Below are positions 1 through 64,000 of a stretch of 64,000 nucleotides of DNA, one piece after another. Position numbers and translations under genes: made by a program. The stretch spans positions 560,983 through 624,982 of the forward strand of contig NZ_LMMO01000004.1 of NCBI RefSeq assembly GCF_001422285.1, written 5' to 3'. The stretch comes from Frigoribacterium sp. Leaf263 (GTDB taxonomy: Bacteria > Actinomycetota > Actinomycetes > Actinomycetales > Microbacteriaceae). The notes under the pieces are model-generated. The model did no database searches, had not been told where the DNA came from, and worked only from the letters and a program-made list of their open reading frames with translations. Every line of letters starts with the position of its first letter. Positions within the stretch are counted from its first letter, which is position 1.

Positions 1-363
1 GTAGGCGAGCACGAGACCGGCGGAGGGCTTCTTCTTGAAGATGTTGACCAGGGCGAGCACGAAGCCCGCGATGGCGCCGACGAAGGCGAGGGCGGGGACG
101 AACCAGCCGATCGCGGCGCCGACGAGCACGACCGCGAAGGCGATGATCGTCTTCGTGATGGTGTCTTCGTACGTCATGCGGTCGGTCTGCGACGGGCCGG
201 CCGAGGGCTGGGTGTAGAGGTTCTGCAGCTGCTCGGCGGTCATGCCGTTGTATTCGGCGGGCCGCTGGTTCTGAGCGGCGCCGGCCTGCTGCTGCCGGAT
301 CACAGCAGCGCCGTTCGCCGAGAAGGCCGGCGACTGACTGAAGCCGGGATTCGAGAATGCCAT
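1..363 (-). CDS. Bax inhibitor-1/YccA family membrane protein (3' part missing)
   Basis: The reverse strand is open from an ATG at 363 to the window edge, giving 121 residues. It begins MAFSNPGFSQSPAF, followed by a Gln/Pro-rich cytoplasmic stretch with QQQAGAAQNQRPAEYNGMT. Two hydrophobic segments then start with KTIIAFAVVLVGAAIGWFVPAL and the AFVGAIAGFVLALVNIF stretch, ending at the window edge in KKKPSAGLVLAY. This N-terminal layout is that of the actinobacterial BI-1/YccA integral membrane proteins, which usually have seven membrane segments in about 270 residues. The C-terminal part lies outside the window. Its physiological role in bacteria is not established. The start is well placed, directly upstream of the first family-like residues. 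Confidence 0.75.
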   Translation of the reverse strand, partial: MAFSNPGFSQSPAFSANGAAVIRQQQAGAAQNQRPAEYNGMTAEQLQNLYTQPSAGPSQTDRMTYEDTITKTIIAFAVVLVGAAIGWFVPALAFVGAIAGFVLALVNIFKKKPSAGLVLAY

Positions 364-417
364 CAGGATCCTTGTCTTGGTGATCGTGTCGGTCGTCGAG
401 ACTCGTCGACCGTTGGT

Positions 418-432
418 CAACCGTAACGGTTG
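418..432. promoter_or_regulatory. perfect 15-bp palindrome in the divergent intergenic region
   Basis: CAACCG-TAA-CGGTTG is a perfect inverted repeat lying 55 bp upstream of the membrane protein gene that starts at 363. It is embedded in a wider imperfect repeat, because CCGTTGGTC and CGGTTGGTC occur as near-direct repeats around it. This is the size and symmetry of a repressor operator. The cognate regulator is unknown. Confidence 0.35.
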
Positions 433-543
433 GTCTGTCTCGGATGGCTGGGGATTCGCCTGATGAGAGCCGTATTCGCGCCAGGCGAACATGCAGTTCG
501 TGCACTGTTCGCGTCGAGTCGGCCGTGAACCCGTCGACGAGCC

Positions 544-554
544 GAGGAGGCGCG
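544..554 (+). repeat. dispersed GAGGAGGCGCG element, single copy
   Basis: Exact core of the dispersed element, in the context GCCGAGGAGGCGCGCTAC. It sits about 13 bp upstream of the GTG start of the phosphodiesterase gene, so its AGGAGG could also contribute to ribosome binding, although the spacing is long. Confidence 0.5.
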
Positions 555-567
555 CTACCGTGGCGGC

Positions 568-1554
568 GTGACTCCCGTCCCACAGGTCATCGCCCACCGC
601 GGAGCCAGCGGCCACCGCCCCGAGCACTCCGAGGCCGCGTACCGCCTCGCGATCGAGCTCGGCGCCGACGCGATCGAGCCCGACATCGTCGCCAGTCGCG
701 ACGGCGTCCTGGTGCTGCGCCACGAGAACGAGATCTCGGGCACGACGGATGTCGCCGATCACGCCGAGTTCGCCGACCGGCGGACGACGAAGCGCATCGA
801 GGGCGCCGACGTCACCGGCTGGTTCACCGAGGACCTCACCTGGGCCGAGCTCTCGACGCTGACAGTGCGCGAGCGGCTGCCCGAGGTCCGCCCGCGCAGC
901 GCCGAGCACGACGGGACGGGGCGCATGCTCCGTCTGTCCGATCTGGTGCGCCTCCTCGACGCCGCCGACCGGCCCGTCGGACTCGTCGCCGAGATCAAGC
1001 ACGCGACCCACTTCGAGTCGATCGGCCTGCCGCTCGACGAGCTCGTGGCCGACGAGCTGCGGAGCGTCGGCTGGGCGGGCGACGAGCGGCTGACGATCGA
1101 GAGCTTCGAGCGGACCGTGCTCGATCGGGTGCGCGCCCGGGGGATCGGGGCGCGTTACGTCTACCTGATCGAGAAGCGCGGAGCTGCGGCCGACCTCGTG
1201 GCGCGTCTCGGGTCGGCGGCTCCGAGCTACGCGTCGCAGCTCGAGGCGCCGTCGCTCGCCCGGTTCGCCGCCGAGGGGCTGCACGGCGTCAGTCTCGACA
1301 AGTCGACGCTGATCGACGCCGCCGGGTCGACCGACGCCCGCGTCGTCGATCGCGCCCAGGCCGCGGGTCTCGCGGTCTTCGCCTGGACGCTCCGGGCCGA
1401 GAACGCGTTCCTCTCGCGGGCTCACCGCGGACCGGGAGGGCGGGGCGCGCAGGGTCACTACGTCGACGAGTTCCGCGCGCTCATGGCGCTCGGTCTCGAC
1501 GGCGTCTTCGCCGATCAGCCGGAGCTCGCGATCGCGGTCCGCGACGGACTCTGA
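568..1554 (+). CDS. glycerophosphodiester phosphodiesterase
   Basis: A 328-residue cytosolic enzyme of the GDPD family, which hydrolyses deacylated phospholipids (glycerophosphodiesters) to glycerol-3-phosphate and an alcohol. The signature is near the N-terminus: VIAHRGASGHRPEHSEAAY, then GADAIEPDIVASRDGVLVLRHE, which supplies the catalytic His and the metal-binding Glu/Asp residues of this TIM-barrel family. The start is the GTG at 568. There is no signal peptide, so it acts inside the cell. Length fits the family. It is a single gene, followed by a hairpin at 1578-1619 and then by the helicase gene. Confidence 0.9.
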   Translation: MTPVPQVIAHRGASGHRPEHSEAAYRLAIELGADAIEPDIVASRDGVLVLRHENEISGTTDVADHAEFADRRTTKRIEGADVTGWFTEDLTWAELSTLTVRERLPEVRPRSAEHDGTGRMLRLSDLVRLLDAADRPVGLVAEIKHATHFESIGLPLDELVADELRSVGWAGDERLTIESFERTVLDRVRARGIGARYVYLIEKRGAAADLVARLGSAAPSYASQLEAPSLARFAAEGLHGVSLDKSTLIDAAGSTDARVVDRAQAAGLAVFAWTLRAENAFLSRAHRGPGGRGAQGHYVDEFRALMALGLDGVFADQPELAIAVRDGL

Positions 1555-1577
1555 GGCGCCGATCGGAGCCGGGGAGC

Positions 1578-1619
1578 CGAGGAGGCGCGGTGCCTGACCG
1601 CGCGACCCGCGCCTCCTCG
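1578..1619. terminator. hairpin made of two inverted copies of the dispersed element
   Basis: CGAGGAGGCGCGG at 1578-1590 is the exact reverse complement of CCGCGCCTCCTCG at 1607-1619, with a 16-nt loop. The 13-bp GC stem directly follows the phosphodiesterase stop and precedes the helicase gene. It could act as a terminator or RNA-stabilising hairpin, though no clear U-tract follows. Confidence 0.6.
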
Positions 1620-1657
1620 ATCCCACTGTCGGTGGCCCCGTTTAGACTCTCCCCGAC

Positions 1658-4099
1658 ATGACGATCGTGCTCGACCCCTCAGACCCCACCGGCGCGTCCG
1701 GCGATCCGTTGACGGCCGGGCTCAACCCCCAGCAGAAAGAGGCGGTCGAGTACCGCGGCCAGTCGCTGCTGATCGTGGCCGGCGCCGGGTCGGGCAAGAC
1801 GAGCGTGCTCACCCGCCGCATCGCGGGTCTCATCGCGACGCGCGAGGCCTGGCCGAGCCAGATCCTCGCGATCACGTTCACGAACAAGGCCGCGGCCGAG
1901 ATGCGCGAGCGCGTCGGGCACCTGGTGGGGCAGGCCGGCGAGGGCATGTGGATCTCGACGTTCCACTCGGCGTGCGTGCGGATCCTGCGTCGCGAGGCCG
2001 AGCAGTTCGGTTTCACCAAGTCGTTCACGATCTACGACTCGGCCGACTCGAGGGCCCTGCTCAAGCGGATCCTCAAGCAGCTCGACGCCGACACCCTCGG
2101 CTTCACGGTCAGCCAGGCCTCGGGCAAGATCTCGAAGCTCAAGAACGAGCTGACCGACGTCGAGACGTACGCCCGGCAGGTCAACGCCGGCGACCCGCAA
2201 GACGTCATGTTCCTCGAGATCTTCCGTCAGTACACGCGCGAGCTGCAGCGGGCGAACGCGTTCGACTTCGACGACCTCATCGCTCAGACGGTGTTCCTGT
2301 TCCGGGCGTTCCCGCACGTGGCGGCGACGTACCAGCGTCGGTTCCGGCACATCCTGGTCGACGAGTACCAAGATACGAACCACGCCCAGTACGCGCTGAT
2401 CCGCGAGCTGACGCGGCCGGTCGACCCCGAGCTCGTCGACGAGCTCGAGCGCGGCGGTCAGTTCGTGCAGACGATGCGCGACGGCAGCGGGCGCATCCCG
2501 GGGGCGTCACTCACCGTCGTCGGTGACAGCGACCAGTCGATCTACGCGTTCCGCGGGGCGGACATCCGCAACATCGTCGAGTTCGAGCGCGACTTCCCGA
2601 ATTCGAAGGTCGTGCTGCTCGAGCAGAACTACCGCTCGACGCAGAACATCCTCGACGCGGCGAACGCGGTCATCTCGAACAACTTCGATCGCCAGGCCAA
2701 GAACCTGTTCACCACGGTCGGCGCCGGCGAGAAGATCGTCGGGTTCACGGGTTACACCGGTCATGACGAGGCGCAGTTCGTCGCCGACGAGATCACGGCC
2801 CTGCACGAGGCCGGCACGGCGTACAAAGACGTCGCCGTCTTCTATCGCACCAACTCGCAGACGCGTGCGCTCGAAGAGATCTTCATCCGCTCGGCCATCC
2901 CGTATCGCGTGCTCGGCGGCACGAAGTTCTACGAGCGGGCCGAGATCAAAGACGCCATGGCGTACCTCATCTCGGTCGCGAACCCGGCCGACCCGATGGC
3001 CCTGCGCCGCATCATGAACGTGCCGAAGCGCGGCATCGGCCCGGCCACCGAGACCGCCCTGCAGCGCTGGGCCGACACGAACGCCGCTGAGGCGCCGACG
3101 CCTCTGCGCGACGCGATGCGCAACGCCGATCAGCTCGGGCTCGGCCCGAAGGTGACCGGGGCGATCCGCGGGCTGGCGACTCTGCTCGACGAGGTGCAGA
3201 AGACGGCCGCTACGGCGCCGGTGCACGAGATCCTCACCGCTCTGATCGAGGGCAGCGGTCTGGTCGAGGTGCTGCGCGCCTCCCGCGACCCGCAGGACGA
3301 GGCTCGCGCCGAGAACATCGACGAGCTCGTGGCGGTCACGAAGGAGTTCCAGAAGAACAACCCCGACGGCACGCTGCTCGACTTCCTCACCGAGGTGACC
3401 CTGGTCGCCGCGGCCGACGACCTCGACGACACGAGCGGCACGGTCTCGCTGATGACCCTGCATACGGCGAAGGGCCTCGAGTACGAGGCGGTGTTCCTCA
3501 CCGGCGTCGAAGAGGATCTGCTGCCGCACCGCATGTCGGCCAGCGAGCCGGGCGGGCCGGCCGAAGAGCGGCGTCTGTTCTACGTCGGCATCACGCGGGC
3601 CCGTCAGAAGCTGTTCATCTCGCTCGCGATGACCCGCGCCCAGTTCGGCGAGGTCAACGTGGCGATGCCGTCGCGCTATCTGCAAGAGATCCCGGCCGAG
3701 CTGATCGACTGGAAGCAGTCGCCCGGCATGGCGAACGGTCGCGGCGGCACGCAGCCGCGGGCGCTCAATGCGCGACGCGAGGGCACGGGCGGCGTGGGCG
3801 GTTTCGGGGGCACGCCCCGCGCCTCCGGCGGGTACGGCGGCGGCAGCTACGACCGCGCGACGGCGGCCTCGAAGACCAAGCCCAAGACCGAGTGGGCGAA
3901 CCGCGTCACAGGCACGGTGCGAGACAACGGCGACCTCGAGCTCGAGACGGGCGACCGCATCTCGCACATCGACTTCGGCGAGGGCCGCGTCATGGCGGTC
4001 ACGGGAGTCGGCGCCCGCCGCATCGCCGAGGTGCTGTTCGACTCGGCCGGCCGTAAGAAGCTGCTCATCAAGGTCGCACCGATCGAGAAGATGCAGTGA
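1658..4099 (+). CDS. pcrA: ATP-dependent DNA helicase, PcrA/UvrD1 type
   Basis: An 813-residue superfamily 1A helicase that unwinds DNA 3' to 5' in repair and replication restart. The motifs appear in order: Walker A AGAGSGKT (residues 41-48), ITFTNKAAAEMRERV (motif Ia), HILVDEYQDTN (motif II), VGDSDQSIYAFRGA (motif III), QNYRSTQNI (motif IV), LMTLHTAKGLEYEAVF (motif V) and RRLFYVGITRARQKL (motif VI). A Gly-rich linker leads to a C-terminal Tudor-like module (GDRISHIDFGEGRVMAV) typical of PcrA and involved in RNA polymerase binding. Length and GC content match a native chromosomal gene. A lower-GC island begins immediately after it. Confidence 0.93.
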   Translation: MTIVLDPSDPTGASGDPLTAGLNPQQKEAVEYRGQSLLIVAGAGSGKTSVLTRRIAGLIATREAWPSQILAITFTNKAAAEMRERVGHLVGQAGEGMWISTFHSACVRILRREAEQFGFTKSFTIYDSADSRALLKRILKQLDADTLGFTVSQASGKISKLKNELTDVETYARQVNAGDPQDVMFLEIFRQYTRELQRANAFDFDDLIAQTVFLFRAFPHVAATYQRRFRHILVDEYQDTNHAQYALIRELTRPVDPELVDELERGGQFVQTMRDGSGRIPGASLTVVGDSDQSIYAFRGADIRNIVEFERDFPNSKVVLLEQNYRSTQNILDAANAVISNNFDRQAKNLFTTVGAGEKIVGFTGYTGHDEAQFVADEITALHEAGTAYKDVAVFYRTNSQTRALEEIFIRSAIPYRVLGGTKFYERAEIKDAMAYLISVANPADPMALRRIMNVPKRGIGPATETALQRWADTNAAEAPTPLRDAMRNADQLGLGPKVTGAIRGLATLLDEVQKTAATAPVHEILTALIEGSGLVEVLRASRDPQDEARAENIDELVAVTKEFQKNNPDGTLLDFLTEVTLVAAADDLDDTSGTVSLMTLHTAKGLEYEAVFLTGVEEDLLPHRMSASEPGGPAEERRLFYVGITRARQKLFISLAMTRAQFGEVNVAMPSRYLQEIPAELIDWKQSPGMANGRGGTQPRALNARREGTGGVGGFGGTPRASGGYGGGSYDRATAASKTKPKTEWANRVTGTVRDNGDLELETGDRISHIDFGEGRVMAVTGVGARRIAEVLFDSAGRKKLLIKVAPIEKMQ

Positions 4100-4272
4100 A
4101 AAAAGGCAAAGGGCCGGCCGGAGAGCACGCAATAGACCGCTGGACGAAGACAGGCATCTTGCTGCAGGAGGTCGATGGGTCGCAGGAGGCCGACTTTCTA
4201 GAAGACTTAGAACCATTCCATGCTGAAACCTCACGGTTGTCCATGCTCAGCGAAGACCTGGCTGAGGATTAG
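4096..4272 (+). CDS. possible 58-aa protein overlapping the helicase stop codon
   Basis: A GTG at 4096 overlaps the helicase stop (GTGA) and opens a frame of 58 codons ending in TAG at 4270-4272. The product starts MKKGKGPAGEHAIDRW and has a strongly acidic second half (EADFLEDLEPFH). It has no membrane segment. Base composition drops inside it, so the frame runs from native DNA across the junction into the island. It may be a real small gene of the defence locus or a chance fusion at the insertion junction. No family is recognised. Confidence 0.3.
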   Translation: MKKGKGPAGEHAIDRWTKTGILLQEVDGSQEADFLEDLEPFHAETSRLSMLSEDLAED

Positions 4273-4446
4273 AGACCACTTCGGCTAAGACGCCCATTGG
4301 CTGGCACCACTGATGAGCGGTTTTTCCTCCGACCCACCGCTTAAGCGAAAAATTGTCACTAAGATCGACGTTGCAGCTGTATTCACTTAGAAGTCAACAG
4401 TCGGAGCAATACCGACGGGCTTGGCCAGGACGACGTCGGGGGAACT

Positions 4447-7065
4447 GTGCACATAAAGCTCATCGAGATCGAGAATTTTCGGAAATTGCGGTCAGTTCGA
4501 ATTGATCTTGAGGATAAGACCACCTTATTTGTTGGTGCTAACAACAGTGGCAAGACGTCCGCTATGGACGCCCTCCAGCTGTTCCTCGACGAGCCGAATG
4601 CCTTTACGATAACCGATCTGACTCTGTCGAATCTCAACGTCCTTGATCGAGTTGGGCGTTTCTGGGAACAAAATGCTGATGCTGATGCTGATGCTGATGC
4701 TGGTGCTGGTGCTGGTGCTGGTGCTGGTGCTGGTGCTGGTGCTGGTGCTGGTGCTGGTGCTGGTGCTGGTGCTGGTGCTGGTGCTGGTGCTGGTGCTGGT
4801 GCTGGTGCTGGTGCTGGTGCTGGTGCTGGTGCTGATGCTGGTGCTGATGGGTCACCTACCAAGCAGCCGGTGCCAAAGGGCGAGGAGGCCCTGCAGCTAG
4901 ATCCAAACGCGAGTGAAGGCCTACCAGAGCAGACACATCCCCTCAAAGGCGGTGCTGAGGCAGAAGGGGAGGAGGCTACCGCAGAGGCTCCGGATCTCAC
5001 GAGCGCAGACATGGCGGCCTCAGCGCTTCGGAGTGTTCTACCAACTCTCGATGTCTGGTTGGCTGCTGAGGAAGCCGAGTTGCATCGAGTCGATGAGCTA
5101 CTTCCTATCCTCGAAGACTTCACAGGAACGGCGGGTGTCCGCCTGGAATGGGCACCACGCGACATTGATGAACTCAGATCAGCCTTCTTGGAACGTCGAG
5201 ACGGCGTCAAGGCGACACTTGCAGCTGGTGGACCAACAGACGAGCCCACGCATCTGTGGCCGAGTGGTCTGTCAGACTTCCTTTCGCGTAAAATGCAGGC
5301 ACATTTCAGTGTGCGTGCCTACAAGCTAGACCCAAAACAGTTCGTCGAGTTTAGCGCAGACCCTGACAAAGGAGGTGCGAATTCTCCAGATGATGAGACG
5401 TTAAAGCCTCAGAAGTTGACGGAGACTGCGAGGCCACTAAATCGCAATCCCCTGACAGAGTTGATTCACATTGATATTGTCAATGCGCAGAGGCACTTGG
5501 GCGGAGAGGATCGGAATGGTCGACTCTCCCGGCAGGTTGCTAAGTACTATAATAAGCATCTTGACTTCGGTCTTGCGCCGGAGCCTCAAGATTTAGAGGC
5601 CATCCGGGCGACGCAGAGCGCATCAAGCCTATTTGACCTACGGCTGAGGTCAGCCTTTGAAGGCCCTCTAGCAGAGATTGCAAGGATGGGATATCCAGGA
5701 GGTTCGGATCCTCGCGTTGTTATCCGAACAAGCTTGCAGCTCGTGGACGGCCTTACCCATAACTCGGTTCTTCGTTATCAACTAGGCCCCGATTCAGACA
5801 AAGCGGATAATGCACTTGAGTTACCTGAAGGCATGAATGGCCTGGGGTATCAGAACCTAGTCTTGATGATCTTTAATCTTATGCTATTCCGAGACGGTCG
5901 ACATAAGATAGGTAAGGCCTCAAGTTCAAGTGCGCAACCGGGCGTGGCGGCGACTCTCGCACCGATTCATCTTGTTCTAGTGGAGGAACCTGAGGCTCAT
6001 CTGCACGCGCAAGTGCAGCAGGTGTTCATTAAACACGCGTATGCAACACTCAAGGGAGACGCTTCAAAGCATAGGCAGGATCTTGGAACGCAACTGATCG
6101 TCAGCACGCACTCGAGTCATATTGCTCACGAAATCAATTTCTCGGCAATACGCTATTTCAGGCGACAGGAGCAGAGTGTCGAGCCTGTGCCGCTAACGAC
6201 AGTCCGCAGCCTGGCGGGAGTATTTGGTAATGGGACCGCCAATAGTAAATTCGTTCAGCGATACATAAAAGTGCAGCATTGCAACGTCCTCTTTGCTGAC
6301 GGACTTGTTCTTCTCGAGGGTGCCGCAGAGCGCATTTTGGTACCGCATCTTGTTTCGTCCCATTTCAAGAAACTTGATCAAAGCTATATTGAATTTCTCG
6401 ATATCGGAGGGGCTCATGCGCACACACTTAGACCGTTGGTGGAGGCATTAGGGATACCAACGCTGGTAATCACGGACATTGATGCTGCAACAGGAACCAC
6501 CGCCAAGAAAGCGCGGCCAGCCTCCGGTCAGGGCCAAATCAGCACAAATTACACCCTCGCAAACTGGCTCGGGGAGGCAAATATTGATGCCTTGATTGGG
6601 CGCGACAGCGACTCTAAGACGGTTGTTTCCGGTTCGGGCGGCAGTGTCCATTTTGCTTATCAGACCTCAGATGCAGTTTTGCGAGGCGGGTCAGTCTTAG
6701 GGACTGCGATTACGTCTACATTTGAGGACGCACTTGCATTTGCTAACTTCGACATGGTAGAGACGATGAAAGAAAGTGGCCTCGCAAAGGCGTTCGCCAC
6801 AGCCCTACAGGGTGCAAATAAAGACAACCTCGATGCCGTTACTGCGAAGCTCTTCAAAGCCTTGAGTGCAGGTGGCAAGGCTAAGTTTGCTATGGACGTC
6901 CTTGCTGCTATTTCTGAAACAAAACCGCTTCGCGCCCCTGGATATATTCACGATGGTCTTCTTTGGTTACAGGGCCAGGTTTCTCAATTGCCGCTTGTTG
7001 CAGGTCTTGATGAAGCAACTTCCGCGCCGGCGGTCAGTTCAGCTCCTGCACCCGGAATGGCATGA
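4447..7065 (+). CDS. OLD-family ATP-dependent endonuclease, GajA-like (Gabija)
   Basis: An 872-residue ABC-type ATPase fused to a TOPRIM nuclease domain. Walker A is GANNSGKTS at residues 30-38. The Walker B region LVEEPEAHLHAQ is near residue 515. TOPRIM acidic motifs are LLEGAAE near residue 625 and ITDIDA near residue 677. This is the class 2 OLD layout, and the UvrD-like helicase gene begins 1 nt after this stop, the pairing that defines Gabija anti-phage systems. In known systems GajA cuts DNA when nucleotide levels fall. The start is the GTG at 4447 with GGGGG just upstream. Known GajA proteins are nearer 580 residues. The extra length here includes an Ala-Gly/Asp tract at 77-134 and an acidic low-complexity stretch after it. 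Codon use is AT-richer than in neighbours, suggesting horizontal transfer. Confidence 0.8.
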   Translation: MHIKLIEIENFRKLRSVRIDLEDKTTLFVGANNSGKTSAMDALQLFLDEPNAFTITDLTLSNLNVLDRVGRFWEQNADADADADAGAGAGAGAGAGAGAGAGAGAGAGAGAGAGAGAGAGAGAGAGAGADAGADGSPTKQPVPKGEEALQLDPNASEGLPEQTHPLKGGAEAEGEEATAEAPDLTSADMAASALRSVLPTLDVWLAAEEAELHRVDELLPILEDFTGTAGVRLEWAPRDIDELRSAFLERRDGVKATLAAGGPTDEPTHLWPSGLSDFLSRKMQAHFSVRAYKLDPKQFVEFSADPDKGGANSPDDETLKPQKLTETARPLNRNPLTELIHIDIVNAQRHLGGEDRNGRLSRQVAKYYNKHLDFGLAPEPQDLEAIRATQSASSLFDLRLRSAFEGPLAEIARMGYPGGSDPRVVIRTSLQLVDGLTHNSVLRYQLGPDSDKADNALELPEGMNGLGYQNLVLMIFNLMLFRDGRHKIGKASSSSAQPGVAATLAPIHLVLVEEPEAHLHAQVQQVFIKHAYATLKGDASKHRQDLGTQLIVSTHSSHIAHEINFSAIRYFRRQEQSVEPVPLTTVRSLAGVFGNGTANSKFVQRYIKVQHCNVLFADGLVLLEGAAERILVPHLVSSHFKKLDQSYIEFLDIGGAHAHTLRPLVEALGIPTLVITDIDAATGTTAKKARPASGQGQISTNYTLANWLGEANIDALIGRDSDSKTVVSGSGGSVHFAYQTSDAVLRGGSVLGTAITSTFEDALAFANFDMVETMKESGLAKAFATALQGANKDNLDAVTAKLFKALSAGGKAKFAMDVLAAISETKPLRAPGYIHDGLLWLQGQVSQLPLVAGLDEATSAPAVSSAPAPGMA
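4675..4848 (+). repeat. 29 tandem hexamers (GCTGGT/GCTGAT) inside the nuclease gene
   Basis: The stretch is an uninterrupted run of 29 hexamers: four GCTGAT, twenty-two GCTGGT, then GCTGAT, GCTGGT and GCTGAT. It encodes alternating Ala-Asp and Ala-Gly, 58 residues. The unit is 6 bp, so gain or loss of copies keeps the frame and changes only linker length. The complementary strand is also open and would read His-Gln repeats. The tract lies between Walker A and the remainder of the ATPase domain. Such a long pure tract is a likely site of replication slippage and also of assembly error. Confidence 0.97.
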
Positions 7066-7066
7066 T

Positions 7067-8962
7067 ATGAGCGACCTACAGGTGCCTGCGCCCTCAATAG
7101 GGGCTGATGAACTTATTGCCACATACCTCACGCTTGATAAGCCGCAATCATTTTTCCTATCGGCAGGAGCTGGGTCTGGCAAAACATGGTCGCTTGTAGC
7201 TGCTCTGAACACAGTGCGTCGCACTCGGGGCAAGCGGCTGCTGGAAAATGGGCAGCGTGTTGCTGTGATTACTTACACGAAGGCCGCGAGCGAAGAGATC
7301 CGTGGCCGTTTGGGAAACGCAAGCATTGCTGACGTATCGACACTTCATTCATTTGCATGGAGCTTGCTTAGCGGATTTGACGAGGACATAAGGCTGTGGC
7401 TTCGCGATCACCTCGAGGTAAAGTTGCGGGAGCTTGTCCTTAAGGAGTCAATGGGCAAGGCAACCAGCAAGGCGAGTATAGAGCGACGGCTCAAGATCAA
7501 GCGTTACTCGAGGCAGATCGAACTCCTGCCTAGTGTGCACCAATTTACTTATAGTCCCGACCAGATTGTGCCTTCAAGGGGTGCGCTGACGCATGCTCAG
7601 GTGATTCAGGCAACTGCGGACTTCATTAGAACCAAGCACGTATTTCGTGAGATTGCAGTTGGGCGATATCCGATTATCTTCGTCGATGAGGCTCAGGATA
7701 CGCAAAAGGTTCTTATGGATGCACTCTTGAGCTTAGCTGATGAATACAAGGGTAAGTTTGTTCTTGGCCTGTTCGGCGATATGATGCAGCGCATTTATTT
7801 TGATGGAAAGCCTGATCTTCAATCGGCGGTTGAGTCCTGGGAGCAGCCGCGGAAAACTATCAATCGAAGGTCGTCTCGGCGAGTGGTGGCCCTGGCTAAT
7901 CAGCTTCGCAAGTCCGTCGATGGTTTGAACCAACAGGCGCTTGAGGGTGCCGCTGGGGGCACTGCGCATCTTTTCGTATCGAACGCGTCGTCCGCTGACC
8001 GTGTCGCAACCGAGAATGAGGTTGCAAAGCGGATGGCTGGGCTGACTGGTGATCAGGCGTGGCGATCGTTGGATGCTGGGCCCAAAGTGTTGATTCTTGA
8101 ACACTCCATGGCTGCGTCGAGATTAGGTTTCACAGATTTCTTCGCTTCGTTCGATGTAGATGCAAGCATACGCTCAGCTATAACAAGCAGGGAGTCTTTA
8201 GATTCCGGGCCTGTTGGGTTCTTGGCTAAGCAAGTGCTACCTCTTTGGCGGGCCGTAGCATTGGATGATTCGTTTGCGGTCGACGAGCTCATAAGAAAGT
8301 ATTCCCCGTTATATAATGCAGGTCATTCTTTGGATGCCCCTGTCAGTGACCAATTTCGCGTTCCTATGATTCGCAACGCTATACGTCAGCTCCGAACGTT
8401 GCTTCGGGGATCTGATCCTGCGATGGGTCCGGTGCTTCGTGTGATTCACGAAAGTCAAGTCTTCGAGTTGCCTGATCAACTTGCGGATGCGCTTTTTGTT
8501 AGTCAAGAAGTTGAGGCCATCGGCTCTGAAGGGCAAGTTGCGGATGATCGAGATGCCTTCGTCGACGCTTGGGCGGCGGCACTTCACACAGGTTTAGGCA
8601 CCTTTGAGCGATACTACTCATACGCGACAGGGGCGTCTGTAGTCGATACGCAGCAGGGCGTTAAGGGTCTCGAGTTTGACCACGTGATGGTTGTCCTGGA
8701 TGACCAAAATTCCCGCGGCCGTGGTTTCAGCTACGAGAAATTACTTGATGTGAAAGCGATGAGTGAAACGGATAGGGAGCACCTGGAAAACGGGGAGGAG
8801 ACAACTATCGATAGAACGCGAAGATTGTTTTATGTTGCTTGCAGTCGGGCTCGATCAAGTCTTGCTGTAGTCGCGTACACGGCGAACCCGCAAGCGGCAG
8901 TGGATGCTGCACTGGAGGCAGGTCTATTTGCTGCGGATGAGTTTACCATCATCCCAAGTTAG
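7067..8962 (+). CDS. UvrD/Rep-like helicase, GajB-like (Gabija)
   Basis: A 631-residue superfamily 1 helicase. Walker A is SAGAGSGKTW (residues 33-41), motif Ia is VITYTKAASEEIRGRL, motif II is IFVDEAQDTQ near 205, motif III is LFGDMMQRIY, motif V is DTQQGVKGLEFDHVMVV and motif VI is RRLFYVACSRARSSL. The start chosen is the ATG at 7067, 1 nt beyond the nuclease stop. An in-frame ATG at 6866 lies far inside the nuclease gene and is less likely. Coupled translation with the nuclease fits a two-subunit complex. Known GajB proteins are about 490 residues, so this one is longer. Codon use matches the nuclease and not the neighbouring chromosome. Gabija assignment rests on the gene pair; I could not compare sequences. 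Confidence 0.8.
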   Translation: MSDLQVPAPSIGADELIATYLTLDKPQSFFLSAGAGSGKTWSLVAALNTVRRTRGKRLLENGQRVAVITYTKAASEEIRGRLGNASIADVSTLHSFAWSLLSGFDEDIRLWLRDHLEVKLRELVLKESMGKATSKASIERRLKIKRYSRQIELLPSVHQFTYSPDQIVPSRGALTHAQVIQATADFIRTKHVFREIAVGRYPIIFVDEAQDTQKVLMDALLSLADEYKGKFVLGLFGDMMQRIYFDGKPDLQSAVESWEQPRKTINRRSSRRVVALANQLRKSVDGLNQQALEGAAGGTAHLFVSNASSADRVATENEVAKRMAGLTGDQAWRSLDAGPKVLILEHSMAASRLGFTDFFASFDVDASIRSAITSRESLDSGPVGFLAKQVLPLWRAVALDDSFAVDELIRKYSPLYNAGHSLDAPVSDQFRVPMIRNAIRQLRTLLRGSDPAMGPVLRVIHESQVFELPDQLADALFVSQEVEAIGSEGQVADDRDAFVDAWAAALHTGLGTFERYYSYATGASVVDTQQGVKGLEFDHVMVVLDDQNSRGRGFSYEKLLDVKAMSETDREHLENGEETTIDRTRRLFYVACSRARSSLAVVAYTANPQAAVDAALEAGLFAADEFTIIPS

Positions 8963-9237
8963 CTCTGGCGGATAATAGGTCAGGAATGGTGTGCAGTGTT
9001 GCAGGGGGCGAGGCTTCGATTCGGTTTTCCTGATCGCGTGTTGTTATGGATCTGTCTCATCCATACGGCGTGTTGACGTCTCTGGTCTCAAAGATGCGTC
9101 TGGAATTTCTTGGGGCCTTTGTTTCACCCTGATTAATGAGGGTGTTTGTAATCTTGGTGCCCTCTAAATCCTGTCGATCTTGTCTGTTGAATATCGTGAT
9201 GTTCTAATCAGGTAGCCAGCGGGCGTGTTGGCAAGCC
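8963..9237. other. AT-richer non-coding stretch at the island's right end
   Basis: I see no credible gene in these 275 bases. A weak hairpin, CACCCT-N8-AGGGTG at 9125-9144, is followed by TTTG and might terminate the helicase transcript. Composition returns to the chromosomal GC level near 9240. I found no obvious direct repeats matching the left end near 4100. Confidence 0.5.
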
Positions 9238-9636
9238 TCAAGCCTGAAAACGCGCGACCGGCATAGCGGGGCGAGCGTGTCCGACCGTCGTCACCCCCAA
9301 GACGTTGGCACCCGTCTCGGTGACGTACTCCTTGCCGATCGGCGACGACTTGCCGGCCGCCAGGTAGAACGCCTGGCGTCCGTCCGGCAGTCGGTAGGTG
9401 CCGAGCTACGAGGCCCGGTCGCCGTTCCACCGATGGCCGGTGCCCAGACCGGTCGAGGTGATCGCCGAGGCGGGCAGGGCGCCGACCAGCGTGGCGCTGA
9501 GGATGCCCAGCGCCAGCAGGAGGGCGGTCCGAAGTCGTCTTCGTGGGGCCCGCGAGGGGGCGTTCGTGGATGTCCTGGGACGACGATGACGGGTGGGGCG
9601 GGCGTGCCGACGCCGCGCCTCCTCGGCCTGGACCAT
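9238..9636 (-). pseudogene. broken secreted-protein gene (in-frame TAG, displaced 3' end)
   Basis: Read on the reverse strand from an ATG at 9636, the product has a basic N-terminus, a signal-peptide core (TALLLALGILSATLVGALPASA) and a short mature part ending NGDRAS at a TAG (9406-9408). The same frame stays open after the TAG and reads LGTYRLPDGRQAFYLAAG and then SSPIGKEYVTETGANVLG, which looks like real exported protein. The remaining residues to the stop at 9238 look like random sequence. I infer a surface or secreted protein gene inactivated by a nonsense change and truncated at the edge of the defence island. The first residues overlap a copy of the dispersed element (AEEARRR). Confidence 0.6.
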
Positions 9637-9686
9637 GACGGAGCGGGCCGCTCGGGGGAGGGCGCGGGGGAGGCTGTGGAACGACG

Positions 9687-9720
9687 GACGCCCCCGTCGC
9701 TCAGTGGCGGCGGGGGCGTC
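9687..9720 (-). terminator. terminator hairpin, copy 1 of a near-duplicate pair
   Basis: GACGCCCCCG and CGGGGGCGTC flank a short loop at 9687-9720. It lies 26 bp downstream of the stop of the reverse-strand gene at 9747. Almost the same sequence recurs at 10990-11022. Confidence 0.75.
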
Positions 9721-9746
9721 TTCCCTGGGGCGCGCTAGCTTCGTAG

Positions 9747-10037
9747 CTAGAGCTCCTTCGGGATCCCGACCTCGGTTGTCGAGGAGACTGCAGGGATGAA
9801 AGCTGCCACGAGCGTGTAAGCCACAGCTGCGGTGATGGCTACAGCCGCGAACGCGGTCCGGCGGTTCCCTTGTGTGCCTAAGGCTGCAGCGGCGTTGGCG
9901 ATGATCAGCACCGCTCCTACAGGCGAGAGCATGATGGCGGAGATGAGGGTGATCACCCCCTGCAGCAGGATAAGGCTGCCCTCGATTGTGAGGCGTGCCC
10001 TAGATGGTGGTCTCGACATCCTCGGGACCTTCGGCAT
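9747..10037 (-). CDS. small membrane protein, second gene of a two-gene cassette
   Basis: About 96 residues from the ATG at 10037. A second ATG at 10019 has GAAGG eight bases upstream and is an equally good start. The product has a basic N-terminus (PPSRARLTIEG), a long hydrophobic region around GVITLISAIMLSPVGAVLIIA, a short basic loop (GNRR) and a second membrane segment (AFAAVAITAAVAYTLVAAF). It follows the secreted-protein gene at 10051 by 13 bp, so both are probably cotranscribed. No family is recognised. A membrane partner beside a secreted protein could be an immunity or anchoring factor, but nothing in the sequence proves this. GC content is lower than in the surroundings. Confidence 0.65.
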   Translation of the reverse strand: MPKVPRMSRPPSRARLTIEGSLILLQGVITLISAIMLSPVGAVLIIANAAAALGTQGNRRTAFAAVAITAAVAYTLVAAFIPAVSSTTEVGIPKEL

Positions 10038-10050
10038 AAACAGCAGTCTC

Positions 10051-10749
10051 TCAATAGATACTGCAGGAGCGATCGCCGGAGGCTTTACCTGCGGCAGTTC
10101 CGATGAGACGCGTGCAGGGAAGCTGGGTTTGGACGTCCCATCCACCGACCCCCAAGATCAATTTTCGCTGTGACCAGATCTTGGCTCGGTTTCCAACGAC
10201 TGCTGATCCCCGGCCTGTCTGGCCGGCGTCCCGCCAACCCAGTGCTGCTATCGAGGACCAGGATCGCGTGAACGTCGCCGAGGTCACCTTCGAACCGTTC
10301 GCACACCACGTCCCCTCCGTATAAGTGTCAAAAAGCGCGTTACCCGCAGCCGCCCATTGGGTGTTCTTCGCCCACGTTCCCCAGCAGCCGAGGGTGGAAC
10401 TCACGTCAGTTGCGGCTGCCTCGATCGATGAGTAGTGGTCGCCCACTTCTCCCGCATGTGAAGCCGCTCGTGCGTTCGAATCGAGAGGCGTCAACAACAG
10501 GGTTTCCTCGGCCCTGGCCGGCAAGAAGTACGCCTCGAATGCAGAACGTTCGTCAGCAGAGAGCGCGTTGTATTCGGCAGACGAGTCCTCAGCTGAACTG
10601 ACGCGCTCGAAGACTTGGATTGCCGCCGCCTCTCTGTTCTCGAACGATGAGCTCGAAACGGGTGCGGCTTGGGCCGTAGGTGCCAATAGTGCCGTTCCGA
10701 GAACGACTGCAAATACGGAGGCCGGTACAGCAACCCAAGGGAGTTTCAT
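10051..10749 (-). CDS. secreted protein of unknown function
   Basis: A 232-residue protein with a clear signal peptide: MKLPWVAVPASVFAVVLG then TALLAPTAQA, with cleavage likely after AQA. The start is the ATG at 10749, because AGGAAAGG lies about eight bases upstream; a longer frame to 10782 lacks such a site. The mature part contains GCWGTWAKN and YTEGTWCANGSKVTSATFTRSW, with several Trp and four Cys residues that could form disulfides outside the cell. I recall similar Trp/Cys-rich C-terminal halves in uncharacterised exported actinobacterial proteins, but I cannot name a family. It sits in a lower-GC cassette with a small membrane protein directly downstream. Confidence 0.75.
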   Translation of the reverse strand: MKLPWVAVPASVFAVVLGTALLAPTAQAAPVSSSSFENREAAAIQVFERVSSAEDSSAEYNALSADERSAFEAYFLPARAEETLLLTPLDSNARAASHAGEVGDHYSSIEAAATDVSSTLGCWGTWAKNTQWAAAGNALFDTYTEGTWCANGSKVTSATFTRSWSSIAALGWRDAGQTGRGSAVVGNRAKIWSQRKLILGVGGWDVQTQLPCTRLIGTAAGKASGDRSCSIY

Positions 10750-10866
10750 TATCAATTTCCTTTCCTGGTGCGGGGTGATCAACCCGATGGATCACTCCTT
10801 CCGCAGTGCCAAGGTTGCTTCCCGCACGTCCTGAAGGCCTCCCCCTAGAGGATGATATTAAAAACA

Positions 10867-10887
10867 CGTCAGATTTATGTTCTGACG
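10867..10887. promoter_or_regulatory. inverted repeat upstream of the secreted-protein gene
   Basis: CGTCAGA-tttatgt-TCTGACG is a perfect 7-bp inverted repeat about 120 bp upstream of the start at 10749. On the reverse strand it is followed by an AT-rich run containing TAATAT (near 10852-10857) that resembles a -10 element. It is a candidate operator or an upstream transcript hairpin. No convincing -35 was found. Confidence 0.35.
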
Positions 10888-10989
10888 GCATTACTGAACT
10901 CACGTTGTTGACCGCGGTGCCATCCATGCCGATGCCCAAGCCCGTGCCGCTGGCCGCCCATACAGGCGTCGGCGAAGACGGGAACGATG

Positions 10990-11022
10990 GACGCCCCCGT
11001 CGCGCAGTGGCGGCGGGGGCGT
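10990..11022 (-). terminator. terminator hairpin, copy 2 of a near-duplicate pair
   Basis: Same GACGCCCCCG...CGGGGGCGTC hairpin as at 9687-9720, with the surrounding TGGACG and AGTGGCGG also shared. It lies 22 bp downstream of the stop of the reverse-strand gene at 11044. The two copies bracket the lower-GC cassette at 9747-10749. Confidence 0.75.
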
Positions 11023-11043
11023 CCGGTGGTTCAGGAGGCGCGC

Positions 11044-11277
11044 TCAGTCGGTCTCGTCGAGGTCGATCTCCTCGTCGGCGAGATCGTTCTCGGCTCCGTC
11101 GGGTGTCCCCTCACGGGGTGCGCCGCCGGTCGGGCCGTCGTTGTGCTCGCCGACGCCCGGGAAGACCGTCTCGCCGGCGACGGCGTCGTTGGTCGCGATC
11201 TGCTCGGATTCGGCGAACTCGTCGGCCTGGTCGTGGGGCTGGTCGCCGGAAGCGGCTGGGATGCTGGTGTCGCTCAT
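11044..11277 (-). CDS. small acidic protein of unknown function
   Basis: 77 residues from the ATG at 11277, which has GAGAGG at a normal distance upstream (a longer open frame without such a site is ignored). The product is hydrophilic and very acidic (ADEFAESEQIA; ending DLADEEIDLDETD), with no cysteine or membrane segment, so it is probably a soluble and partly disordered cytosolic protein. It ends just before a terminator hairpin. The neighbour upstream at 11321 encodes a SnoaL-like protein in the same direction, so they may form a transcript. Confidence 0.6.
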   Translation of the reverse strand: MSDTSIPAASGDQPHDQADEFAESEQIATNDAVAGETVFPGVGEHNDGPTGGAPREGTPDGAENDLADEEIDLDETD

Positions 11278-11320
11278 GTTGAATCCTCTCGAGAAGTGAC
11301 GGGTTGCGGGTGGGGCGATA

Positions 11321-11731
11321 TCAGGCAAGGCCGAGCTGCTGCAGCAGGCCCGCCTCGTCGGTTGCCCCCCAGCGCTCGACGAGCATGCCGTCGTCGTCGA
11401 AGCGGCCGACCTGGATGCCGCGGACGGTGAAGCTCCTGCCCGTCGGCTCATGACCTTGGAACGGACCCGTGTGAGTGCCCGAGATCGTGAAGACGGCGGT
11501 GACGTGCTCGTCGTCGGCGACGAGCGTCTCCACTGCGAGGTCGACGTCGGGGAACGCTGCGAAGAACTCGCTCCAGAAGGCCTTGATGCCCTCGACGCCG
11601 GCCGGTGCGCCCGGGGCGGGGTCGTGATCGACGACGTCGGCGTGGAACCCCTCGCCGAGTCGATCGACCTGCCGCGCGGTGAGGATCTCGCCGAGCAGCT
11701 CCTGAGTCTCGATGTTCTTGTCTCTCGCCAT
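11321..11731 (-). CDS. SnoaL-like ester cyclase/NTF2-fold protein
   Basis: 136 residues from the ATG at 11731, preceded by GGAACGGAG. The sequence has the SnoaL-like hallmarks: FHADVVDHDPAPGAPAGVEGI, then FWSEFFAAFPDVDLAVETLVADDEHV and GTHTGPFQGHEPTGRSFTVRG, followed by a region ending VERWGATDEAGLLQQLG. Proteins of this family have the NTF2-like cone fold and include polyketide cyclases, but most genomic copies have unknown substrates. It has no signal peptide. The role here cannot be inferred beyond the fold. The next gene upstream (sucC) is on the other strand. Confidence 0.85.
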   Translation of the reverse strand: MARDKNIETQELLGEILTARQVDRLGEGFHADVVDHDPAPGAPAGVEGIKAFWSEFFAAFPDVDLAVETLVADDEHVTAVFTISGTHTGPFQGHEPTGRSFTVRGIQVGRFDDDGMLVERWGATDEAGLLQQLGLA

Positions 11732-11969
11732 GGTCGGCTCCGTTCCTTTCGCGTGGGTGGTCTCCCGTCTACTCCTCCACGGGGCGACGGACGGGCGCGT
11801 GCTCACAGGTCGCCGGACGGTTCACGTGCCCGTCAGGGCTCGGCGCTAGGCTGACCGGGGCCGTCGCCACGCCGTCGAGACCGTTCGATCAGGTGGCGAC
11901 CGGCTTCCGCCGACACGTCGGCACGACCGAGCGAAGCAATGGCGCAGCGATGCGGATTGGAAGAACAGC

Positions 11970-13133
11970 GTGGATCTTTTCGAGTACCAGGCCAGAGACC
12001 TGTTCGAGCAGTACGGCGTGCCCGTGCTGCCGGGCATCACGGCCGACACCCCCGAGGAGGCGCGTGCCGCGTCCGAGAAGCTGGGTGGCGTGACCGTCGT
12101 CAAGGCTCAGGTCAAGGTCGGCGGGCGTGGCAAGGCCGGCGGCGTCAAGGTCGCGAAGACCCCCGACGACGCCGAGGCCGCCGCTCGCGACATCCTCGGG
12201 CTCGACATCAAGGGCCACGTCGTCAAGCGCGTCATGATCGCCGGCGGCGCGCAGATCGCGCAGGAGTTCTACTTCTCGGTGCTGCTCGACCGAGCCAACC
12301 GCTCGTACCTCTCGCTCTGCAGCGTCGAGGGCGGCATGGAGATCGAGCAGCTCGCCGTCGAGAAGCCCGACGCCCTCGCTCGCATCGAGGTCGACCCCCG
12401 CTCGGGCATCGACCTGGCCAAGGCCACCGAGATCGCGAAGGCCGGCGGGTTCCCCGACGAGCTGATCGAGAAGGTCGCCCCCGTGCTCGTCAAGCTCTAC
12501 GCCGTGTACGAGGGCGAGGACGCCACGCTCGTCGAGGTCAACCCGCTCGTCCTGACCGAGCAGGGCGACATCGTCGCCCTCGACGGCAAGGTCTCGATCG
12601 ACGAGAACGCCGACTTCCGTCACCCCGGTCACGCCGAGCTCGAAGACGCCGACGCTGCCGACCCCCTCGAGGCGAAGGCCAAGGCCGCCGGCCTCAACTA
12701 CGTCAAGCTCGACGGCGAGGTCGGGATCATCGGCAACGGCGCGGGCCTCGTCATGTCGACGCTCGACGTCGTCGCGTACGCCGGCGAGGCGCACGGCGGC
12801 GTCAAGCCCGCGAACTTCCTCGACATCGGCGGCGGAGCGAGCGCCGAGGTCATGGCCGCCGGACTCGACGTCATCCTCGGCGACGCCCAGGTCAAGAGCG
12901 TCTTCGTCAACGTCTTCGGCGGCATCACGGCCTGCGACGCCGTCGCGAACGGCATCGTCGCCGCGCTCGGCATCCTCGGCGACACCGCCACCAAGCCCCT
13001 CGTCGTCCGACTCGACGGCAACAACGTCGACGAGGGCCGACGCATCCTCGCGGAGGCGGCGCACCCCCTCGTCACCGTCGTGGCGACCATGGACGAGGCC
13101 GCCGACAAGGCCGCCGAGCTGGCTTCGAAGTAA
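11970..13133 (+). CDS. sucC: succinyl-CoA ligase [ADP-forming] subunit beta
   Basis: 387 residues, the usual family length. The ATP-grasp domain is evident from [39 protein letters not shown] and [21 protein letters not shown]. The CoA-ligase half carries [13 protein letters not shown] and [19 protein letters not shown]. With SucD it interconverts succinyl-CoA and succinate in the TCA cycle, coupled to ATP or GTP. The start is the GTG at 11970 with GGAAG upstream. sucD follows after 15 bp. An exact copy of the dispersed 11-mer occurs at 12054, but here it encodes the family's normal PEEARAA helix. Confidence 0.97.
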
Positions 13134-13148
13134 GGACTGAACAGAACA

Positions 13149-14036
<888 letters not shown>

Positions 14037-14183
14037 AGCCGACCCGCGCCTCCTGAACGGGCGTGTGCGTCGAGACCGGGTGAGTCGTCATCACCCGCGA
14101 TCGGCGGACACGCCCGTCTCGGCGTCCGGGCGACGGGCGGGGCACGCCGAGAGCGTCCGAGGGGCCGGGTAGGGTCGTCCACG

Positions 14184-15875
14184 ATGAACCGCCCTGCCAC
14201 CGCCGCCTTCGCGGCCCTCGAAGCCCTGCTCGTCGTCGGCATCGGCGTCGGGCTCCCGGTCGCGGTCATGAGTCTGCTCTGGGCGTTCCAATACGGGCTC
14301 CAGCTCGACTGGGTCATCTTCTGGCGCGCCTCCGTCGACACCTGGCTCGTCGGGCACGGCGTCGATCTCACGCTGCAGCTCAGCGGGCCGGCAGCCGAGG
14401 CGACCGGCGTCGCCGGGGCCGACGCCCCCATCGGCATCACCATCGCCGCCCTCGGCTTCTCGGCGCTGACGGTGCTGCTCGGTCTCCGCGCCGGTCGGGC
14501 CATCGCCGAGACCCGGCACCGGGTGACCGGCCTCCTCGTGACCATCGTGACGTTCGCGCTCATCTCGCTCGGTCTCGCCGCCACCGCCCAGCACGCTCTC
14601 GCCGCGCCCTCCCTCTGGCAGGCGCTCGTGCTGCCGCCCCTCGTCTACGCCGTGCCCGTGCTCGTCATGGCCGAGATCACCCGGCGGCGACGAGGTGAGG
14701 ACCCCGGCCCCGTGGCCCTCTTCGTCACCCGACTCGTCGTCCGCGCGCCTCTCGCGGCCCGGGTCGTCGCGGCAGGCGGTCTGCGGGCCGGCCTCGCGAC
14801 CGCCGCCGTCGTGCTCTCCGTCGCGGCGCTCATCGTGGCGCTGCTGCTGCTGACGCACTTCTCGCAGATCATCACCCTCTACGAAGGCGCGCACGGGGGT
14901 CTGCTCGGCGGCCTCGCGCTCACGATCGGGCAGCTCGCGCTGCTGCCCAACGTCATCGTCTGGGCCGCATCGTGGCTGATCGGGCCGGGTTTCGCTCTGG
15001 GCACCGGCTCCGCTGTCTCGCCCCTCGGCACGTCGGTCGGTCCGCTGCCGGCCGTGCCGTTCCTCGGCGCTCTGCCCACGGCCGATCTGCCCTTCGCCTT
15101 CGTCGGGCTGCTCGTGCCCGTCGTCGCCGCGTACGTCATCACGACCCTCCTGCGACCACGGCTGCAGGCGGCTCTGGCCGCGGCAGGCGTCGACGACGTC
15201 CTCCGCCGCGTGCTCGTCGGCGTGGCGGTCGGCCTCACGGCCGGTGTCGCGATCGGCCTGGCCTCGTGGGCGTCGGCCGGCTCGGCCGGACCGGGGCGTC
15301 TCGTCGACGTCGGACCGGACCCGTGGGTCGTCGGCGCGATCGCCGCGCTCGAGGTCGCCGTGCCCGCCGTCCTCGCCATGATCGTCACCCCGCCGCGGTT
15401 CGTGGGCGGCGTGGGGCTGCCGACCCGCGCCTCCTCGGTGTCCACCGACGGCACGACCCGCCCCGGGTCGGATCGCTCGGCGTCGACCACGGCGAGCCGC
15501 CTGCCGCGCGAGTTCGGCACCCCGCCGGTCGACGGCGCCGGAGGCGCGTGGGCGTCGGCCGGAGCCGTCACCGCGACCCGGGGTGACGAGGGCGACGACG
15601 ACCGTGACGCCGCGCGCCTCGGCGAACGGGCCGGTGGCCCCGCCGACGCCGACGCCGACGCCGCCGCCACCGCCTCCATCGGAGACGGCGAGGGCGGCGC
15701 AGCGGCAGGCGGCGGCGCGACGGGTCGAGAATCGTCGCCGTCCGCCGTCGGCCGAGATGGCGACGACGGCCGCGACGACGGCCGCGGCGACGGCCGAGAC
15801 CCCGATGAAGACCCCGCTCACGACCCCGACGACGACCCCGACGTGACGGACCGTCTCGACGGACTCACCCGCTGA
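14184..15875 (+). CDS. DUF6350 family multi-pass membrane protein
   Basis: 563 residues with about ten hydrophobic segments in the first 400 residues (for example ALLVVGIGVGLPVAVMSLLWAF and FVGLLVPVVAAYVITTLL), followed by a long hydrophilic Asp/Arg/Gly-rich tail. The position between sucD and purN and the sequence style match the actinobacterial DUF6350 family, whose function is unknown. The tail contains a clear copy of the dispersed element at 15426, read as PTRASSVSTDG, and ends in low-complexity DDGRDDGRGDGRD-type repeats. That the tail tolerates such insertions suggests that it is disordered and cytoplasmic. Confidence 0.85.
   Translation: MNRPATAAFAALEALLVVGIGVGLPVAVMSLLWAFQYGLQLDWVIFWRASVDTWLVGHGVDLTLQLSGPAAEATGVAGADAPIGITIAALGFSALTVLLGLRAGRAIAETRHRVTGLLVTIVTFALISLGLAATAQHALAAPSLWQALVLPPLVYAVPVLVMAEITRRRRGEDPGPVALFVTRLVVRAPLAARVVAAGGLRAGLATAAVVLSVAALIVALLLLTHFSQIITLYEGAHGGLLGGLALTIGQLALLPNVIVWAASWLIGPGFALGTGSAVSPLGTSVGPLPAVPFLGALPTADLPFAFVGLLVPVVAAYVITTLLRPRLQAALAAAGVDDVLRRVLVGVAVGLTAGVAIGLASWASAGSAGPGRLVDVGPDPWVVGAIAALEVAVPAVLAMIVTPPRFVGGVGLPTRASSVSTDGTTRPGSDRSASTTASRLPREFGTPPVDGAGGAWASAGAVTATRGDEGDDDRDAARLGERAGGPADADADAAATASIGDGEGGAAAGGGATGRESSPSAVGRDGDDGRDDGRGDGRDPDEDPAHDPDDDPDVTDRLDGLTR
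15426..15436 (-). repeat. dispersed element inside the DUF6350 gene
   Basis: CGCGCCTCCTC within CGACCCGCGCCTCCTCGG. It is read as TRASS and falls exactly where the membrane domain ends and the disordered tail begins. Confidence 0.7.
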
Positions 15876-15932
15876 CGTGACGGCGCCCGGCGGCACCGCG
15901 AGCGACCCGAGGCGCCACGCTAGGCTTGCCGC

Positions 15933-16526
15933 GTGCTGAAGCTCGTGGTGCTCATCTCCGGTGGCGGATCGAACCTCCGGGCACTGCTCGAAGCCGCACA
16001 CGACGCCGAGTACCCCGCGCGGGTCGTCGCCGTCGGAGCCGACCGCGACGCCGACGGGTTCCAGCACGCCGAGCACTTCGGCGTCCCCACGTTCTCGGTG
16101 CCGTTCTCGAGCTTCGCCGACCGCGGGGCCTGGGGTGACGAGCTGCTGGCGCAGGTGCGGCAGTGGGAGCCCGATCTGGTCGTGCTCAGCGGCTTCATGC
16201 GTCTCGTGCCGCCGCGCGTGGTCGAGGCCCTCGCCCCCCAGCTGATCAACACCCACCCCGCCTACCTGCCGGAGTTCCCCGGGGCCCACGGCGTCCGCGA
16301 CGCCATCGCCGCCGGCGTCGAGCAGACCGGCGCCAGCGTCATCGTCGTCGACAACGGCGTCGACAGCGGCCCGATCCTGGCCCAGCGCCGCATCCCCGTG
16401 CTGCCCGGCGACGACGAGTCGTCGCTGCACGACCGCATCAAGCTCGTCGAGCGCGAACTGCTCGTGCAGACCGTGCTCGACATCGCCAACGGAACGATCG
16501 ACCTCGAACAGGAGTCCACCGCATGA
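15933..16526 (+). CDS. purN: phosphoribosylglycinamide formyltransferase
   Basis: 197 residues. GART transfers a formyl group from 10-formyl-tetrahydrofolate to GAR in purine synthesis. Visible motifs are the N-terminal [16 protein letters not shown] and the catalytic triad Asn106, His108 ([16 protein letters not shown]) and Asp144 (NGVDSGPIL), at the same numbering as the E. coli enzyme. The start is the GTG at 15933. The stop overlaps the ATG of purH, which indicates translational coupling. Confidence 0.97.
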
Positions 16527-18145
16527 GCGGCCACGCCATCGACCCCACCCTCTACCGCGACCGCGACACCGTGCCCGTCCGCCGGGCGCTGATCAGCGTC
16601 AGCGACAAGACGGGGCTGCTCGACCTGGCGGGGGCGCTCGCCGCGGCCGGGGTCGAGATCGTCTCCACCGGGTCGACGGCGTCGACCATCCGCGACGCCG
16701 GTCACGAGGTCACCGACGTCAGCGCGGTGACCGGGTTCCCCGAGTCGCTCGACGGGCGCGTGAAGACGCTGCACCCGGCCGTGCACGCGGGGATCCTCGC
16801 CGATCTGCGGCTCGAGTCGCACGAGGCGCAGCTCGCCGAGCTCGACATCGCGGCCTTCGAGCTCGTCGTCGTCAACCTCTACCCGTTCGTCGCGACGGTC
16901 GCCTCGGGCGCCGACGCGCCGACGGTCATCGAGAACGTCGACATCGGCGGCCCGGCCATGGTGCGTGCCGCGGCGAAGAACCACGCCAACGTGGCGATCG
17001 TCGTGTCGCCGTCGAACTACGCCCAGGTCGTCGACGCGCTCGGCACCGGAGGCACGACCCTCGCCCAGCGCCAGCGCCTCGCCGGTGAGGCGTTCGCCCA
17101 CACCGCGTCGTACGACACGGCGGTCGCGGCGTACTTCGCCGCCAACGTCGGCACCGGGTCGGCAGCGCCGGCCGAGGAGGCGCGGGTCGACTTCGCCCCC
17201 GCGGTCACCGTCTCGGCCGAGCTGCAGCACACCCTCCGCTACGGCGAGAACTCGCACCAGGCCGCCGCGATCTACGCGACCCCGGGTGCGCACGGCATCG
17301 CCCAGGCTCAGCAGCTGCACGGCAAGGAGATGTCGTACAACAACTACGTCGACGCCGACGCCGCCCTGCGCGCCGCCTACGACTTCGACGAGCCCGCCGT
17401 CGCGATCATCAAGCACGCCAACCCCTGCGGCATCGCCGTCGCCTCCGCCGACGCGATCGACCCCATCGCCGACGCGCACCGTCGCGCCCACGAGTGCGAC
17501 CCCGTCTCGGCCTTCGGCGGGGTCATCGCCGCCAACCGGCCGGTCACGCGCGCGATGGCCGAGACGGTGCGCGACATCTTCACCGAGGTGGTGATCGCTC
17601 CGGGCTTCGACCCCGAGGCCGTCGAGATCCTCAGCGCCAAGAAGAACATCCGCCTGCTGACGCTCCCCGCCGACTACGCGCGCGACGGCCGCGAGGTCAA
17701 GCAGATCTCGGGTGGTCTGCTCGTGCAGGACGCCGACGTCTTCACCGGGTTCTCGTCGGAGGGCTGGACCCTCGTCGCCGGCGACGAGGCCGACGCCGCC
17801 ACCCGCGCCGACCTCGAGTTCGCCTGGAAGGCCTCGCGGGCCGTCAAGTCGAACGCGATCCTCCTCGCCTCGGGAGGCGCGTCGGTCGGCGTCGGCATGG
17901 GCCAGGTCAACCGCGTCGACTCGTGCCACCTCGCGGTGGACCGCGCCGGCGAGCGTGCGGCCGGATCGGTCGCCGCCTCGGACGCCTTCTTCCCCTTCTC
18001 GGACGGCCTGCAGGTGCTGCTCGACGCCGGCGTCGCGGCCGTCGTGCAGCCCGGCGGCTCGATCCGCGACGACGAGGTCATCGCGGCCGCAGCGGCCGCC
18101 GGCGTGACCATGTACTTCACGGGTGAGCGTCACTTCTTCCACTGA
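16523..18145 (+). CDS. purH: bifunctional AICAR formyltransferase/IMP cyclohydrolase
   Basis: 540 residues starting at the ATG that overlaps the purN stop. The N-terminal MGS-like cyclohydrolase domain shows [28 protein letters not shown] and [15 protein letters not shown]. The transformylase domain shows [38 protein letters not shown] and [11 protein letters not shown]. It performs the last two steps to IMP. A copy of the dispersed element at 17174 is read as [12 protein letters not shown] and sits in the linker between the two domains. A strong hairpin follows the stop at 18181-18220. Confidence 0.97.
17174..17184 (+). repeat. dispersed element in the inter-domain linker of purH
   Basis: GAGGAGGCGCG in the context GGCCGAGGAGGCGCGGGTCG, which matches the full extended consensus. 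It encodes EEARV between the cyclohydrolase and transformylase domains, where length variation is tolerated. Confidence 0.65.
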
Positions 18146-18180
18146 GCCCGCCCCGCTCCGAGGCGGGTCCGACCTCGACA

Positions 18181-18220
18181 CCCCCACCGCGATCCGAACT
18201 GATCGGTCTTGCGGTGGGGG
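18181..18220 (+). terminator. terminator after purH
   Basis: CCCCCACCGC and GCGGTGGGGG form a 10-bp stem around an 18-nt loop that has its own short complementarity (GATC). It ends the sucC-to-purH stretch 35 bp after the purH stop and is followed by TGTTC. Confidence 0.8.
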
Positions 18221-18297
18221 TGTTCGCGCACCTATCCTGTAAGGCTGCTTGCAGTCGGTCGGAGACGGCCGTCGACGCCGACCTCCTGGGGGACATC

Positions 18298-18405
18298 ATG
18301 ACGATGACAGCGACCACGACGGTCGGACGCGACGACCGTGTCCTCTCAGCCCGCGCCTCCTCGGCCCTGACGGTCGTCGACTCCGAACCGGCTGCGGCGG
18401 CCTGA
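18298..18405 (+). CDS. possible 35-aa leader peptide upstream of the ABC exporter
   Basis: An ATG at 18298, seven bases or so after CTGGGGGAC, opens a frame starting [15 protein letters not shown] and ending in a run of Ala at a TGA. It carries a copy of the dispersed element, read as SARASSA. It lies between the purH terminator and the exporter genes. Between this ORF and the exporter start (18554) are several GC-rich self-complementary segments, for example CTCCCC-A-GGGGAG near 18494. That arrangement would suit ribosome-mediated attenuation, as known for some drug-transporter genes. This role is inferred only. Confidence 0.3.
18352..18362 (-). repeat. dispersed element in the exporter leader
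   Basis: CGCGCCTCCTC in the context GCCCGCGCCTCCTCGGCCCTG, within the candidate leader ORF and upstream of the ABC exporter. Confidence 0.6.
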
Positions 18406-18553
18406 CGCACCGCAGCGCACGACGAAGCCGACCGGGCGCCTGACGACGCCCGCCGGACGCGGCCTCCACAGGCCGCCGGCACCACGAGACACTCCCCAGG
18501 GGAGCGACCGCGCCCGCGCGGCCCCCTGCCAGATCACGACACTTGGATCAGTC

Positions 18554-20385
<1,832 letters not shown>

Positions 20386-20389
<4 letters not shown>

Positions 20390-22311
20390 GCGACCAGAGG
20401 ACGGACGACCGCGACCGCGACGACCGCGACCGTGACCGCGACGACGCCGGGCGCGAGGCGCTCGACGGCAGGACCCCCGCCGAGAAGCGCGTCGGGCGCG
20501 GCTCGAGCACCGAGGGCGTCCGCGGCGAGGAGCGCGACGACTTCACCCGCGACGAGAGCAGGCGGCTCCGGGGGCGCTCGCTGCGCCTCCTCGGCTCACT
20601 GGTGCACCCGCTGCGCTGGCGACTCGCGCTCATGGGCGTCATCGTCGTCATCAGCGTCGGCGCCCAGGTCGCCGGCCCCGCACTCATCGCGTTCGGCATC
20701 GACCGGGCTCTGCCCGCCCTGATGGACCGGCAGGACTGGGCGCCGGCGATCCTCGTCGTCGTGGTGTACCTCGTGACCGGGGTCATCGGCGCCGTGCTCA
20801 TGGCGCAGTACACGGTGCTCTCGGCGCGGATCAGCCAGGCGATCCTGATCGATCTCCGCAAGCGGCTGTTCCTCCACACGCAGCGGCTGAGCCTCGAATT
20901 CCACGAGACGTACACGTCGGGTCGGATCATCTCGAGGCAGACGAGCGACCTCGACTCCATCCGCGAACTGCTCGACTCGGGCATCAACCAGCTCGTGTCG
21001 GGGCTGCTCTACATGCTCTTCACGGCGATCGCGCTCGTCGCCCTCGACCCCCGGAGCGGTCTCGTGCTGGCCGTCGCGCTCGTGCCGTTGGTCGCTCTGA
21101 CCCGATGGTTCCAGGTGCGCTCGCAGAAGCTCTTCCGCGCGACGCGCGTCACGAGCGCGCGGGTGATCGTGCACTTCGTCGAGACCATGACCGGCATGCG
21201 CGCCGTTCAGGCGTTCCGCAAGGAGGGGCGCAACGAGAAGGAGTACGGCGGCTACGTCGAGGACTACCGCCAGGCCAACTCGAAGGTGTTCACCCTGTTC
21301 GGCACCTTCGACCCCGGGCTCGTGCTGATCGGCAACGCGACGCTCGCCGCGGTCGTCCTGTTCGGCGGGTTCCGGGTCATCGACGGCACCCTGGCGATCG
21401 GGGCGCTGCTCGCGGTCGCCCTGTACGCCAAGCGGTTCTTCGACCCCGCCGAGGAGATGGCCATGTTCTACAACGGCTACCAGTCGGCGTCGGCCGCGCT
21501 CGAGAAGATCTCGGGCGTGCTCGAAGAGCAGCCGAGCGTGCCCGACCCGGCGCATCCGGTCGACCTCTGGCACGCCACCGGCCGGGTGGAGTTCGACGAC
21601 GTCGAGTTCGCCTACAACGCCGACACCGTCGTGCTGCCCGAGTTCGATCTGACGGTGCCCGCCGGTCAGACCATCGCCCTGGTCGGCTCGACCGGCGCCG
21701 GCAAGTCGACGCTCGCGAAGCTCATCTCGCGCTTCTACGACCCGACGCGCGGCCGCATCACGCTCGACGGGGTCGACCTCCGCGATCTGCACCCGAAGGA
21801 CCTCCGACGCGCGATCGTCATGGTCACCCAGGAGGCCTATCTGTTCTCGGGGTCCGTCGCGGACAACATCGCGCTCGGCAAGCCGGATGCCACCCGCGAC
21901 GACATCGAACGCGCCGCCCGGGCGGTCGGCGCGCACGAGTTCATCATGGCGCTGCCCGACGGGTACGACACCGACGTGAACAAGCGCGGTGGACGGGTCT
22001 CGGCCGGTCAGCGGCAGCTGCTGTCGTTCGCCCGGGCGTTCATCGCGGACCCGAGCGTGCTCATCCTCGACGAGGCCACCGCGTCGCTCGACATCCCGTC
22101 GGAGCGCATGGTGCAGGAGGCGCTGCAGACCCTGCTCGCCGACCGCACGGCGCTGATCATCGCGCACCGGCTGTCGACCGTCGCGATCGCCGACCGGGTG
22201 CTGGTGATGGAGTACGGACGGGTCGTCGAAGACGGCAGCCCCGCCGACCTCATCTCGGGAACGGGGCGCTTCGCGCAGCTGCACGCGGCCTGGCGGGACT
22301 CGCTCGTCTGA
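20386..22311 (+). CDS. ABC exporter half-transporter, catalytic subunit
   Basis: 641 residues. A charged Arg/Asp-rich N-terminal extension of about 75 residues precedes six membrane helices ([20 protein letters not shown] is in the first). The ATPase has Walker [10 protein letters not shown], a non-consensus signature [15 protein letters not shown], a complete Walker [13 protein letters not shown] (Glu563) and IIAHRLST. Its intact Glu is used with the intact signature of the partner, while its altered signature faces the partner's Asp526 site. This matches the TM287/288 and TmrAB type of asymmetric exporter. It is translationally coupled to the upstream gene. Confidence 0.92.
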
Positions 22312-22345
22312 CGCGGCGGGCCTCCACTCCGTTAGCGTGTCCCCG

Positions 22346-23134
22346 ATGACTGACGCACAGCGGTACCTGCAGGCCTACGACGAGCAGCTCCGGACCGACG
22401 CCGAGACCCCGAGCGCCATCGCGGTCACCCTCGAGGGCCCCCTGCGTCTCGTGACCTTCGCCGGCGGTCGCGGCTTCGTCACGTACCGGGACCTCGGCGG
22501 CGCCGACGGCGACGCCGTGCGAGGCCTGGTGGCGAGCGCGATCGAGCACTTCTCGGCCGACGCCTCGATCGATCGCGTCGAGTGGAAGACGCGCGGACAC
22601 GACCACGCGCCGGGGCTGCACGAGGCCCTCATCGCGAACGGCTTCGAAGCGGGCGAGCCCGAGTCGATCATGATCGGCCCGCTCTCCGCCCTGGCGGAGG
22701 CGGGTGACACCCCCGAGGGCGTCACCCTGCGACGGGTCGAGACCGAGCCCGACGTCCGTGCGATGAGCGCGATGGTCGACGAGGCCTTCGGCGAGTCCGT
22801 CGACGCGCGACAGGCCGACGCCCTCGTCTCACGGCTCGCACGGGCCGACGGCATGGAGCTCTGGGTCGCCGAGGTCGACGGCGAGATGGTGAGCGGCGGG
22901 CGTCTCGAGCCGGTGCCCAGCACGGACTTCGTCGGGATCTGGGGCGGCGCCACCCTCGAGGCGCACCGGCACCGAGGCATCTACCGCGCACTGACCGCGG
23001 CTCGCGCCCGCTCGGCGCTCGCCCAGGGCAAGACGCTCGTCCACAGCGACTCGACCGACGATTCGCGGCCCATCCTCGAGCGGTCGGGGCTCGTCCGGGT
23101 CTCGACGACGACCCCCTACGACTGGACGCGCTGA
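22346..23134 (+). CDS. GNAT-family N-acetyltransferase
   Basis: 262 residues from the ATG at 22346; a GTG nine bases earlier is possible but less likely. The C-terminal part carries the acetyl-CoA binding region of the GNAT fold: WVAEVDGEMVSGGRLEPV, WGGATLEAHRHRGIYRALTAARARSAL (the R/Q-x-x-G-x-G/A-like loop) and DSTDDSRPILERSGL. The N-terminal half is less conserved and may be a second, degenerate GNAT domain. The substrate is unknown. It lies directly downstream of the exporter pair, 34 bp away, and may share its transcript. Confidence 0.8.
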   Translation: MTDAQRYLQAYDEQLRTDAETPSAIAVTLEGPLRLVTFAGGRGFVTYRDLGGADGDAVRGLVASAIEHFSADASIDRVEWKTRGHDHAPGLHEALIANGFEAGEPESIMIGPLSALAEAGDTPEGVTLRRVETEPDVRAMSAMVDEAFGESVDARQADALVSRLARADGMELWVAEVDGEMVSGGRLEPVPSTDFVGIWGGATLEAHRHRGIYRALTAARARSALAQGKTLVHSDSTDDSRPILERSGLVRVSTTTPYDWTR

Positions 23135-23162
23135 CCGCGCTCACCTCGCTGACCGCGGAGCC

Positions 23163-23612
23163 TCACTCCGCGCCGGCGGTCCGCGTCGGCGCGGCGTCCC
23201 GCCACGCGTACACCTCGCCGTCGTCGGTCGTCACGGCCGACCAGTCACCGCAGACGACCCCGGCCGTCGGCAGGTCGGACGGCCACCAGTCGGGGGCGAT
23301 GGGCGGTGCCGACTCGAGCGGGTCGGCAGGCGCGCAACCGGCCGCCTCGGCGAGGGGAGCGGCCGTGCGGAAGGCGAGCACCGCCTCCTGGGGGTCGTCT
23401 CGCAGGGCGACCGCGCGGATCGAGGTGGCGTCCGACGGCACCCAGCCCGCGAGGACGAACGACCGCGTGCCCGACTTCGGGGCCTCGCCGTAGCTGTCGA
23501 ACTCGAAGCTCCTCTGCGGCGACCCGAGGTCGGCGAGCGAGCAGGCGGCGAGACCGGTCGAGAGCGTCGCGACGAGGGCGGCCGCGGCGACGAGGCGGGT
23601 GAGGGAGGGCAT
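23163..23612 (-). CDS. lipoprotein of unknown function
   Basis: 149 residues from the ATG at 23612. The signal peptide LVAAAALVATLSTGLAAC ends in a lipobox (LAAC), so the mature protein should be lipid-anchored outside the membrane. The mature part contains SFEFDSYGEAPKSGTRSFVLAGWVPSDAT and two further cysteines (GCAPAD, VCGDW) that may pair. I recognise no family. A longer frame reaching 23672 would bury the signal peptide, so the inner start is preferred. It faces the acetyltransferase gene tail to tail. Confidence 0.7.
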   Translation of the reverse strand: MPSLTRLVAAAALVATLSTGLAACSLADLGSPQRSFEFDSYGEAPKSGTRSFVLAGWVPSDATSIRAVALRDDPQEAVLAFRTAAPLAEAAGCAPADPLESAPPIAPDWWPSDLPTAGVVCGDWSAVTTDDGEVYAWRDAAPTRTAGAE

Positions 23613-23693
23613 GCTCCGAGCCAAGCGCCTCGAGACGCCGGGCGGATCAGCCTGCGGGGGAGACCGTCTCATCCGTCAGGGTGATCGTGCGGG

Positions 23694-23933
23694 TCAGGGC
23701 TCCCAGGAGGCGCGCTCGAGATCCACGCGGAACGTGCCGGCCCGAGACCACAGCAGCGGTGTGCCCTCCGCCCGGTAGTTCTCGAGCGCCCGGCTCTCGT
23801 GATCCCGCGGGGCGTGCCCCGAGGCGCGGATCACCCGCCACCACGGCAGCTCGGAGCCCGCGTACGCCATCACCTGGCCGACGGCCCTCGACGCGCGCGA
23901 ACCGAGGGTCGCCGCGACCGAGCCGTAGGTCAT
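23694..23933 (-). CDS. MGMT-family/alkyltransferase-like DNA-binding protein (start uncertain)
   Basis: The core is MTYGSVAATLGSRASRAVGQVMA then WWRVIRASGHAP, the DNA-binding helix-turn-helix of O6-alkylguanine transferases. As in alkyltransferase-like (ATL) proteins, the PCHR active-site cysteine is absent: the corresponding place reads LPWWRVIRASG. ATL proteins bind alkylated guanine and direct it to nucleotide excision repair. The family normally starts about 20 residues earlier. The frame does continue upstream with good family sequence (DFVSRVVEVVESIPAGRVMTYG), then enters an EPA/EPG repeat, but contains no ATG, GTG or TTG back to the stop. The coordinates here use the only canonical start, at 23933. 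The true start is probably further upstream. Confidence 0.7.
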   Translation of the reverse strand: MTYGSVAATLGSRASRAVGQVMAYAGSELPWWRVIRASGHAPRDHESRALENYRAEGTPLLWSRAGTFRVDLERASWEP

Positions 23934-24002
23934 GACGCGCCCCGCGGGGATCGACTCGACGACCTCGACGACCCGGGAGACGAAGTCGGACCCGTCGCGC
24001 GC

Positions 24003-24071
24003 CGGCTCGGCCGGCTCGCCCGGTCCGGCCGGCTCGCCCGGTTCGGCCGGCTCGCCCGGCTCGGCCGGCTC
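24003..24071 (-). repeat. degenerate GAGCCGGCC/GAGCCGGGC repeat
   Basis: On the reverse strand this is a chain of near-identical 9- and 18-base units encoding (EPA/EPG)n. It lies in the upstream extension of the ATL frame and next to the end of the following acetyltransferase gene. It looks like recent slippage growth and may have displaced the ATL start codon. Confidence 0.7.
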
Positions 24072-24081
24072 GACCGAAGCC

Positions 24082-24621
24082 TCAGGCGACGTGATCGGAC
24101 GACCCGTCCGCCGCCGACCCCGACCCCGACCCCGACCCCGTCCCGGACCCCGTCCCCGACCCGGGCACCAGGGTCAGCGCCGCGAAGTGCTCGCCGTACG
24201 GCGTCTCGCCGACGACCTCGAAGCCGATGTGGGCGAAGAAGTCGGCTGGCCCGTCGGCGCCGGGCTCGTACATGACCGTCAGCCGATCGAAGCCCCGGCT
24301 GCGCGCCTCCTCGGCCAGCGAGTGGACGGCGAACCGGCCGACGCCGCGCCCCTGCGCGTCGGCCTCGACGTTGATGCGCCAGATGCAGCTGCGCAGCGCC
24401 TCGTCGTCGGCGGAGGCGTCGAAGTTGCCCATGATGAAGCCGACGACGGCGCCCTCGGCGTCGACCACCACGCGCGGCCAGGCGGTCGTCGGGTTGACGT
24501 ACGCCTCGGCGATCGAGTGCGACACCGGGGCGACGTACTGCTCTTGGCCCGGCTTGAGCGTCAGGTTGTTGGCCGCGACCACGGTGGCGGCGGACAGTTC
24601 TTCGAGGCGCAGATCCGACAT
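24082..24621 (-). CDS. GNAT-family N-acetyltransferase (spermidine/spermine type)
   Basis: 179 residues. The GNAT core is VVVDAEGAVVGFIMGNF, CIWRINVEADAQGRGVGRFAVHSLAEEARSRGF (with the Q-G-R-G-V-G acetyl-CoA loop) and YEPGADGPADFFAHIGFEVVGETPYGE. The opening motif LEELSAATVVAANNLTLKPGQEQYVAP resembles polyamine and diamine acetyltransferases of Firmicutes and Actinobacteria; the exact substrate is inferred. The C-terminal tail is a Gly/Ser/Thr low-complexity run generated by GGGTCG-type hexamers (24112-24172). The helix LAEEARSR coincides with an exact dispersed 11-mer, but it is probably native sequence. Confidence 0.85.
   Translation of the reverse strand: MSDLRLEELSAATVVAANNLTLKPGQEQYVAPVSHSIAEAYVNPTTAWPRVVVDAEGAVVGFIMGNFDASADDEALRSCIWRINVEADAQGRGVGRFAVHSLAEEARSRGFDRLTVMYEPGADGPADFFAHIGFEVVGETPYGEHFAALTLVPGSGTGSGTGSGSGSGSAADGSSDHVA
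24112..24172 (-). repeat. GGGTCG-type hexamer run in the acetyltransferase tail
   Basis: On the reverse strand, units GGGTCG, GGGACG and GGGTCC repeat and encode (SG/TG)n at the C-terminus. The same type of hexamer growth occurs in the sensor kinase gene at 36427-36480. Confidence 0.8.
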
Positions 24622-24731
24622 GCCCTCAGGCTAATGGCGGTGGCGCTCACGGCACCAGCATCGCCGGGGGGCTTGTGCAGAGGCCGACGCGCACGGGCCC
24701 CGGCGGGCGGAGAGCCCCGCGGTCGTGGATG

Positions 24732-26015
24732 ATGACGAGAATGAACCGAGGGACGAACCTTCCGGCGATCGGCGGCTTCAACCGATCCGTGGTGCTCGAC
24801 GCGGTCCGCCGCGAGTCGGCGGGGCTGAGCCGCACCGAGATCGCGGCACGCACGGGGCTCAGCCCGCAGGCCGTGACCGGGGTGTCGCGTCGCCTGATCG
24901 ACGCCGGGCTGATCCGCGAGAGCGGCACCGTGATCAGCGGCCCCGGCAAGCCCCGGACGATGCTGCAGCTGGAGGCGCGGGGCCGGTTCGCCGTCGGCGT
25001 CCACATCGACCCGGCGGTGCTGACCTTCGTGCTGCTCGACCTCGAGGGCGCCATCGTGGTGGACTCCCGCGAGCTGACCCCGTCGGCGTCCGAGCCCGAC
25101 GAGGTGGTGGCCCTGATGGCGCGCGCCATCGACCGCCTCATCGTCGACAGCGGGGTCGACCGCGAGCTGCTGCTCGGGGTGGGCATCGCGTCGCCCGGCC
25201 CCGTCGACATCGGCCCCGGTCTCGTGCTCGATCCGCCGATGATGCCGCTCTGGCGGCACGTTCCGCTGCGCCGCGCTCTCAGCGAGGCGACGGGCCTGCC
25301 CGTGCTGCTCGAGAAGGACGTCACCGCCTGCGCCGTCGCCGAGCTGTGGCTGAGCGACGGGGCGAGCGGCGGGCGGAGCGACTTCGCCTTCGTGTACTAC
25401 GGCACCGGCTACGGCACCGGGCTCGTGCTCGGACGCGACGTGCTGCGGGGTGCGAGCGCCAACGCGGGCGACACCGGCCACGTGATGGTCGACCACCAGG
25501 GTCATCGCTGCACCTGCGGTCGGATCGGCTGCGTCGGCGAGCTCATCACCCCGCACGGGCTCGTGCGCGAGGCCGAGGCCTCCGGCGTGCTGACGCGGGG
25601 CGACGTCTCGGAGGAGGCGCTGGTCGAGGCCGCGACGAGCGGCGACGCGGTCGACATGCGACGCATCGACGAGGCGTTCCGCGCGCTCGTCGCGAAGGCC
25701 GACGCCGGCGACCCGGGGGCGCTCGGCGTGCTGCACGGCGCCGGTCGGCACCTCGCCCGGGCGCTCGTCACGGTGGTCAACCTGCTCGACCTCGACGAGA
25801 TCGTGTTCGGCGGACCGTTCTGGGCGCCGTTGTCGCGGCACGTGCTCGATGTGCTGCCGGCGGCGCTGCGCGACGACCCGGCCCTCATCGCCAAGCACCC
25901 CGTGAACCTCGTCGAGTCGTCGATCGGCGTCGACGTGGCGGCCGTCGGCGCGGCCTGCCTCGTGCTCGACCAGACGTTCTCTCCGCGGCCCGCGGCCCTC
26001 CTGATCACGGCCTGA
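24732..26015 (+). CDS. ROK-family transcriptional regulator
   Basis: About 427 residues. An N-terminal winged helix-turn-helix (LDAVRRESAGLSRTEIAARTGLSPQAVTGVSRRLIDAGLI) is followed by a ROK sugar-kinase-like domain. The latter shows VGIASPGPVDIGPG, the VYYGTGYGTGLVL phosphate-type loop, ANAGDTGHVMVD, and the zinc-binding HRCTCGRIGCVGELI. Such proteins repress sugar uptake genes until a sugar ligand binds. It lies just upstream, in the same direction, of an importer and alpha-mannosidase operon whose promoter has a palindrome at 26155-26175, its likely operator. Starts at 24729, 24732 and 24741 are all possible; there is no strong ribosome site. Confidence 0.9.
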   Translation: MTRMNRGTNLPAIGGFNRSVVLDAVRRESAGLSRTEIAARTGLSPQAVTGVSRRLIDAGLIRESGTVISGPGKPRTMLQLEARGRFAVGVHIDPAVLTFVLLDLEGAIVVDSRELTPSASEPDEVVALMARAIDRLIVDSGVDRELLLGVGIASPGPVDIGPGLVLDPPMMPLWRHVPLRRALSEATGLPVLLEKDVTACAVAELWLSDGASGGRSDFAFVYYGTGYGTGLVLGRDVLRGASANAGDTGHVMVDHQGHRCTCGRIGCVGELITPHGLVREAEASGVLTRGDVSEEALVEAATSGDAVDMRRIDEAFRALVAKADAGDPGALGVLHGAGRHLARALVTVVNLLDLDEIVFGGPFWAPLSRHVLDVLPAALRDDPALIAKHPVNLVESSIGVDVAAVGAACLVLDQTFSPRPAALLITA

Positions 26016-26043
26016 TCAGGGCCCGATCCGGTCGGACGAGGGG

Positions 26044-26113
26044 CGGGAGGCGCGGGTCGGCGACTGCGGGAGGCGCGCCTCCTTCGGGTGCCGACCCGCG
26101 CCTCCTCGGTCTG
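26044..26113. repeat. nested stem-loop built from dispersed elements
   Basis: An outer 16-bp stem pairs GGAGGCGCGGGTCGGC (near 26046) with GCCGACCCGCGCCTCC (near 26090). Inside it, GGAGGCGCGCCTCC (near 26069) is a perfect 14-bp palindrome. The structure sits 30 bp after the ROK stop and before the importer promoter, where it may stop read-through from the regulator gene. Confidence 0.75.
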
Positions 26114-26144
26114 GCCCGTGACGGAATCGTCACCTGATCCGCTC

Positions 26145-26173
26145 TTGACACGAGTTACTCCATACGATGTAGT
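26145..26173 (+). promoter_or_regulatory. sigma-70-type promoter of the mannoside operon
   Basis: TTGACA at 26145-26150, a 17-bp spacer, then TGTAGT at 26168-26173 (four of six matches to TATAAT). It lies about 60 bp upstream of the binding-protein start at 26234. The -35 is a perfect consensus, unusual in this GC-rich window, which suggests a strong promoter held down by a repressor. Confidence 0.65.
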
Positions 26174-26175
26174 AA
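26155..26175. promoter_or_regulatory. palindromic operator, probably for the ROK regulator
   Basis: TTACTCCA-TACGA-TGTAGTAA is a 21-bp inverted repeat with seven of eight positions matching between arms. It covers the spacer and the -10 region of the promoter, so binding would block polymerase. ROK regulators often bind AT-rich arms of this kind. The gene next to it encodes such a regulator. Confidence 0.65.
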
Positions 26176-26233
26176 TTGCATCGCGGCCGGACGGAGTTGC
26201 CCGGCGTCGTCGCGGATGGAGCAAAGGAGCACC

Positions 26234-27625
26234 ATGTCACGCACGTTCACCTCGGCCAGAGGGCGCCGTCGCGCACTGGCCGTCGCCGCAGCAGCGGTCG
26301 CCACAGCGCTGATGGCCTCGGGCTGCGCAGGAGGAGGCGCCGGCAGCGGCGACTCCGACACCATCAAGGTCGCGTACCAGAAGTTCGGGACGTTCACCCA
26401 GATGGACGCCCACATGAAGGAGACGGCGAAGACCTTCGAAGAGGCCAACCCCGGCATGAAGGTCGAGTTCGTGCCGATCGCGGCGCAGAACGACGACTAC
26501 TTCACGAAGCTCGCCCTGATGAACCGGTCGGCCGCCACCGCCCCCGACGTCATGTACGAGGACACCTTCAAGGTCAAGAGCGACGCGGCCGCCGGCTACC
26601 TGCTGCCCCTCGACGAGTACACCGAGTCGTGGGACGACTGGGACATGTTCTACGACAACGCCAAGCAGGCCGGCGTCGGCGAGGACGGCAAGACCTACGG
26701 GATCCCCATGGGCACCGACACGCGGGCCCTCTGGTACAACAAGGACCTCTTCGCCCAGGCCGGGCTGCCCGTGCCGTGGGAGCCCAAGACCTGGCAGGAC
26801 GTCCTCGACGCCGCCGACACCGTCAAGGAGAAGCTGCCGGACGTCGTCCCGATCAACGTCTACTCGGGCAAGCCGCAGGGCGAGGGCGCCACGATGCAGG
26901 GCTTCGAGATGCTGCTCTACGGCACGCCGACCGGCACCCTCTACGACGACGAGTCGGGCAAATGGCTGACCGACTCGCAGGGCTTCGTCGACTCGCTCGG
27001 CTTCATCGAGGACGTCTACCAGGGCGGCGTCGGCCCGAAGCCCGAGGAGGCGCTGGACACCAACATCGGCACCATCGTCGCCGGCGAATGGCTGCCCCAG
27101 GGCAAGCTCGCCATCGACCTCGACGGATCGTGGTTGAGCGGCACGTGGCTCGAGACGGGCACCAACCCGTGGCCCGAGTGGAACGACGTGATGGGTCAGG
27201 CGCCCATGCCCACCCAGGACGGCGACGAGCCCGGCGCGACGAGCATGTCGGGCGGCTGGACCCTCGCGGTCGGCGCCAACACGAAGAACCCCGACAAGGC
27301 GTTCGAGTTCATCGCCGACGCCCTCGACAAGGAGGGCTCGCAGAGCTACGACATCGCCGCCAGCCAGATCGCCGTGCGGAGCGACGTCGCCGAGGACCCC
27401 GAGTACGTCAGCAGCAACCCGACCTTCGAGTTCTTCTCGTCGATCGTGCCCGTGACGCACTTCCGCCCCGCGACGACCGACTACAGCCGCATCTCGAACG
27501 AGATCACCGTGGCCATGGAGGCCGTCATGACGGGACAGCAGAGCCCCGAGGAGGCGGCGGCCGCGTTCGACGAGCAGCTGGTCGGGATCGTCGGCGAGGA
27601 CGAGACGCAGAAGGCGACGGACTAG
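26234..27625 (+). CDS. ABC sugar importer, substrate-binding lipoprotein
   Basis: 463 residues from the ATG at 26234, preceded by AAAGGAGC; an ATG 18 bases earlier lacks such a site. The signal peptide ends in the lipobox MASGC, so the protein is lipid-anchored on the outside. The mature part is a cluster B sugar-binding protein: FEEANPGMKVEFVPIAAQND, GKTYGIPMGTDTRALWYNKDLF, and GGWTLAVGANTKNPDKAFEFIADAL are typical. It heads an operon with two permeases and an alpha-mannosidase, so the likely substrate is a mannose-containing oligosaccharide. No ATPase gene is present; a shared MsiK-like ATPase elsewhere is expected. Confidence 0.93.
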   Translation: MSRTFTSARGRRRALAVAAAAVATALMASGCAGGGAGSGDSDTIKVAYQKFGTFTQMDAHMKETAKTFEEANPGMKVEFVPIAAQNDDYFTKLALMNRSAATAPDVMYEDTFKVKSDAAAGYLLPLDEYTESWDDWDMFYDNAKQAGVGEDGKTYGIPMGTDTRALWYNKDLFAQAGLPVPWEPKTWQDVLDAADTVKEKLPDVVPINVYSGKPQGEGATMQGFEMLLYGTPTGTLYDDESGKWLTDSQGFVDSLGFIEDVYQGGVGPKPEEALDTNIGTIVAGEWLPQGKLAIDLDGSWLSGTWLETGTNPWPEWNDVMGQAPMPTQDGDEPGATSMSGGWTLAVGANTKNPDKAFEFIADALDKEGSQSYDIAASQIAVRSDVAEDPEYVSSNPTFEFFSSIVPVTHFRPATTDYSRISNEITVAMEAVMTGQQSPEEAAAAFDEQLVGIVGEDETQKATD

Positions 27626-27629
27626 CCGC

Positions 27630-28610
27630 ATGGCGACCATCGCCCCCACCCCGGTCGGTCGCGGAGGCGACCGGCCGGGGGCCCCCGGGCCGGGACCGAA
27701 GGGCGAGAAGCCCGGTCGTCGGGCCGGAGCCGCCAAGGCGCGCGCCCTCCGCACCGGCGCCCGCACCCTGCCGCTCGTGCCGGCGATGGTGCTGCTCGCG
27801 CTCTTCCTGCTCGGGCCCGTCATCTCGAGCCTCTACGGCTCGTTCACCGACGCGTCGCTCACCGGCTACGCCGCCGGCGGCGCGCAGTTCGTCGGGTTCC
27901 AGAACTACACCGACCTCTTCGTCGACCCCGACTTCCCGAAGTCGGTGCTGCTGACACTCGCCTTCGTCTTCTTCTCGGCCGTCATAGGGCAGAACCTCGT
28001 CGGGCTCGGCCTGGCCCTGCTCATGCGGAACGGCCACCGGGTCGTCCGCTCGGTCGTCGGCACGTTCGTGATCGCCGCGTGGGTGCTGCCCGAGATCGTC
28101 GCCGCCTTCGCCGCGTACGCGTTCTTCAACGACTCGGGCACCCTGAACACGGTGCTGTCGTGGTTCGGCGTGACCGGGGCGAACTGGCTGTACGAGCTGC
28201 CGATGCTGTCGGTGATCCTCGCCAACGTCTGGCGCGGCGCCGCGTTCTCGATGCTCGTCTACTCGGCGGCCGTCCAGGAGGTGCCGCCCGAGATCACGGA
28301 GTCCGCCGAGGTCGACGGGGCCACCGGCTGGCAGCGGCTCGTCTTCATCACGCTGCCGGTCATCCGCCGCAGCATCTCGACGAACCTCATGCTGACGACG
28401 CTGCAGACCCTGTCGGTCTTCACCCTCATCTACGTGATGACGGGCGGCGGCCCCGGCACCAACAGCACGACGCTGCCGATCCTCGCGTACCAGGAGGCCT
28501 TCCAGTTCTCGCAGCTCGGCTTCGGCACCGCCATCGCGACCATCATGCTGCTCGTCGGCGCCGTCTTCTCGATCATCTACATCAGGGCCCTGAAACCGGA
28601 GGTCGACTGA
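27630..28610 (+). CDS. ABC sugar importer permease (MalF-like)
   Basis: 326 residues with a Pro/Gly-rich cytoplasmic N-terminus and six membrane helices (first PLVPAMVLLALFLLGPVISSLY). The permease loop that contacts the ATPase is present as ITESAEVDGATGWQRLVFITLPVI (EAA motif). It begins 4 bp after the binding-protein stop and its own stop is 2 bp before the next permease start. It pairs with the following gene to form the transport channel. Confidence 0.93.
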   Translation: MATIAPTPVGRGGDRPGAPGPGPKGEKPGRRAGAAKARALRTGARTLPLVPAMVLLALFLLGPVISSLYGSFTDASLTGYAAGGAQFVGFQNYTDLFVDPDFPKSVLLTLAFVFFSAVIGQNLVGLGLALLMRNGHRVVRSVVGTFVIAAWVLPEIVAAFAAYAFFNDSGTLNTVLSWFGVTGANWLYELPMLSVILANVWRGAAFSMLVYSAAVQEVPPEITESAEVDGATGWQRLVFITLPVIRRSISTNLMLTTLQTLSVFTLIYVMTGGGPGTNSTTLPILAYQEAFQFSQLGFGTAIATIMLLVGAVFSIIYIRALKPEVD

Positions 28611-28612
28611 CC

Positions 28613-29449
28613 ATGGCCATGACCTCACCCAGCGGCCGCAGCATGAAGGCCGTCTCGAACGTCGTGCTGATCGTCATCGCGATCTGCTTCGCCGTCCCCC
28701 TCGTCTGGCTGCTGCTGGCCTCGTTCGACCCGTCGGCGACCCTGTCGGCGAAGGTGCCGACGGAGTTCACGCTCGACAACTTCACCGCGGTGCTGACCCC
28801 GGAGATCTCGTTCATCCCCCTGATGAACAGCCTCATCGTCTCGGGCGGCTGCGCGCTCGTGACGGTCGTCGTCGCGATCCTCGCCGCCTATCCGCTCTCG
28901 CGGTACCGCATGCGGATCAACAAGCCGTTCCTCTACGGCATCCTGTTCGGCACCGGGCTGCCCATCACGGCGATGATGGTGCCCGTCTACAGCCTGTTCG
29001 TCTCGCTCAACCTGATCGACTCGGTCGGCGGCACGGTGTTCTTCCTGGCCGCGACGAGCCTGCCGATGGCGATCTGGATGGCGAAGAACTTCATGGACAG
29101 CGTGCCGATCTCGCTCGAGGAGGCCGCCTGGACCGACGGCGCGTCGATGTTCTCGACCCTCACCCGCATCGTCGTGCCGCTCATGCGGCCCGGCATCGCG
29201 GTGGTGTTCATCTTCGTGTTCATCCAGGCCTGGGGGAACTTCTTCGTGCCGTTCGTGCTCCTCCTCAGCCCCGACAAGCAGCCCGCCGCCGTGAGCATCT
29301 TCAACTTCTTCGGCCAGTACGGGTCGGTCGCCTACGGCCAGCTCGCCGCCTTCTCGCTCGTCTACTCGGTGCCCGTGATCGCGCTCTATGTGCTCGTCTC
29401 GCGGACGCTCGGCGGCTCGAACGCTCTGGCCGGCGCCGTCAAGGGATGA
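28613..29449 (+). CDS. ABC sugar importer permease (MalG-like)
   Basis: 278 residues, six membrane helices (first VVLIVIAICFAVPLVWLLLASF), with the EAA loop SLEEAAWTDGASMFSTLTRIVVPLMRPG. It is the second channel subunit of the importer. The start is the ATG at 28613; the ATG at 28619 is an alternative. The dispersed element touches its end: an exact core copy lies at 29450-29460, beginning directly after the stop codon. Confidence 0.93.
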   Translation: MAMTSPSGRSMKAVSNVVLIVIAICFAVPLVWLLLASFDPSATLSAKVPTEFTLDNFTAVLTPEISFIPLMNSLIVSGGCALVTVVVAILAAYPLSRYRMRINKPFLYGILFGTGLPITAMMVPVYSLFVSLNLIDSVGGTVFFLAATSLPMAIWMAKNFMDSVPISLEEAAWTDGASMFSTLTRIVVPLMRPGIAVVFIFVFIQAWGNFFVPFVLLLSPDKQPAAVSIFNFFGQYGSVAYGQLAAFSLVYSVPVIALYVLVSRTLGGSNALAGAVKG

Positions 29450-29543
29450 CGCGCCTCCTCCCCACCCCGCCCCGCTTCCTCTCGATCCACAGGACGACCG
29501 CCCCATCGCGCGCCGCGGCGCGCCCGTCAGGAGACTGATCCCC

Positions 29544-32500
29544 ATGCACGACAACACCGCCCTCGTCGAGGCACGCATCGACCGATTCGTCCGCGACCGC
29601 ATCGTCCCGGCGGTCTACCGCCGCGCGGTGCCGCTGACCCTCACCGCGTGGGAGGCCCCGGGCGAGCCGGTCCCGTTCGCCGACGCCGTGGGGCAGACCT
29701 TCTCGCCGTTCACCGCCGGTCAGGCGTGGAGCCGCCCCTGGGGCACGACCTGGTTCCACGTCACGGGCACCGTGCCCGAGGGGTTCGGCGACGACCCGTC
29801 GACCTCGATCGAGCTGGTCGTCGACCTCGGGTTCAGCATCCGTCAGCCGGGGTTCCAGGCCGAGGGGCTGGTCTGGCGGCCCGACGGCACCATCGTCAAG
29901 GCGATCGAGCCGTACAACGGCTACGTGCCGCTCGCCTCGGTCGGCTCGGGCATCACCGCGGGCAGCCCCATCGATCTGTACATCGAGGCGGCGTCGAACC
30001 CCGACATCGGCGGCGACGACTTCCACGGCGTGACCCCGCTCGGCGACCCGGCGACGGCGGGCGACCAGCCGATCTACGCCCTGCGGCGGGTCGATCTGAC
30101 CGAACGCGACGACGTCGTCGCCGAACTCGATCGCGACGTGTGGACCCTGCTCGGGCTCATGCGGACCCTCGACCTCGGCTCGCCCCGCCGCCACGAGATC
30201 CTCCGCGCGCTCGACCGTCTGTGCGACGTCGTCGACCACGACGACGTCGCCGGGTCGGCCGGCGCCGGGCGCGAGGCGCTCGCCCCGGTGCTGGCCTCGC
30301 CCGCCGCTGCCAGCGCGCACCGGGTCGTCGCCACCGGACACGCCCACATCGACTCGGCCTGGCTGTGGCCCGTCCGCGAGACCCAGCGGAAGGTCGCCCG
30401 CACCTTCTCGAACGTCGTCGCCCTGATGGACGACGACCCCGAGTTCGTCTTCGCCGCGTCGAGCGCGCAGCAGTACGCCTGGCTGAAGGAGCGCTACCCC
30501 GAGCTCTACGCGCGGGTGCGCGAGAAGGTCGCCGAGGGGCGGTTCGTGCCCGTCGGGGGCATGTGGGTCGAGTCCGACACGAACATGCCCGGCGGCGAGG
30601 CCCTCGCCCGGCAGTTCGTCGCGGGCAAGGGGTTCTTCCTCCGGGAGTTCGGCATCGACAACGACGAGGTGTGGCTGCCCGACTCGTTCGGCTACACCGG
30701 GGCGATGCCTCAGATCGCCCGAGCGGCCGGGGCCAGCTCGTTCTTCACGCAGAAGGAGTCCTGGAACGAGACCAACCGCATGCCGCACCACACGTTCCTC
30801 TGGGAGGGGATCGACGGCAGCCGCGTCTTCACGCACTTCCCCCCGGTCGACACGTACAACTCCGACCTCTCGCCGGCCGAGCTCGCCCACGCCGAGCGCA
30901 GGTACGCCGAGAAGGGCTTCTCCAACGTCTCGATCGTCCCCTTCGGCTGGGGCGACGGCGGCGGCGGCCCGACCCGCGAGATGACGGCGGCGGCCCACCG
31001 GGCCCGGGACCTCGAGGGTTCGCCCCGCGTCCGCGTCGGGACCCCGGCCTCGTTCTTCGCCGAGGCCCGTGCGGAGCTGACCGACCCCGCCGTCTGGTCG
31101 GGCGAGATGTACCTCGAATTCCACCGCGGCACCTACACATCGCAGGCTCGCACGAAGCAGGGCAACCGCCGCAGCGAGCACCTGCTGCGCGAGGCCGAGC
31201 TGTGGAGCGCCACCGCCGCCGCCCGCGGGCTCGTCGACTACCCCTACGACGCGCTCGAGCAGATCTGGCACGTCGTCCTGCTGCAGCAGTTCCACGACAT
31301 CCTGCCGGGCTCGTCGATCGCCTGGGTGCATCACGAGGCCGAGCGCCAGTACGCCCGCGTGGCCGCCGAGCTCGAGGCGATCATCGGCGCGGCTCAGCGG
31401 GCGCTCGCGGGTGCCGGTGCCGGTGGGGCCTCCGCCGAGGCGGACGGGTCGACGACGGTGACCTTCAACGCCGGGCCGGTGACCGCGGCGGGCGTGTCCG
31501 CGCTCGCGGGCACGACCGAGGGCACGGCCCAGGAGGCGGGAGTCGGGACGATCGCCCCGGTCGCCTCGGGCGACGGCTGGGTGCTCGACAACGGCCGCGT
31601 GCGGGCGGAGTTCGATCGCGACGGGCTGGTCGCCTCGCTGGTCGACGCCGCCAGCGGTCGCGATCTGGTCGCTCCCGGCTCGCGTCTCGGTCTGCTCCAG
31701 CTGTTCCGCGACACCCCGAACCAGTGGGACGCCTGGGACGTCGACGCCGCCTACCGCAACGTCCGCACCGATCTCGTCGAGGCGGAGTCCGTCGTCGCCG
31801 ACGGGGGAGCCCTCGTCGTCACCCGACGGTTCGGCGACTCGACGATCGTGCAGCGCTGGTGGCTCGACGACGGCGAGGCCGAGCTGCACGTCGAGAGCGA
31901 CATCGACTGGCACGAGCGCCAGAAGCTGCTGAAGCTCGCGTTCCCGCTCGACGTGCACGCCGACCGGGCGGCCAGCGAGGTGCAGTTCGGTCACGTGCAG
32001 CGGCCGACGCACGTCAACACCTCGTGGGACTTCGCGCGCTTCGAGACGGTCGCCCACCGCTGGGTGCACGTGGCCGAGCCCGGCTTCGGCGTCGCCATCG
32101 CGAACGACGCCACGTACGGGCACGACATCACCCGCACCACGCGCACGGCCGACGAGGGCGGCGACGGCGGCACGACCACCCTCGTGCGGCAGTCGCTCCT
32201 GCGGGCGCCGACGTTCCCCGACCCGCACGCCGACCAGGGGCGGCACGTGCTCCGCTCGTCGGTGCGCGTCGCCCCCGACGTCCTCGACGCCGCGACGGCC
32301 GGCTACCGGCTGAACCTGCCCGTGCGCCGGGTGCCCGGGGTCGCCGGGGTGCACGTGGCGCCGATCGTCACGTCGTCGTCGCCCGCCGTGCTGGTCGAGG
32401 CGGTCAAGCTCGCCGAGGACCGCTCGGGCGACCTGATCGTGCGGCTCTACGAGGCCCGCGGTGGTCGCTCGACGACCACCGTGACGCTCGACGCCGCCAG

Positions 32501-32648
32501 CGGGCTGGGCGACGCCTGGCGGACCGACCTCATCGAACGCGCTCTCGGCGAGGGCACGGCCGAGTCCGGCCGGTGGGGCGCCGGGACCCCGATCGAGCTG
32601 ACGCTGCGACCCTTCGAGATCGTCACGCTGCGCGTGTCCCGGGCCTAG
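29544..32648 (+). CDS. alpha-mannosidase, glycoside hydrolase family 38
   Basis: 1034 residues from the ATG at 29544 (CAGGAG upstream). The N-terminal beta domain (WSRPWGTTWFHVTGTVPEGFG) precedes the catalytic domain. Zinc ligands lie in ATGHAHIDSAWLWPVRET, and the nucleophile is Asp380 in VWLPDSFGYTGAMPQIA. QFHDILPGSSIAWVHHEA and the C-terminal beta-sandwich domains complete the fold. There is no signal peptide, so it works in the cytoplasm on mannosides brought in by the importer encoded upstream. The gene order regulator-importer-hydrolase supports a single catabolic operon. Confidence 0.96.
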   Translation: MHDNTALVEARIDRFVRDRIVPAVYRRAVPLTLTAWEAPGEPVPFADAVGQTFSPFTAGQAWSRPWGTTWFHVTGTVPEGFGDDPSTSIELVVDLGFSIRQPGFQAEGLVWRPDGTIVKAIEPYNGYVPLASVGSGITAGSPIDLYIEAASNPDIGGDDFHGVTPLGDPATAGDQPIYALRRVDLTERDDVVAELDRDVWTLLGLMRTLDLGSPRRHEILRALDRLCDVVDHDDVAGSAGAGREALAPVLASPAAASAHRVVATGHAHIDSAWLWPVRETQRKVARTFSNVVALMDDDPEFVFAASSAQQYAWLKERYPELYARVREKVAEGRFVPVGGMWVESDTNMPGGEALARQFVAGKGFFLREFGIDNDEVWLPDSFGYTGAMPQIARAAGASSFFTQKESWNETNRMPHHTFLWEGIDGSRVFTHFPPVDTYNSDLSPAELAHAERRYAEKGFSNVSIVPFGWGDGGGGPTREMTAAAHRARDLEGSPRVRVGTPASFFAEARAELTDPAVWSGEMYLEFHRGTYTSQARTKQGNRRSEHLLREAELWSATAAARGLVDYPYDALEQIWHVVLLQQFHDILPGSSIAWVHHEAERQYARVAAELEAIIGAAQRALAGAGAGGASAEADGSTTVTFNAGPVTAAGVSALAGTTEGTAQEAGVGTIAPVASGDGWVLDNGRVRAEFDRDGLVASLVDAASGRDLVAPGSRLGLLQLFRDTPNQWDAWDVDAAYRNVRTDLVEAESVVADGGALVVTRRFGDSTIVQRWWLDDGEAELHVESDIDWHERQKLLKLAFPLDVHADRAASEVQFGHVQRPTHVNTSWDFARFETVAHRWVHVAEPGFGVAIANDATYGHDITRTTRTADEGGDGGTTTLVRQSLLRAPTFPDPHADQGRHVLRSSVRVAPDVLDAATAGYRLNLPVRRVPGVAGVHVAPIVTSSSPAVLVEAVKLAEDRSGDLIVRLYEARGGRSTTTVTLDAASGLGDAWRTDLIERALGEGTAESGRWGAGTPIELTLRPFEIVTLRVSRA

Positions 32649-32651
32649 TCG

Positions 32652-32686
32652 CCGGCCCCGCCGCTGTCCGTTGGCGGCGGGGCCGG
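32652..32686 (+). terminator. terminator after the mannosidase gene
   Basis: CCGGCCCCGCCGC and GCGGCGGGGCCGG form a perfect 13-bp stem with a 9-nt loop, 4 bp after the mannosidase stop. It ends the mannoside operon. Confidence 0.8.
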
Positions 32687-32768
32687 GGGGAGCTGGCAGG
32701 CGGGGGGAGTTGGATCGTCCTTCTGGTCTCGACGACCGGAACCGCCCCTCCAGACCCTAGGAGCCCTC

Positions 32769-33395
32769 GTGAAGGTCCTGCTGCTCGGCGCCACCGGGGG
32801 CGTCGGCTCCCACCTCCTCCGCGCCTCCGTCGCCGCAGGTCACGACGTGCGGGTGCTCGTGCGCGACGCCACCGCTCTCGAGACGAGCGACGAGGTCGAC
32901 GTGGTGGTCGGCGACGCCACGACGCCCTCGCACATGGCCGAGGCCGTCGCAGGACGCGACGTGGTGCTCAACGCGGTGGGCTCGCGCAACTTCCGGATGC
33001 CGGTCGAGCTCGAGGTCGGTCGGGTGCTGCTGCCCGCGCTCGCCGAGGCCGGGGTCGGCCGGCTGATCGTGTGCTCGGCCTTCGGCGTCGGCGACAGCGA
33101 GCGGGACGCCGGGGCCATGCAGAAGATGTTCTTCCACAGCGTCCTCGGCCGCGTCTACGCCGCCAAGGAGGTGGCCGACGCCGAGGTCCGCGCGAGCGAC
33201 CTCGACTGGACCCTCGTCTACCCCACCCGTCTCACCGACGGCCCCGCGACCGGCGACCTCGTCGTCGCCGAGCGGCTGCCCGCCGGCGCCTCGACGAAGG
33301 TCGCCCGCGCCGACGTCGCGCGCTTCATGCTGGCCCAGCTCGGCGACGACACCTGGTCGCGGCGCACCGCGGTCGTGACGGGCGCGCAGGGCTGA
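32769..33395 (+). CDS. NAD(P)-binding atypical short-chain reductase (NmrA/SDR5-like)
   Basis: 208 residues from the GTG at 32769. The Rossmann motif is LLLGATGGVGSHLL near the N-terminus, followed by VRVLVRD, VVVGDATTPSHMAEAVAGRDVVLNAVG, and the late motif DWTLVYPTRLTDGPATG. It resembles the NAD(P)H-binding domain proteins related to NmrA and biliverdin reductase B. These act as redox sensors or small reductases. The substrate is unknown. It is a single gene with no clear operon partner. Confidence 0.85.
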   Translation: MKVLLLGATGGVGSHLLRASVAAGHDVRVLVRDATALETSDEVDVVVGDATTPSHMAEAVAGRDVVLNAVGSRNFRMPVELEVGRVLLPALAEAGVGRLIVCSAFGVGDSERDAGAMQKMFFHSVLGRVYAAKEVADAEVRASDLDWTLVYPTRLTDGPATGDLVVAERLPAGASTKVARADVARFMLAQLGDDTWSRRTAVVTGAQG

Positions 33396-33515
33396 CCCGC
33401 GCCTCCCGTCCCCGACCCGGACGCGGAGGATGCGCCGCGCGCTCGGGGCTGAGCGGCCGACCGACGCTGCGCGCGACGGACTCGCCGCCTGGTGAGCGAC
33501 GGGCCCTCACCAGGG

Positions 33516-34388
33516 TCAGGAGCCCGAACCGGTCTCGGAGTCGGCGGAGGGCGTCTCGGTCGGTGCGGTCGGCTCACCCGTGGGCGGAGCCGAACGGGTC
33601 GCGTCGTCGTCGCCCTCGGCCGGGCCCTCGGCGCGAGGGGGTGCCGGCGCCTCCGCCGGGCCGCCCTTCGCCGGGCCGTCCGCTGCCGGGCCGTCCGCTG
33701 CCGGGCCGCCTTCAGTCGCGCCGCCTTCTGCCGGGCCGCCCTTCGCCGGGCCGCCCTCGGTGAGCGGGCCTCCGGCGCCGGGACCGCCGTCGGCCGCCGG
33801 GCCGCAGTCGCCGGGCGTCGGAGCGGTGCCGTCGGCGTCGGGGGACTCGGGTGCGCCGGACTCGGAGCCGGGCGCCGCCGGGGCGGTCGGCATCACGCCG
33901 TCGGCCGGTCCGGTCTCGCCCGTCGTCGGCTCCGACCCGTCCGACCCGCTCGACCCGTCGGACCCCGTCGCTCCGCCGGTGCCGCCCTCCGCCGAGTCGG
34001 AGGTCGAGGCGCTCGCCGGGCGGTCGGCGTTCGAGACCGCGACGGCGGTGCTCGTGCCGACGAGGGCGAGTCCGGCGGCGATGCCGACGCCCATCAGCAG
34101 TCTCCTGGTCGGCCGGCGACGGGCGGTCGTCGCGGCGGATGCGGAGGAGGGAGCGTCAGCGGCTGCGGCTCGGGCGTCGCCGGCCCCCGCGGCGGTCATC
34201 GGCAGCTCGCGGGTCGCCTGGTCGTCGGCCGGAGTCCGGTCGGCGGAACCGCCGGCGCCGGCGGCGGAACCGGCACCGGAACCGCCGGCACCGGAACCGG
34301 CGGAACCGGAACCGCCGGCGCCAGAACCGGCGGGGCGATCGAAGCGGGCGTCGAAGCGGTCGTCGTCGGGTGTGCGGTCGTTCGTCAT
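33516..34388 (-). CDS. low-complexity membrane-anchored protein beside a two-component system
   Basis: 290 residues from the ATG at 34388. A Gly/Ser/Ala-rich cytoplasmic part of about 95 residues is followed by one membrane helix (about 97-118, LLMGVGIAAGLALVGTSTAVAV) and a Gly/Pro/Ala/Glu/Asp-rich outer part made of GGPAEGG- and ADGPAKGG-like repeats with one lone cysteine (GDCGPAA). The repeats derive from GCCGGGCCG-type units at the DNA level. It is transcribed divergently from the response regulator gene at 34549, which often indicates a target or accessory of the two-component system. No family is recognised. Confidence 0.7.
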   Translation of the reverse strand: MTNDRTPDDDRFDARFDRPAGSGAGGSGSAGSGAGGSGAGSAAGAGGSADRTPADDQATRELPMTAAGAGDARAAAADAPSSASAATTARRRPTRRLLMGVGIAAGLALVGTSTAVAVSNADRPASASTSDSAEGGTGGATGSDGSSGSDGSEPTTGETGPADGVMPTAPAAPGSESGAPESPDADGTAPTPGDCGPAADGGPGAGGPLTEGGPAKGGPAEGGATEGGPAADGPAADGPAKGGPAEAPAPPRAEGPAEGDDDATRSAPPTGEPTAPTETPSADSETGSGS

Positions 34389-34548
34389 GATGTCTCCTGC
34401 TCGTGTCGCCGACGGGATCCCGCCGGCTGACACCACTCTCGGAGCCGTTTCTGAAGCACGACTTAAGCTCCGTCGACCGGTCGGATGCCCCACCGGACTG
34501 CCAGCCCGCCCATAGCCGGTTCATACGCGGGCCGCTTAGCGTCGCCGG

Positions 34549-35217
34549 ATGCTCAGCCCCGCCCGCATCCTCGTCGTCGACGACGACGAGACGATCCGCA
34601 CCGCCGTCCTCGCCGCGCTCGACGCCGAGGGCTTCACCACGCGGGGTCTCGCCGACGGCGGTGCTCTCGCCGACGAGCTCGGGTCGTTCGTGCCCGATCT
34701 CGTCGTGCTCGACTGGATGCTGCCCGGCGCACCCGGGATCCGGCTCGCGGCGGTGATCCGCACCTCCTCGGATGCCGCGGTCGTCATGCTCACCGCCCGC
34801 GACGAGGTCGACGACCGCCTGCGGGGCTTCGCCGAGGGTGTCGACGACTACATCGTCAAGCCATTCGCCGTCGCCGAGCTGATCGCCCGCGTCACGGCCG
34901 TTCTGCGCCGTCGGGGCCGGATCCCGTCGGTGATCGAGATCGGCGATCTCGTGGTCGACCCCGATGCGGCGCGCAGCACCCGCGGGGGCCGCCCGCTCGA
35001 TCTCACGGCGACCGAGTTCCGTCTGCTGGGGTTCCTCGCCGAGAGCCGCGGGCGCACCGTCTCGAAGACGCAGATCCTCACGCAGGTGTGGGGCTACGAC
35101 GACTACGACCCCAATCTGGTCGAGGTGCACCTCAGCGCGCTGCGTCGCAAGATGGAGGGCTCCGGGCCGCGACTCATCCACACGGTCCGCGGGCTCGGGT
35201 ACCGGATGAGCGCGTGA
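34549..35217 (+). CDS. OmpR-family response regulator
   Basis: 222 residues. The receiver domain has the acidic pocket ILVVDDDETIRT, phosphoacceptor Asp55 in VVLDWMLPGAPGI, Thr in VVMLTARDEVDDRL, and Lys in DDYIVKPF. The DNA-binding winged helix shows LDLTATEFRLLGFLAES and ends with LIHTVRGLGYRMS. It is phosphorylated by the kinase encoded next, whose GTG start overlaps this stop (GTGA). A divergent gene lies 160 bp upstream. No target sites were identified. Confidence 0.95.
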   Translation: MLSPARILVVDDDETIRTAVLAALDAEGFTTRGLADGGALADELGSFVPDLVVLDWMLPGAPGIRLAAVIRTSSDAAVVMLTARDEVDDRLRGFAEGVDDYIVKPFAVAELIARVTAVLRRRGRIPSVIEIGDLVVDPDAARSTRGGRPLDLTATEFRLLGFLAESRGRTVSKTQILTQVWGYDDYDPNLVEVHLSALRRKMEGSGPRLIHTVRGLGYRMSA

Positions 35218-37016
35218 GAGCCCCTCACCCCCGACGAGCGTCCGGAGGCGCGGCGCCCGTCGTCGAGACCGGGTCGCCGGGACTCCGCACCGGGTCGCTG
35301 CGCGTCCGCACCGTCGTCGCGGTGCTCCTGCTCCTGACCGTGCTGCTCGGTGCGCTCGCCGTGACCGTCGAGCTGACCCTCGGCCAGCGTCTCCGGGCGC
35401 AGGTCGTCGACCGGCTGACCGACCGGGCCGCGGCCGCCGCGTCGCTCGTCGGCACGGTGGACGGCGACGAGCTCGCCGAGCGCCTGTCCGCGCAGGGCCT
35501 CTCGGTGGTCATCGAGGACGCCGACGGCGGCGAGATCGTCGCCGGCCCCAGCCCCGAGCAGCTCCGCGCCGGGCCGCCCGCCCTCGGCTCCGACGGACCG
35601 CTCGGCGGGCCCGGCCAGGGACCGGACCGAGGAGGCGCGGGGTCCGACGCATCGACCGCTCCCGTCGACGACGCGGCCGGCGCGGACGACACGACCCGCT
35701 CCTCCTCGGCGGTCGCCGTCTCGTCGTCCGAGGTCTCGTCGGACGACGAGGTCACCACCCTCGTCTCGCGGCTGAGCGACGGATCGACCATCACCCTGTC
35801 GACGGACTCCCGGTCGGTGGGCGAGACCCTGACCCAGCTGCGCTGGGTGATGCTCGGCGCGTCGGCGGCGTTCCTGCTCGTGGCCGCGGCCGGTCTCGCG
35901 CTCGTCGTCCGGGCGACGCTGCGGCCGCTCGACCGCATGACGGCGATGGCCCGGTCGATCGCCTCGGGCGACCGCGGCCGACGGCTGCGCCCGGCGCGAC
36001 GCGACACCGAGATCGGACGGGTCGCGCTGGCCTTCGACGAGATGCTCGACGGGGTGGAGGGGGCCGAGCGGACGGCCCTCGAGGCCGAGAGCCGCGTGCG
36101 GGCGTTCGTGTCGGACGCCGCGCACGAGCTGCGGACCCCGGTGGCGGGCATGCGCGCCGCCGCCGACACCCTGGTGCGCTCGCCCCCGTCGGACGCCGAC
36201 CGCGAGCGGCTGGCGGTGCACGTGGTGCGCGAGGCGGAGCGCGCCTCGCGCCTGATCGACGACATGCTGCTCATGGCGCGCGTCGACCGCGGCGTCGAGC
36301 TCGACCTCGAGGTCGTCGACGTCGAGGCGATCGTCCGCGCCGACGCCGAGCGGCTCCGCGTGCGGCGGCCGGGTCTCGACCTGCGGGTCGTGCGCGCGCA
36401 GGCGGGGGTCGGGACGGTCTCGAGCGCTGCCGGATCGGGATCGGGGTCCGGGTCGGGGTCTGGGTCGGGGTCCGGGTCGGCACCGGTGCTCGCCGCCGTG
36501 GATGCGGGGCGGATCTCGCAGATCGTCGGCAATCTGCTCGACAACGCCGCCCGTGCGACCGGCGGCACGGGCCGCGTCACCGTCGAGATCGAGGGGGTCG
36601 GAGGCGGGGAGGGCCGGTCGGGCGAGAGCGAGGCCCGACGTGAGGCCGGGACCGGGACCGGGACCGGGGCCGGGTCCGGGTCCGGGAACGAGACCGGAAC
36701 CGGGACGGTCACGGTGACCGTCCGCGACGACGGGCCCGGCGTGCCGGGCGCGGACCGCGAGCGGGTGTTCGAGCGACTCGTCCGTCTCGACGCCGCTCGG
36801 CGGTCGGGCGACGGAGGCGCGGGTCTCGGACTCCCGATCGCGCGGGGTCTCGCGCGGGCGCACGGCGGCGATCTCGTCTGCGTCGAGCCCGGACCGGACA
36901 CCGGGCTCCCCGGAGGCGCCGTCTTCGTGCTGACCCTGCCGGTCGGCGGCACGGCGCCGCTCGCGTCTCGAGACTCATGCCGCGGCCAGAATGCGTCGAG
37001 GAGCATGATGGCGTGA
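35214..37016 (+). CDS. sensor histidine kinase with low-complexity inserts
   Basis: 600 residues from the GTG overlapping the regulator stop. Membrane helix 1 is VVAVLLLLTVLLGALAVTV, an outer sensor region follows, and helix 2 is ASAAFLLVAAAGLALVV. A HAMP segment precedes the dimerisation domain with His304 in SDAAHELRTPVAG. The ATPase domain has the N-box VGNLLDNAARATGG, then DDGPGVPG and GAGLGLPIARGLARAHGG. Two low-complexity inserts interrupt it: a Ser-Gly run before the N-box (about 404-425) and a Gly/Thr/Ser run between N-box and the next ATP motif (about 478-499). The sensor region includes a dispersed element read as PDRGGAGSD. Confidence 0.93.
   Translation: MRAPHPRRASGGAAPVVETGSPGLRTGSLRVRTVVAVLLLLTVLLGALAVTVELTLGQRLRAQVVDRLTDRAAAAASLVGTVDGDELAERLSAQGLSVVIEDADGGEIVAGPSPEQLRAGPPALGSDGPLGGPGQGPDRGGAGSDASTAPVDDAAGADDTTRSSSAVAVSSSEVSSDDEVTTLVSRLSDGSTITLSTDSRSVGETLTQLRWVMLGASAAFLLVAAAGLALVVRATLRPLDRMTAMARSIASGDRGRRLRPARRDTEIGRVALAFDEMLDGVEGAERTALEAESRVRAFVSDAAHELRTPVAGMRAAADTLVRSPPSDADRERLAVHVVREAERASRLIDDMLLMARVDRGVELDLEVVDVEAIVRADAERLRVRRPGLDLRVVRAQAGVGTVSSAAGSGSGSGSGSGSGSGSAPVLAAVDAGRISQIVGNLLDNAARATGGTGRVTVEIEGVGGGEGRSGESEARREAGTGTGTGAGSGSGNETGTGTVTVTVRDDGPGVPGADRERVFERLVRLDAARRSGDGGAGLGLPIARGLARAHGGDLVCVEPGPDTGLPGGAVFVLTLPVGGTAPLASRDSCRGQNASRSMMA
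35629..35639 (+). repeat. dispersed element in the sensor domain of the kinase gene
   Basis: GAGGAGGCGCG in the context GACCGAGGAGGCGCGGGGTC, read in the RGGAG frame within a hydrophilic, Asp/Ser-rich part of the predicted extracellular domain. Confidence 0.65.
36427..36480 (+). repeat. GGGTCG/GGGTCC hexamer run in the kinase ATPase domain
   Basis: About nine near-identical hexamers (GGATCG, GGGTCC, GGGTCG, GGGTCT) encode alternating Gly and Ser immediately before the conserved segment ending in the N-box. A second, shorter run of GGGACC/GGGTCC units lies at about 36649-36711. Confidence 0.85.
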
Positions 37017-38860
37017 TGCCCGCGCAGACACCCGAAGCCTCCGACGCACCCCGCACCGCACCCTCCGGCGAACCCGCACCCGCACCCGCACCCGCACCCG
37101 CCACCGCACCCGATGCCGCTCCGGCGACCGAACCGCCCGCCGAGTCATCCGCGACGACGGCATTCCGTGCGGCGCGCGACCACCTGCTCGACCTCGGGCG
37201 CGACCTCGACCGTGCGGGCTCCGAGTTCCGGTGGCCCGACGTCGGCGATCGCTTCAACTGGGCCGTCGACTGGTTCGACGTCATGGCCCGCGACGACGAC
37301 CGCATCGCCCTCTGGCTCGTCGAGGAGGACGGCTCCGAGCAGCGCATCACGTTCGACGCCATGCGCCGTCGCAGCGACCAGGTCGCGTCGTGGCTGCACG
37401 GTCTCGGCGTCGCGCGCGGCGACCACGTCATGCTGATGCTCGGCAACCAGGTCGAGCTGTGGGAGGCGATGCTCGCCGTCATGAAGATCGGCGCCGTCAT
37501 CCTGCCGACGTCGACCGTGCTCGGCACCGCCGATCTCGCCGACCGCATCGAGCGCGGGCTCGTGCGCCACGTCGTCGCGAATGCCTCCGACGCGGCCGCC
37601 TTCGAGGGGATCGACGGCGTCGAGGGCGTCACCCGCATCGCCGTCGTTCCGTCGGGCGGCTCCGCCCCGGAGGGCTGGACGGACTTCGCGGACTCGCACC
37701 GCGCCTCCTCGGTACGACCCGACGTCGTCACCGCGACCGACGACCCCTGCCTCGTCTACTTCACCTCGGGCACGACCAGCAAGCCGAAGATGGTCGTGCA
37801 CTCGCACGCCTCGTATCCGGTGGGGCACCTCAGTACGACGTACTGGCTCGGCGTCCGCCCCGGCGACGTGCACATGACCATCTCGTCGCCCGGTTGGGGC
37901 AAGCACGCCTGGAGCTGCTTCTTCGCCCCGTGGACCGCCGAGGCCACCGTCTTCGTCTACAACTACGGGCGCTTCCGTCCCGCCGCGCTGCGCGATCAGC
38001 TCGAGCGGGCCGCCGTCACGTCGTTCTGCGCGCCTCCCACCGTCTGGCGCATGCTGATCCAGTCGTCGCTCGGCGAACGGCCCCGCGCCCTGCGCGAGGC
38101 GCTGTCCGCGGGCGAACCCCTCAACCCCGAGGTGATCGGCCGCGTCCAGCAGGGCTGGGGTCTCGACATCCGCGACGGCTACGGCCAGACCGAGACGACG
38201 GCCATCATCGCCAACGCCCCGGGCGGCACGATCAAGGCGGGCTCGATGGGGCGCGCGCTGCCCGGCGTCGACGTCGTGCTCGTCGACCCCGTCACGGGAG
38301 TCGTCGGCGACGAGGGCGAGGTCTGCCTCGACCTGACCACGCGACCCGTGAATCTGATGACCGGCTACCTGGGCGACTCGGCGCGCACCGAGTCGTCGAT
38401 GCGCGACGGGCTGTTCCACACCGGCGACGTCGCCGAGCGCGACGCCGACGGCATGATCACCTTCGTCGGTCGCACCGACGACATCTTCAAGTCGTCCGAC
38501 TACAAGGTGTCGCCGTTCGAGGTCGAGAGCGTGCTGATCGAGCACCCCGCCGTCGCCGAGTCCGCTGTGGTGCCCGCACCCGACGACGTCCGGCTGGCCG
38601 TTGTCAAGGCGTACGTCACCCTCGCCGCCGGGGTCGAGGCGTCGGCCGACACCGCGCGCGACGTCCTGGCGCACGCCCGCACGGGCCTGCCTGCCTACGA
38701 GCGCGTGCGACGCATCGAGTTCGTCGACGAGCTGCCGAAGACCATCTCGGGCAAGATCCGCCGTGTCGAGCTGCGGCAGCGCGAGGAGGACGCCGCCGTC
38801 TCGGGCGACCGGATCGCCGGCGAGTGGCGGGACTCGGACTTCCCCGGGCTGCGCGGCTGA
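37016..38860 (+). CDS. AMP-forming acyl-CoA/acetyl-CoA synthetase-like enzyme
   Basis: 614 residues; the ATG at 37016 overlaps the kinase stop (TGATG). A Pro/Ala repeat (PAPAPAPAPATAP) forms the N-terminus. The ANL fold follows: YFTSGTTSKPKMVVHSH (P-loop-like motif), DGYGQTETTAIIAN, DGLFHTGDVAERDADGMITFVGRTDD, and the C-terminal lysine in LPKTISGKIRRVELR. The tryptophan pattern in SSPGWGKHAWSCFFAPW resembles medium-chain and propionyl/acetyl-CoA synthetases. It activates a carboxylate to its CoA thioester; the acid is unknown. A dispersed element at 37700 is read as HRASSVRPD in a surface loop before the P-loop. Confidence 0.88.
   Translation: MPAQTPEASDAPRTAPSGEPAPAPAPAPATAPDAAPATEPPAESSATTAFRAARDHLLDLGRDLDRAGSEFRWPDVGDRFNWAVDWFDVMARDDDRIALWLVEEDGSEQRITFDAMRRRSDQVASWLHGLGVARGDHVMLMLGNQVELWEAMLAVMKIGAVILPTSTVLGTADLADRIERGLVRHVVANASDAAAFEGIDGVEGVTRIAVVPSGGSAPEGWTDFADSHRASSVRPDVVTATDDPCLVYFTSGTTSKPKMVVHSHASYPVGHLSTTYWLGVRPGDVHMTISSPGWGKHAWSCFFAPWTAEATVFVYNYGRFRPAALRDQLERAAVTSFCAPPTVWRMLIQSSLGERPRALREALSAGEPLNPEVIGRVQQGWGLDIRDGYGQTETTAIIANAPGGTIKAGSMGRALPGVDVVLVDPVTGVVGDEGEVCLDLTTRPVNLMTGYLGDSARTESSMRDGLFHTGDVAERDADGMITFVGRTDDIFKSSDYKVSPFEVESVLIEHPAVAESAVVPAPDDVRLAVVKAYVTLAAGVEASADTARDVLAHARTGLPAYERVRRIEFVDELPKTISGKIRRVELRQREEDAAVSGDRIAGEWRDSDFPGLRG
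37700..37710 (-). repeat. dispersed element in the acyl-CoA synthetase gene
   Basis: CGCGCCTCCTC in the context ACCGCGCCTCCTCGGTACGACC. It encodes RASSV between two secondary-structure blocks of the N-terminal domain. Confidence 0.6.
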
Positions 38861-38863
38861 GGC

Positions 38864-38895
38864 CGAGGAGGCGCGGGGTCGAGGAGGCGCGGCGT
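38864..38895 (+). repeat. two head-to-tail dispersed elements, 16-bp period
   Basis: CGAGGAGGCGCGGGGT is followed directly by CGAGGAGGCGCGGCGT. The pair begins 3 bp after the stop of the acyl-CoA synthetase gene. Confidence 0.75.
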
Positions 38896-39032
38896 GGCGC
38901 TCGGACGATCCTGACGATTCGTCGACGACATGCGCCGAGCCCCTGGCCGTCCGTCGGCATGTTGCCTATGATCAGACGATCCACCCCGAGGAGACCCGTG
39001 ACCCGCTGCGCCGACCTGACGACGTCCGTCTC

Positions 39033-40049
39033 GTGAGCGACCCCCGGCTCGATGCTCCGCCTCTGACCCGTCGCGAGGCGCTCGCGCGTGAACGCGCCGC
39101 CGCGCCCGAGGCCCCCTCGCCCGTCGCGACGCCCTCGGCCGCACGGCACCCCGCCGCTCTGCAGCAGCCCGCCGTCTCGCGCGTCCCCGTCCGCTCGACG
39201 CGGACGGTCTCGGCACCGGAGCCGCGCCTCCTGCCCGCCCGCCGTCCGAGCTTCATGGCCCGCCGCGCCCGCGAGGCCGCCGTGCCCGCCTTCGCGCTGC
39301 TCGCCGCGACCCTGTTCTTCTCGTCGAACGTCACGCCCGCGTCGGCGTCCGACCTGGGCGGCTCGGGCATCCCGGTGTCGACGTCCGCGCCCATGACGGG
39401 GCAGACGCTCGCCGCGTCGCTCGTCGTGCTGGCCGTCGCCGAGCGCGACTCGTACGGCGTCACCGACCCGCCGCCTCCGCCGCCCCCGCCGCCGCCCGTG
39501 GTGGAGGTCGCCGAAGAGGCCGTCGAGTCGACCACCGGCGGTGCCGTGTCGCCGACCGGCGCCCTCGGAGCGGCCGCCGGCGTCGCCTCGGGCGGCGGCA
39601 CGATCGTCAACAGCGGCACGGGCGACATCCGCTGGCCGTTCCCGGGCAGCGTCGTGCTCAGCTCGGGCTTCGGCCCCCGCAGCGCTCCCTGCGCGGCGTG
39701 CTCGAGCATGCACATGGGGCTCGACATGACCCCGGGAGGCGGTACCCCGATCGGCGCCGTCGCCGCCGGCACGGTCCGCATCGCCGGCGTTCACGCTCAG
39801 TTCGGCACGTACGTCGTGATCGACCACGTCATCGACGGCGGACTCGTCAGCACGATGTACGCCCACATGCGCTCGGGCTCGAGCCCGCTGGTCGTCGGCC
39901 AGCAGGTCGGCGTCGGCGAGCTGGTCGGCCTCGTCGGACGCACCGGCGTCGCCACGGGCGAGCACCTGCACTTCGAGGTGCTGATGGGCGGTTCGACGCA
40001 GGTCGACCCCAAGGCGTGGCTCGACGCCAACGCCGGGCGGACGCTCTAG
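39033..40049 (+). CDS. M23-family peptidoglycan endopeptidase, membrane-associated
   Basis: About 338 residues from the GTG at 39033; the exact start is uncertain. A basic/Pro-rich cytoplasmic N-terminus leads to one hydrophobic segment (AAVPAFALLAATLFFSSNVTPASA), a poly-proline stretch (ten or more Pro) and the LytM domain. The latter shows IRWPFPGSVVLSSGFGPR, the zinc motif in MHMGLDMTPGG, YVVIDHV, MYAHM and GEHLHFEVLMGG. Such enzymes cut or bind peptide cross-links in the cell wall. Two cysteines (PCAACSS) lie just before the zinc motif, which suggests an extracellular disulfide. The gene stands alone between converging neighbours. Confidence 0.88.
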   Translation: MSDPRLDAPPLTRREALARERAAAPEAPSPVATPSAARHPAALQQPAVSRVPVRSTRTVSAPEPRLLPARRPSFMARRAREAAVPAFALLAATLFFSSNVTPASASDLGGSGIPVSTSAPMTGQTLAASLVVLAVAERDSYGVTDPPPPPPPPPPVVEVAEEAVESTTGGAVSPTGALGAAAGVASGGGTIVNSGTGDIRWPFPGSVVLSSGFGPRSAPCAACSSMHMGLDMTPGGGTPIGAVAAGTVRIAGVHAQFGTYVVIDHVIDGGLVSTMYAHMRSGSSPLVVGQQVGVGELVGLVGRTGVATGEHLHFEVLMGGSTQVDPKAWLDANAGRTL

Positions 40050-40059
40050 GCGCTGCTGC

Positions 40060-40446
40060 TCAGTCCGCCCGCGCCTCGCGGCGGAACGTCAGCACGCCGA
40101 CGACGGCCGCGACCAGGGCGAACACGACCCCGACGATCGGGTATCCGAGCTGGAACCACGCCGCCGTCGCCGCGCCCATCACCGCGATCTCGACGATGGC
40201 CTTGCCCACCGCGTCGGTCGCGATGATCGCCTGCGGCGCGCGGAAGAGCGCCCACACGACGATCGCGAACAACGGAGCCCCGATCATGAACGCGATCGCC
40301 GGCCACGGGAACAACCACGCGAGGTAGCCCCAGAGCGCGAGCGTGAAGAGGGCGAAGAGTCCGGTGGCGAAGCGCACCACGCCGAGCGTCGTCGCGGCGG
40401 GTCCCCGGTTCGATGGCCCAGGATGCGCGGTGTCGGTCGGAGTCAT
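40060..40446 (-). CDS. YrdB family (DUF2568) membrane protein
   Basis: 128 residues with four hydrophobic segments, including ATGLFALFTLALWGYLAWLFPW and PLFAIVVWALFRAPQAI; the last is IVGVVFALVAAVVGVLTF. This short four-helix arrangement, with the W-G-Y and W-A-x-F-x-A-P pattern, is that of the YrdB/DUF2568 family, whose function is unknown. The stop lies 10 bp from the stop of the convergent peptidase gene. The purU gene is upstream in the same direction, 67 bp away. Confidence 0.8.
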   Translation of the reverse strand: MTPTDTAHPGPSNRGPAATTLGVVRFATGLFALFTLALWGYLAWLFPWPAIAFMIGAPLFAIVVWALFRAPQAIIATDAVGKAIVEIAVMGAATAAWFQLGYPIVGVVFALVAAVVGVLTFRREARAD

Positions 40447-40513
40447 CCGCCCAGCGTACGACCCGCCACCGTCGCCCGAGCGGGCACTTCCGGCCCCTCG
40501 CCGGCGACGAGCC

Positions 40514-41389
40514 TCAGCGGAAGACGATGGTGCGCGCCCCGTCGAGCAGCACGCGGTCCTCGGCGAACCAGCGGACGGCCTGGGTGAGCGTGCGGCTCTC
40601 CTCGTCCTGTCCGATCGCCATCAGCTCGGGGGCGCTGCGCGTGTGGTCGACCCGCACGACGTTCTGCTCGATGATCGGGCCCTCGTCGAGGTCGCTGGTC
40701 ACGAAGTGGGCCGTCGCCCCGATCAGCTTCACGCCGCGGGCGTGCGCCTGGCGGTAGGGGTTGGCCCCCTTGAACCCGGGCAGGAACGAATGGTGGATGT
40801 TGATCGCCCGGCCCTCGAGCGCCGCGCAGAGCTCGGGGCTCAGGATCTGCATGTACCGGGCCAGCACGACCAGCTCGATGTCGTACCGGTCGACGACCTG
40901 CAGCACGCGGGCCTCGAAGGTGGCCTTCGACCCGGGGTCGGTCACGGGGTGGTGCTCGAAGCGCTTGCCGTAGAACTCGGCCAGGCCCGAGAGGTCGTCG
41001 TGGTTGGCGAGGATCAGCGGGATCTCGACGGGCAGCTGCCCCGCGCGCTGCCGGAACAGCAGGTCGTTCACGCAGTGCGCCGCCTTGCTCGCCAGCACGA
41101 GCGTGCGGATCGGACGCCCCACCACGTCGAGCTTCGCCTGCATGTCGTAGTGGGCGATCACGGGCGCCAGCGCCGCCTCGAACGCGGCGCGTTCACCGGG
41201 CGCCTCGACCTGCAGTCGCATGAAGAACGTGCCCGTGTCGTGACTCGAGAACTGGGCCGACTCGGTGATGTTGCCGCCGGCCTGCACCACGGCGCCGCTG
41301 ATCGCATGGACGATGCCCGGTCGGTCGTGGCAGACCAGCGTCAGGGTCCAGTGCGTGGTGGGGGAGGAGGCGGTGGTCACGTCGGTCAC
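40514..41389 (-). CDS. purU: formyltetrahydrofolate deformylase
   Basis: 291 residues from the GTG at 41389. An N-terminal ACT-like domain (TLTLVCHDRPGIVHAISGAVVQAGGNI) precedes a formyltransferase-like catalytic domain with INIHHSFLPGFKGANPYRQA and SDLDEGPIIEQNVVRVDH, which hold the Asn, His and Asp catalytic residues. It hydrolyses 10-formyl-tetrahydrofolate to formate and tetrahydrofolate, balancing one-carbon units and supplying formate in purine synthesis. The length matches the family. Confidence 0.96.
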   Translation of the reverse strand: MTDVTTASSPTTHWTLTLVCHDRPGIVHAISGAVVQAGGNITESAQFSSHDTGTFFMRLQVEAPGERAAFEAALAPVIAHYDMQAKLDVVGRPIRTLVLASKAAHCVNDLLFRQRAGQLPVEIPLILANHDDLSGLAEFYGKRFEHHPVTDPGSKATFEARVLQVVDRYDIELVVLARYMQILSPELCAALEGRAINIHHSFLPGFKGANPYRQAHARGVKLIGATAHFVTSDLDEGPIIEQNVVRVDHTRSAPELMAIGQDEESRTLTQAVRWFAEDRVLLDGARTIVFR

Positions 41390-41488
41390 CCGCCCAGGCT
41401 AGTGCGGCGCGAGTGTCCATGATGTGCGCCCAGAGGGTGGGCTCGCCCGCAGAACGCGGACACCAGCTCGGGCGCCGGAGCGCACGCG

Positions 41489-41908
41489 TCAGCGCGCGAG
41501 AGACCAGACGAGCAACGCGACGAGCGTCACGAGCGGGAACAGCCCCTGAGTCGACGCGGCGCGCCGCTTCGTGCGGTCGGACAGCGCCAGCACGAGCGCC
41601 GCGGCGAGCATCGAGCCGGTGCCCGCGACCAGGAGGGCGAGACCGGCGGAGGAGACGTCGTCGACCTGACCCGCGCCTCCTCGGCTGGTCGCGACGAGAA
41701 CGACGCCGACCGCGGTCACGATCGCGAGGAACAGATTGTAGAAGCCCTGGTTGAAGGCCATCGGCTTCGTGTGCTCGAGCTGCCGGTCGTCGTCGATGCC
41801 GAACGTCGCGCGGACCCGCGGGGTCGACCAGAGCACGGACTCCATCACGAAGATGTAGACGTGCAGCAGAGCGGCCAGGGAGGCGGCGACGAGCGAGACG
41901 ATGAGCAT
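41489..41908 (-). CDS. DUF1304 family membrane protein
   Basis: 139 residues with four membrane helices. The family pattern is clear: LAALLHVYIFVMESVLW, KPMAFNQGFYNLFLAIVT, then GTGSMLAAALVLALS and LFPLVTLVALLVW. The function is unknown. A copy of the dispersed element at 41672 lies between helix 2 and helix 3 and is read as SRGGAGQVDD, which lengthens a loop that is usually short. The gene is transcribed alone. Confidence 0.88.
   Translation of the reverse strand: MLIVSLVAASLAALLHVYIFVMESVLWSTPRVRATFGIDDDRQLEHTKPMAFNQGFYNLFLAIVTAVGVVLVATSRGGAGQVDDVSSAGLALLVAGTGSMLAAALVLALSDRTKRRAASTQGLFPLVTLVALLVWSLAR
41672..41682 (-). repeat. dispersed element in a loop of the DUF1304 gene
   Basis: CGCGCCTCCTC in the context TGACCCGCGCCTCCTCGGCTGGTC. 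On the coding strand it is read as RGGAG in the loop between predicted helices 2 and 3. Confidence 0.7.
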
Positions 41909-41964
41909 GGGCGTCAGCCTAGGGCCGGGTCGAGCGGATCGCTCCCTGCAGAACCACGCGAAAA

Positions 41965-42002
41965 GGGACGAGACGCCGCTGGGGCTGGCGGCATCTCGTC
42001 CC
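41965..42002 (-). terminator. terminator for the reverse-strand oxidoreductase gene
   Basis: A 15-bp stem (GGGACGAGACGCCGC with GCGGCATCTCGTCCC, one G-T pair) encloses an 8-nt loop. On the reverse strand it is followed by TTTT, the best U-tract in this window. It lies 70 bp after the stop at 42072. Confidence 0.85.
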
Positions 42003-42071
42003 GAAACGCGTATCTCGTGAACTGACGTGGGGCGCGGCGAGCCGTCTCGACTGCTGGCCGCGCCGCGGGCG

Positions 42072-42746
42072 CTACGCCTCGGGGTGCGGTGCGGGCTCGG
42101 TCGTCGCGGTGGCGCGGGTGGCCTGCGCGAGGTTCTCGACGAGCTCGGAGCGGGTCTGCGACACGACGTAGGCGGGCTGGTCGCGCTCGACCCGCCAGCT
42201 GTCGCTCAGCGGCCCGACGTTGACCGTGTCGAAGCCGAGCTCGTCGTAGAGGTGCTGCACGGCCTCGGCGGCCTCCTCGAAGTCGCTCGAGGTGGCGAGG
42301 GCGCGACGGCCCTCGGTGCCGGCGGGCTTGCCGTCGGTCGTGATGTCCTTCGCCATGATGTGGTTGAAGCCCTTGGCGACCTTGCTGGTCGGCAGGTGGC
42401 GCTGCAGCATCTGCGAGACGGTGTCCACGCCGTTGTCGAGAGCGGCGATGTTCCCGTCGCGCTCGAAGTAGTAGTTGTTCGTGTCGATGACGATCTTGCC
42501 GGCGAGCGGCTCGACGGGCACCTGCTCGACGTTCTTGAGGGGCACCGTGACGACGACGATCTCGCCCGCCTCGCCCGCCTCCTGGGCCGTCGCGGCGCGC
42601 GCGTTGGGGCCGAGGTCCGCGACGAGGTCGGCGAGCGTCTCGGGTCCGCGCGAGTTGCTGATCACGACGTCGTAGCCCTGTTCGATGACCGCGCGTGCGA
42701 CCTGGCTGCCGATGTTGCCTGCTCCGATGATTCCGATCGTTGTCAT
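42072..42746 (-). CDS. NADP oxidoreductase, F420-dependent family
   Basis: 224 residues from the ATG at 42746. The N-terminal Rossmann motif is TTIGIIGAGNIGSQVARAV, followed by ISNSRGPETLADLV, where the S-R pair selects NADP. IVVVTVPLKNVEQVP and IVIDTNNYYFERDG are typical of NADPH-dependent F420 reductases and the related NADP-binding proteins common in Actinobacteria. Whether F420 is really the partner cannot be judged from this window. The gene is a single unit that ends with a strong terminator. Confidence 0.85.
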   Translation of the reverse strand: MTTIGIIGAGNIGSQVARAVIEQGYDVVISNSRGPETLADLVADLGPNARAATAQEAGEAGEIVVVTVPLKNVEQVPVEPLAGKIVIDTNNYYFERDGNIAALDNGVDTVSQMLQRHLPTSKVAKGFNHIMAKDITTDGKPAGTEGRRALATSSDFEEAAEAVQHLYDELGFDTVNVGPLSDSWRVERDQPAYVVSQTRSELVENLAQATRATATTEPAPHPEA

Positions 42747-42825
42747 GCGCCCAGCCAACGCCCTCCCCGTCCCGCCATTGTCGGCGAGCGTCCAGCGGAG
42801 GTTCAGGATGCGCGGAGCCGGCCGG

Positions 42826-43074
42826 TCACGCGGCTCCCAGCCAGGCGGTCAGCCGCCTCCACGGCCCGCGGACGGCGGGCGTCGCCTCGGCGTCGTCCGC
42901 CGGGCCGGAGTCCGCTCGCGGCGCGAACCCCAGCCGACCGCAGTGCGTGCAGGTGACCACGTGCGGATGCACCGAGAGCCCGGTGCCGTAGTACGGGTTG
43001 GCGGCGAGGCGGGCGTCCTCGCCGCACGAGGGGCACGGGGTCGAGGGAACGGCGACGGGGCTCGAGGTGGGCAT
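42826..43074 (-). CDS. small zinc-ribbon-like protein
   Basis: 82 residues from the ATG at 43074, which has GGAGG seven bases upstream. Two Cys pairs, CPSC and CTHC, are separated by about 25 residues (CGEDARLAANPYYGTGLSVHP lies between), the spacing of a zinc ribbon. The rest is a hydrophilic tail ending RRLTAWLGAA. There is no membrane segment. The function is unknown. The product does not look like a ribosomal protein and may be an uncharacterised nucleic-acid- or protein-binding factor. Confidence 0.6.
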   Translation of the reverse strand: MPTSSPVAVPSTPCPSCGEDARLAANPYYGTGLSVHPHVVTCTHCGRLGFAPRADSGPADDAEATPAVRGPWRRLTAWLGAA

Positions 43075-43305
43075 GCCGGCCTCCTGTCGCTCTGCGCCGA
43101 ACCGCCCTGCGGGCCGCTCCGGCGGTGAGGTGCGGCGGTGGATCAGGACGCGTCGGCGGTGCCGTGCTCCGTCCAGTATTCGCTCTGCGCCGACTCGACG
43201 ACGGCTCGGGGCGCGCCCCATTTCGGGGGCGATGCCCCGCGCGGTGCGGCCGGCCTCATTCGGGGCAGCCGGCGCGGCGCGGCCGACCCCGCGCGGTGCG
43301 GCCGC

Positions 43306-44697
43306 CTACGCGCGGGCCGAGCGCACCGCGAGCACGCGGTCGGTGACGAGCACGAGCCCGAGCACGACGACCGCGACCACGATGTACAGCACCGGCAGGG
43401 CGTCGAGCCCCGAGCCGTCGAGCACGAGGGCGCCGATCAGGGCTCCGCCGCCGATGCCGGCGTTGAAGCCCGTCGTGTAGAAGGCGCTGGCGAGGTCGCG
43501 CATCGTCGCGGGGGCGACCTGCAGCATGCGCGTCTGGAACAGCGGCGGCAGCGCCCCGAACGTCACGCCCCACACGACGAACGCGATGAGCGCGGGCGTC
43601 GGCTCGCCCTCGAACGCCATCATGGCGAACACCGAGACGGCGACCACGGCGATGCCGACCGGGATGCTGATGCGCGGGCGCTTGCCGAGGAACCACCCGA
43701 CCATCAGGAGACCGACGCCTCCGGCGATGCCGAACGCGAAGAGCGCGGCGCTGAGCGACGACTCGGCGATGCCGGTCGACCGCACGAGATACGGCGCGAT
43801 GAAGGTGAAGAACGAGTAGTGCCCGACCATGAACACCGCGGTGATGACGCAGCTGAAGACGACGCCCAGCACGGACGGCTTCGGCAGCGCACCCCGCCGC
43901 GGAGCGCCCGAGGAGGCGCGGGTCGGCACGATCGGCACGGATCCCGTCGCGGGGACCATCGTGGTCGCGGCCTCGACGTGGCTCGCCGAGTCGTCGGTCC
44001 GGGTTCCGGTGCCGGGGGTGCCGCCGGCGTCGGCGTCTGCGGGGCGGGTGCCGTCGCGGTCGGCCGCGCGCGCCTCCTCGGCGGTCCGGCCGGCGGCGGG
44101 CACCGGCGGCAGCAGGCGCCAGACGAGCACCGCTCCGAGGGCCATCGCCGCGGCGAGGATGCCGAACGCGGGGCGCCAGCCGAGGGCCTGGCCGAGCGCC
44201 GTGCCGAGGGGCACCCCGAGCACGAAGGCGAGGGTGCCGCCGCTCATCGCGACGGCCAGGGCGCGCCCGACCTGCTCGCGGGGCACGAGGTGCGCGGCGT
44301 AGGCGCCGCCGATCGCCCAGAACGTGCCGTGGGCCAGGCCGCCGAGGATGCGCGATGCGACGACCAGCTCGTAGGTGGGCGCGATCGCGGTGAGCGCCGC
44401 GCTGATCGCGAGCACCACGATCAGGCCGACGATCAGCAGATGGCGGGGGAGGCGCCGGGTCAGATGCGTCAGCGTCGTGCTGGTCAGCACCACGGTGAAC
44501 GCGAAGACGCTGACGAGCAGGCCGATGCTCGACTCGCTGACGCCGAGCTCCCCGCTCATCTCGGGCAGCAGCCCGGTGGGCAGCATCTCGCCCGAGATCG
44601 ACAGGAACGTGGCGACGGCCAGCGCGAGCAGACCGGCGAGGGGGAATTTCATAGGAGGTGCGGTGGGCGTCGAAGGACGCGCGGAGGCGATCGTCAT
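43306..44697 (-). CDS. MFS efflux transporter with an expanded central loop
   Basis: 463 residues, twelve predicted helices, of the AraJ/drug-efflux type (SGEMLPTGLLPEMSGELGVSES is characteristic; LTHLTRRLPRHLLIVGLIVV covers the loop 2-3 motif). It probably exports sugars or drugs by proton antiport. The cytoplasmic loop between the two six-helix halves is unusually long, about 80 residues, Asp/Thr/Gly-rich, and contains two copies of the dispersed element in opposite orientations, read as AEEARAADRD and VPTRASSGAP. Starts at 44697 and 44652 are possible; the first is used. It is preceded by no clear operon partner. Confidence 0.88.
   Translation of the reverse strand: MTIASARPSTPTAPPMKFPLAGLLALAVATFLSISGEMLPTGLLPEMSGELGVSESSIGLLVSVFAFTVVLTSTTLTHLTRRLPRHLLIVGLIVVLAISAALTAIAPTYELVVASRILGGLAHGTFWAIGGAYAAHLVPREQVGRALAVAMSGGTLAFVLGVPLGTALGQALGWRPAFGILAAAMALGAVLVWRLLPPVPAAGRTAEEARAADRDGTRPADADAGGTPGTGTRTDDSASHVEAATTMVPATGSVPIVPTRASSGAPRRGALPKPSVLGVVFSCVITAVFMVGHYSFFTFIAPYLVRSTGIAESSLSAALFAFGIAGGVGLLMVGWFLGKRPRISIPVGIAVVAVSVFAMMAFEGEPTPALIAFVVWGVTFGALPPLFQTRMLQVAPATMRDLASAFYTTGFNAGIGGGALIGALVLDGSGLDALPVLYIVVAVVVLGLVLVTDRVLAVRSARA
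43910..43920 (+). repeat. dispersed element, copy A in the MFS loop
   Basis: GAGGAGGCGCG in the full context CCCGAGGAGGCGCGGGTCGG. It encodes TRASS on the reverse strand, in the central cytoplasmic loop. Confidence 0.75.
44069..44079 (-). repeat. dispersed element, copy B in the MFS loop
   Basis: CGCGCCTCCTC, 159 bp from copy A and inverted relative to it. It encodes EEAR on the reverse strand. Between the copies the sequence is low-complexity (Asp/Thr/Gly/Ala-rich). Confidence 0.75.
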
Positions 44698-44948
44698 GGT
44701 GAGGTCTCGGTCGTCGGCGGGCGCCGTTCCTGCTACCCGTGTGACACGGGGAGGATGGTGATCCCGACTGCGCGCTGTCGTGCGCGCCCGGGGCCGCGCG
44801 TGACGTGCGACCAGGAGCCATGGTACCCGAGGCCGCTCTCCGGCGTCTAGGAGGGTCGGCCGTCATCGAGGTGACTCGATCGGTGCCGTCCCCGGCCTGC
44901 TGGCAGCCGATCGGGTCGCTTCGACGCAGAGGATGCGGGAGGAGCGGG

Positions 44949-45146
44949 TCAGTCGGCGGGGCGGGGCTCGCCCTTGCCGGGGCGGACGGCGGCGGTGTCG
45001 GCGACGTCGATGCGGGTCACGCCGTCACCCCGGTCTTCGGTGGTGATGCGCGGGGCGGCGTCGCCCTCGTCCGACTTCGGCGCCCGGGTGAGCTGGTCGT
45101 GGCGCTTCTCGTCGTCGGTCATGCCGGTGGGGTCGTCGGTGCTCAT
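44949..45146 (-). CDS. small charged protein of unknown function
   Basis: 65 residues from the ATG at 45146; an inner ATG at 45122 is also possible. The product is hydrophilic (DDEKRHDQLTRAPKSDEGD, then RITTEDRGDGVTRIDVADTAAV) with no cysteine or membrane segment. It has steady coding-type composition and stops cleanly in an otherwise gene-free interval between the MFS gene and ohrR. No family is recognised. Confidence 0.5.
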   Translation of the reverse strand: MSTDDPTGMTDDEKRHDQLTRAPKSDEGDAAPRITTEDRGDGVTRIDVADTAAVRPGKGEPRPAD

Positions 45147-45202
45147 GCCGTGCAGGCTACGCGACCGTGCCCGCAGAGGGTGCGCGGCTCTCGCAGGCCG
45201 CG

Positions 45203-45213
45203 CGCGCCTCCTC
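45203..45213 (-). repeat. dispersed element upstream of the ohrR operator
   Basis: CGCGCCTCCTC in the context GCGCGCGCCTCCTCGGCCCTGGCC, 18 bp before the inverted repeats in front of the MarR/OhrR gene. Confidence 0.55.
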
Positions 45214-45230
45214 GGCCCTGGCCGATTTCG

Positions 45231-45249
45231 GTTGCACTCAACAAGGTTG
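45231..45249. promoter_or_regulatory. candidate OhrR operator
   Basis: Two overlapping inverted repeats, GTTG-cact-CAAC and CAAC-aag-GTTG, lie 25-43 bp before the start of the MarR-type gene. MarR/OhrR repressors usually autoregulate through inverted repeats in this position. TTGCAC within it could also serve as a -35 element. Confidence 0.45.
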
Positions 45250-45273
45250 TGGACGAGGTGTTACGGTCGAGTC

Positions 45274-45717
45274 ATGTCCGACACCGCACGCACGCCCCTG
45301 CTCGACGAGCAGATCTGCTTCGCGCTCTACAGCGCGTCGCGTGCGCTGACCTCGCGCTACCGCGAGCTGCTCGAGCCGCTCGGCATCACGTACCCGCAGT
45401 ACCTCGTGCTGCTCGTGCTGTGGGAGGACGGCGAGACCCGCGTCTCGGGTCTCGGCGAGCGGCTGCATCTTGACTCGGGCACGCTCTCGCCCCTGCTCCG
45501 CCGTCTCGAGACCCTGGGTCTCGTCACCCGGCGACGTGACGCTGTCGACGAGCGGGCCGTGCAGGTCGATCTCACGCCGGCCGGCGACGCGCTGCGGGCG
45601 CAGGCGGCGAGCATCCCCGAGAGGGTCTGCGAGGCCACCGGCCTGTCGGCGGCCGATCTCGGCGCCCTGACCGCGCAGCTCGGCGACGTGGCCGACAGCG
45701 TCCGCGCCGTCGCCTGA
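45274..45717 (+). CDS. ohrR: MarR-family peroxide-sensing repressor, OhrR type
   Basis: 147 residues from the ATG at 45274. The winged helix-turn-helix is LGITYPQYLVLLVLWEDGETRVSGLGERLHLDSGTLSPLLRRLE, followed by the wing GLVTRRRDAVDERAVQVDL. The redox residues of one-cysteine OhrR proteins are all present at the canonical positions: Cys15, Tyr19 and Tyr29. Oxidation of Cys15 by organic hydroperoxides releases the repressor from DNA. It is followed after 87 bp by an OsmC-family peroxidase gene in the same direction, the usual target. Candidate operators lie just upstream at 45231-45249. Confidence 0.9.
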   Translation: MSDTARTPLLDEQICFALYSASRALTSRYRELLEPLGITYPQYLVLLVLWEDGETRVSGLGERLHLDSGTLSPLLRRLETLGLVTRRRDAVDERAVQVDLTPAGDALRAQAASIPERVCEATGLSAADLGALTAQLGDVADSVRAVA

Positions 45718-45804
45718 CGCGGGCCGCACGGCCGCACCACAGGCACCACCCCAGACCAGCACCAGTTCCGCGAACACCCACCCGATAACGATCGAAGGAG
45801 CATC

Positions 45805-46245
45805 ATGCCCACTCGCACCGCACGCACCGCCTGGAACGGAAGCCTCGAGACCGGCGAGGGCCAGGTCGAGATGACCAGCTCGAAGGTCGGCACTTACGGC
45901 GTCTCGTTCCCGAAGCGCTCCGCTGAGGACGCCAACGGCTCGACCAGCCCGGAGGAGCTGCTCGCCGCCGCTCACTCGGCCTGCTACGCCATGCAGTTCA
46001 GCGCCGTCCTCGGTCAGGCCGGTGGCACCGTCGAGGCCCTCGACGTCAAGGCCGACGTCTCGCTCGGCGCCGACCCGGCCGGCGGATTCCAGCTGACCGG
46101 CATCCACCTCACCGTCAACGGCGAGGTGTCCGGCATCGACGAGGCCGCGTTCCTCAAGGCCGCCGACGAGGCCAAGGCGACCTGCCCGGTCTCCAAGGCC
46201 CTCACCGGTGTCGAGATCACGCTCGACGCGACGTTCGAGAGCTGA
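45805..46245 (+). CDS. OsmC-family thiol peroxidase (organic hydroperoxide resistance)
   Basis: 146 residues with GAAGGAG upstream of the ATG. The two redox cysteines are in SPEELLAAAHSACYAMQFS and ATCPVSKALTGVEI. The first pattern and the CPVSKAL motif point to the OsmC rather than the Ohr subfamily (Ohr typically has CPYS). It reduces organic hydroperoxides in the cytoplasm using dihydrolipoyl-type thiols in known members. Control by the OhrR gene upstream is likely. It ends with a strong nested hairpin. Confidence 0.93.
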   Translation: MPTRTARTAWNGSLETGEGQVEMTSSKVGTYGVSFPKRSAEDANGSTSPEELLAAAHSACYAMQFSAVLGQAGGTVEALDVKADVSLGADPAGGFQLTGIHLTVNGEVSGIDEAAFLKAADEAKATCPVSKALTGVEITLDATFES

Positions 46246-46268
46246 TCCGCACCTCCTGCGGAGACGAC

Positions 46269-46331
46269 AGAACCCCCGCGTGAGCATCGAACCCCGTCAT
46301 CCGGGGGTTCGTCGCTCACGCGGGGGTTCTC
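46269..46331 (+). terminator. nested double-hairpin terminator after osmC
   Basis: An outer 17-bp stem (AGAACCCCCGCGTGAGC with GCTCACGCGGGGGTTCT) encloses an inner GAACCCC/GGGGTTC hairpin (46289-46310). The outer and inner arms share the GAACCCC sequence, so alternative pairings are possible. Confidence 0.85.
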
Positions 46332-46355
46332 GTCTGCGGTGAGCGGGTCGCGGGA

Positions 46356-46447
46356 CCGAGGAGGCGTGGGTCGCGGACCCGAGGAGGCGCGGCTCGCGGA
46401 CCCGAGGGGGCGCGGCTCAGCGACCCGAGGAGCCGCGGCTCAGCGAC
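46356..46447 (+). repeat. tandem array of the dispersed element, exact 23-bp period
   Basis: CCGAGG starts at 46356, 46379, 46402 and 46425, always 23 bp apart, and a decayed fifth unit begins near 46448. The unit is close to CCGAGGAGGCGCGGCTCGCGGAC; individual units carry one or two changes. This array defines the unit length of the element better than any single copy. Its end overlaps the stop of a small reverse-strand gene. Confidence 0.9.
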
Positions 46448-46553
46448 GCGAGTATCCGCCGCCGGTCGTGCCGCCGCCGCCGCGCTTGTTCATGATCTTG
46501 CGCACGACGAACGTGATGATCAGGGGGGCGAATCGGCGAAGCAGGGATGCCAT
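46440..46553 (-). CDS. 37-aa basic membrane peptide
   Basis: An ATG at 46553 with GGAG at a good distance upstream opens 37 codons. The peptide has one hydrophobic segment flanked by basic residues (LLRRFAPLIITFVVRKIM), then NKRGGGGTTGGGYSRR. The positive charge on both sides and the Gly-rich tail suggest a small peripheral or single-pass membrane protein. It is divergent from the photolyase gene. The tandem array of dispersed elements abuts its stop codon. The function is unknown. Confidence 0.55.
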   Translation of the reverse strand: MASLLRRFAPLIITFVVRKIMNKRGGGGTTGGGYSRR

Positions 46554-46594
46554 GGTGATCTCCAGAGGTCAGGGGCGGTCGACGGTACCCGGCC

Positions 46595-46605
46595 CGCGCC
46601 TCCTC
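46595..46605 (-). repeat. dispersed element upstream of the photolyase gene
   Basis: CGCGCCTCCTC in the context GGCCCGCGCCTCCTCGGCCTGG, between the small membrane peptide gene and the photolyase start. Confidence 0.6.
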
Positions 46606-46687
46606 GGCCTGGGTGCGGCCCCGGCGTCGCCGAACGCGGCCACGGCGTGCGCGCCGCGACACCCCGGCGAGTACCGTTCGACGCCTC

Positions 46688-48193
46688 ATGGACCGCACCC
46701 GCTGGATCTTCCTCGACCAACTCGGCCCGCACTTCGACGACGGCGGCCCTCTGCTGCTCGTCGAGTCGAGGTCGTCGTGGCGGGGGCGCACGCTGCACCG
46801 GGCGAAGCTGCAGCTGCTGCTGTCCGCGATCCGCCACCGGGCGCGCGACCTGGGTGACCGCGTCGACTTCCGCCAGGTCGAGCACTACTCCGAGGTCGTC
46901 GACGGGCGTGACGACCTGCAGGTGATCGACCCCACCTCGTATCGGGCCCGGCGGCTCGTGCGACGGGTCGGCGCCGAGATCCTGCCGAGCCGCGGCTTCG
47001 TCACCAGCGAGGGCGACTTCGCGGCGTGGGCGGACTCGCGCGCCGGCAAGCGGCTGCTGATGGAGGACTTCTACCGGGTCGTCCGGCAGCGCACCGGCGT
47101 GCTGATGGAGGGGCAGGAGCCCGCCGGCGGCCGCTGGAACCACGATCACGACAACCGCGAGAAGCCCCCGAAGGGCGCCGCCTCGCTCGGTCTGCCCCCG
47201 CCCCTCTGGCCCGTCGAGGACGACATCGACGAGGAGGTGCGGCACGACATCGCCCGCTGGGAGCGCGACGGCGTGGTCACCCTGGTCGGCGACGACGGTC
47301 CGCGCCGGTTCGCCGCCACCACCGCCGAGGCCGAGGCGGCGGTCGCCGAGTTCGTCGAGGTGCGGCTGCCCGACTTCGGCCCCTTCGAGGACGCCACGCT
47401 CGGCGGCGACTGGACGATGGCGCACTCGCTGATCAGCGCCCCGATGAACCTCGGGCTGATCGACCCGCGCGACGTGATCGACGCCGTCGCCGCGGCGTAC
47501 ACCGCCGGCGACGCTCCGATCCGCAGCGTGGAGGGGTTCGTGCGGCAGGTCATGGGGTGGCGCGACTACATGTGGCATCTCTACTGGCGGCTCGGCGAGG
47601 ACTACGCGACGTCGAACAACGCGCTCGGGGCGACCGAGCCGCTGCCCGACGTCTTCGCGACCCTGGGGCGCGACCCGTCGACCGGCTCGCCCACCGATTC
47701 CGCCGGTGACGCGGTCGTCGAGGCGAACTGCCTGTCGGAGACGCTCGACGGCCTGCACCGGCACGGGTGGAGCCACCACATCCAGCGGCTGATGATCCTC
47801 GGCAACTGGGCGCTGCAGCGCGGCGTCGAACCGTCGGCGCTCAGCCAGTGGTTCATCGACATGTACGTCGACGGCACGCCCTGGGTGATGCCCGCCAACG
47901 TCGTCGGCATGTCGCAGCACGCCGACGGCGGCATCGTGGCGACCAAGCCGTACGCCTCGGGCGGCGCCTACATCAACCGCATGACCGACCACTGCGGCGG
48001 CTGCCGGTTCGACCCGAAGAAGCGACTCGGGCCCGACGCCTGCCCGGTGACGGCGGGGTACTGGGCGTTCCTCGACCGCACGGGGCCGGTGCTGATGGGC
48101 AACCCGCGCATGCGCCAGGCGCTGTCGGGGCTGGCCGGTCTCGCCGACCGGGAGGCCGTCGTGCAGCAGGAGCGCGAGCGGACGCACTGGTAG
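46688..48193 (+). CDS. FeS-type bacterial cryptochrome/(6-4) photolyase
   Basis: 501 residues starting at the ATG at 46688 (RTRWIFLDQLGPHF). This is the deoxyribodipyrimidine-photolyase-related family, which repairs UV lesions with FAD and light and binds a 4Fe-4S cluster. The four cluster ligands are visible as Cys348 (ANCLSE), Cys436 and Cys439 (HCGGCRF) and Cys452 (DACPVT), the same spacing as I recall for Agrobacterium PhrB. The FAD-binding helices show WTMAHSLISAPMNLGLI, VEGFVRQVMGWRDYMWHLYW and MLGNW-like LGNWALQRGVEP. The gene stands alone and fits a sun-exposed lifestyle. Confidence 0.93.
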   Translation: MDRTRWIFLDQLGPHFDDGGPLLLVESRSSWRGRTLHRAKLQLLLSAIRHRARDLGDRVDFRQVEHYSEVVDGRDDLQVIDPTSYRARRLVRRVGAEILPSRGFVTSEGDFAAWADSRAGKRLLMEDFYRVVRQRTGVLMEGQEPAGGRWNHDHDNREKPPKGAASLGLPPPLWPVEDDIDEEVRHDIARWERDGVVTLVGDDGPRRFAATTAEAEAAVAEFVEVRLPDFGPFEDATLGGDWTMAHSLISAPMNLGLIDPRDVIDAVAAAYTAGDAPIRSVEGFVRQVMGWRDYMWHLYWRLGEDYATSNNALGATEPLPDVFATLGRDPSTGSPTDSAGDAVVEANCLSETLDGLHRHGWSHHIQRLMILGNWALQRGVEPSALSQWFIDMYVDGTPWVMPANVVGMSQHADGGIVATKPYASGGAYINRMTDHCGGCRFDPKKRLGPDACPVTAGYWAFLDRTGPVLMGNPRMRQALSGLAGLADREAVVQQERERTHW

Positions 48194-48258
48194 GAGGCGC
48201 GGTTAGGCTGGCGGGGTCCGTCGCGCAGCGAGTCGGCGGCCGTTGCAGGGGGACCTCG

Positions 48259-48888
48259 ATGCGCACCACCACCACGACCACGAAGACCGCGATGACGGTC
48301 CTGACCTCGGGAGCCGTCGCGCTCACACTGCTCCTCGCGGGCTGCACCGGCTCCGACGACTCGAGCTCCGAGTCGAGCGACCCGAGCAGCTCGGCGAGCG
48401 AGAGCTCGGCTGCGCCCGAGAGCGCCGACCTCTCGGGCGAGCTCGCCGTGACGACCTGCGCCGACGCGGGCGAGGCGCTCGGCTCGATCATCGAGGGCCT
48501 CGACCTGCAGGACGAGAGCACCGAGACCGATGGCCAGCTGCAGTGCTCCTGGGCCAACAGCGCGGCCAACGCCACGGGCGAGATCGACCCGAACGCGCAG
48601 GCCATCGTCGCCGTCGCCCAGACGCAGGAGCTCGACGAGGCGACCATCACCTCGCAGAGCGACCAGATCGCCGGGCAGGAGGGCGTCACCGAGGTCGACG
48701 ACGCCCGCATCGGCGACTTCGGCGGGCGGGCCTTCGAGCTCGAGGCCGCTCAGGAGGGCGTCACCCTCTCGGGCGCGACCGTCATCACGCCGTCCGGCCT
48801 GTTCGCCCTCTCGGCGACCGGTGCCGGCGACGAGGCGCCGCTCTCTCCGACCGAGGCGCTCGACGCCACCCTGCTGCTGCTGAAGTAG
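48259..48888 (+). CDS. lipoprotein of unknown function (DUF3558-like)
   Basis: 209 residues with a lipobox (LTLLLAGCTGS), a Ser/Asp/Glu-rich linker and a folded domain containing two cysteines (TTCADAGEALG and LQCSWANS). The pattern of a Cys shortly after the linker, then Q-x-x-C-x-W, resembles the actinobacterial DUF3558-type lipoproteins, but the match is by memory. It should be anchored outside the membrane. Start ATG 48259 follows GGGGGACC. It converges on the SGNH hydrolase gene. Confidence 0.75.
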   Translation: MRTTTTTTKTAMTVLTSGAVALTLLLAGCTGSDDSSSESSDPSSSASESSAAPESADLSGELAVTTCADAGEALGSIIEGLDLQDESTETDGQLQCSWANSAANATGEIDPNAQAIVAVAQTQELDEATITSQSDQIAGQEGVTEVDDARIGDFGGRAFELEAAQEGVTLSGATVITPSGLFALSATGAGDEAPLSPTEALDATLLLLK

Positions 48889-48907
48889 GGGCCCGACGGG
48901 CCGCGCG

Positions 48908-50176
48908 TCAGCGGCCGAGCAGCTCGATCATCCGGTCGGCGACGACCCGCGCCCCGTCGTCGTTCGGGTGGACGCCGTCGGCGGACAGCAGCGACGAGAG
49001 CTCGCCGTCGGCCGCGGCGTCGGCGAGCAGGGCGTCGCCGAGCGGCAGGAGCACCGAGCCGGTCTGCTCGGCGACCGACGCGACGGCCGCCTGGTAGTCG
49101 GCGCTCGACCCCTGCCGGGCGAAGAGCCCGCCGAGGTCCGAGCTGAACTCGTCGACGAGCACGACGGTCGGCGGGTCGTCCAGCGCCTTGATCCCGTCGA
49201 CGAGACCCCGGTAGCCGGTCTCGAGCTCGGCCGGTCCGATGTCCGCCGCGTCGTTGGCGCCGAGGGTGATGGTGACGAGGTCGGGCTGCGCGGCCGCGAC
49301 CTTCGCCAGGAAACCGTCGAGGTCGGCCGTGAAGTCGGCGACCGTCGCGCCGGTGTGGGCCGAGTCGAACAGGGTGACGCCGCGATCGCGGTCGCCGTCG
49401 AACGCCGTGATGCCCTCGAACACGAAGCCTGCCGGCGCGTCGGGATCGACGAAGACCGTGACGGTGTGCACGGCGCTCTCGAGACCGCTCACGGTGGTGA
49501 CGCCGGCCCCCGCGACCGGACCCGCGCCTCCCTCGGCATCGCTCGCGCCCGCGGCGCTCGTGTCGACCGGTGCGCCCTCGACCCCGTCGACCAGGTACCG
49601 GAACGGCCCGCCGCCCGGCGACCACCAGAGGTCGAGATCGCTGCCGGTCACCTGGTACGTGACGCTCGAGCCCGGTTCGAGGTCGACGCTGCGGTAACCG
49701 AGGCTCGGCGTCGTGTAGTCGGGCGTGACGGCGGTCTGATCGGTCTGCCAGGCGGCCCAGGTCGAGTCCGGCCCGTAGACGGCGTAGACGCCCGGGCGGT
49801 ACCCCACGCCGCCGGTGACGCCGTCGACCGCGTAGCGCTGCTGCAGGGCGTCGCGGGTGAGATCGATCCAGCGGTTCTCGACGGACGACGCGCCCTGGCC
49901 CTCGGTCAGCGAGTCGCCGAGGGCCAGCCAGCGGGCCGAGGCGGTGTCGGTCTCGGCGAGGGCGGCGTCCCATGCGGCCCACGGGTCGGCCGTCGGGGTC
50001 GGCGCGGGCGTCGGCTCGCCGCTGCACCCGGCGACGAGCGCGGTCGCGGCGGCCACGGCGACGACCGCGAGAGCGCGCACGCCGCGGCGGCGGCCCGGTC
50101 GCGACGCCGGACGGGATGCTGCCCGTCGCGACGCCGGGGGAGTCGTCGGCGAGGCAGCCGAGGAGGCGCGGGTCAC
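48908..50176 (-). CDS. SGNH/GDSL-type hydrolase lipoprotein
   Basis: 422 residues if it starts at the GTG at 50176, which overlaps the stop of the ABC-F gene (GTGA). A basic stretch, a hydrophobic core and a lipobox (ALVAGCSG) follow. Block I is WLALGDSLTEGQGAS with the catalytic Ser; block III is ITLGANDAAD; block V is GVHPNDDGARVVADRM. Such enzymes are esterases or acetyl-hydrolases acting on cell-surface glycans. The GTG start is itself part of a dispersed element, so the first residues read MTRASSAAS. A GTG at 50080 would give a more usual lipoprotein signal and is a plausible alternative start. A second, imperfect element near 49520 encodes EGGAGP in a linker. Confidence 0.85.
   Translation of the reverse strand: MTRASSAASPTTPPASRRAASRPASRPGRRRGVRALAVVAVAAATALVAGCSGEPTPAPTPTADPWAAWDAALAETDTASARWLALGDSLTEGQGASSVENRWIDLTRDALQQRYAVDGVTGGVGYRPGVYAVYGPDSTWAAWQTDQTAVTPDYTTPSLGYRSVDLEPGSSVTYQVTGSDLDLWWSPGGGPFRYLVDGVEGAPVDTSAAGASDAEGGAGPVAGAGVTTVSGLESAVHTVTVFVDPDAPAGFVFEGITAFDGDRDRGVTLFDSAHTGATVADFTADLDGFLAKVAAAQPDLVTITLGANDAADIGPAELETGYRGLVDGIKALDDPPTVVLVDEFSSDLGGLFARQGSSADYQAAVASVAEQTGSVLLPLGDALLADAAADGELSSLLSADGVHPNDDGARVVADRMIELLGR
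50160..50170 (+). repeat. dispersed element at the junction of two genes
   Basis: GAGGAGGCGCG in the context GCCGAGGAGGCGCGGGTCACAGC. The complementary strand supplies GTGACCCGCGCC, including the presumed GTG start of the SGNH gene and, within it, the TGA stop of the ABC-F gene. Confidence 0.75.
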
Positions 50177-51888
50177 AGCTCCGTCACCGTCCCGTTCTCG
50201 ACGCGCCAGTGCCGGTCGAGTCGCACGCTCTCGAGCATGCGGCGGTCGTGGGTGACGAGCAGCAGGGTGCCGTCGTACGACTCGAGCGCCTGCTCGAGCT
50301 GCTCGATGGCGGCGAGGTCGAGGTGGTTGGTGGGCTCGTCGAGCACGAGCACGTTGACTCCGCGGGCCTGCAGCAGAGCGAGGCCGGCGCGGGTGCGCTC
50401 GCCGGGCGAGAGCTCGTCGACGGGGCGCGAGACGTGGTCGGCCTTCAGGCCGAACTTGGCGAGCAGGGTGCGGACCTCCGACTGGGGCCAGTCGGGTACG
50501 AGCCCCTCGAACGCCTCCGACAGCGGGACGGTGCCCGCGAGCAGTGCCCGCGCCTGGTCGATCTCGCCGACGGCGATGCTGGCTCCGCGACTCGCGCCTC
50601 CTTCGGTCGGCTCCTGTCGCCCGAGGAGTCCGCGCAGCAGCGTCGACTTGCCGGCGCCGTTCGGGCCGGTGATGCCGATGCGGTCGCCGCCGTCGACCTG
50701 CAGCGAGACCGGTCCGAGCACGAACTCGCCCGTCGCGGGGTCGCCCTGGCGGAACACCGCGCCGCTGAGCGTCGAGACGACGGCGCTCGACCGCGGCGCC
50801 TCGCCGATCGTGAACTCGAGCTGCCACTCCTTGCGGGGTTCGTCGACCTCGTCGAGGCGGGCGATGCGGCTCTCCATCTGGCGGACCTTCTGGCCCTGCT
50901 TCTCGCTCGACTCGGTGGCGGCCTTGCGGCGGATCTTGTCGTTGTCGGGCGACTTCTTCATCGCGTTGCGGACGCCCTGGCTCGACCACTCGCGCTGCAC
51001 CCGGGCCCGGCCGACGAGGTCGGCCTTCTTGTCGGCGAACTCGTCGTAGGCCTCGCGGGCGTGACGGCGGGCGGTCTCGCGCTCGTCGAGGTACGAGTCG
51101 TAGCCGCCGCCGAAGACCCGGTTCGACGCCTGGGCGAGATCGAGCTCGAGCACCTTCGTGACGCAGCGGGCGAGGAACTCGCGGTCGTGGCTGACGAGCA
51201 CGACGCCGCCGCGCTGGCCCTGCACGAAGCGCTCGAGCCGTTCGAGGCCGTCGAGGTCGAGGTCGTTCGTGGGCTCGTCGAGCAGGGCGATGTCGAAGCG
51301 GCTGAGCAGCAGGGCGGCGAGACCGACGCGGGCGGCCTGGCCTCCGCTGAGGGCCGTCATCAGGGTGTCGGGGCCGACGGTGGCCGTGCCGGGGTCGGCG
51401 GACGACGTCGCGCTCGCGGTCTCGAGACCGAGGTCGGCGAGCACGGCGGGGAGGCGCTCGTCGAGGTCGGCGGCGCCGCTCGCGAGCCAGCGGTCGAGCG
51501 CGGTCGAGTAGACGTCGGACGGGTCGAGGCCGTCGGCGCGCGGGGCGGGGTCGGGGTCGCCGAGGGCGGCCGCCGCGGCGTCCATCTCGGCGGTGGCCTG
51601 GGTGCTGCCGGTGCGGCGACCGATGTACTGGGCGACGGTCTCGCCGGGGATTCGCTCGTGCTCCTGCGGGAGCCAGCCGACGAAGGCGTCGCCCGGGTTG
51701 AGGGTGATGGTGCCGCCCTGCGGCTCGTCGACGCCGGCGAGGAGGCGCAGCAGGGTCGACTTGCCGGCCCCGTTCACGCCCACCACGCCCACGACGTCTC
51801 CCGGTGCGACCGTGAGGTCGAGGTCGTCGAACAGGGTGCGGTGGCCGTGGCCGCCGGCCAGGCCCTTGGCCACGAGTGAAGCGCTCAT
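50173..51888 (-). CDS. ABC-F family ATPase (ribosome-associated or resistance type)
   Basis: 571 residues with two ABC ATPase domains and no membrane helices. The first has Walker A GVNGAGKSTLL, signature ALSGGQAARVGLAALLL and Walker B IALLDEPTNDLDLDGL. The second has GPNGAGKSTLL, ELSPGERTRAGLALL and VLVLDEPTNHLDLAAI. A charged linker (KKSPDNDKIRRKAATESSEKQGQK) joins them. ABC-F proteins act on the ribosome; some rescue stalling and some give antibiotic protection. The type here is not decidable. The insertion-prone region after the second Walker A holds an imperfect dispersed element, read as EGGASRGAS. Confidence 0.93.
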   Translation of the reverse strand: MSASLVAKGLAGGHGHRTLFDDLDLTVAPGDVVGVVGVNGAGKSTLLRLLAGVDEPQGGTITLNPGDAFVGWLPQEHERIPGETVAQYIGRRTGSTQATAEMDAAAAALGDPDPAPRADGLDPSDVYSTALDRWLASGAADLDERLPAVLADLGLETASATSSADPGTATVGPDTLMTALSGGQAARVGLAALLLSRFDIALLDEPTNDLDLDGLERLERFVQGQRGGVVLVSHDREFLARCVTKVLELDLAQASNRVFGGGYDSYLDERETARRHAREAYDEFADKKADLVGRARVQREWSSQGVRNAMKKSPDNDKIRRKAATESSEKQGQKVRQMESRIARLDEVDEPRKEWQLEFTIGEAPRSSAVVSTLSGAVFRQGDPATGEFVLGPVSLQVDGGDRIGITGPNGAGKSTLLRGLLGRQEPTEGGASRGASIAVGEIDQARALLAGTVPLSEAFEGLVPDWPQSEVRTLLAKFGLKADHVSRPVDELSPGERTRAGLALLQARGVNVLVLDEPTNHLDLAAIEQLEQALESYDGTLLLVTHDRRMLESVRLDRHWRVENGTVTEL

Positions 51889-51993
51889 CGGGCCATTCTC
51901 GCGTACCGGCCGGGGTGTGCGGGTGGGGCCGTCGACGTGACGCTTCCCGGGCGGTCCCGGCCGGTCGGGTACCCGTTCGCGTCACCTGGATGC

Positions 51994-52024
51994 AGGAGGC
52001 GCGGGGACGTGGGCCGCGCCTCCT
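51994..52024. repeat. hairpin from two inverted dispersed elements
   Basis: AGGAGGCGCGG at 51994-52004 and CCGCGCCTCCT at 52014-52024 form a perfect 11-bp stem with a 9-nt loop, in the divergent region between the ABC-F gene and the gene at 52087. Confidence 0.8.
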
Positions 52025-52086
52025 CGGCTTGGTAGCGTCGGGGCACGCGAGGGCCGGATGTCGGCGCCTCGAGTCAGGGGGATGAC

Positions 52087-52533
52087 GTGTTCGGACTGTT
52101 CCGCAAGCGTGACGACGACGAGCGCGCGGTGCTCGTCGAGCCGTGGCCGCGCATTCCGGTGGCCCCGTGGGCGGGGGGCGGGGCGACGGCCGAGGCGGCC
52201 GCGCTGGCGATGCCGTCGAAGCGGCGGCCGAGCGTGCCGGGGGTGGTGTTCACGGTGCCCGAGGGGAGGGCTGGGGTGCCGTTGGCGGACGTGCTGAGCT
52301 TCATGGAGGACGAGACGATGGTGCTCGACACGACGCACGGGCCGTCGTTCTACGCGGTGTGGACGCAGGCGTGGCCGAAGAAGTCCGGCACGGGGGTGGG
52401 GGACATGCTGGAGGGTGAGGCTCCGGGTGGGCTGGCGTTCCTGTCCGCAGCCGTCGAAGCGCCGCCCACCGTCGTACTGCGCGACGCGGAGCTGGCGTCG
52501 TTCAGGGCGTGGGTCGCGGCACTGCCGTCGTGA
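52087..52533 (+). CDS. hypothetical protein
   Basis: 148 residues from the GTG at 52087, which follows AGGGGGATGAC. The N-terminus is MFGLFRKRDDDERAVL and the rest shows PGVVFTVPEGRAGVPLADVLSF, DTTHGPSFYAVWTQAW and PPTVVLRDAELASFRAWV. No signal peptide or membrane helix is visible. The style resembles small SseB-like or immunity-type cytosolic proteins, but I cannot assign a family. It is convergent with the following membrane protein gene, 18 bp apart. Confidence 0.65.
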   Translation: MFGLFRKRDDDERAVLVEPWPRIPVAPWAGGGATAEAAALAMPSKRRPSVPGVVFTVPEGRAGVPLADVLSFMEDETMVLDTTHGPSFYAVWTQAWPKKSGTGVGDMLEGEAPGGLAFLSAAVEAPPTVVLRDAELASFRAWVAALPS

Positions 52534-52551
52534 CCGCCAGGTGCGTCGCTC

Positions 52552-53352
52552 TCAGCGGCGGGTGCTCGGAGCCCAGGGGGCCGAGGGGGACGGTTCGCCG
52601 GTGCGGCTGAAGTGGACGGCGGCCTCGGTGGTGCGATCGAGCAGCACGGCGGTGGAGGGGTTGGCCGGGATCGGCTGACCGGGCCCGGGGGCGACGATCG
52701 GGTCGATGATCTCGTACCAGGGGCCGGTGCCGACGTCGCCGGCGTGGAGCACCGCGATGGGGACGTCGCCCGGTCGGAGGATGTCGAGACCCGCGGTGCC
52801 GCGGCGCAGCTCGATGCTGGTGGGGATGTTGCCCTTCGGCCCCTTGATGACGGTGCGGAGACGCTTCTCGGAGGGGTCGAGCACTTCGAACTGCTCACGC
52901 CCCATGCGCCACAGCAGCACGGTGCGACCGGGCACGCTCGCGGGGTCGGTGGGCAGGATGACATCCTCGCGCGCCTCCTTACGGGCTCTGATGGCGGTGC
53001 CGAAGGTGTGGCCGAAGAAAGCCGCGCCGGCGAAGGCGAGGACGATCCAGATGTTCGGGGCGCCCGACGAGATCATCGAGACGCTGGCGACGGCCGTCAG
53101 CGTGATCGGCATGATCGCGGCGCGAACGCGGTCGCGAAGAGCGCCGAGGAGGAGCGAGGCGACCATCACCACGAGGCTGAGGCTGATCGCGAGACCCGTG
53201 TTCGCCCCCGCGAGCAGGGGAGCGGCGAGACCCAGCACGAAGGCCGCCGGCGCGAGGATGCGACGTGTCGAGGACGGCATCGCGACCGCACTGGTCGACG
53301 ACAGCCGGCGGGGCTTCGTCTCGGCGGGCGCGGCGGTGCGGTCTGTGCTCAT
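52552..53352 (-). CDS. membrane protein of unknown function
   Basis: 266 residues from the ATG at 53352, with GGGGGA upstream. A basic N-terminus leads to four hydrophobic segments in two pairs (ILAPAAFVLGLAAPLLAGA, LAISLSLVVMVASLLLGAL, then IMPITLTAVASVSMI and IWIVLAFAGAAFFG). A soluble C-terminal part follows, with GREQFEVLDPSEKRLRTVIKGPKG and LDILRPGDVPIAVLHAGDVG. No family is recognised. A dispersed element near 52971 encodes a basic RARKEARED stretch just after the last helix. Confidence 0.7.
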   Translation of the reverse strand: MSTDRTAAPAETKPRRLSSTSAVAMPSSTRRILAPAAFVLGLAAPLLAGANTGLAISLSLVVMVASLLLGALRDRVRAAIMPITLTAVASVSMISSGAPNIWIVLAFAGAAFFGHTFGTAIRARKEAREDVILPTDPASVPGRTVLLWRMGREQFEVLDPSEKRLRTVIKGPKGNIPTSIELRRGTAGLDILRPGDVPIAVLHAGDVGTGPWYEIIDPIVAPGPGQPIPANPSTAVLLDRTTEAAVHFSRTGEPSPSAPWAPSTRR

Positions 53353-53455
53353 GGAGTCCCCCTGTGCCGGCGATCGGCTGCTCGGTGGACATCCTGGCAC
53401 GAACCGGTCTGTCGGCGACCGCATCAGGAGACGGCCGAGAGGCGGCGGCCGTCGG

Positions 53456-53854
53456 TCACGATACGAGAGCGCCCCCGGAGATGAGGTAGTCCCGAGCCAT
53501 GAAGAACTGGGCACCCACGAAGAAGGCCAGGAACGGCACGAAGATCGCGATGAGGAAGACGCGTTCCTTGGGGGGCAGCGGCTGATCCTCAGCCTTCCTG
53601 GTCTGCCACCACAGTGTCAGGAGCAGGGCGGGGGCGGCGAACAGCGCGAAGATCGGGATCTGCCACTCGTTGGAGACCCGCGTGTAGGAGATCGTCGTGT
53701 CGAGGGGTACCTGACTGAGGACGAAGCCAGCGACGACGAGATCGACCAGTACTCCTGCGGCGAGGAGACGCCGCAGCACGACGGCGGTCCTGCCGCCGAG
53801 CGGCTTCGTCGCCTCGAAGGCTGCTCCGTCGTCACGGGCGCAGTCGTCGTCCAC
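53456..53854 (-). CDS. small membrane protein of unknown function
   Basis: 132 residues if it starts at the GTG at 53854, which has ACAGGAG seven to eight bases upstream. An ATG at 53875 is possible but has a poorer site. After an acidic N-terminus (DDDCARDDGAAF) come helices LLAAGVLVDLVVAGFVL, WQIPIFALFAAPALLLTLWW and VFLIAIFVPFLAFFVGAQFF. No family is recognised. It precedes another membrane protein gene in the same direction, about 100 bp away. Confidence 0.6.
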   Translation of the reverse strand: MDDDCARDDGAAFEATKPLGGRTAVVLRRLLAAGVLVDLVVAGFVLSQVPLDTTISYTRVSNEWQIPIFALFAAPALLLTLWWQTRKAEDQPLPPKERVFLIAIFVPFLAFFVGAQFFMARDYLISGGALVS

Positions 53855-54272
53855 GGAATGATCTCCTGTTTTCATCTTGGGAATTTTGTCGGGCGCGTTA
53901 CTGTCCTTGCTTGGCTGCAATGAGTACAAGATTATCCCAGGGGCGCGCCTCTTGTTCCCGAACGAGAACATCAGTGATTCCCGTACGAGACACGTCGGTG
54001 AAGTCTCAGGTATAGCTCAATTGACTTCGCAGGACTTCTCTAGTGGATGCGAATCATCAGAGTTCTCGAGGATCGACGAGATCGCAACAGCAATCCTCTT
54101 ATTGCGTCTTTGTACGGTGTGAGCGCGTTGCTTAGTTTTTGTGATGGCCATCTCGTGCGACTATTCGTCGTGATCGAATCGATGCGCTAGACCATGTCTC
54201 GTTCAACAGGCCGTCGACGGCGAAGGTGCGTACCGACAGAGTTGCCGCTACGTCAGGATAACGAACCACTGA
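53855..54272. other. AT-richer intergenic region, no gene seen
   Basis: These 418 bases have a clearly lower GC content than the flanks. An open frame at 53877-54122 on the plus strand lacks a ribosome site and looks like chance. No repeat, RNA gene or convincing promoter was found. The composition shift extends into the gene at 54273-54638, suggesting acquired DNA behind the RHS locus. Confidence 0.5.
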
Positions 54273-54638
54273 CTACGAGGATCGACGCCTATCGACCATG
54301 ATTAGATATCTCAGGTGCGAGCCGAAAACAGTGCCAGCCAGGGTTCCGAAAAGCCAAGCTATCTGACCGGTTGCCCAGGGTCCAGGGAGCCAATTCATAA
54401 GACTCAAGATGCTGAGTAGGCCGAGTAACATAACGGGATAAGCCCATTTCATTTTCAGCAGTGTAAAAATGAGCGAGCTGAAGACGACTCCTGCGAATAG
54501 CGCCCCGACGACAATGGCTAAGACAGAAAAAGTCCTGAAACCCCCGACCATGAAGACCAGCACGATACCAGCGAGACACATGGCGCAGGCAAAAGTCAGT
54601 CGGCCTCGTGATTGTTGCTGACCGAGATCATCACTCAT
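54273..54638 (-). CDS. four-helix membrane protein of lower GC content
   Basis: 121 residues from the ATG at 54638, with a polar N-terminus (DDLGQQQSRGRL) and four hydrophobic segments: FACAMCLAGIVLVFMVGGF, TFSVLAIVVGALFAGVVFS, YPVMLLGLLSILSLM and IAWLFGTLAGTVFGS. The C-terminus is basic (VDRRRSS). Codon use is AT-richer than average for the window. It lies downstream of the RHS gene in the same direction, second after the 54705 gene. It may belong to an RHS-linked set of accessory or immunity genes, but no family is recognised. Confidence 0.65.
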   Translation of the reverse strand: MSDDLGQQQSRGRLTFACAMCLAGIVLVFMVGGFRTFSVLAIVVGALFAGVVFSSLIFTLLKMKWAYPVMLLGLLSILSLMNWLPGPWATGQIAWLFGTLAGTVFGSHLRYLIMVDRRRSS

Positions 54639-54704
54639 TTTTCACGGCTCAGAATCTCCATAGGTCGAAGACCCCGGTCGAATACGACCCTCGGATGCTG
54701 ACGT

Positions 54705-55109
54705 TTATCGGGGATCGAGGGGCGAGTTCTTGCCTCGAACGACTTTCTTCGCGACGCTGGCTCGCGACCAGGGCCATGCGTACCCGCCTACGATGCCCCC
54801 GGCTATGAAGCCGAAGATCCAGGCGTACTGGACGGATCCGATGATGTCCTGGTTCGCGACGATGACGATCAGAACCACCGGAACGAGTACGAGCAGACCG
54901 AGGCCGATCGCTCTGTTCCGGGGCGGGAAGCCGAAGAGGAGCAGGCCGTAAACGAGGCCGGCGACCAACGTGATGACGGTTGCGAGCACGCCTGCGCCCG
55001 CGACCGCTGTGCTGACCCACACTCCGAGCACAAGGCCTACGACGGCCAACACGGCCGCCACCGCGTTGATCGGTCGCTTCGACTGTCTTGATGCCGCCAT
55101 CGTCATCAC
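54705..55109 (-). CDS. four-helix membrane protein directly behind the RHS gene
   Basis: 134 residues (starts at 55109 or 55100). A basic N-terminus (ASRQSKRP) is followed by INAVAAVLAVVGLVLGVWV, VLATVITLVAGLVYGLLLF, IGLGLLVLVPVVLIVIVA and a fourth helix AWIFGFIAGGIVGGYAW, ending in a basic tail. The start lies only 7 bp after the RHS stop, so the two are cotranscribed. Genes in this position behind polymorphic toxins commonly encode immunity proteins. A membrane protein would fit a membrane-acting toxin. That role is an inference from position. Confidence 0.65.
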   Translation of the reverse strand: MMTMAASRQSKRPINAVAAVLAVVGLVLGVWVSTAVAGAGVLATVITLVAGLVYGLLLFGFPPRNRAIGLGLLVLVPVVLIVIVANQDIIGSVQYAWIFGFIAGGIVGGYAWPWSRASVAKKVVRGKNSPLDPR

Positions 55110-55115
55110 CGTTCT

Positions 55116-58100
55116 CTAGTCGACGGTCAAGCCGACACTGTCGCGGAACACATCCACCCCGCCTCCCACGACCGTACCGCCGACAGCGGATCCGAAGAGA
55201 CCGGCCGTGTTGTGCGCCCCGAGGTTGAGCGCTCCAGTCAACGACCTCGGGCTGAAGTAGGGCATCTGCGCAAGCGTGTTGACCCCGTGTTGGCCGGGAA
55301 TCACACGGTCGAGTGGCAGGGCTGAGAGCCCAGATCCCACGACTCCGTTCACGGCGACCTCGAGAGGGTTCACGTCCTCGCCTGCCACGATGCTCTGCAC
55401 CGCTGTACCCGCAGACGACCCCACGCCGGAGAGAACGACCGTGCTCGCCGTCGCCACACCACTGGTTGCCGTATGGCCCAGATTGCGAGCGATCGTGCCA
55501 CCTGCCGGTCCTGCCAGTCCGCCGACTGAGCCAGACACGCCTCCACCGACGATCGCACCCGCGAAGTCCCAACCGTTCTCGATCCGCCCGCCATGGCTGG
55601 CCAGATAGGTGGCGCCACCGCCGACCGCGCCGACTCCGCCGTTGGCCGCGACGTTGACTGCCACGGCTCGTCCGGCCTGAGCCGCAGGAGCCGATGCCAT
55701 CGCTGCCTTGCCGAAGGCACCCGCCGCGCCTCCAGCGCCCCCGAGCACACCTCCTATGGCCGCGTCCGTGGCGACCTTGCCCCAGTCGACTTCTCCTGTC
55801 TGAGCCTTCTGCGAGACGACTGAGACACCACCGCCGATGAAAGCACCGGATGCCGCGCCGATCAAGGCCATGCCGACAGGGCCGCCGACACCGGTGAACA
55901 TGAGACCGACGCCGACAGCGATCGCAGCTCCCGCGGCGACGTACTCCCAGTTCTCGCCCCACCAGTCGCCCGCATCCGCCAGTGCGCCCTGGTTCGCTTT
56001 CGCGTAGGCGTCGAGGTCCGCGTCCGTCGCCGGGCGAAGCCCGAGCGGGTCGAGAGCATGCAGCGGGTCGTTGCCCGCATACGAGTACGGGTTCCCGGCC
56101 CACCCCGCACCCAGCACGGGCGTCAGCGGATCGGTCGACAGGAAGCCTCGAGTCGAGGGGTCGTAGACCCGCGCCCCGAGCCAGTCGAGGCCGGCGACCG
56201 CGAGGCCACCCGACGCGGACAGCTCCACACCGGCAGGCAACTCGAGACCCGGGATTCCCGACGAGGTGCGAAGCGCCTCCCACGGATCAGTGACATCCGT
56301 CGCCCGCGCACCCCGCCAGGTCGGCTCCAGCGGCGAACCGCCGACGGTCGTGGCCCCACCGGGCATCGTCACGACCGATGCGTCACCGATCGACACGAGC
56401 GACGGCACAGCACTGGCGGTGTCCCACCAGGTGTCGACATCGTCGATGGTGGCGAGCTCGCCGAGCACATCCACCCAGAGACTCGTCTGCGAGACGATGC
56501 CCCCGTCGCGGTCCCGGACGGTGATCGCCGTGGGCCAGCCGAGGTCGCTCCAGGCGTACTCGGTGAACGAGCCGTCGGTGTCGATCCGGCGGATCCGACG
56601 ACCGAGACCGTCGTGCACATACTCGACGGAGGCGACCACGACCGTGTCGAGGGCGTCCGTCGACGACCCGACCCGCGCCTCCTCGGAGACCAGCTGACCC
56701 GCTGCGTCGTACCGGAAGGTGCGCACTCGACCGTCGACGAGCTCATGCGTCAGTCGGCCGGCGGCGTCGTACGACCAGGTGGAGGTGCGGCCGTCACGCT
56801 CGAGTCCGATGAGCTGGCAGGCGGCGTCGTAGGCGTAGTCGACCCGTCCGTCGACGGTGTCGAGGGCGACGATGCGGGCGTCGTCGTCGCGGATGATCCG
56901 AGTCGTCGACGAGCCCTCGGGAGTCGTGCTCGTGTGTCGGGAGAGATGCCCCTCCGCGTAGTCCCAGGTCTGGAGGTCGCCATCGGTCGTGGCCTCGACG
57001 ACCCGACCAGCGGCGTCGTACGAGACGTGCGCGCCGTCCTGTCCGTCGCGGACGACGGAGACCACGCGACCCGCGGCGTCACGCCGATAGTCGAGACGGC
57101 TGCCATCGGGATCGATGCGCGCGGTGCGTCGGCCGTCGGCGTCGTACTCCCACGAGACCGCCTCGCTGCCGCGGGCACGGCGGATGAGGAGCCCCCGCCG
57201 GTCGAACGTCAGCTCGTGCTCGACGTCGACCCCGTCGGAGCGCGTGTGATCGGTCACCACGATCGTCCGCGAGAACGCGTCGCGACTGAACGACGACCGC
57301 AGTCGTCCGTCGACGCTCATGCCCGAGGGGTTCCCTGCAGCGTCGTGGGTCCACGTGGTGGTCGTGCCGGTGGGGTCCTGCTGCGAGACCTGGCGGCCCG
57401 CAGCGTCGTACGCGGCGGTCGTCGCCCGGCCCAGGGGGTCCGTGACGGCGACGATGCGGTCGGCGGCGTCGTACTCGCGCCGTGTCTCGCGGCCGAGCGG
57501 GTCGGTGATGGAGACGACGCGTCCGCGCACGTCGTACTCGAAGCGGGTCACGCCGCCGAGACCGTTGATCGCCTCGATCAGCTGACCGGCCGCGTCGTAG
57601 CGGAAGCGACGGCGACCGTAGCGGGTGTCCTGGGTGCCGATGAGGCGCCCGGCTGCGTCGTAGTCGAACCGCGCCTGTCCGTGACCCGGGGTCGACCTGC
57701 TGACAACACGCCCCACGGCGTCGTACCGGACGCGCTCGACGTCGCCGGTCGGCAGCGTGCGCGCGACGACCCGCGAGTCGGCGTCGTAGGTCAGAGTGGT
57801 GCGCGCGCCGAGGGGGTCGATGCTCGCCGAGGCGCGACCACACGAGTCGTACTCGTAGGTCGTCCGGGCTCCCGAGGGGCTGACGACCGCGATCACGCGC
57901 CCGCCGGCGTCGCGCTCGAGGCGCGTCAGACCGCCCTCGCCGTCGACCAGCTCGACCGGCCGGCCGCAGCGGTCGTACGTCGTCAGCTCCGCCGAGCCGT
58001 CGGCGGCCTCGGTCGCCACCGGGCGCCCGAACTCGTCGAAACGGAGGGTCGTGGTGCCGAACGCATCACGCAGGGTGCCGGTGCCGTCTGCGCGGTCGAC

Positions 58101-60644
58101 CCGCGCCTCCTGCCGGACACCCGTCGGGTCGACGGTCGCGGTGAGCGCACCGGTGACGTCGTACTCGCGGGTCCAGTCGTGACCCGCGGGGTCGGTGATG
58201 GTCCGGAGGCGCGAGAGACCGTCGTGCGCGAACGCCCACGACGAGCCGTCGGGCAGCTCCAAAGCCGAGACGTCGCCCTGGTCGTCGAAGCGACGCGACA
58301 CGACGCGACCGAGCGGATCGGTCGTGGTCTCGAGGTCGCCGTGCGGGCCGTAGCCGAACTCGGTCCGCGCGCCCAGCGGATCGACGATCGCCGTCACCCG
58401 GGCACCCGCGCCGTGCTCGAAGCGCCAGATGGCGCCGTCGGCGTCGCGACGCGAGACCAGCAGCCCCGCGGCGTCGTAGGTGTAGGTCGTGCGAGCTCCC
58501 GACGGGCTGACCGCCGCCGACGGCCGACCGGCGTGGTCGCGCTCGATGCGCGCGACGTCGCCGACCGCGTTCTCCGTGGCGACCAGGTCGCCGAACTCGT
58601 CGTAGTGGCAGCGGACGACGACGCCGGTCGGATCGACGACGCTCTCGAGCAGTCCGTCACGCCAGCGCATCAGCGTGCGGCCGCCCTCGGGGTCGACCAG
58701 CGCCGACGGGTTGCGCTCGGCGTCGTCGGCGTACTCGTACTCGACGACGGCGCCCGACTCGGTCACGACGGTGGTGACGCGGTCGCGGGCGTCGTAGCCG
58801 TAGGTCAGATCGGCGCCCGACGGGGTCACGGTGCGGATCTTGCGCCCGCGCTCGTCGAAGCCGTTGACCGTGATGGAGCCGTCGCGCTCGGTGACCGAGA
58901 CGAGGTTCCCGCTGGGGTCGTAGCTCATCGACTGGCGCCGGTCGTCGGAGTCGACGACGCCGACGAGCCGCCCCCGGGAGTCGGCGATGTAGGTGTTCGA
59001 GCGGCTGCCGTCGACGTCGGAGACGACCGTCACCCGACCCGGCAGATACGCGAAGCGCACCGTGCGGCCGTGCGGCGACACCTGCAGCGTCACACGCCCC
59101 TGCTCGTCGTACGTGTTGAGGGCCTCGACCACGCCGGAGGCGCTGGTCACCCTCTCGACGAGACCCGCGTCGTTCCAGTCGTACCGTCGCGTGCCCACCT
59201 CGTTCGCGGCGCCGGTCAGGCGGCCGGCCGAGTCGTACGAGTACTCGACCCGGCGACCGTCGGAGGCGGTGAGGGTCGCGACCCGACCGTCGACGTAGTC
59301 GATGTCGATCGTGCGACCACGCGCGTGGGTCAGGCGCGACGGGAGTCCGTCGGGGGCGCGGGTGACCCGGACGACCGTGCCCGCGCCTCCTCCGCTCGCC
59401 AGCCAGACGCCCGCGGGGGAGAACGCCCACCAGCCGCCGGTGTTGTCGCGAACCACGAGGAGGGTCTCGGCACCCGTGTCGCCGAGTCCGGGCAGGGTCG
59501 ACGCGACCTCGGCCGCGAGCCAGAAGTTCTCGCCGACGGCGCGATCCCACGAGCTGCCGAGCCGGGGGAACGTGACGACACGGCCGTCGTCCATCGTGAA
59601 GGCGGCGCCCTCGTCGTCGAGGGCGAGACCGAGCTCGAGCACGGAGCCCCAGCCAAGGCCGAACGGACCGACGTGGTCGTCGAGCGAGTTGTAGGTGCGC
59701 GAGACCCGCAACGAGGAGGCGGCACCCGCGAAGGCGAGATCGACCTCGGTCTCGAGGAAGTTGCCCGTGGTGGTGTTGACCGGGTCCATCGTGAAGCCGG
59801 TCGTGGGCGGCGACCCCCAGCCCTGGGCGGGAGGGACGACGAGGTCGTCGCGCTGACCCTGGACCCCGGCGGCCTGGAGCGCGGAGGCGAGCGCGGAGTC
59901 GGCGACGGTCGAGACGACCCCGGAGCCGCCGGCGGCCTCGAAGGCGGCGGCGACCGTGTTCGCCCACGCGACGTCGGTGGCGTTGGCGTTCAGCCAGGTG
60001 GTGAAGCTCGCGACGACGCCGTCGGCCTGGATCACGCCCCACTGGCAGTCGGACGCGAAGTCGGCGAGCTTGCCCGAGAGCGTGGAGGGGCGGCCGGTCA
60101 GCTCGCCGTCGAGGGCGGCGCTGCCCGTCGCGAAAGAGCGCAGGTCGTCGGGCCTCGCCGACGAGGTCCCGCCACCGCCGCCGCCCGAACCGGGGGCGGG
60201 CGTCTCGCGCGTTCCGACGTTGGCGTCCTGCGGCTCGAGCCGGGGTACCGGTTCGGGCTGCTCGCGGGGCATCTCCTCGCCACCGAAGAGGTCGTCGCGC
60301 CGCTCTTCGAGCCAGTTGCGGTCGTCCTGACGCTGCTTCCACTCGCGTGCCTTGCGGCGGCGGTCGTTCTCCTGCTCGGCCGCCTCCTTCAGCTCGCCCG
60401 CGAAGTCGGCGATCGCCCGGAAGCTCGTGGCGAGGGCGCTGGCGCCCGTCGCCGCCGTCGCCGCGTTCGCGGTGAAGAGCTCGGAGAAGAGCCCGCGGAA
60501 CTCCTGAGACGCGGTCGTGACGAGCGACGAGCGAGACCCGCTCTGCCCCTCGATGTCGGACGCCGCGTCGTTGAACGCGGTGATGAGCGCATCGGCCGTG
60601 CCGTCGTCGAACGGTACGGGCTCGTTTCCACCAGGATCTGCCAT
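55116..60644 (-). CDS. RHS/YD-repeat protein with WXG-like N-terminal domain
   Basis: 1842 residues from the ATG at 60644, preceded by GAGGAAG. The first 90 residues are a helical hairpin with LXG/WXG-like character (ALITAFNDAASDIEGQ, GLFSELFTANAATAATG), as in proteins exported by type VII secretion. A DUF6531-like motif follows (GFTMDPVNTTTGNFLETEVDLAF), then about 30 YD repeats of the type YDAAGRLIGTQDTRYGRRRF to about residue 1480, and the core-ending motif AGNDPLHALDPLGLRPATDADL. The last 330 residues are Gly/Ala-rich and hydrophobic (VGVGLMFTGVGGPVGMALIGAAS) and end in VDVFRDSVGLTVD. No enzymatic toxin domain is evident after the core. At least two dispersed elements fall in YD repeats (EEARV and GGGAG frames). 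Confidence 0.93.
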   Translation of the reverse strand: MADPGGNEPVPFDDGTADALITAFNDAASDIEGQSGSRSSLVTTASQEFRGLFSELFTANAATAATGASALATSFRAIADFAGELKEAAEQENDRRRKAREWKQRQDDRNWLEERRDDLFGGEEMPREQPEPVPRLEPQDANVGTRETPAPGSGGGGGGTSSARPDDLRSFATGSAALDGELTGRPSTLSGKLADFASDCQWGVIQADGVVASFTTWLNANATDVAWANTVAAAFEAAGGSGVVSTVADSALASALQAAGVQGQRDDLVVPPAQGWGSPPTTGFTMDPVNTTTGNFLETEVDLAFAGAASSLRVSRTYNSLDDHVGPFGLGWGSVLELGLALDDEGAAFTMDDGRVVTFPRLGSSWDRAVGENFWLAAEVASTLPGLGDTGAETLLVVRDNTGGWWAFSPAGVWLASGGGAGTVVRVTRAPDGLPSRLTHARGRTIDIDYVDGRVATLTASDGRRVEYSYDSAGRLTGAANEVGTRRYDWNDAGLVERVTSASGVVEALNTYDEQGRVTLQVSPHGRTVRFAYLPGRVTVVSDVDGSRSNTYIADSRGRLVGVVDSDDRRQSMSYDPSGNLVSVTERDGSITVNGFDERGRKIRTVTPSGADLTYGYDARDRVTTVVTESGAVVEYEYADDAERNPSALVDPEGGRTLMRWRDGLLESVVDPTGVVVRCHYDEFGDLVATENAVGDVARIERDHAGRPSAAVSPSGARTTYTYDAAGLLVSRRDADGAIWRFEHGAGARVTAIVDPLGARTEFGYGPHGDLETTTDPLGRVVSRRFDDQGDVSALELPDGSSWAFAHDGLSRLRTITDPAGHDWTREYDVTGALTATVDPTGVRQEARVDRADGTGTLRDAFGTTTLRFDEFGRPVATEAADGSAELTTYDRCGRPVELVDGEGGLTRLERDAGGRVIAVVSPSGARTTYEYDSCGRASASIDPLGARTTLTYDADSRVVARTLPTGDVERVRYDAVGRVVSRSTPGHGQARFDYDAAGRLIGTQDTRYGRRRFRYDAAGQLIEAINGLGGVTRFEYDVRGRVVSITDPLGRETRREYDAADRIVAVTDPLGRATTAAYDAAGRQVSQQDPTGTTTTWTHDAAGNPSGMSVDGRLRSSFSRDAFSRTIVVTDHTRSDGVDVEHELTFDRRGLLIRRARGSEAVSWEYDADGRRTARIDPDGSRLDYRRDAAGRVVSVVRDGQDGAHVSYDAAGRVVEATTDGDLQTWDYAEGHLSRHTSTTPEGSSTTRIIRDDDARIVALDTVDGRVDYAYDAACQLIGLERDGRTSTWSYDAAGRLTHELVDGRVRTFRYDAAGQLVSEEARVGSSTDALDTVVVASVEYVHDGLGRRIRRIDTDGSFTEYAWSDLGWPTAITVRDRDGGIVSQTSLWVDVLGELATIDDVDTWWDTASAVPSLVSIGDASVVTMPGGATTVGGSPLEPTWRGARATDVTDPWEALRTSSGIPGLELPAGVELSASGGLAVAGLDWLGARVYDPSTRGFLSTDPLTPVLGAGWAGNPYSYAGNDPLHALDPLGLRPATDADLDAYAKANQGALADAGDWWGENWEYVAAGAAIAVGVGLMFTGVGGPVGMALIGAASGAFIGGGVSVVSQKAQTGEVDWGKVATDAAIGGVLGGAGGAAGAFGKAAMASAPAAQAGRAVAVNVAANGGVGAVGGGATYLASHGGRIENGWDFAGAIVGGGVSGSVGGLAGPAGGTIARNLGHTATSGVATASTVVLSGVGSSAGTAVQSIVAGEDVNPLEVAVNGVVGSGLSALPLDRVIPGQHGVNTLAQMPYFSPRSLTGALNLGAHNTAGLFGSAVGGTVVGGGVDVFRDSVGLTVD
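56674..56684 (-). repeat. dispersed element in the RHS repeat region
   Basis: CGCGCCTCCTC in the context CGACCCGCGCCTCCTCGGAGACC, the full extended form. The RHS protein reads SEEARVGSS here, between two YD units. A second copy at 59382-59392 is read as GGGAG, and a near copy at 58098 as RQEARVDR. Confidence 0.75.
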
Positions 60645-60748
60645 GGGACTTCCTCCCCCTCAGGAGTTCTTGTGATGCTGCTGTCGTCGCCCCGCGCGGT
60701 TCAGCCGCACGACGGCCCCCCGGGCGACGAGTGACCGTCGCCCGACGC

Positions 60749-60790
60749 GAACGCCCCCGCCGCCCCGTGATCGAGGAGGCGGGGGCGTTC
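60749..60790 (-). terminator. terminator between the WXG100-like gene and the RHS gene
   Basis: GAACGCCCCCGCC and GGCGGGGGCGTTC form a perfect 13-bp stem. It lies 9 bp after the WXG100-like stop. Its arms resemble the pair of hairpins at 9687 and 10990. It probably reduces transcription into the RHS gene, lowering its level relative to its small partner. Confidence 0.75.
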
Positions 60791-60798
60791 GGGTGCTG

Positions 60799-61080
60799 CT
60801 ACGCGCCGCCGCCGGCGGAGAAGATGTCCTGCGAGATCTTGTCGAGCTGCGTGCGGAGCTGCTCGAGCTCGGTCTTGGCCTTGTCGAGGGCGGCCTTGGT
60901 CTCGGGCCAGGTCGACCCGCGGAAGGTCGCGGCCAGGGGGCCGTCCCAGACGTTGGGGTCGGACAGGATGCGGCCCTGAGCGTCGAGCTGCGAGATCTGG
61001 TCGGTGAAACCGCCGTTGACGATCGACTGGACCTGGCGGATGGCGGTCTTGGCCTGCTCGGTGGAAAGTACGCGTGACAT
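60799..61080 (-). CDS. WXG100-family-like small secreted protein
   Basis: 93 residues from the ATG at 61080, preceded by AAGGGGAC. The chain is predicted to be mostly helical with a turn containing Trp (DPNVWDGPLAATFRGSTWPETKAAL) and a second helix, ELEQLRTQLDKISQDIFSAGGGA. Size, the W-D-G turn and the lack of a signal peptide match type VII (ESX-like) substrates, which form helical-hairpin dimers. It is encoded just upstream of the RHS gene, whose N-terminus has a similar helical domain, so the two may be exported together. Secretion machinery genes are not in the window. Confidence 0.75.
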   Translation of the reverse strand: MSRVLSTEQAKTAIRQVQSIVNGGFTDQISQLDAQGRILSDPNVWDGPLAATFRGSTWPETKAALDKAKTELEQLRTQLDKISQDIFSAGGGA

Positions 61081-61339
61081 GAGTGATGTCCCCTTCATCT
61101 GGATGTAGCCCCCGTGCGAGACGCCCCCGGGGCTCGAACATGACGAGACTATCCCGTCGCGACCAGGATGCACCCGTCGTGACCGATCTGTCGGTCCCCA
61201 TTCGGGGGCCGTGGGCCCCGGGGAGCACCGATCCGTCTGTCGTCCGGTCGTCGGGGACCCTGTTGGGGGTCATCGCCGCCGTCCGGTGTGCCCCTATCAT
61301 GCTGAGGAGGTACGGCACTTTCTAGGGGGAACGGTCTTC

Positions 61340-64000
61340 ATGACCCGGGGCGAAACGACACACGGCACGGCTATGCGATCACGACGAGGGGGGCGCGCTC
61401 TCGGCGTCGTCGCCATGGCGGGGGTCGTCGCGCTGCTCGCGACGGCCTGCACGTCCGAGCCGACAGTCGTCGAGAACCCGTCGAAGATCCTGCAGACCGT
61501 CGACACCACGCTGGCCTCCGACGGGTCGATCACGGCCGTCTCGAGCACGGCCATCTCGGTCGACGACGCGACCCGCACCTCCTCGTCGGCCACCGCCGAG
61601 CACGTGCCCGCCGACGTCGCAGGCGACCTGCCGCTGCGCATCAGCACGCAGTACCGCACCGCGGACGGCACGGGCACCGACCTGGCCGACCTCGACGGCT
61701 ACGACGGCCGAGTCGAGATCGAGCTCACCGTCGAGAACCTCACCGTCGCCCCTCGAGACCTCAGCTACGACGTCGCGGGCACCTCGCGCACCGACGCCGC
61801 GCTCGTCGGCGCCCCGATCAGCCTCGCCGCGTCGACCGTGCTGACCGGCGTCTCGCCCAGTCAGATCATCGCCGACTCCACCGGCGGCGACTCGAGCGCC
61901 GGCACCGACGGCATCGTCAGCACCACGAAGGACGGCGACGCCGTCGTGCAGTGGGCCGCCCTCCTCGCCCCGCCGCGGTCGGGCGCCAGCACGACCCTGC
62001 ACCTCGTCGCCGACGTGAACGACTTCGCGACCCCCACGATCGAGCTGGCTGCGCAGCCCGGCATCTCGACCGACCTCACCGTCGACGGCGTGCTCGGCTC
62101 GGCCTTCGACTCGTCGACGACCTCCGAGCTGGCGCTGCAGCAGCGCACCATCGACCTCGTCGGCGACGTCAACACCGTGCTGAGCCGCGCCGGCGAGACG
62201 ATCACCGAGGTGCGCACCAACCTCGAGAGCACCTCCGAGACCCTCGGCGTCCGCACCGCCGAGCAGCTGAAAGACAGCAGCTCGTCGCTCGCCGCGACCA
62301 TGACGGGCCTGAACAGCCAGCTCACCTCGCTCGACTCGGACCTCACCGCGACGGTCACCGGCACCGAGTCGACCGTGCTGAGCCAGCTCCAGCAGACGGT
62401 CGCGAGCGTCGACTCGCTGCTCGGCGACACCGACGCGGGTAAGCCCACCGTGACCATCGACGGCGAGGGCTGCGCCGCGATCGTCGCCGAGCCCGGGCAG
62501 ACCACCAGCGTCTACGGCAGCCTGCTGCAGGTCTCCGCCCAGCTCGACGGGTACGCCCAGTCGACCGCCGGCTGCCGCGACCAGGTCGCCGCCGAGCTGC
62601 AGCGCACCGTCGGCCCGACCGCCCCCGACGCCGAGAGCTGCGCCACGGCCCCGTCGCTGACCTGCGCCCTGTTCGCCTCGTCGCTCACCGTCACGGCCGC
62701 CCTCATCGGGCTCGTCACCGACGGTGCCGCCCTCGCCGACGAGCTGCAGCCCGAGCTGGCACAGCAGGCCATCGAGAGCAACGACTCGCTGACCGCCGAG
62801 CTGGCCGAGCTCGACGAGCAGGTCGACGCCCTCGCCGAGGACGCCTCGTCCGACGAGGTCGCTCAGGCCCTCGAGTCGCTCCGTTCGACGGCGGAGTCGG
62901 TGTCGGTCGGCGTGCCCACCCTGCGCGACCAGGTCGACGGCCTGCACGATCAGGCCCAGCGTGCCCGCGACCGGATCGGCAACGTGCCCGAGCCGTCGTC
63001 GACTAACCCGTTCTTCTCGGAGACGATGCAGGGGCAGAACGCCCGACTGGCCTTCGAGCTGTGCCAGAAGATCGAGACCCGCTTCACCGACGGGCTCTCG
63101 CGCGACGAGGTCGAGCGGCTGAGGTCGTTCCTCACCGACGTGCCCTGCGACGCGCCCGACGACGGCGGCGAGGGCGGCGACGACGGTGACGACGGCGAGC
63201 AGCCGCAGCCGACGCCGACGCCCACCGCGACGCCGACCCCCGCGCCCACCGCCCCGCCGACGACCCAGCCCACCGCTGCGCCGACGAGCGCGCCCACGGC
63301 CGAACCGACCGCGGAGCCGACGACCGACCCGACCTCCGACCCGACGACCGACCCGACGACGGCCCCGGCCTCGGTCGGCGCCGCGAGTCGCATCGACGCG
63401 GGCGCGCAGGCCCTGCGCCCGCCGTTCCCCTACGAGTTCCCGATGAGCGAGCGACTCGCGAACCAGGCCTCCGAGTGGGAGGCGCTCATCAGCGCCACGG
63501 ACGTCGACCGTGATCGACTGCCCGGCGGCGTCGGCGACACCATCGCGACCTTCCAGACGACGACGGACAACCTCGACGAGGCCATCGACCGGCTCGAGCG
63601 GACGATCCGGGCCGGCGACGGCGGGATCGACTCGGCCGTCTCGGCGCTGCAGGAGCGCGTCGCCGTCGCGCAGGGGCAGAACGCCACGGTCACCGAGCGC
63701 CTCTCGTCGCTGAAGGATCAGCAGGACGCCCTGGCCGACCAGGTCGAGGAGGCGTTCGCCGACGCGTCGATCGACGCGTCGACCGAGATCCAGGGGCTCA
63801 TCGGCTCGCAGGTGCGGGTCGTCGCCGAGCAGGGCGCCGCGACCCGCCAGACCGTGATCGACGCGTTCGATCGCTCGATCGTCGGTCTCTCGACGACGTC
63901 CGACGTCGTCGTCGGCGACGCGAAGGAGACCATCGAGGGGCAGCGCGCCGACCTCGACGAGCAGACCTCGGGTCTGGCCGCAGCGATCGACGAGCAGACG
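61340..64000 (+). CDS. large coiled-coil lipoprotein (3' end beyond window)
   Basis: 887 codons are open from the ATG at 61340 to the window edge. A basic N-terminus (RSRRGGRALG) leads to a signal core and a lipobox (ALLATACTS). The protein is very rich in Ser/Thr/Asp/Glu and predicted coiled coil, with heptad-like stretches such as TRTNLESTSETLGVRTAEQL-type sequence (for example TEVRTNLESTSETLG) and DELQPELAQQAIESNDSLTAEL. A Pro/Thr-rich low-complexity linker lies at about 63200-63370 (PTPTATPTPAP). It is divergent from the WXG100-like gene, 259 bp apart, so it may belong to the same secretion-linked locus. I recognise no family. A single hydrophobic anchor further on is possible but not visible. 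Confidence 0.75.
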   Translation, partial: MTRGETTHGTAMRSRRGGRALGVVAMAGVVALLATACTSEPTVVENPSKILQTVDTTLASDGSITAVSSTAISVDDATRTSSSATAEHVPADVAGDLPLRISTQYRTADGTGTDLADLDGYDGRVEIELTVENLTVAPRDLSYDVAGTSRTDAALVGAPISLAASTVLTGVSPSQIIADSTGGDSSAGTDGIVSTTKDGDAVVQWAALLAPPRSGASTTLHLVADVNDFATPTIELAAQPGISTDLTVDGVLGSAFDSSTTSELALQQRTIDLVGDVNTVLSRAGETITEVRTNLESTSETLGVRTAEQLKDSSSSLAATMTGLNSQLTSLDSDLTATVTGTESTVLSQLQQTVASVDSLLGDTDAGKPTVTIDGEGCAAIVAEPGQTTSVYGSLLQVSAQLDGYAQSTAGCRDQVAAELQRTVGPTAPDAESCATAPSLTCALFASSLTVTAALIGLVTDGAALADELQPELAQQAIESNDSLTAELAELDEQVDALAEDASSDEVAQALESLRSTAESVSVGVPTLRDQVDGLHDQAQRARDRIGNVPEPSSTNPFFSETMQGQNARLAFELCQKIETRFTDGLSRDEVERLRSFLTDVPCDAPDDGGEGGDDGDDGEQPQPTPTPTATPTPAPTAPPTTQPTAAPTSAPTAEPTAEPTTDPTSDPTTDPTTAPASVGAASRIDAGAQALRPPFPYEFPMSERLANQASEWEALISATDVDRDRLPGGVGDTIATFQTTTDNLDEAIDRLERTIRAGDGGIDSAVSALQERVAVAQGQNATVTERLSSLKDQQDALADQVEEAFADASIDASTEIQGLIGSQVRVVAEQGAATRQTVIDAFDRSIVGLSTTSDVVVGDAKETIEGQRADLDEQTSGLAAAIDEQT

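Follow-up and report, generated by a model that had tools for sequence, protein, structure and literature searches.

A short DNA word repeated throughout Frigoribacterium genomes is a candidate actinobacterial DNA uptake sequence

The uptake sequences of the Neisseriaceae (DUS) and Pasteurellaceae (USS) lack replication polarity, and the USS has an A+T-rich flank. Among other repeated words, REP/BIME elements are short, dispersed, extragenic and partly arranged in inverted pairs, the known Chi words are shorter than the word described here, and HIP1 is a precedent for a word of unexplained cause. According to an excerpt of PMC7811141, strong uptake-sequence preferences are on record for species of two families, the Pasteurellaceae and Neisseriaceae, and the USS arises by point mutation and is under-represented in newly acquired DNA, in rRNA genes and where coding sequence is constrained. 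In the Pasteurellaceae, uptake sequences are also biased toward gene ends (abstract of PMC2346458), while DUS occur as dialects and as inverted pairs that act as terminators (excerpts of PMC3630211 and PMC13020248).

The Frigoribacterium motif has features of both families. Like DUS, it is a word of about 10 bp that occurs genome-wide in coding and intergenic DNA, with terminator-like inverted pairs and what resemble clade-specific dialects. However, its sequence is different, Frigoribacterium belongs to the Actinomycetota, the DUS receptor ComP is a Neisseria protein, and an uptake bias here is a prediction. With the USS it shares an origin by point mutation, rarity in new DNA and constrained genes, and a gene-end bias, although the sequence again differs and the Frigoribacterium profile has no A+T-rich flank. 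Its density, about 0.16-0.47 per kb, is below the 1.08 per kb that the PMC7811141 excerpt gives for a class of H. influenzae DNA. The motif is short, dispersed and partly in inverted pairs, as REP/BIME elements are, but the majority of its copies lie in genes, no RAYT gene is present (0 of 16 genomes), and alignable sites show no insertion signature. As with Chi, the word is short, over-represented and commoner in shared DNA, but it lacks strand polarity and commonly forms inverted pairs.

The window, a 64-kb stretch of Frigoribacterium sp. Leaf263 DNA, contains 25 exact copies of the 11-mer GAGGAGGCGCG (10 on the plus and 15 on the minus strand, spanning 544-59392), the same number that an earlier note on this DNA had counted by eye. 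The excess over chance that the note had claimed is large, with a mean of 0.38 and a maximum of 3 copies in dinucleotide shuffles. Counting those clear of the window ends, 52 places match the 11-mer with at most one mismatch. A simple gene caller puts 14 of the 25 exact copies outside genes and 11 inside (Table 1). An inverted pair (1579/1608), a direct pair (38865/38881) and the 23-bp array, arrangements that the note had named, are all present. Its element of 17-23 bp is longer than the core that is conserved. In the profile of near copies, AGGAGGCGC is close to invariant, a sharpness partly imposed by the 1-mismatch rule used to collect them. The base that follows it is G in 85-88%, the base before it is G (68-81%) or C (12-26%), the second base upstream is C in 63-75%, and the 3' side weakly favors GG(T)C(G).

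Table 1. Motif copies and arrangements in the 64-kb window
Feature	Position	Strand	Context
Exact copy	544..554	+	Outside called genes, immediately ahead of called gene 568-1554
Inverted pair	1579..1618	1579-1589 + / 1608-1618 -	Separates two same-strand genes; terminator-like
Exact copy	9614..9624	-	Outside called genes
Exact copy	12054..12064	+	Within gene 11970-13133 (sucC in the earlier note's reading)
Exact copy	15426..15436	-	In ORF 14184-15875; 3' GGTCGGC
Exact copy	17174..17184	+	In purH-like gene (AICARFT/IMPCHase); stretch length differs between relatives
Intergenic copy	18352..18362	-	
Coding copy	24302..24312	-	
Intergenic copy with CCGAGGAGGCGCGGGTCGG	26097..26107	-	
Copy	29450..29460	-	Immediately past the end of gene 28613-29449
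Copy	35629..35639	+	Histidine kinase gene, part ahead of HAMP domain; kept despite gapped flanks
Coding copy	37700..37710	-	ORF 37283-38860
Direct pair	38865..38891 (38865-38875, 38881-38891)	+	Shortly past the end of gene 37283-38860
Coding copy	41672..41682	-	ORF 41489-41908
Coding copy	43910..43920	+	ORF 43306-44652 (-)
Coding copy	44069..44079	-	ORF 43306-44652 (-), which also holds the 43910 copy
Copy	45203..45213	-	Outside called genes
23-bp tandem array	46343..46441	+	TRF: period 23, 4.3 copies; one exact copy, 46381-46391
Copy	46595..46605	-	Outside called genes, ahead of gene 46688-48193
Copy	50160..50170	+	Outside called genes
Copy	52015..52025	-	Between divergent genes (51873 - / 52087 +)
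Copy	56674..56684	-	Within RHS-repeat gene
Copy	59382..59392	-	Within RHS-repeat gene

Several of these sites were compared individually. Taken as an RNA hairpin, the inverted pair at 1579..1618 has a folding energy of -38.5 kcal/mol (z -3.91). At 18352, the core is retained in all eight relatives that align across the site (67-75% identity; six others gave partial alignments), and at 45203 the relative G002 has about 47 additional bases containing more motif copies. The earlier note had cautioned that two coding copies might simply be ordinary codons. This caveat may hold for the copy at 12054: the whole 11-mer is kept in 9 of 14 relatives, with 1-2 base differences in the other 5. At 24302, all 14 relatives differ within the 11-mer by substitutions only, and the copy looks like a recent gain in this lineage.

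Beyond the window, all 16 Frigoribacterium genomes contain the core AGGAGGCGCG, at 513-1570 copies per genome compared to 10-51 for the reversed control, which corresponds to one copy per 2.1-6.4 kb on near-equal strands. Across four genomes, the core occurs 129 times against an order-4 Markov expectation of 3.35. The 15-mer form has only 0-3 copies in each of 388 other genomes of the family. These genome-wide counts cover 16 genomes including G008, whereas the codon-shuffle, orthologous-site, shared/unshared density and split-alignment tests cover the 15 genus genomes other than G008. The possibility that low-copy genomes use another word was rejected, as de novo k-mers of the pooled low-copy genomes rank the same core at the top. 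Between stretches of 20 kb, core counts show over-dispersion, with a variance/mean of 1.4-3.1. An 18-mer form is present in six viral contigs, with 1-3 cores per examined stretch.

The signal lies at the level of DNA, independent of reading frame, as the earlier note had argued. In the window-orthologous regions, 219 of 366 copies lie in called genes, compared to a mean of 41.5 and a maximum of 50 after synonymous within-gene shuffles. These shuffles were used for totals only; the frame distribution was taken from 20 stretches of the own genome, one picked for ComEC (L176) and the rest evenly spread within contigs, where all six frames are enriched (121 copies against a shuffle mean of 35.8). 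Synonymous shuffles and six-frame enrichment together reject codon preference. Across 60 stretches of 20 kb, 259 of 486 copies fall in called genes. Per 10 kb, the core density is 3.0 in coding and 12.0 in noncoding DNA, and copies within genes are biased toward the ends (41, 20, 22, 21, 17, 34, 24, 19, 19 and 42 in successive gene deciles). By a per-base rule, the density per 10 kb is 1.83 in DNA found in no other genome and 3.4-6.8 in shared DNA; assigning sites by neighborhood gives 1.44 in unshared DNA. A 20-kb stretch of ribosomal protein genes has one site and two accessory-looking 20-kb stretches of G015 have none, both labels resting on a reading of gene starts. As for an uptake sequence, copies are rarer in recently acquired DNA and in coding or constrained sequence.

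At alignable sites, the motif is maintained in place by substitution. Where flank identity has fallen to 80-90%, intergenic copies are intact in 87 of 107 comparisons (81%) versus 58 of 269 (22%) for GC-matched control 10-mers, and coding copies in 257 of 412 (62%) versus 323 of 1593 (20%). At flank identity of at least 80%, the motif is absent in 234 of 950 comparisons: 215 absences involve substitutions only, 15 have gaps shorter than 9 bases, and 4 have gaps of 9 or more, two of which look as if an array unit had been gained or lost. A split-alignment search found one insertion-type case in 3167 comparisons. Alignment across the site failed for 34% of motif comparisons versus 8% of controls, so that an insertion there would escape notice. 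At alignable sites, in comparisons of pairs that are not independent, copies originate by point mutation rather than insertion, as uptake sequences do.

Orientation and pairing also resemble those of uptake sequences. Strand counts in the 60 stretches, from three genomes, are 78/74, 77/66 and 98/93, and in G015 and G004 neither GC skew nor the coding strand correlates with orientation; the motif is without replication polarity. Pairs within 60 bp in the same sample comprise 40 inverted and 10 direct, where uniform density predicts 11.8 over all orientations, and 15 of the 29 facing pairs lie between convergent genes while none lies between divergent genes. In this sample, the inverted pairs are placed as terminators would be. 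The window-orthologous regions are unlike the genome-wide sample in that direct pairs within 80 bp (19) outnumber inverted ones (13); spacings of 16-30 bp occur among the direct pairs. A near-complementary partner lies downstream of 71 of 227 intergenic copies; for the reversed control, this holds in 19 of 227. At least 118 of the 227 have no such partner on either side, and 21 of these lie between divergent genes. A hairpin at a gene 3' end is seen for facing pairs, but not for these partnerless copies or for most coding ones.

Which process could produce this pattern? The earlier note had proposed either a mobile or gene-converted REP/BIME-like element or a protein-binding site. Its second proposal is supported insofar as the motif is a candidate protein-recognized site, while the first has become extremely unlikely. 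Mobility would suit a short, dispersed and locally tandem word, the four longer gaps and the extra copies in G002, but PF01797 (the RAYT/Y1 transposase model) matched in 0 of 16 Frigoribacterium genomes and in 5 of 14 control genomes, many copies are coding, and presence and absence are of the substitution type; for alignable sites, a REP-like element is rejected. A recombination hotspot of the Chi kind, or a polar chromosome signal of the KOPS type, would suit a G-rich word that is commoner in shared than in strain-specific DNA. However, E. coli Chi lies almost exclusively on the leading strand (excerpt of PMC8022716), and the strand counts and GC-skew test reject such polarity here, making this explanation very unlikely. 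Nor do we favor a bias of composition or mutation, or a HIP1-like word. Over-represented words exist in further genera of the family, but the excess over codon shuffles, the Markov expectation and reversed controls, and conservation against diverging flanks, make this quite improbable.

Two further explanations are somewhat more probable. The motif could be the stem sequence of a recurring intrinsic-terminator hairpin, with single copies as remnants or by-products. This would explain the facing pairs at gene 3' ends and the excess of downstream partners, and a Curtobacterium word, GACGGGAGGC, is mostly noncoding (17 of 19) and often in inverted pairs (12 of 19, partly the same loci across species). 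Because so many copies are in genes, partnerless or between divergent genes, a terminator origin seems improbable. An abundant intracellular protein (nucleoid-associated, chromosome-organizing or a global regulator) might instead bind some 500-1600 sites kept by purifying selection, consistent with the strong in-place conservation, the intergenic enrichment, and the tandem and inverted arrangements, including the direct-pair spacing and 23-bp array. We consider this unlikely, though a serious contender, as copies in genes take either orientation and any of the six frames, facing pairs shun divergent intergenic DNA, strain-specific DNA is copy-poor, and the model makes the heavy demand that selection act on this many individual sites, including those in genes.

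The explanation that we prefer is that AGGAGGCGCG, with its weaker flank preferences, may well be an actinobacterial DNA uptake sequence, that of Frigoribacterium. The motif is abundant and genus-restricted, and it matches the uptake sequences of the Neisseriaceae and Pasteurellaceae in lacking polarity, in being sparse in strain-specific DNA, in favoring gene ends and in forming terminator-like inverted pairs behind genes. We infer that the competence machinery would carry a DNA receptor that selects by sequence and favors motif-bearing fragments, and that homologous recombination of the favored imports would create and restore copies in place genome-wide (molecular drive). Behind genes, the hairpin formed by facing copies would act as a transcription terminator. 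Candidate receptors are a Tad/Flp pilin or ComEA. ComEC is present in all 16 Frigoribacterium genomes, and in G000 a ComEA-like HHH protein adjoins it. Competence machinery is present, but ComEC does not discriminate, since all of 20 other family genomes (19 genera) have it too, those with an apparent strong motif as well as those without. All 16 genomes also have a weaker T2SSF gene of a Tad-like class, which in G000, the sole locus read, adjoins ATPase, Flp-like pilin and TadE-like genes; a TadE model matched in 2 of 6 Frigoribacterium genomes. A PilC-type locus is found in 13 of 16 genomes and is missing from G000, G002 and G005, the genomes with the most 15-mers, which weakens the case for a type IV pilus as receptor carrier. 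Further points against the uptake reading are the share of sites that do not align across, the surplus of close direct pairs in the window-orthologous regions, the over-dispersed core counts and, elsewhere in the family, the behavior of CGGATGCSG in small genomes and of GGATGC in sister genera.

Other words are over-represented elsewhere in the family. Of 100 family genomes, 64 show enrichment of CGGATGCSG, a word that is at control level in Frigoribacterium, and this alternation with AGGAGGCGCG resembles a dialect switch; GGATGC copies in sister genera show no inverted-pair excess. K-mers from pooled orthologous loci are partly conserved gene sequence, and only the Curtobacterium word was used, after a position check. 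Transformable members of the Microbacteriaceae have small genomes, and most small-genome members sampled show little CGGATGCSG enrichment. Rhodoluna lacicola and Aurantimicrobium photophilum, both of this family, undergo natural transformation, with crtB as the target in the Rhodoluna work (excerpt of PMC11577799). Tentatively, uptake dialects could extend across the family, with CGGATGCSG-type words in most genera, AGGAGGCGCG in its place in Frigoribacterium and GCGCAGGAGC in part of one other genus (G124 and G186), each spread by transformation-driven molecular drive. Going by the literature searched, it would then be the first such system beyond the Neisseriaceae and Pasteurellaceae, and the first in Gram-positives.

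Whatever becomes of the uptake reading, a conserved signal of one genus with hundreds to more than 1000 copies and no named function needs explaining. If that reading is correct, DNA exchange between strains could be predicted from the motif, and adding it to DNA would offer a handle for transforming those environmental Actinomycetota in which editing is difficult. An independent case in the Actinomycetota, with dialect switches, would also make it possible to ask what leads some bacteria to tag their DNA as self.

In the window, GAGGAGGCGCG occurs in 25 exact copies, 10 forward and 15 reverse, precisely as the earlier note had counted by eye (about 25 exact, 10 in one orientation and 15 in the other). 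Shuffled versions of the window contain 0.38 copies on average and 3 at most, and, a simple hexanucleotide array aside, the word is among the most frequent 11-mers. Copies with at most one mismatch give the profile AGGAGGCGC(G), with G or C immediately 5' and C before that; the 3' flank of near-copies shows a weak preference for GG(T)C(G).

Features of the window (positions within the window)
Position	Strand	Feature	Observation
1579/1608		Inverted pair	RNA fold -38.5 kcal/mol, z -3.91
4674-4846		TGCTGG hexanucleotide array	28.8 copies; Leu-Val stretch within one ORF
46688-48193		Gene, presumably photolyase-like	Protein 95% identical to a Frigoribacterium sp. CFBP 13712 protein, 90% to an F. 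faeni protein
55116-60644	-	1842-aa protein	DUF6531 and 15 RHS-repeat matches
60799-61080		Small ORF before the RHS-repeat gene	No Pfam match

The motif is a real, genus-specific and conserved signal, present in hundreds to over a thousand copies. The 15-mer GAGGAGGCGCGGGTC is found 266 times in the window's own genome (128/138 by strand; control, 0) and 52-305 times in each of 15 other genus members, versus 0-2 times in each of 44 genomes from elsewhere in the family and order. In a 398-genome draw from the family, the counts are 52-266 in 10 Frigoribacterium members and 0-3 in the 388 others. Counting genome-wide, as the earlier note had proposed, places the 10-mer core far above its reversed control in all 16 Frigoribacterium genomes (513-1570 per genome, strands nearly equal, versus 10-51 for the word written backwards). 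Loci from elsewhere contain 1 core in Curtobacterium (172 kb, 8 loci), 3 in other Microbacteriaceae (171 kb), 1 in Streptomyces (313 kb) and 0 in Rhodococcus-type loci (201 kb). Six IMG/VR contigs (L009-L014) carry the motif as an 18-mer; they may be phages or mis-binned host DNA.

Codon preference is out as the cause, as had been claimed from the sequence alone. Regions totalling 842 kb, taken from 15 of the 16 Frigoribacterium genomes, contain 366 cores; called genes hold 219 of these, versus 41.5 (maximum 50) after synonymous shuffling. In 20 stretches of the window's own genome, all six reading frames are enriched. Core density in the 842 kb is 12.0 per 10 kb in noncoding versus 3.0 in coding DNA, with genes called by a simple GC-frame caller and some missed genes included in the noncoding class.

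The earlier note had also proposed a mobile, REP/BIME-like element. For each core with aligned flanks, we read the content of the matching site in another genome (1489 coding and 576 intergenic comparisons, versus 4799 and 1338 for GC-matched control 10-mers; pairs are not independent), dropping sites less than 200 bp from a stretch end and alignments not reaching 45 bp on each side. At 80-90% flank identity, intergenic comparisons show the motif intact in 81% of cases and coding comparisons in 62%, versus 22% and 20% for controls; at 60-70%, the figures are 51% and 37% versus 4% and 6%. Where flanks are at least 80% identical, the motif is absent in 234 of 950 comparisons: 215 by substitutions only, 15 by small gaps and 4 by gaps of 9 or more. 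A clean insertion might break an alignment in two and thereby escape this comparison; a separate search for insertion-type splits found 1 in 3167 comparisons (358 sites). No PF01797 transposase (RAYT) occurs in any of the 16 Frigoribacterium genomes. The presence/absence comparison thus speaks against a mobile element wherever sites can be aligned; alignment fails across the site in 34% of motif comparisons versus 8% of controls, a sign that copies often lie in rapidly changing DNA, where insertions would escape detection.

Orientation, which the earlier note had suggested examining, is near balanced in the three genomes sampled (78/74, 77/66 and 98/93; 60 stretches, 20 kb each), and in the two genomes computed it correlates with neither GC skew nor coding strand. 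This lack of polarity disfavours a signal resembling the Chi of E. coli (PMC8022716). Neighbouring copies at most 60 bp apart form 40 inverted and 10 direct pairs across these 60 stretches, versus 11.8 expected in all orientations at uniform density, a figure that ignores clustering in intergenic DNA. Facing pairs number 29: convergent genes flank 15 of them and same-strand genes 11, and the other 3 lie inside called genes. None falls between divergent genes; such gaps account for 39.9 kb of the 145 kb of intergenic sequence. Window-orthologous regions show the opposite balance, with 19 direct versus 13 inverted pairs within 80 bp. Within genes, 41 of 259 copies fall in the first tenth and 42 in the last; the first-tenth excess may partly be start-site error. 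Site density is 1.83 per 10 kb (19 sites over 104 kb) in DNA unmatched in the compared regions of other genomes, a proxy for new DNA, and 3.4-6.8 in shared DNA. With genes named from protein starts, one 20-kb stretch carrying ribosomal protein genes holds a single site, and two accessory-looking stretches of one genome (G015) hold none.

Known uptake sequences originate by point mutation and are depleted in new and constrained DNA (PMC7811141), are biased to gene ends (PMC2346458), and form terminator pairs and dialects (PMC3630211, PMC13020248); the Frigoribacterium motif shares this described anatomy. The best-supported mechanism would be preferential uptake of motif-bearing DNA, followed by recombination. 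ComEC is encoded in all 16 Frigoribacterium genomes and adjoins a ComEA-like protein in the window's genome, which also has Tad-like genes and a Flp-like pilin; a T2SSF gene of that class occurs in 16/16. ComEC is also present in 20/20 other family genomes, so its presence is only permissive, and TadE matched in only two of six Frigoribacterium genomes. The main rival is a chromosome-binding protein recognising the motif. Published work describes transformation through Flp/Tad pili in the actinobacterium Micrococcus luteus (PMC6370729) and natural transformability of two Microbacteriaceae, Rhodoluna lacicola and Aurantimicrobium photophilum (PMC11577799). A literature search with most subscription journals outside its coverage returned no report of an actinobacterial uptake sequence or of this word. 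A PilC-type pilus locus is found in 13 of 16 Frigoribacterium genomes; the three without it (the window's genome, G002 and G005) have the highest 15-mer counts.

Other genera carry different words that exceed codon-shuffled counts and occur in several reading frames, such as GGATGCCGC in genome G016 (25 coding copies versus 3.2 expected) and CGCAGGAGC in G124 (15 versus 4.8); among 20 genomes sampled, 9 had no clearly outstanding word, and sister-genus words showed no inverted-pair excess in 40 kb each. In 64 of 100 Microbacteriaceae genomes, spanning most sampled genera, CGGATGCSG is at least three times as frequent as its reversed control (up to 3463 versus 179; for example G067, G100, G063 and G016); it stays at control level in both Frigoribacterium of that draw (276 versus 235, 205 versus 283) and in G124 (306 versus 277). 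Its forward and reverse counts are equal, as whole-contig totals that do not measure replication polarity. High counts of GCGCAGGAGC mark G124 (717 versus 76) and G186 (292 versus 122), with low counts in five other members of their genus, g5 (enriched in 2/7 tested; loci L145-L146), as if the word had changed within it. Further over-represented words are GACGACCGTGC and CGAGCAGGGCG, at loci L158-L159 (G409) and L153-L154 (G363). Curtobacterium (loci L030, L031, L034, L036, L038, L040, L041) has GACGGGAGGC, with 19 copies in 8 loci, 17 of them noncoding, mostly followed by a CGGTGC-like tail and 12 forming inverted pairs with a spacing of about 30 bp; it has GGAGGC-CGGTGC in common with many Frigoribacterium facing pairs.

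These genus-by-genus words appear to resemble the dialects of Neisseriaceae. In most computational tests here, the Frigoribacterium motif behaves like an uptake sequence, which we propose as its candidate function.
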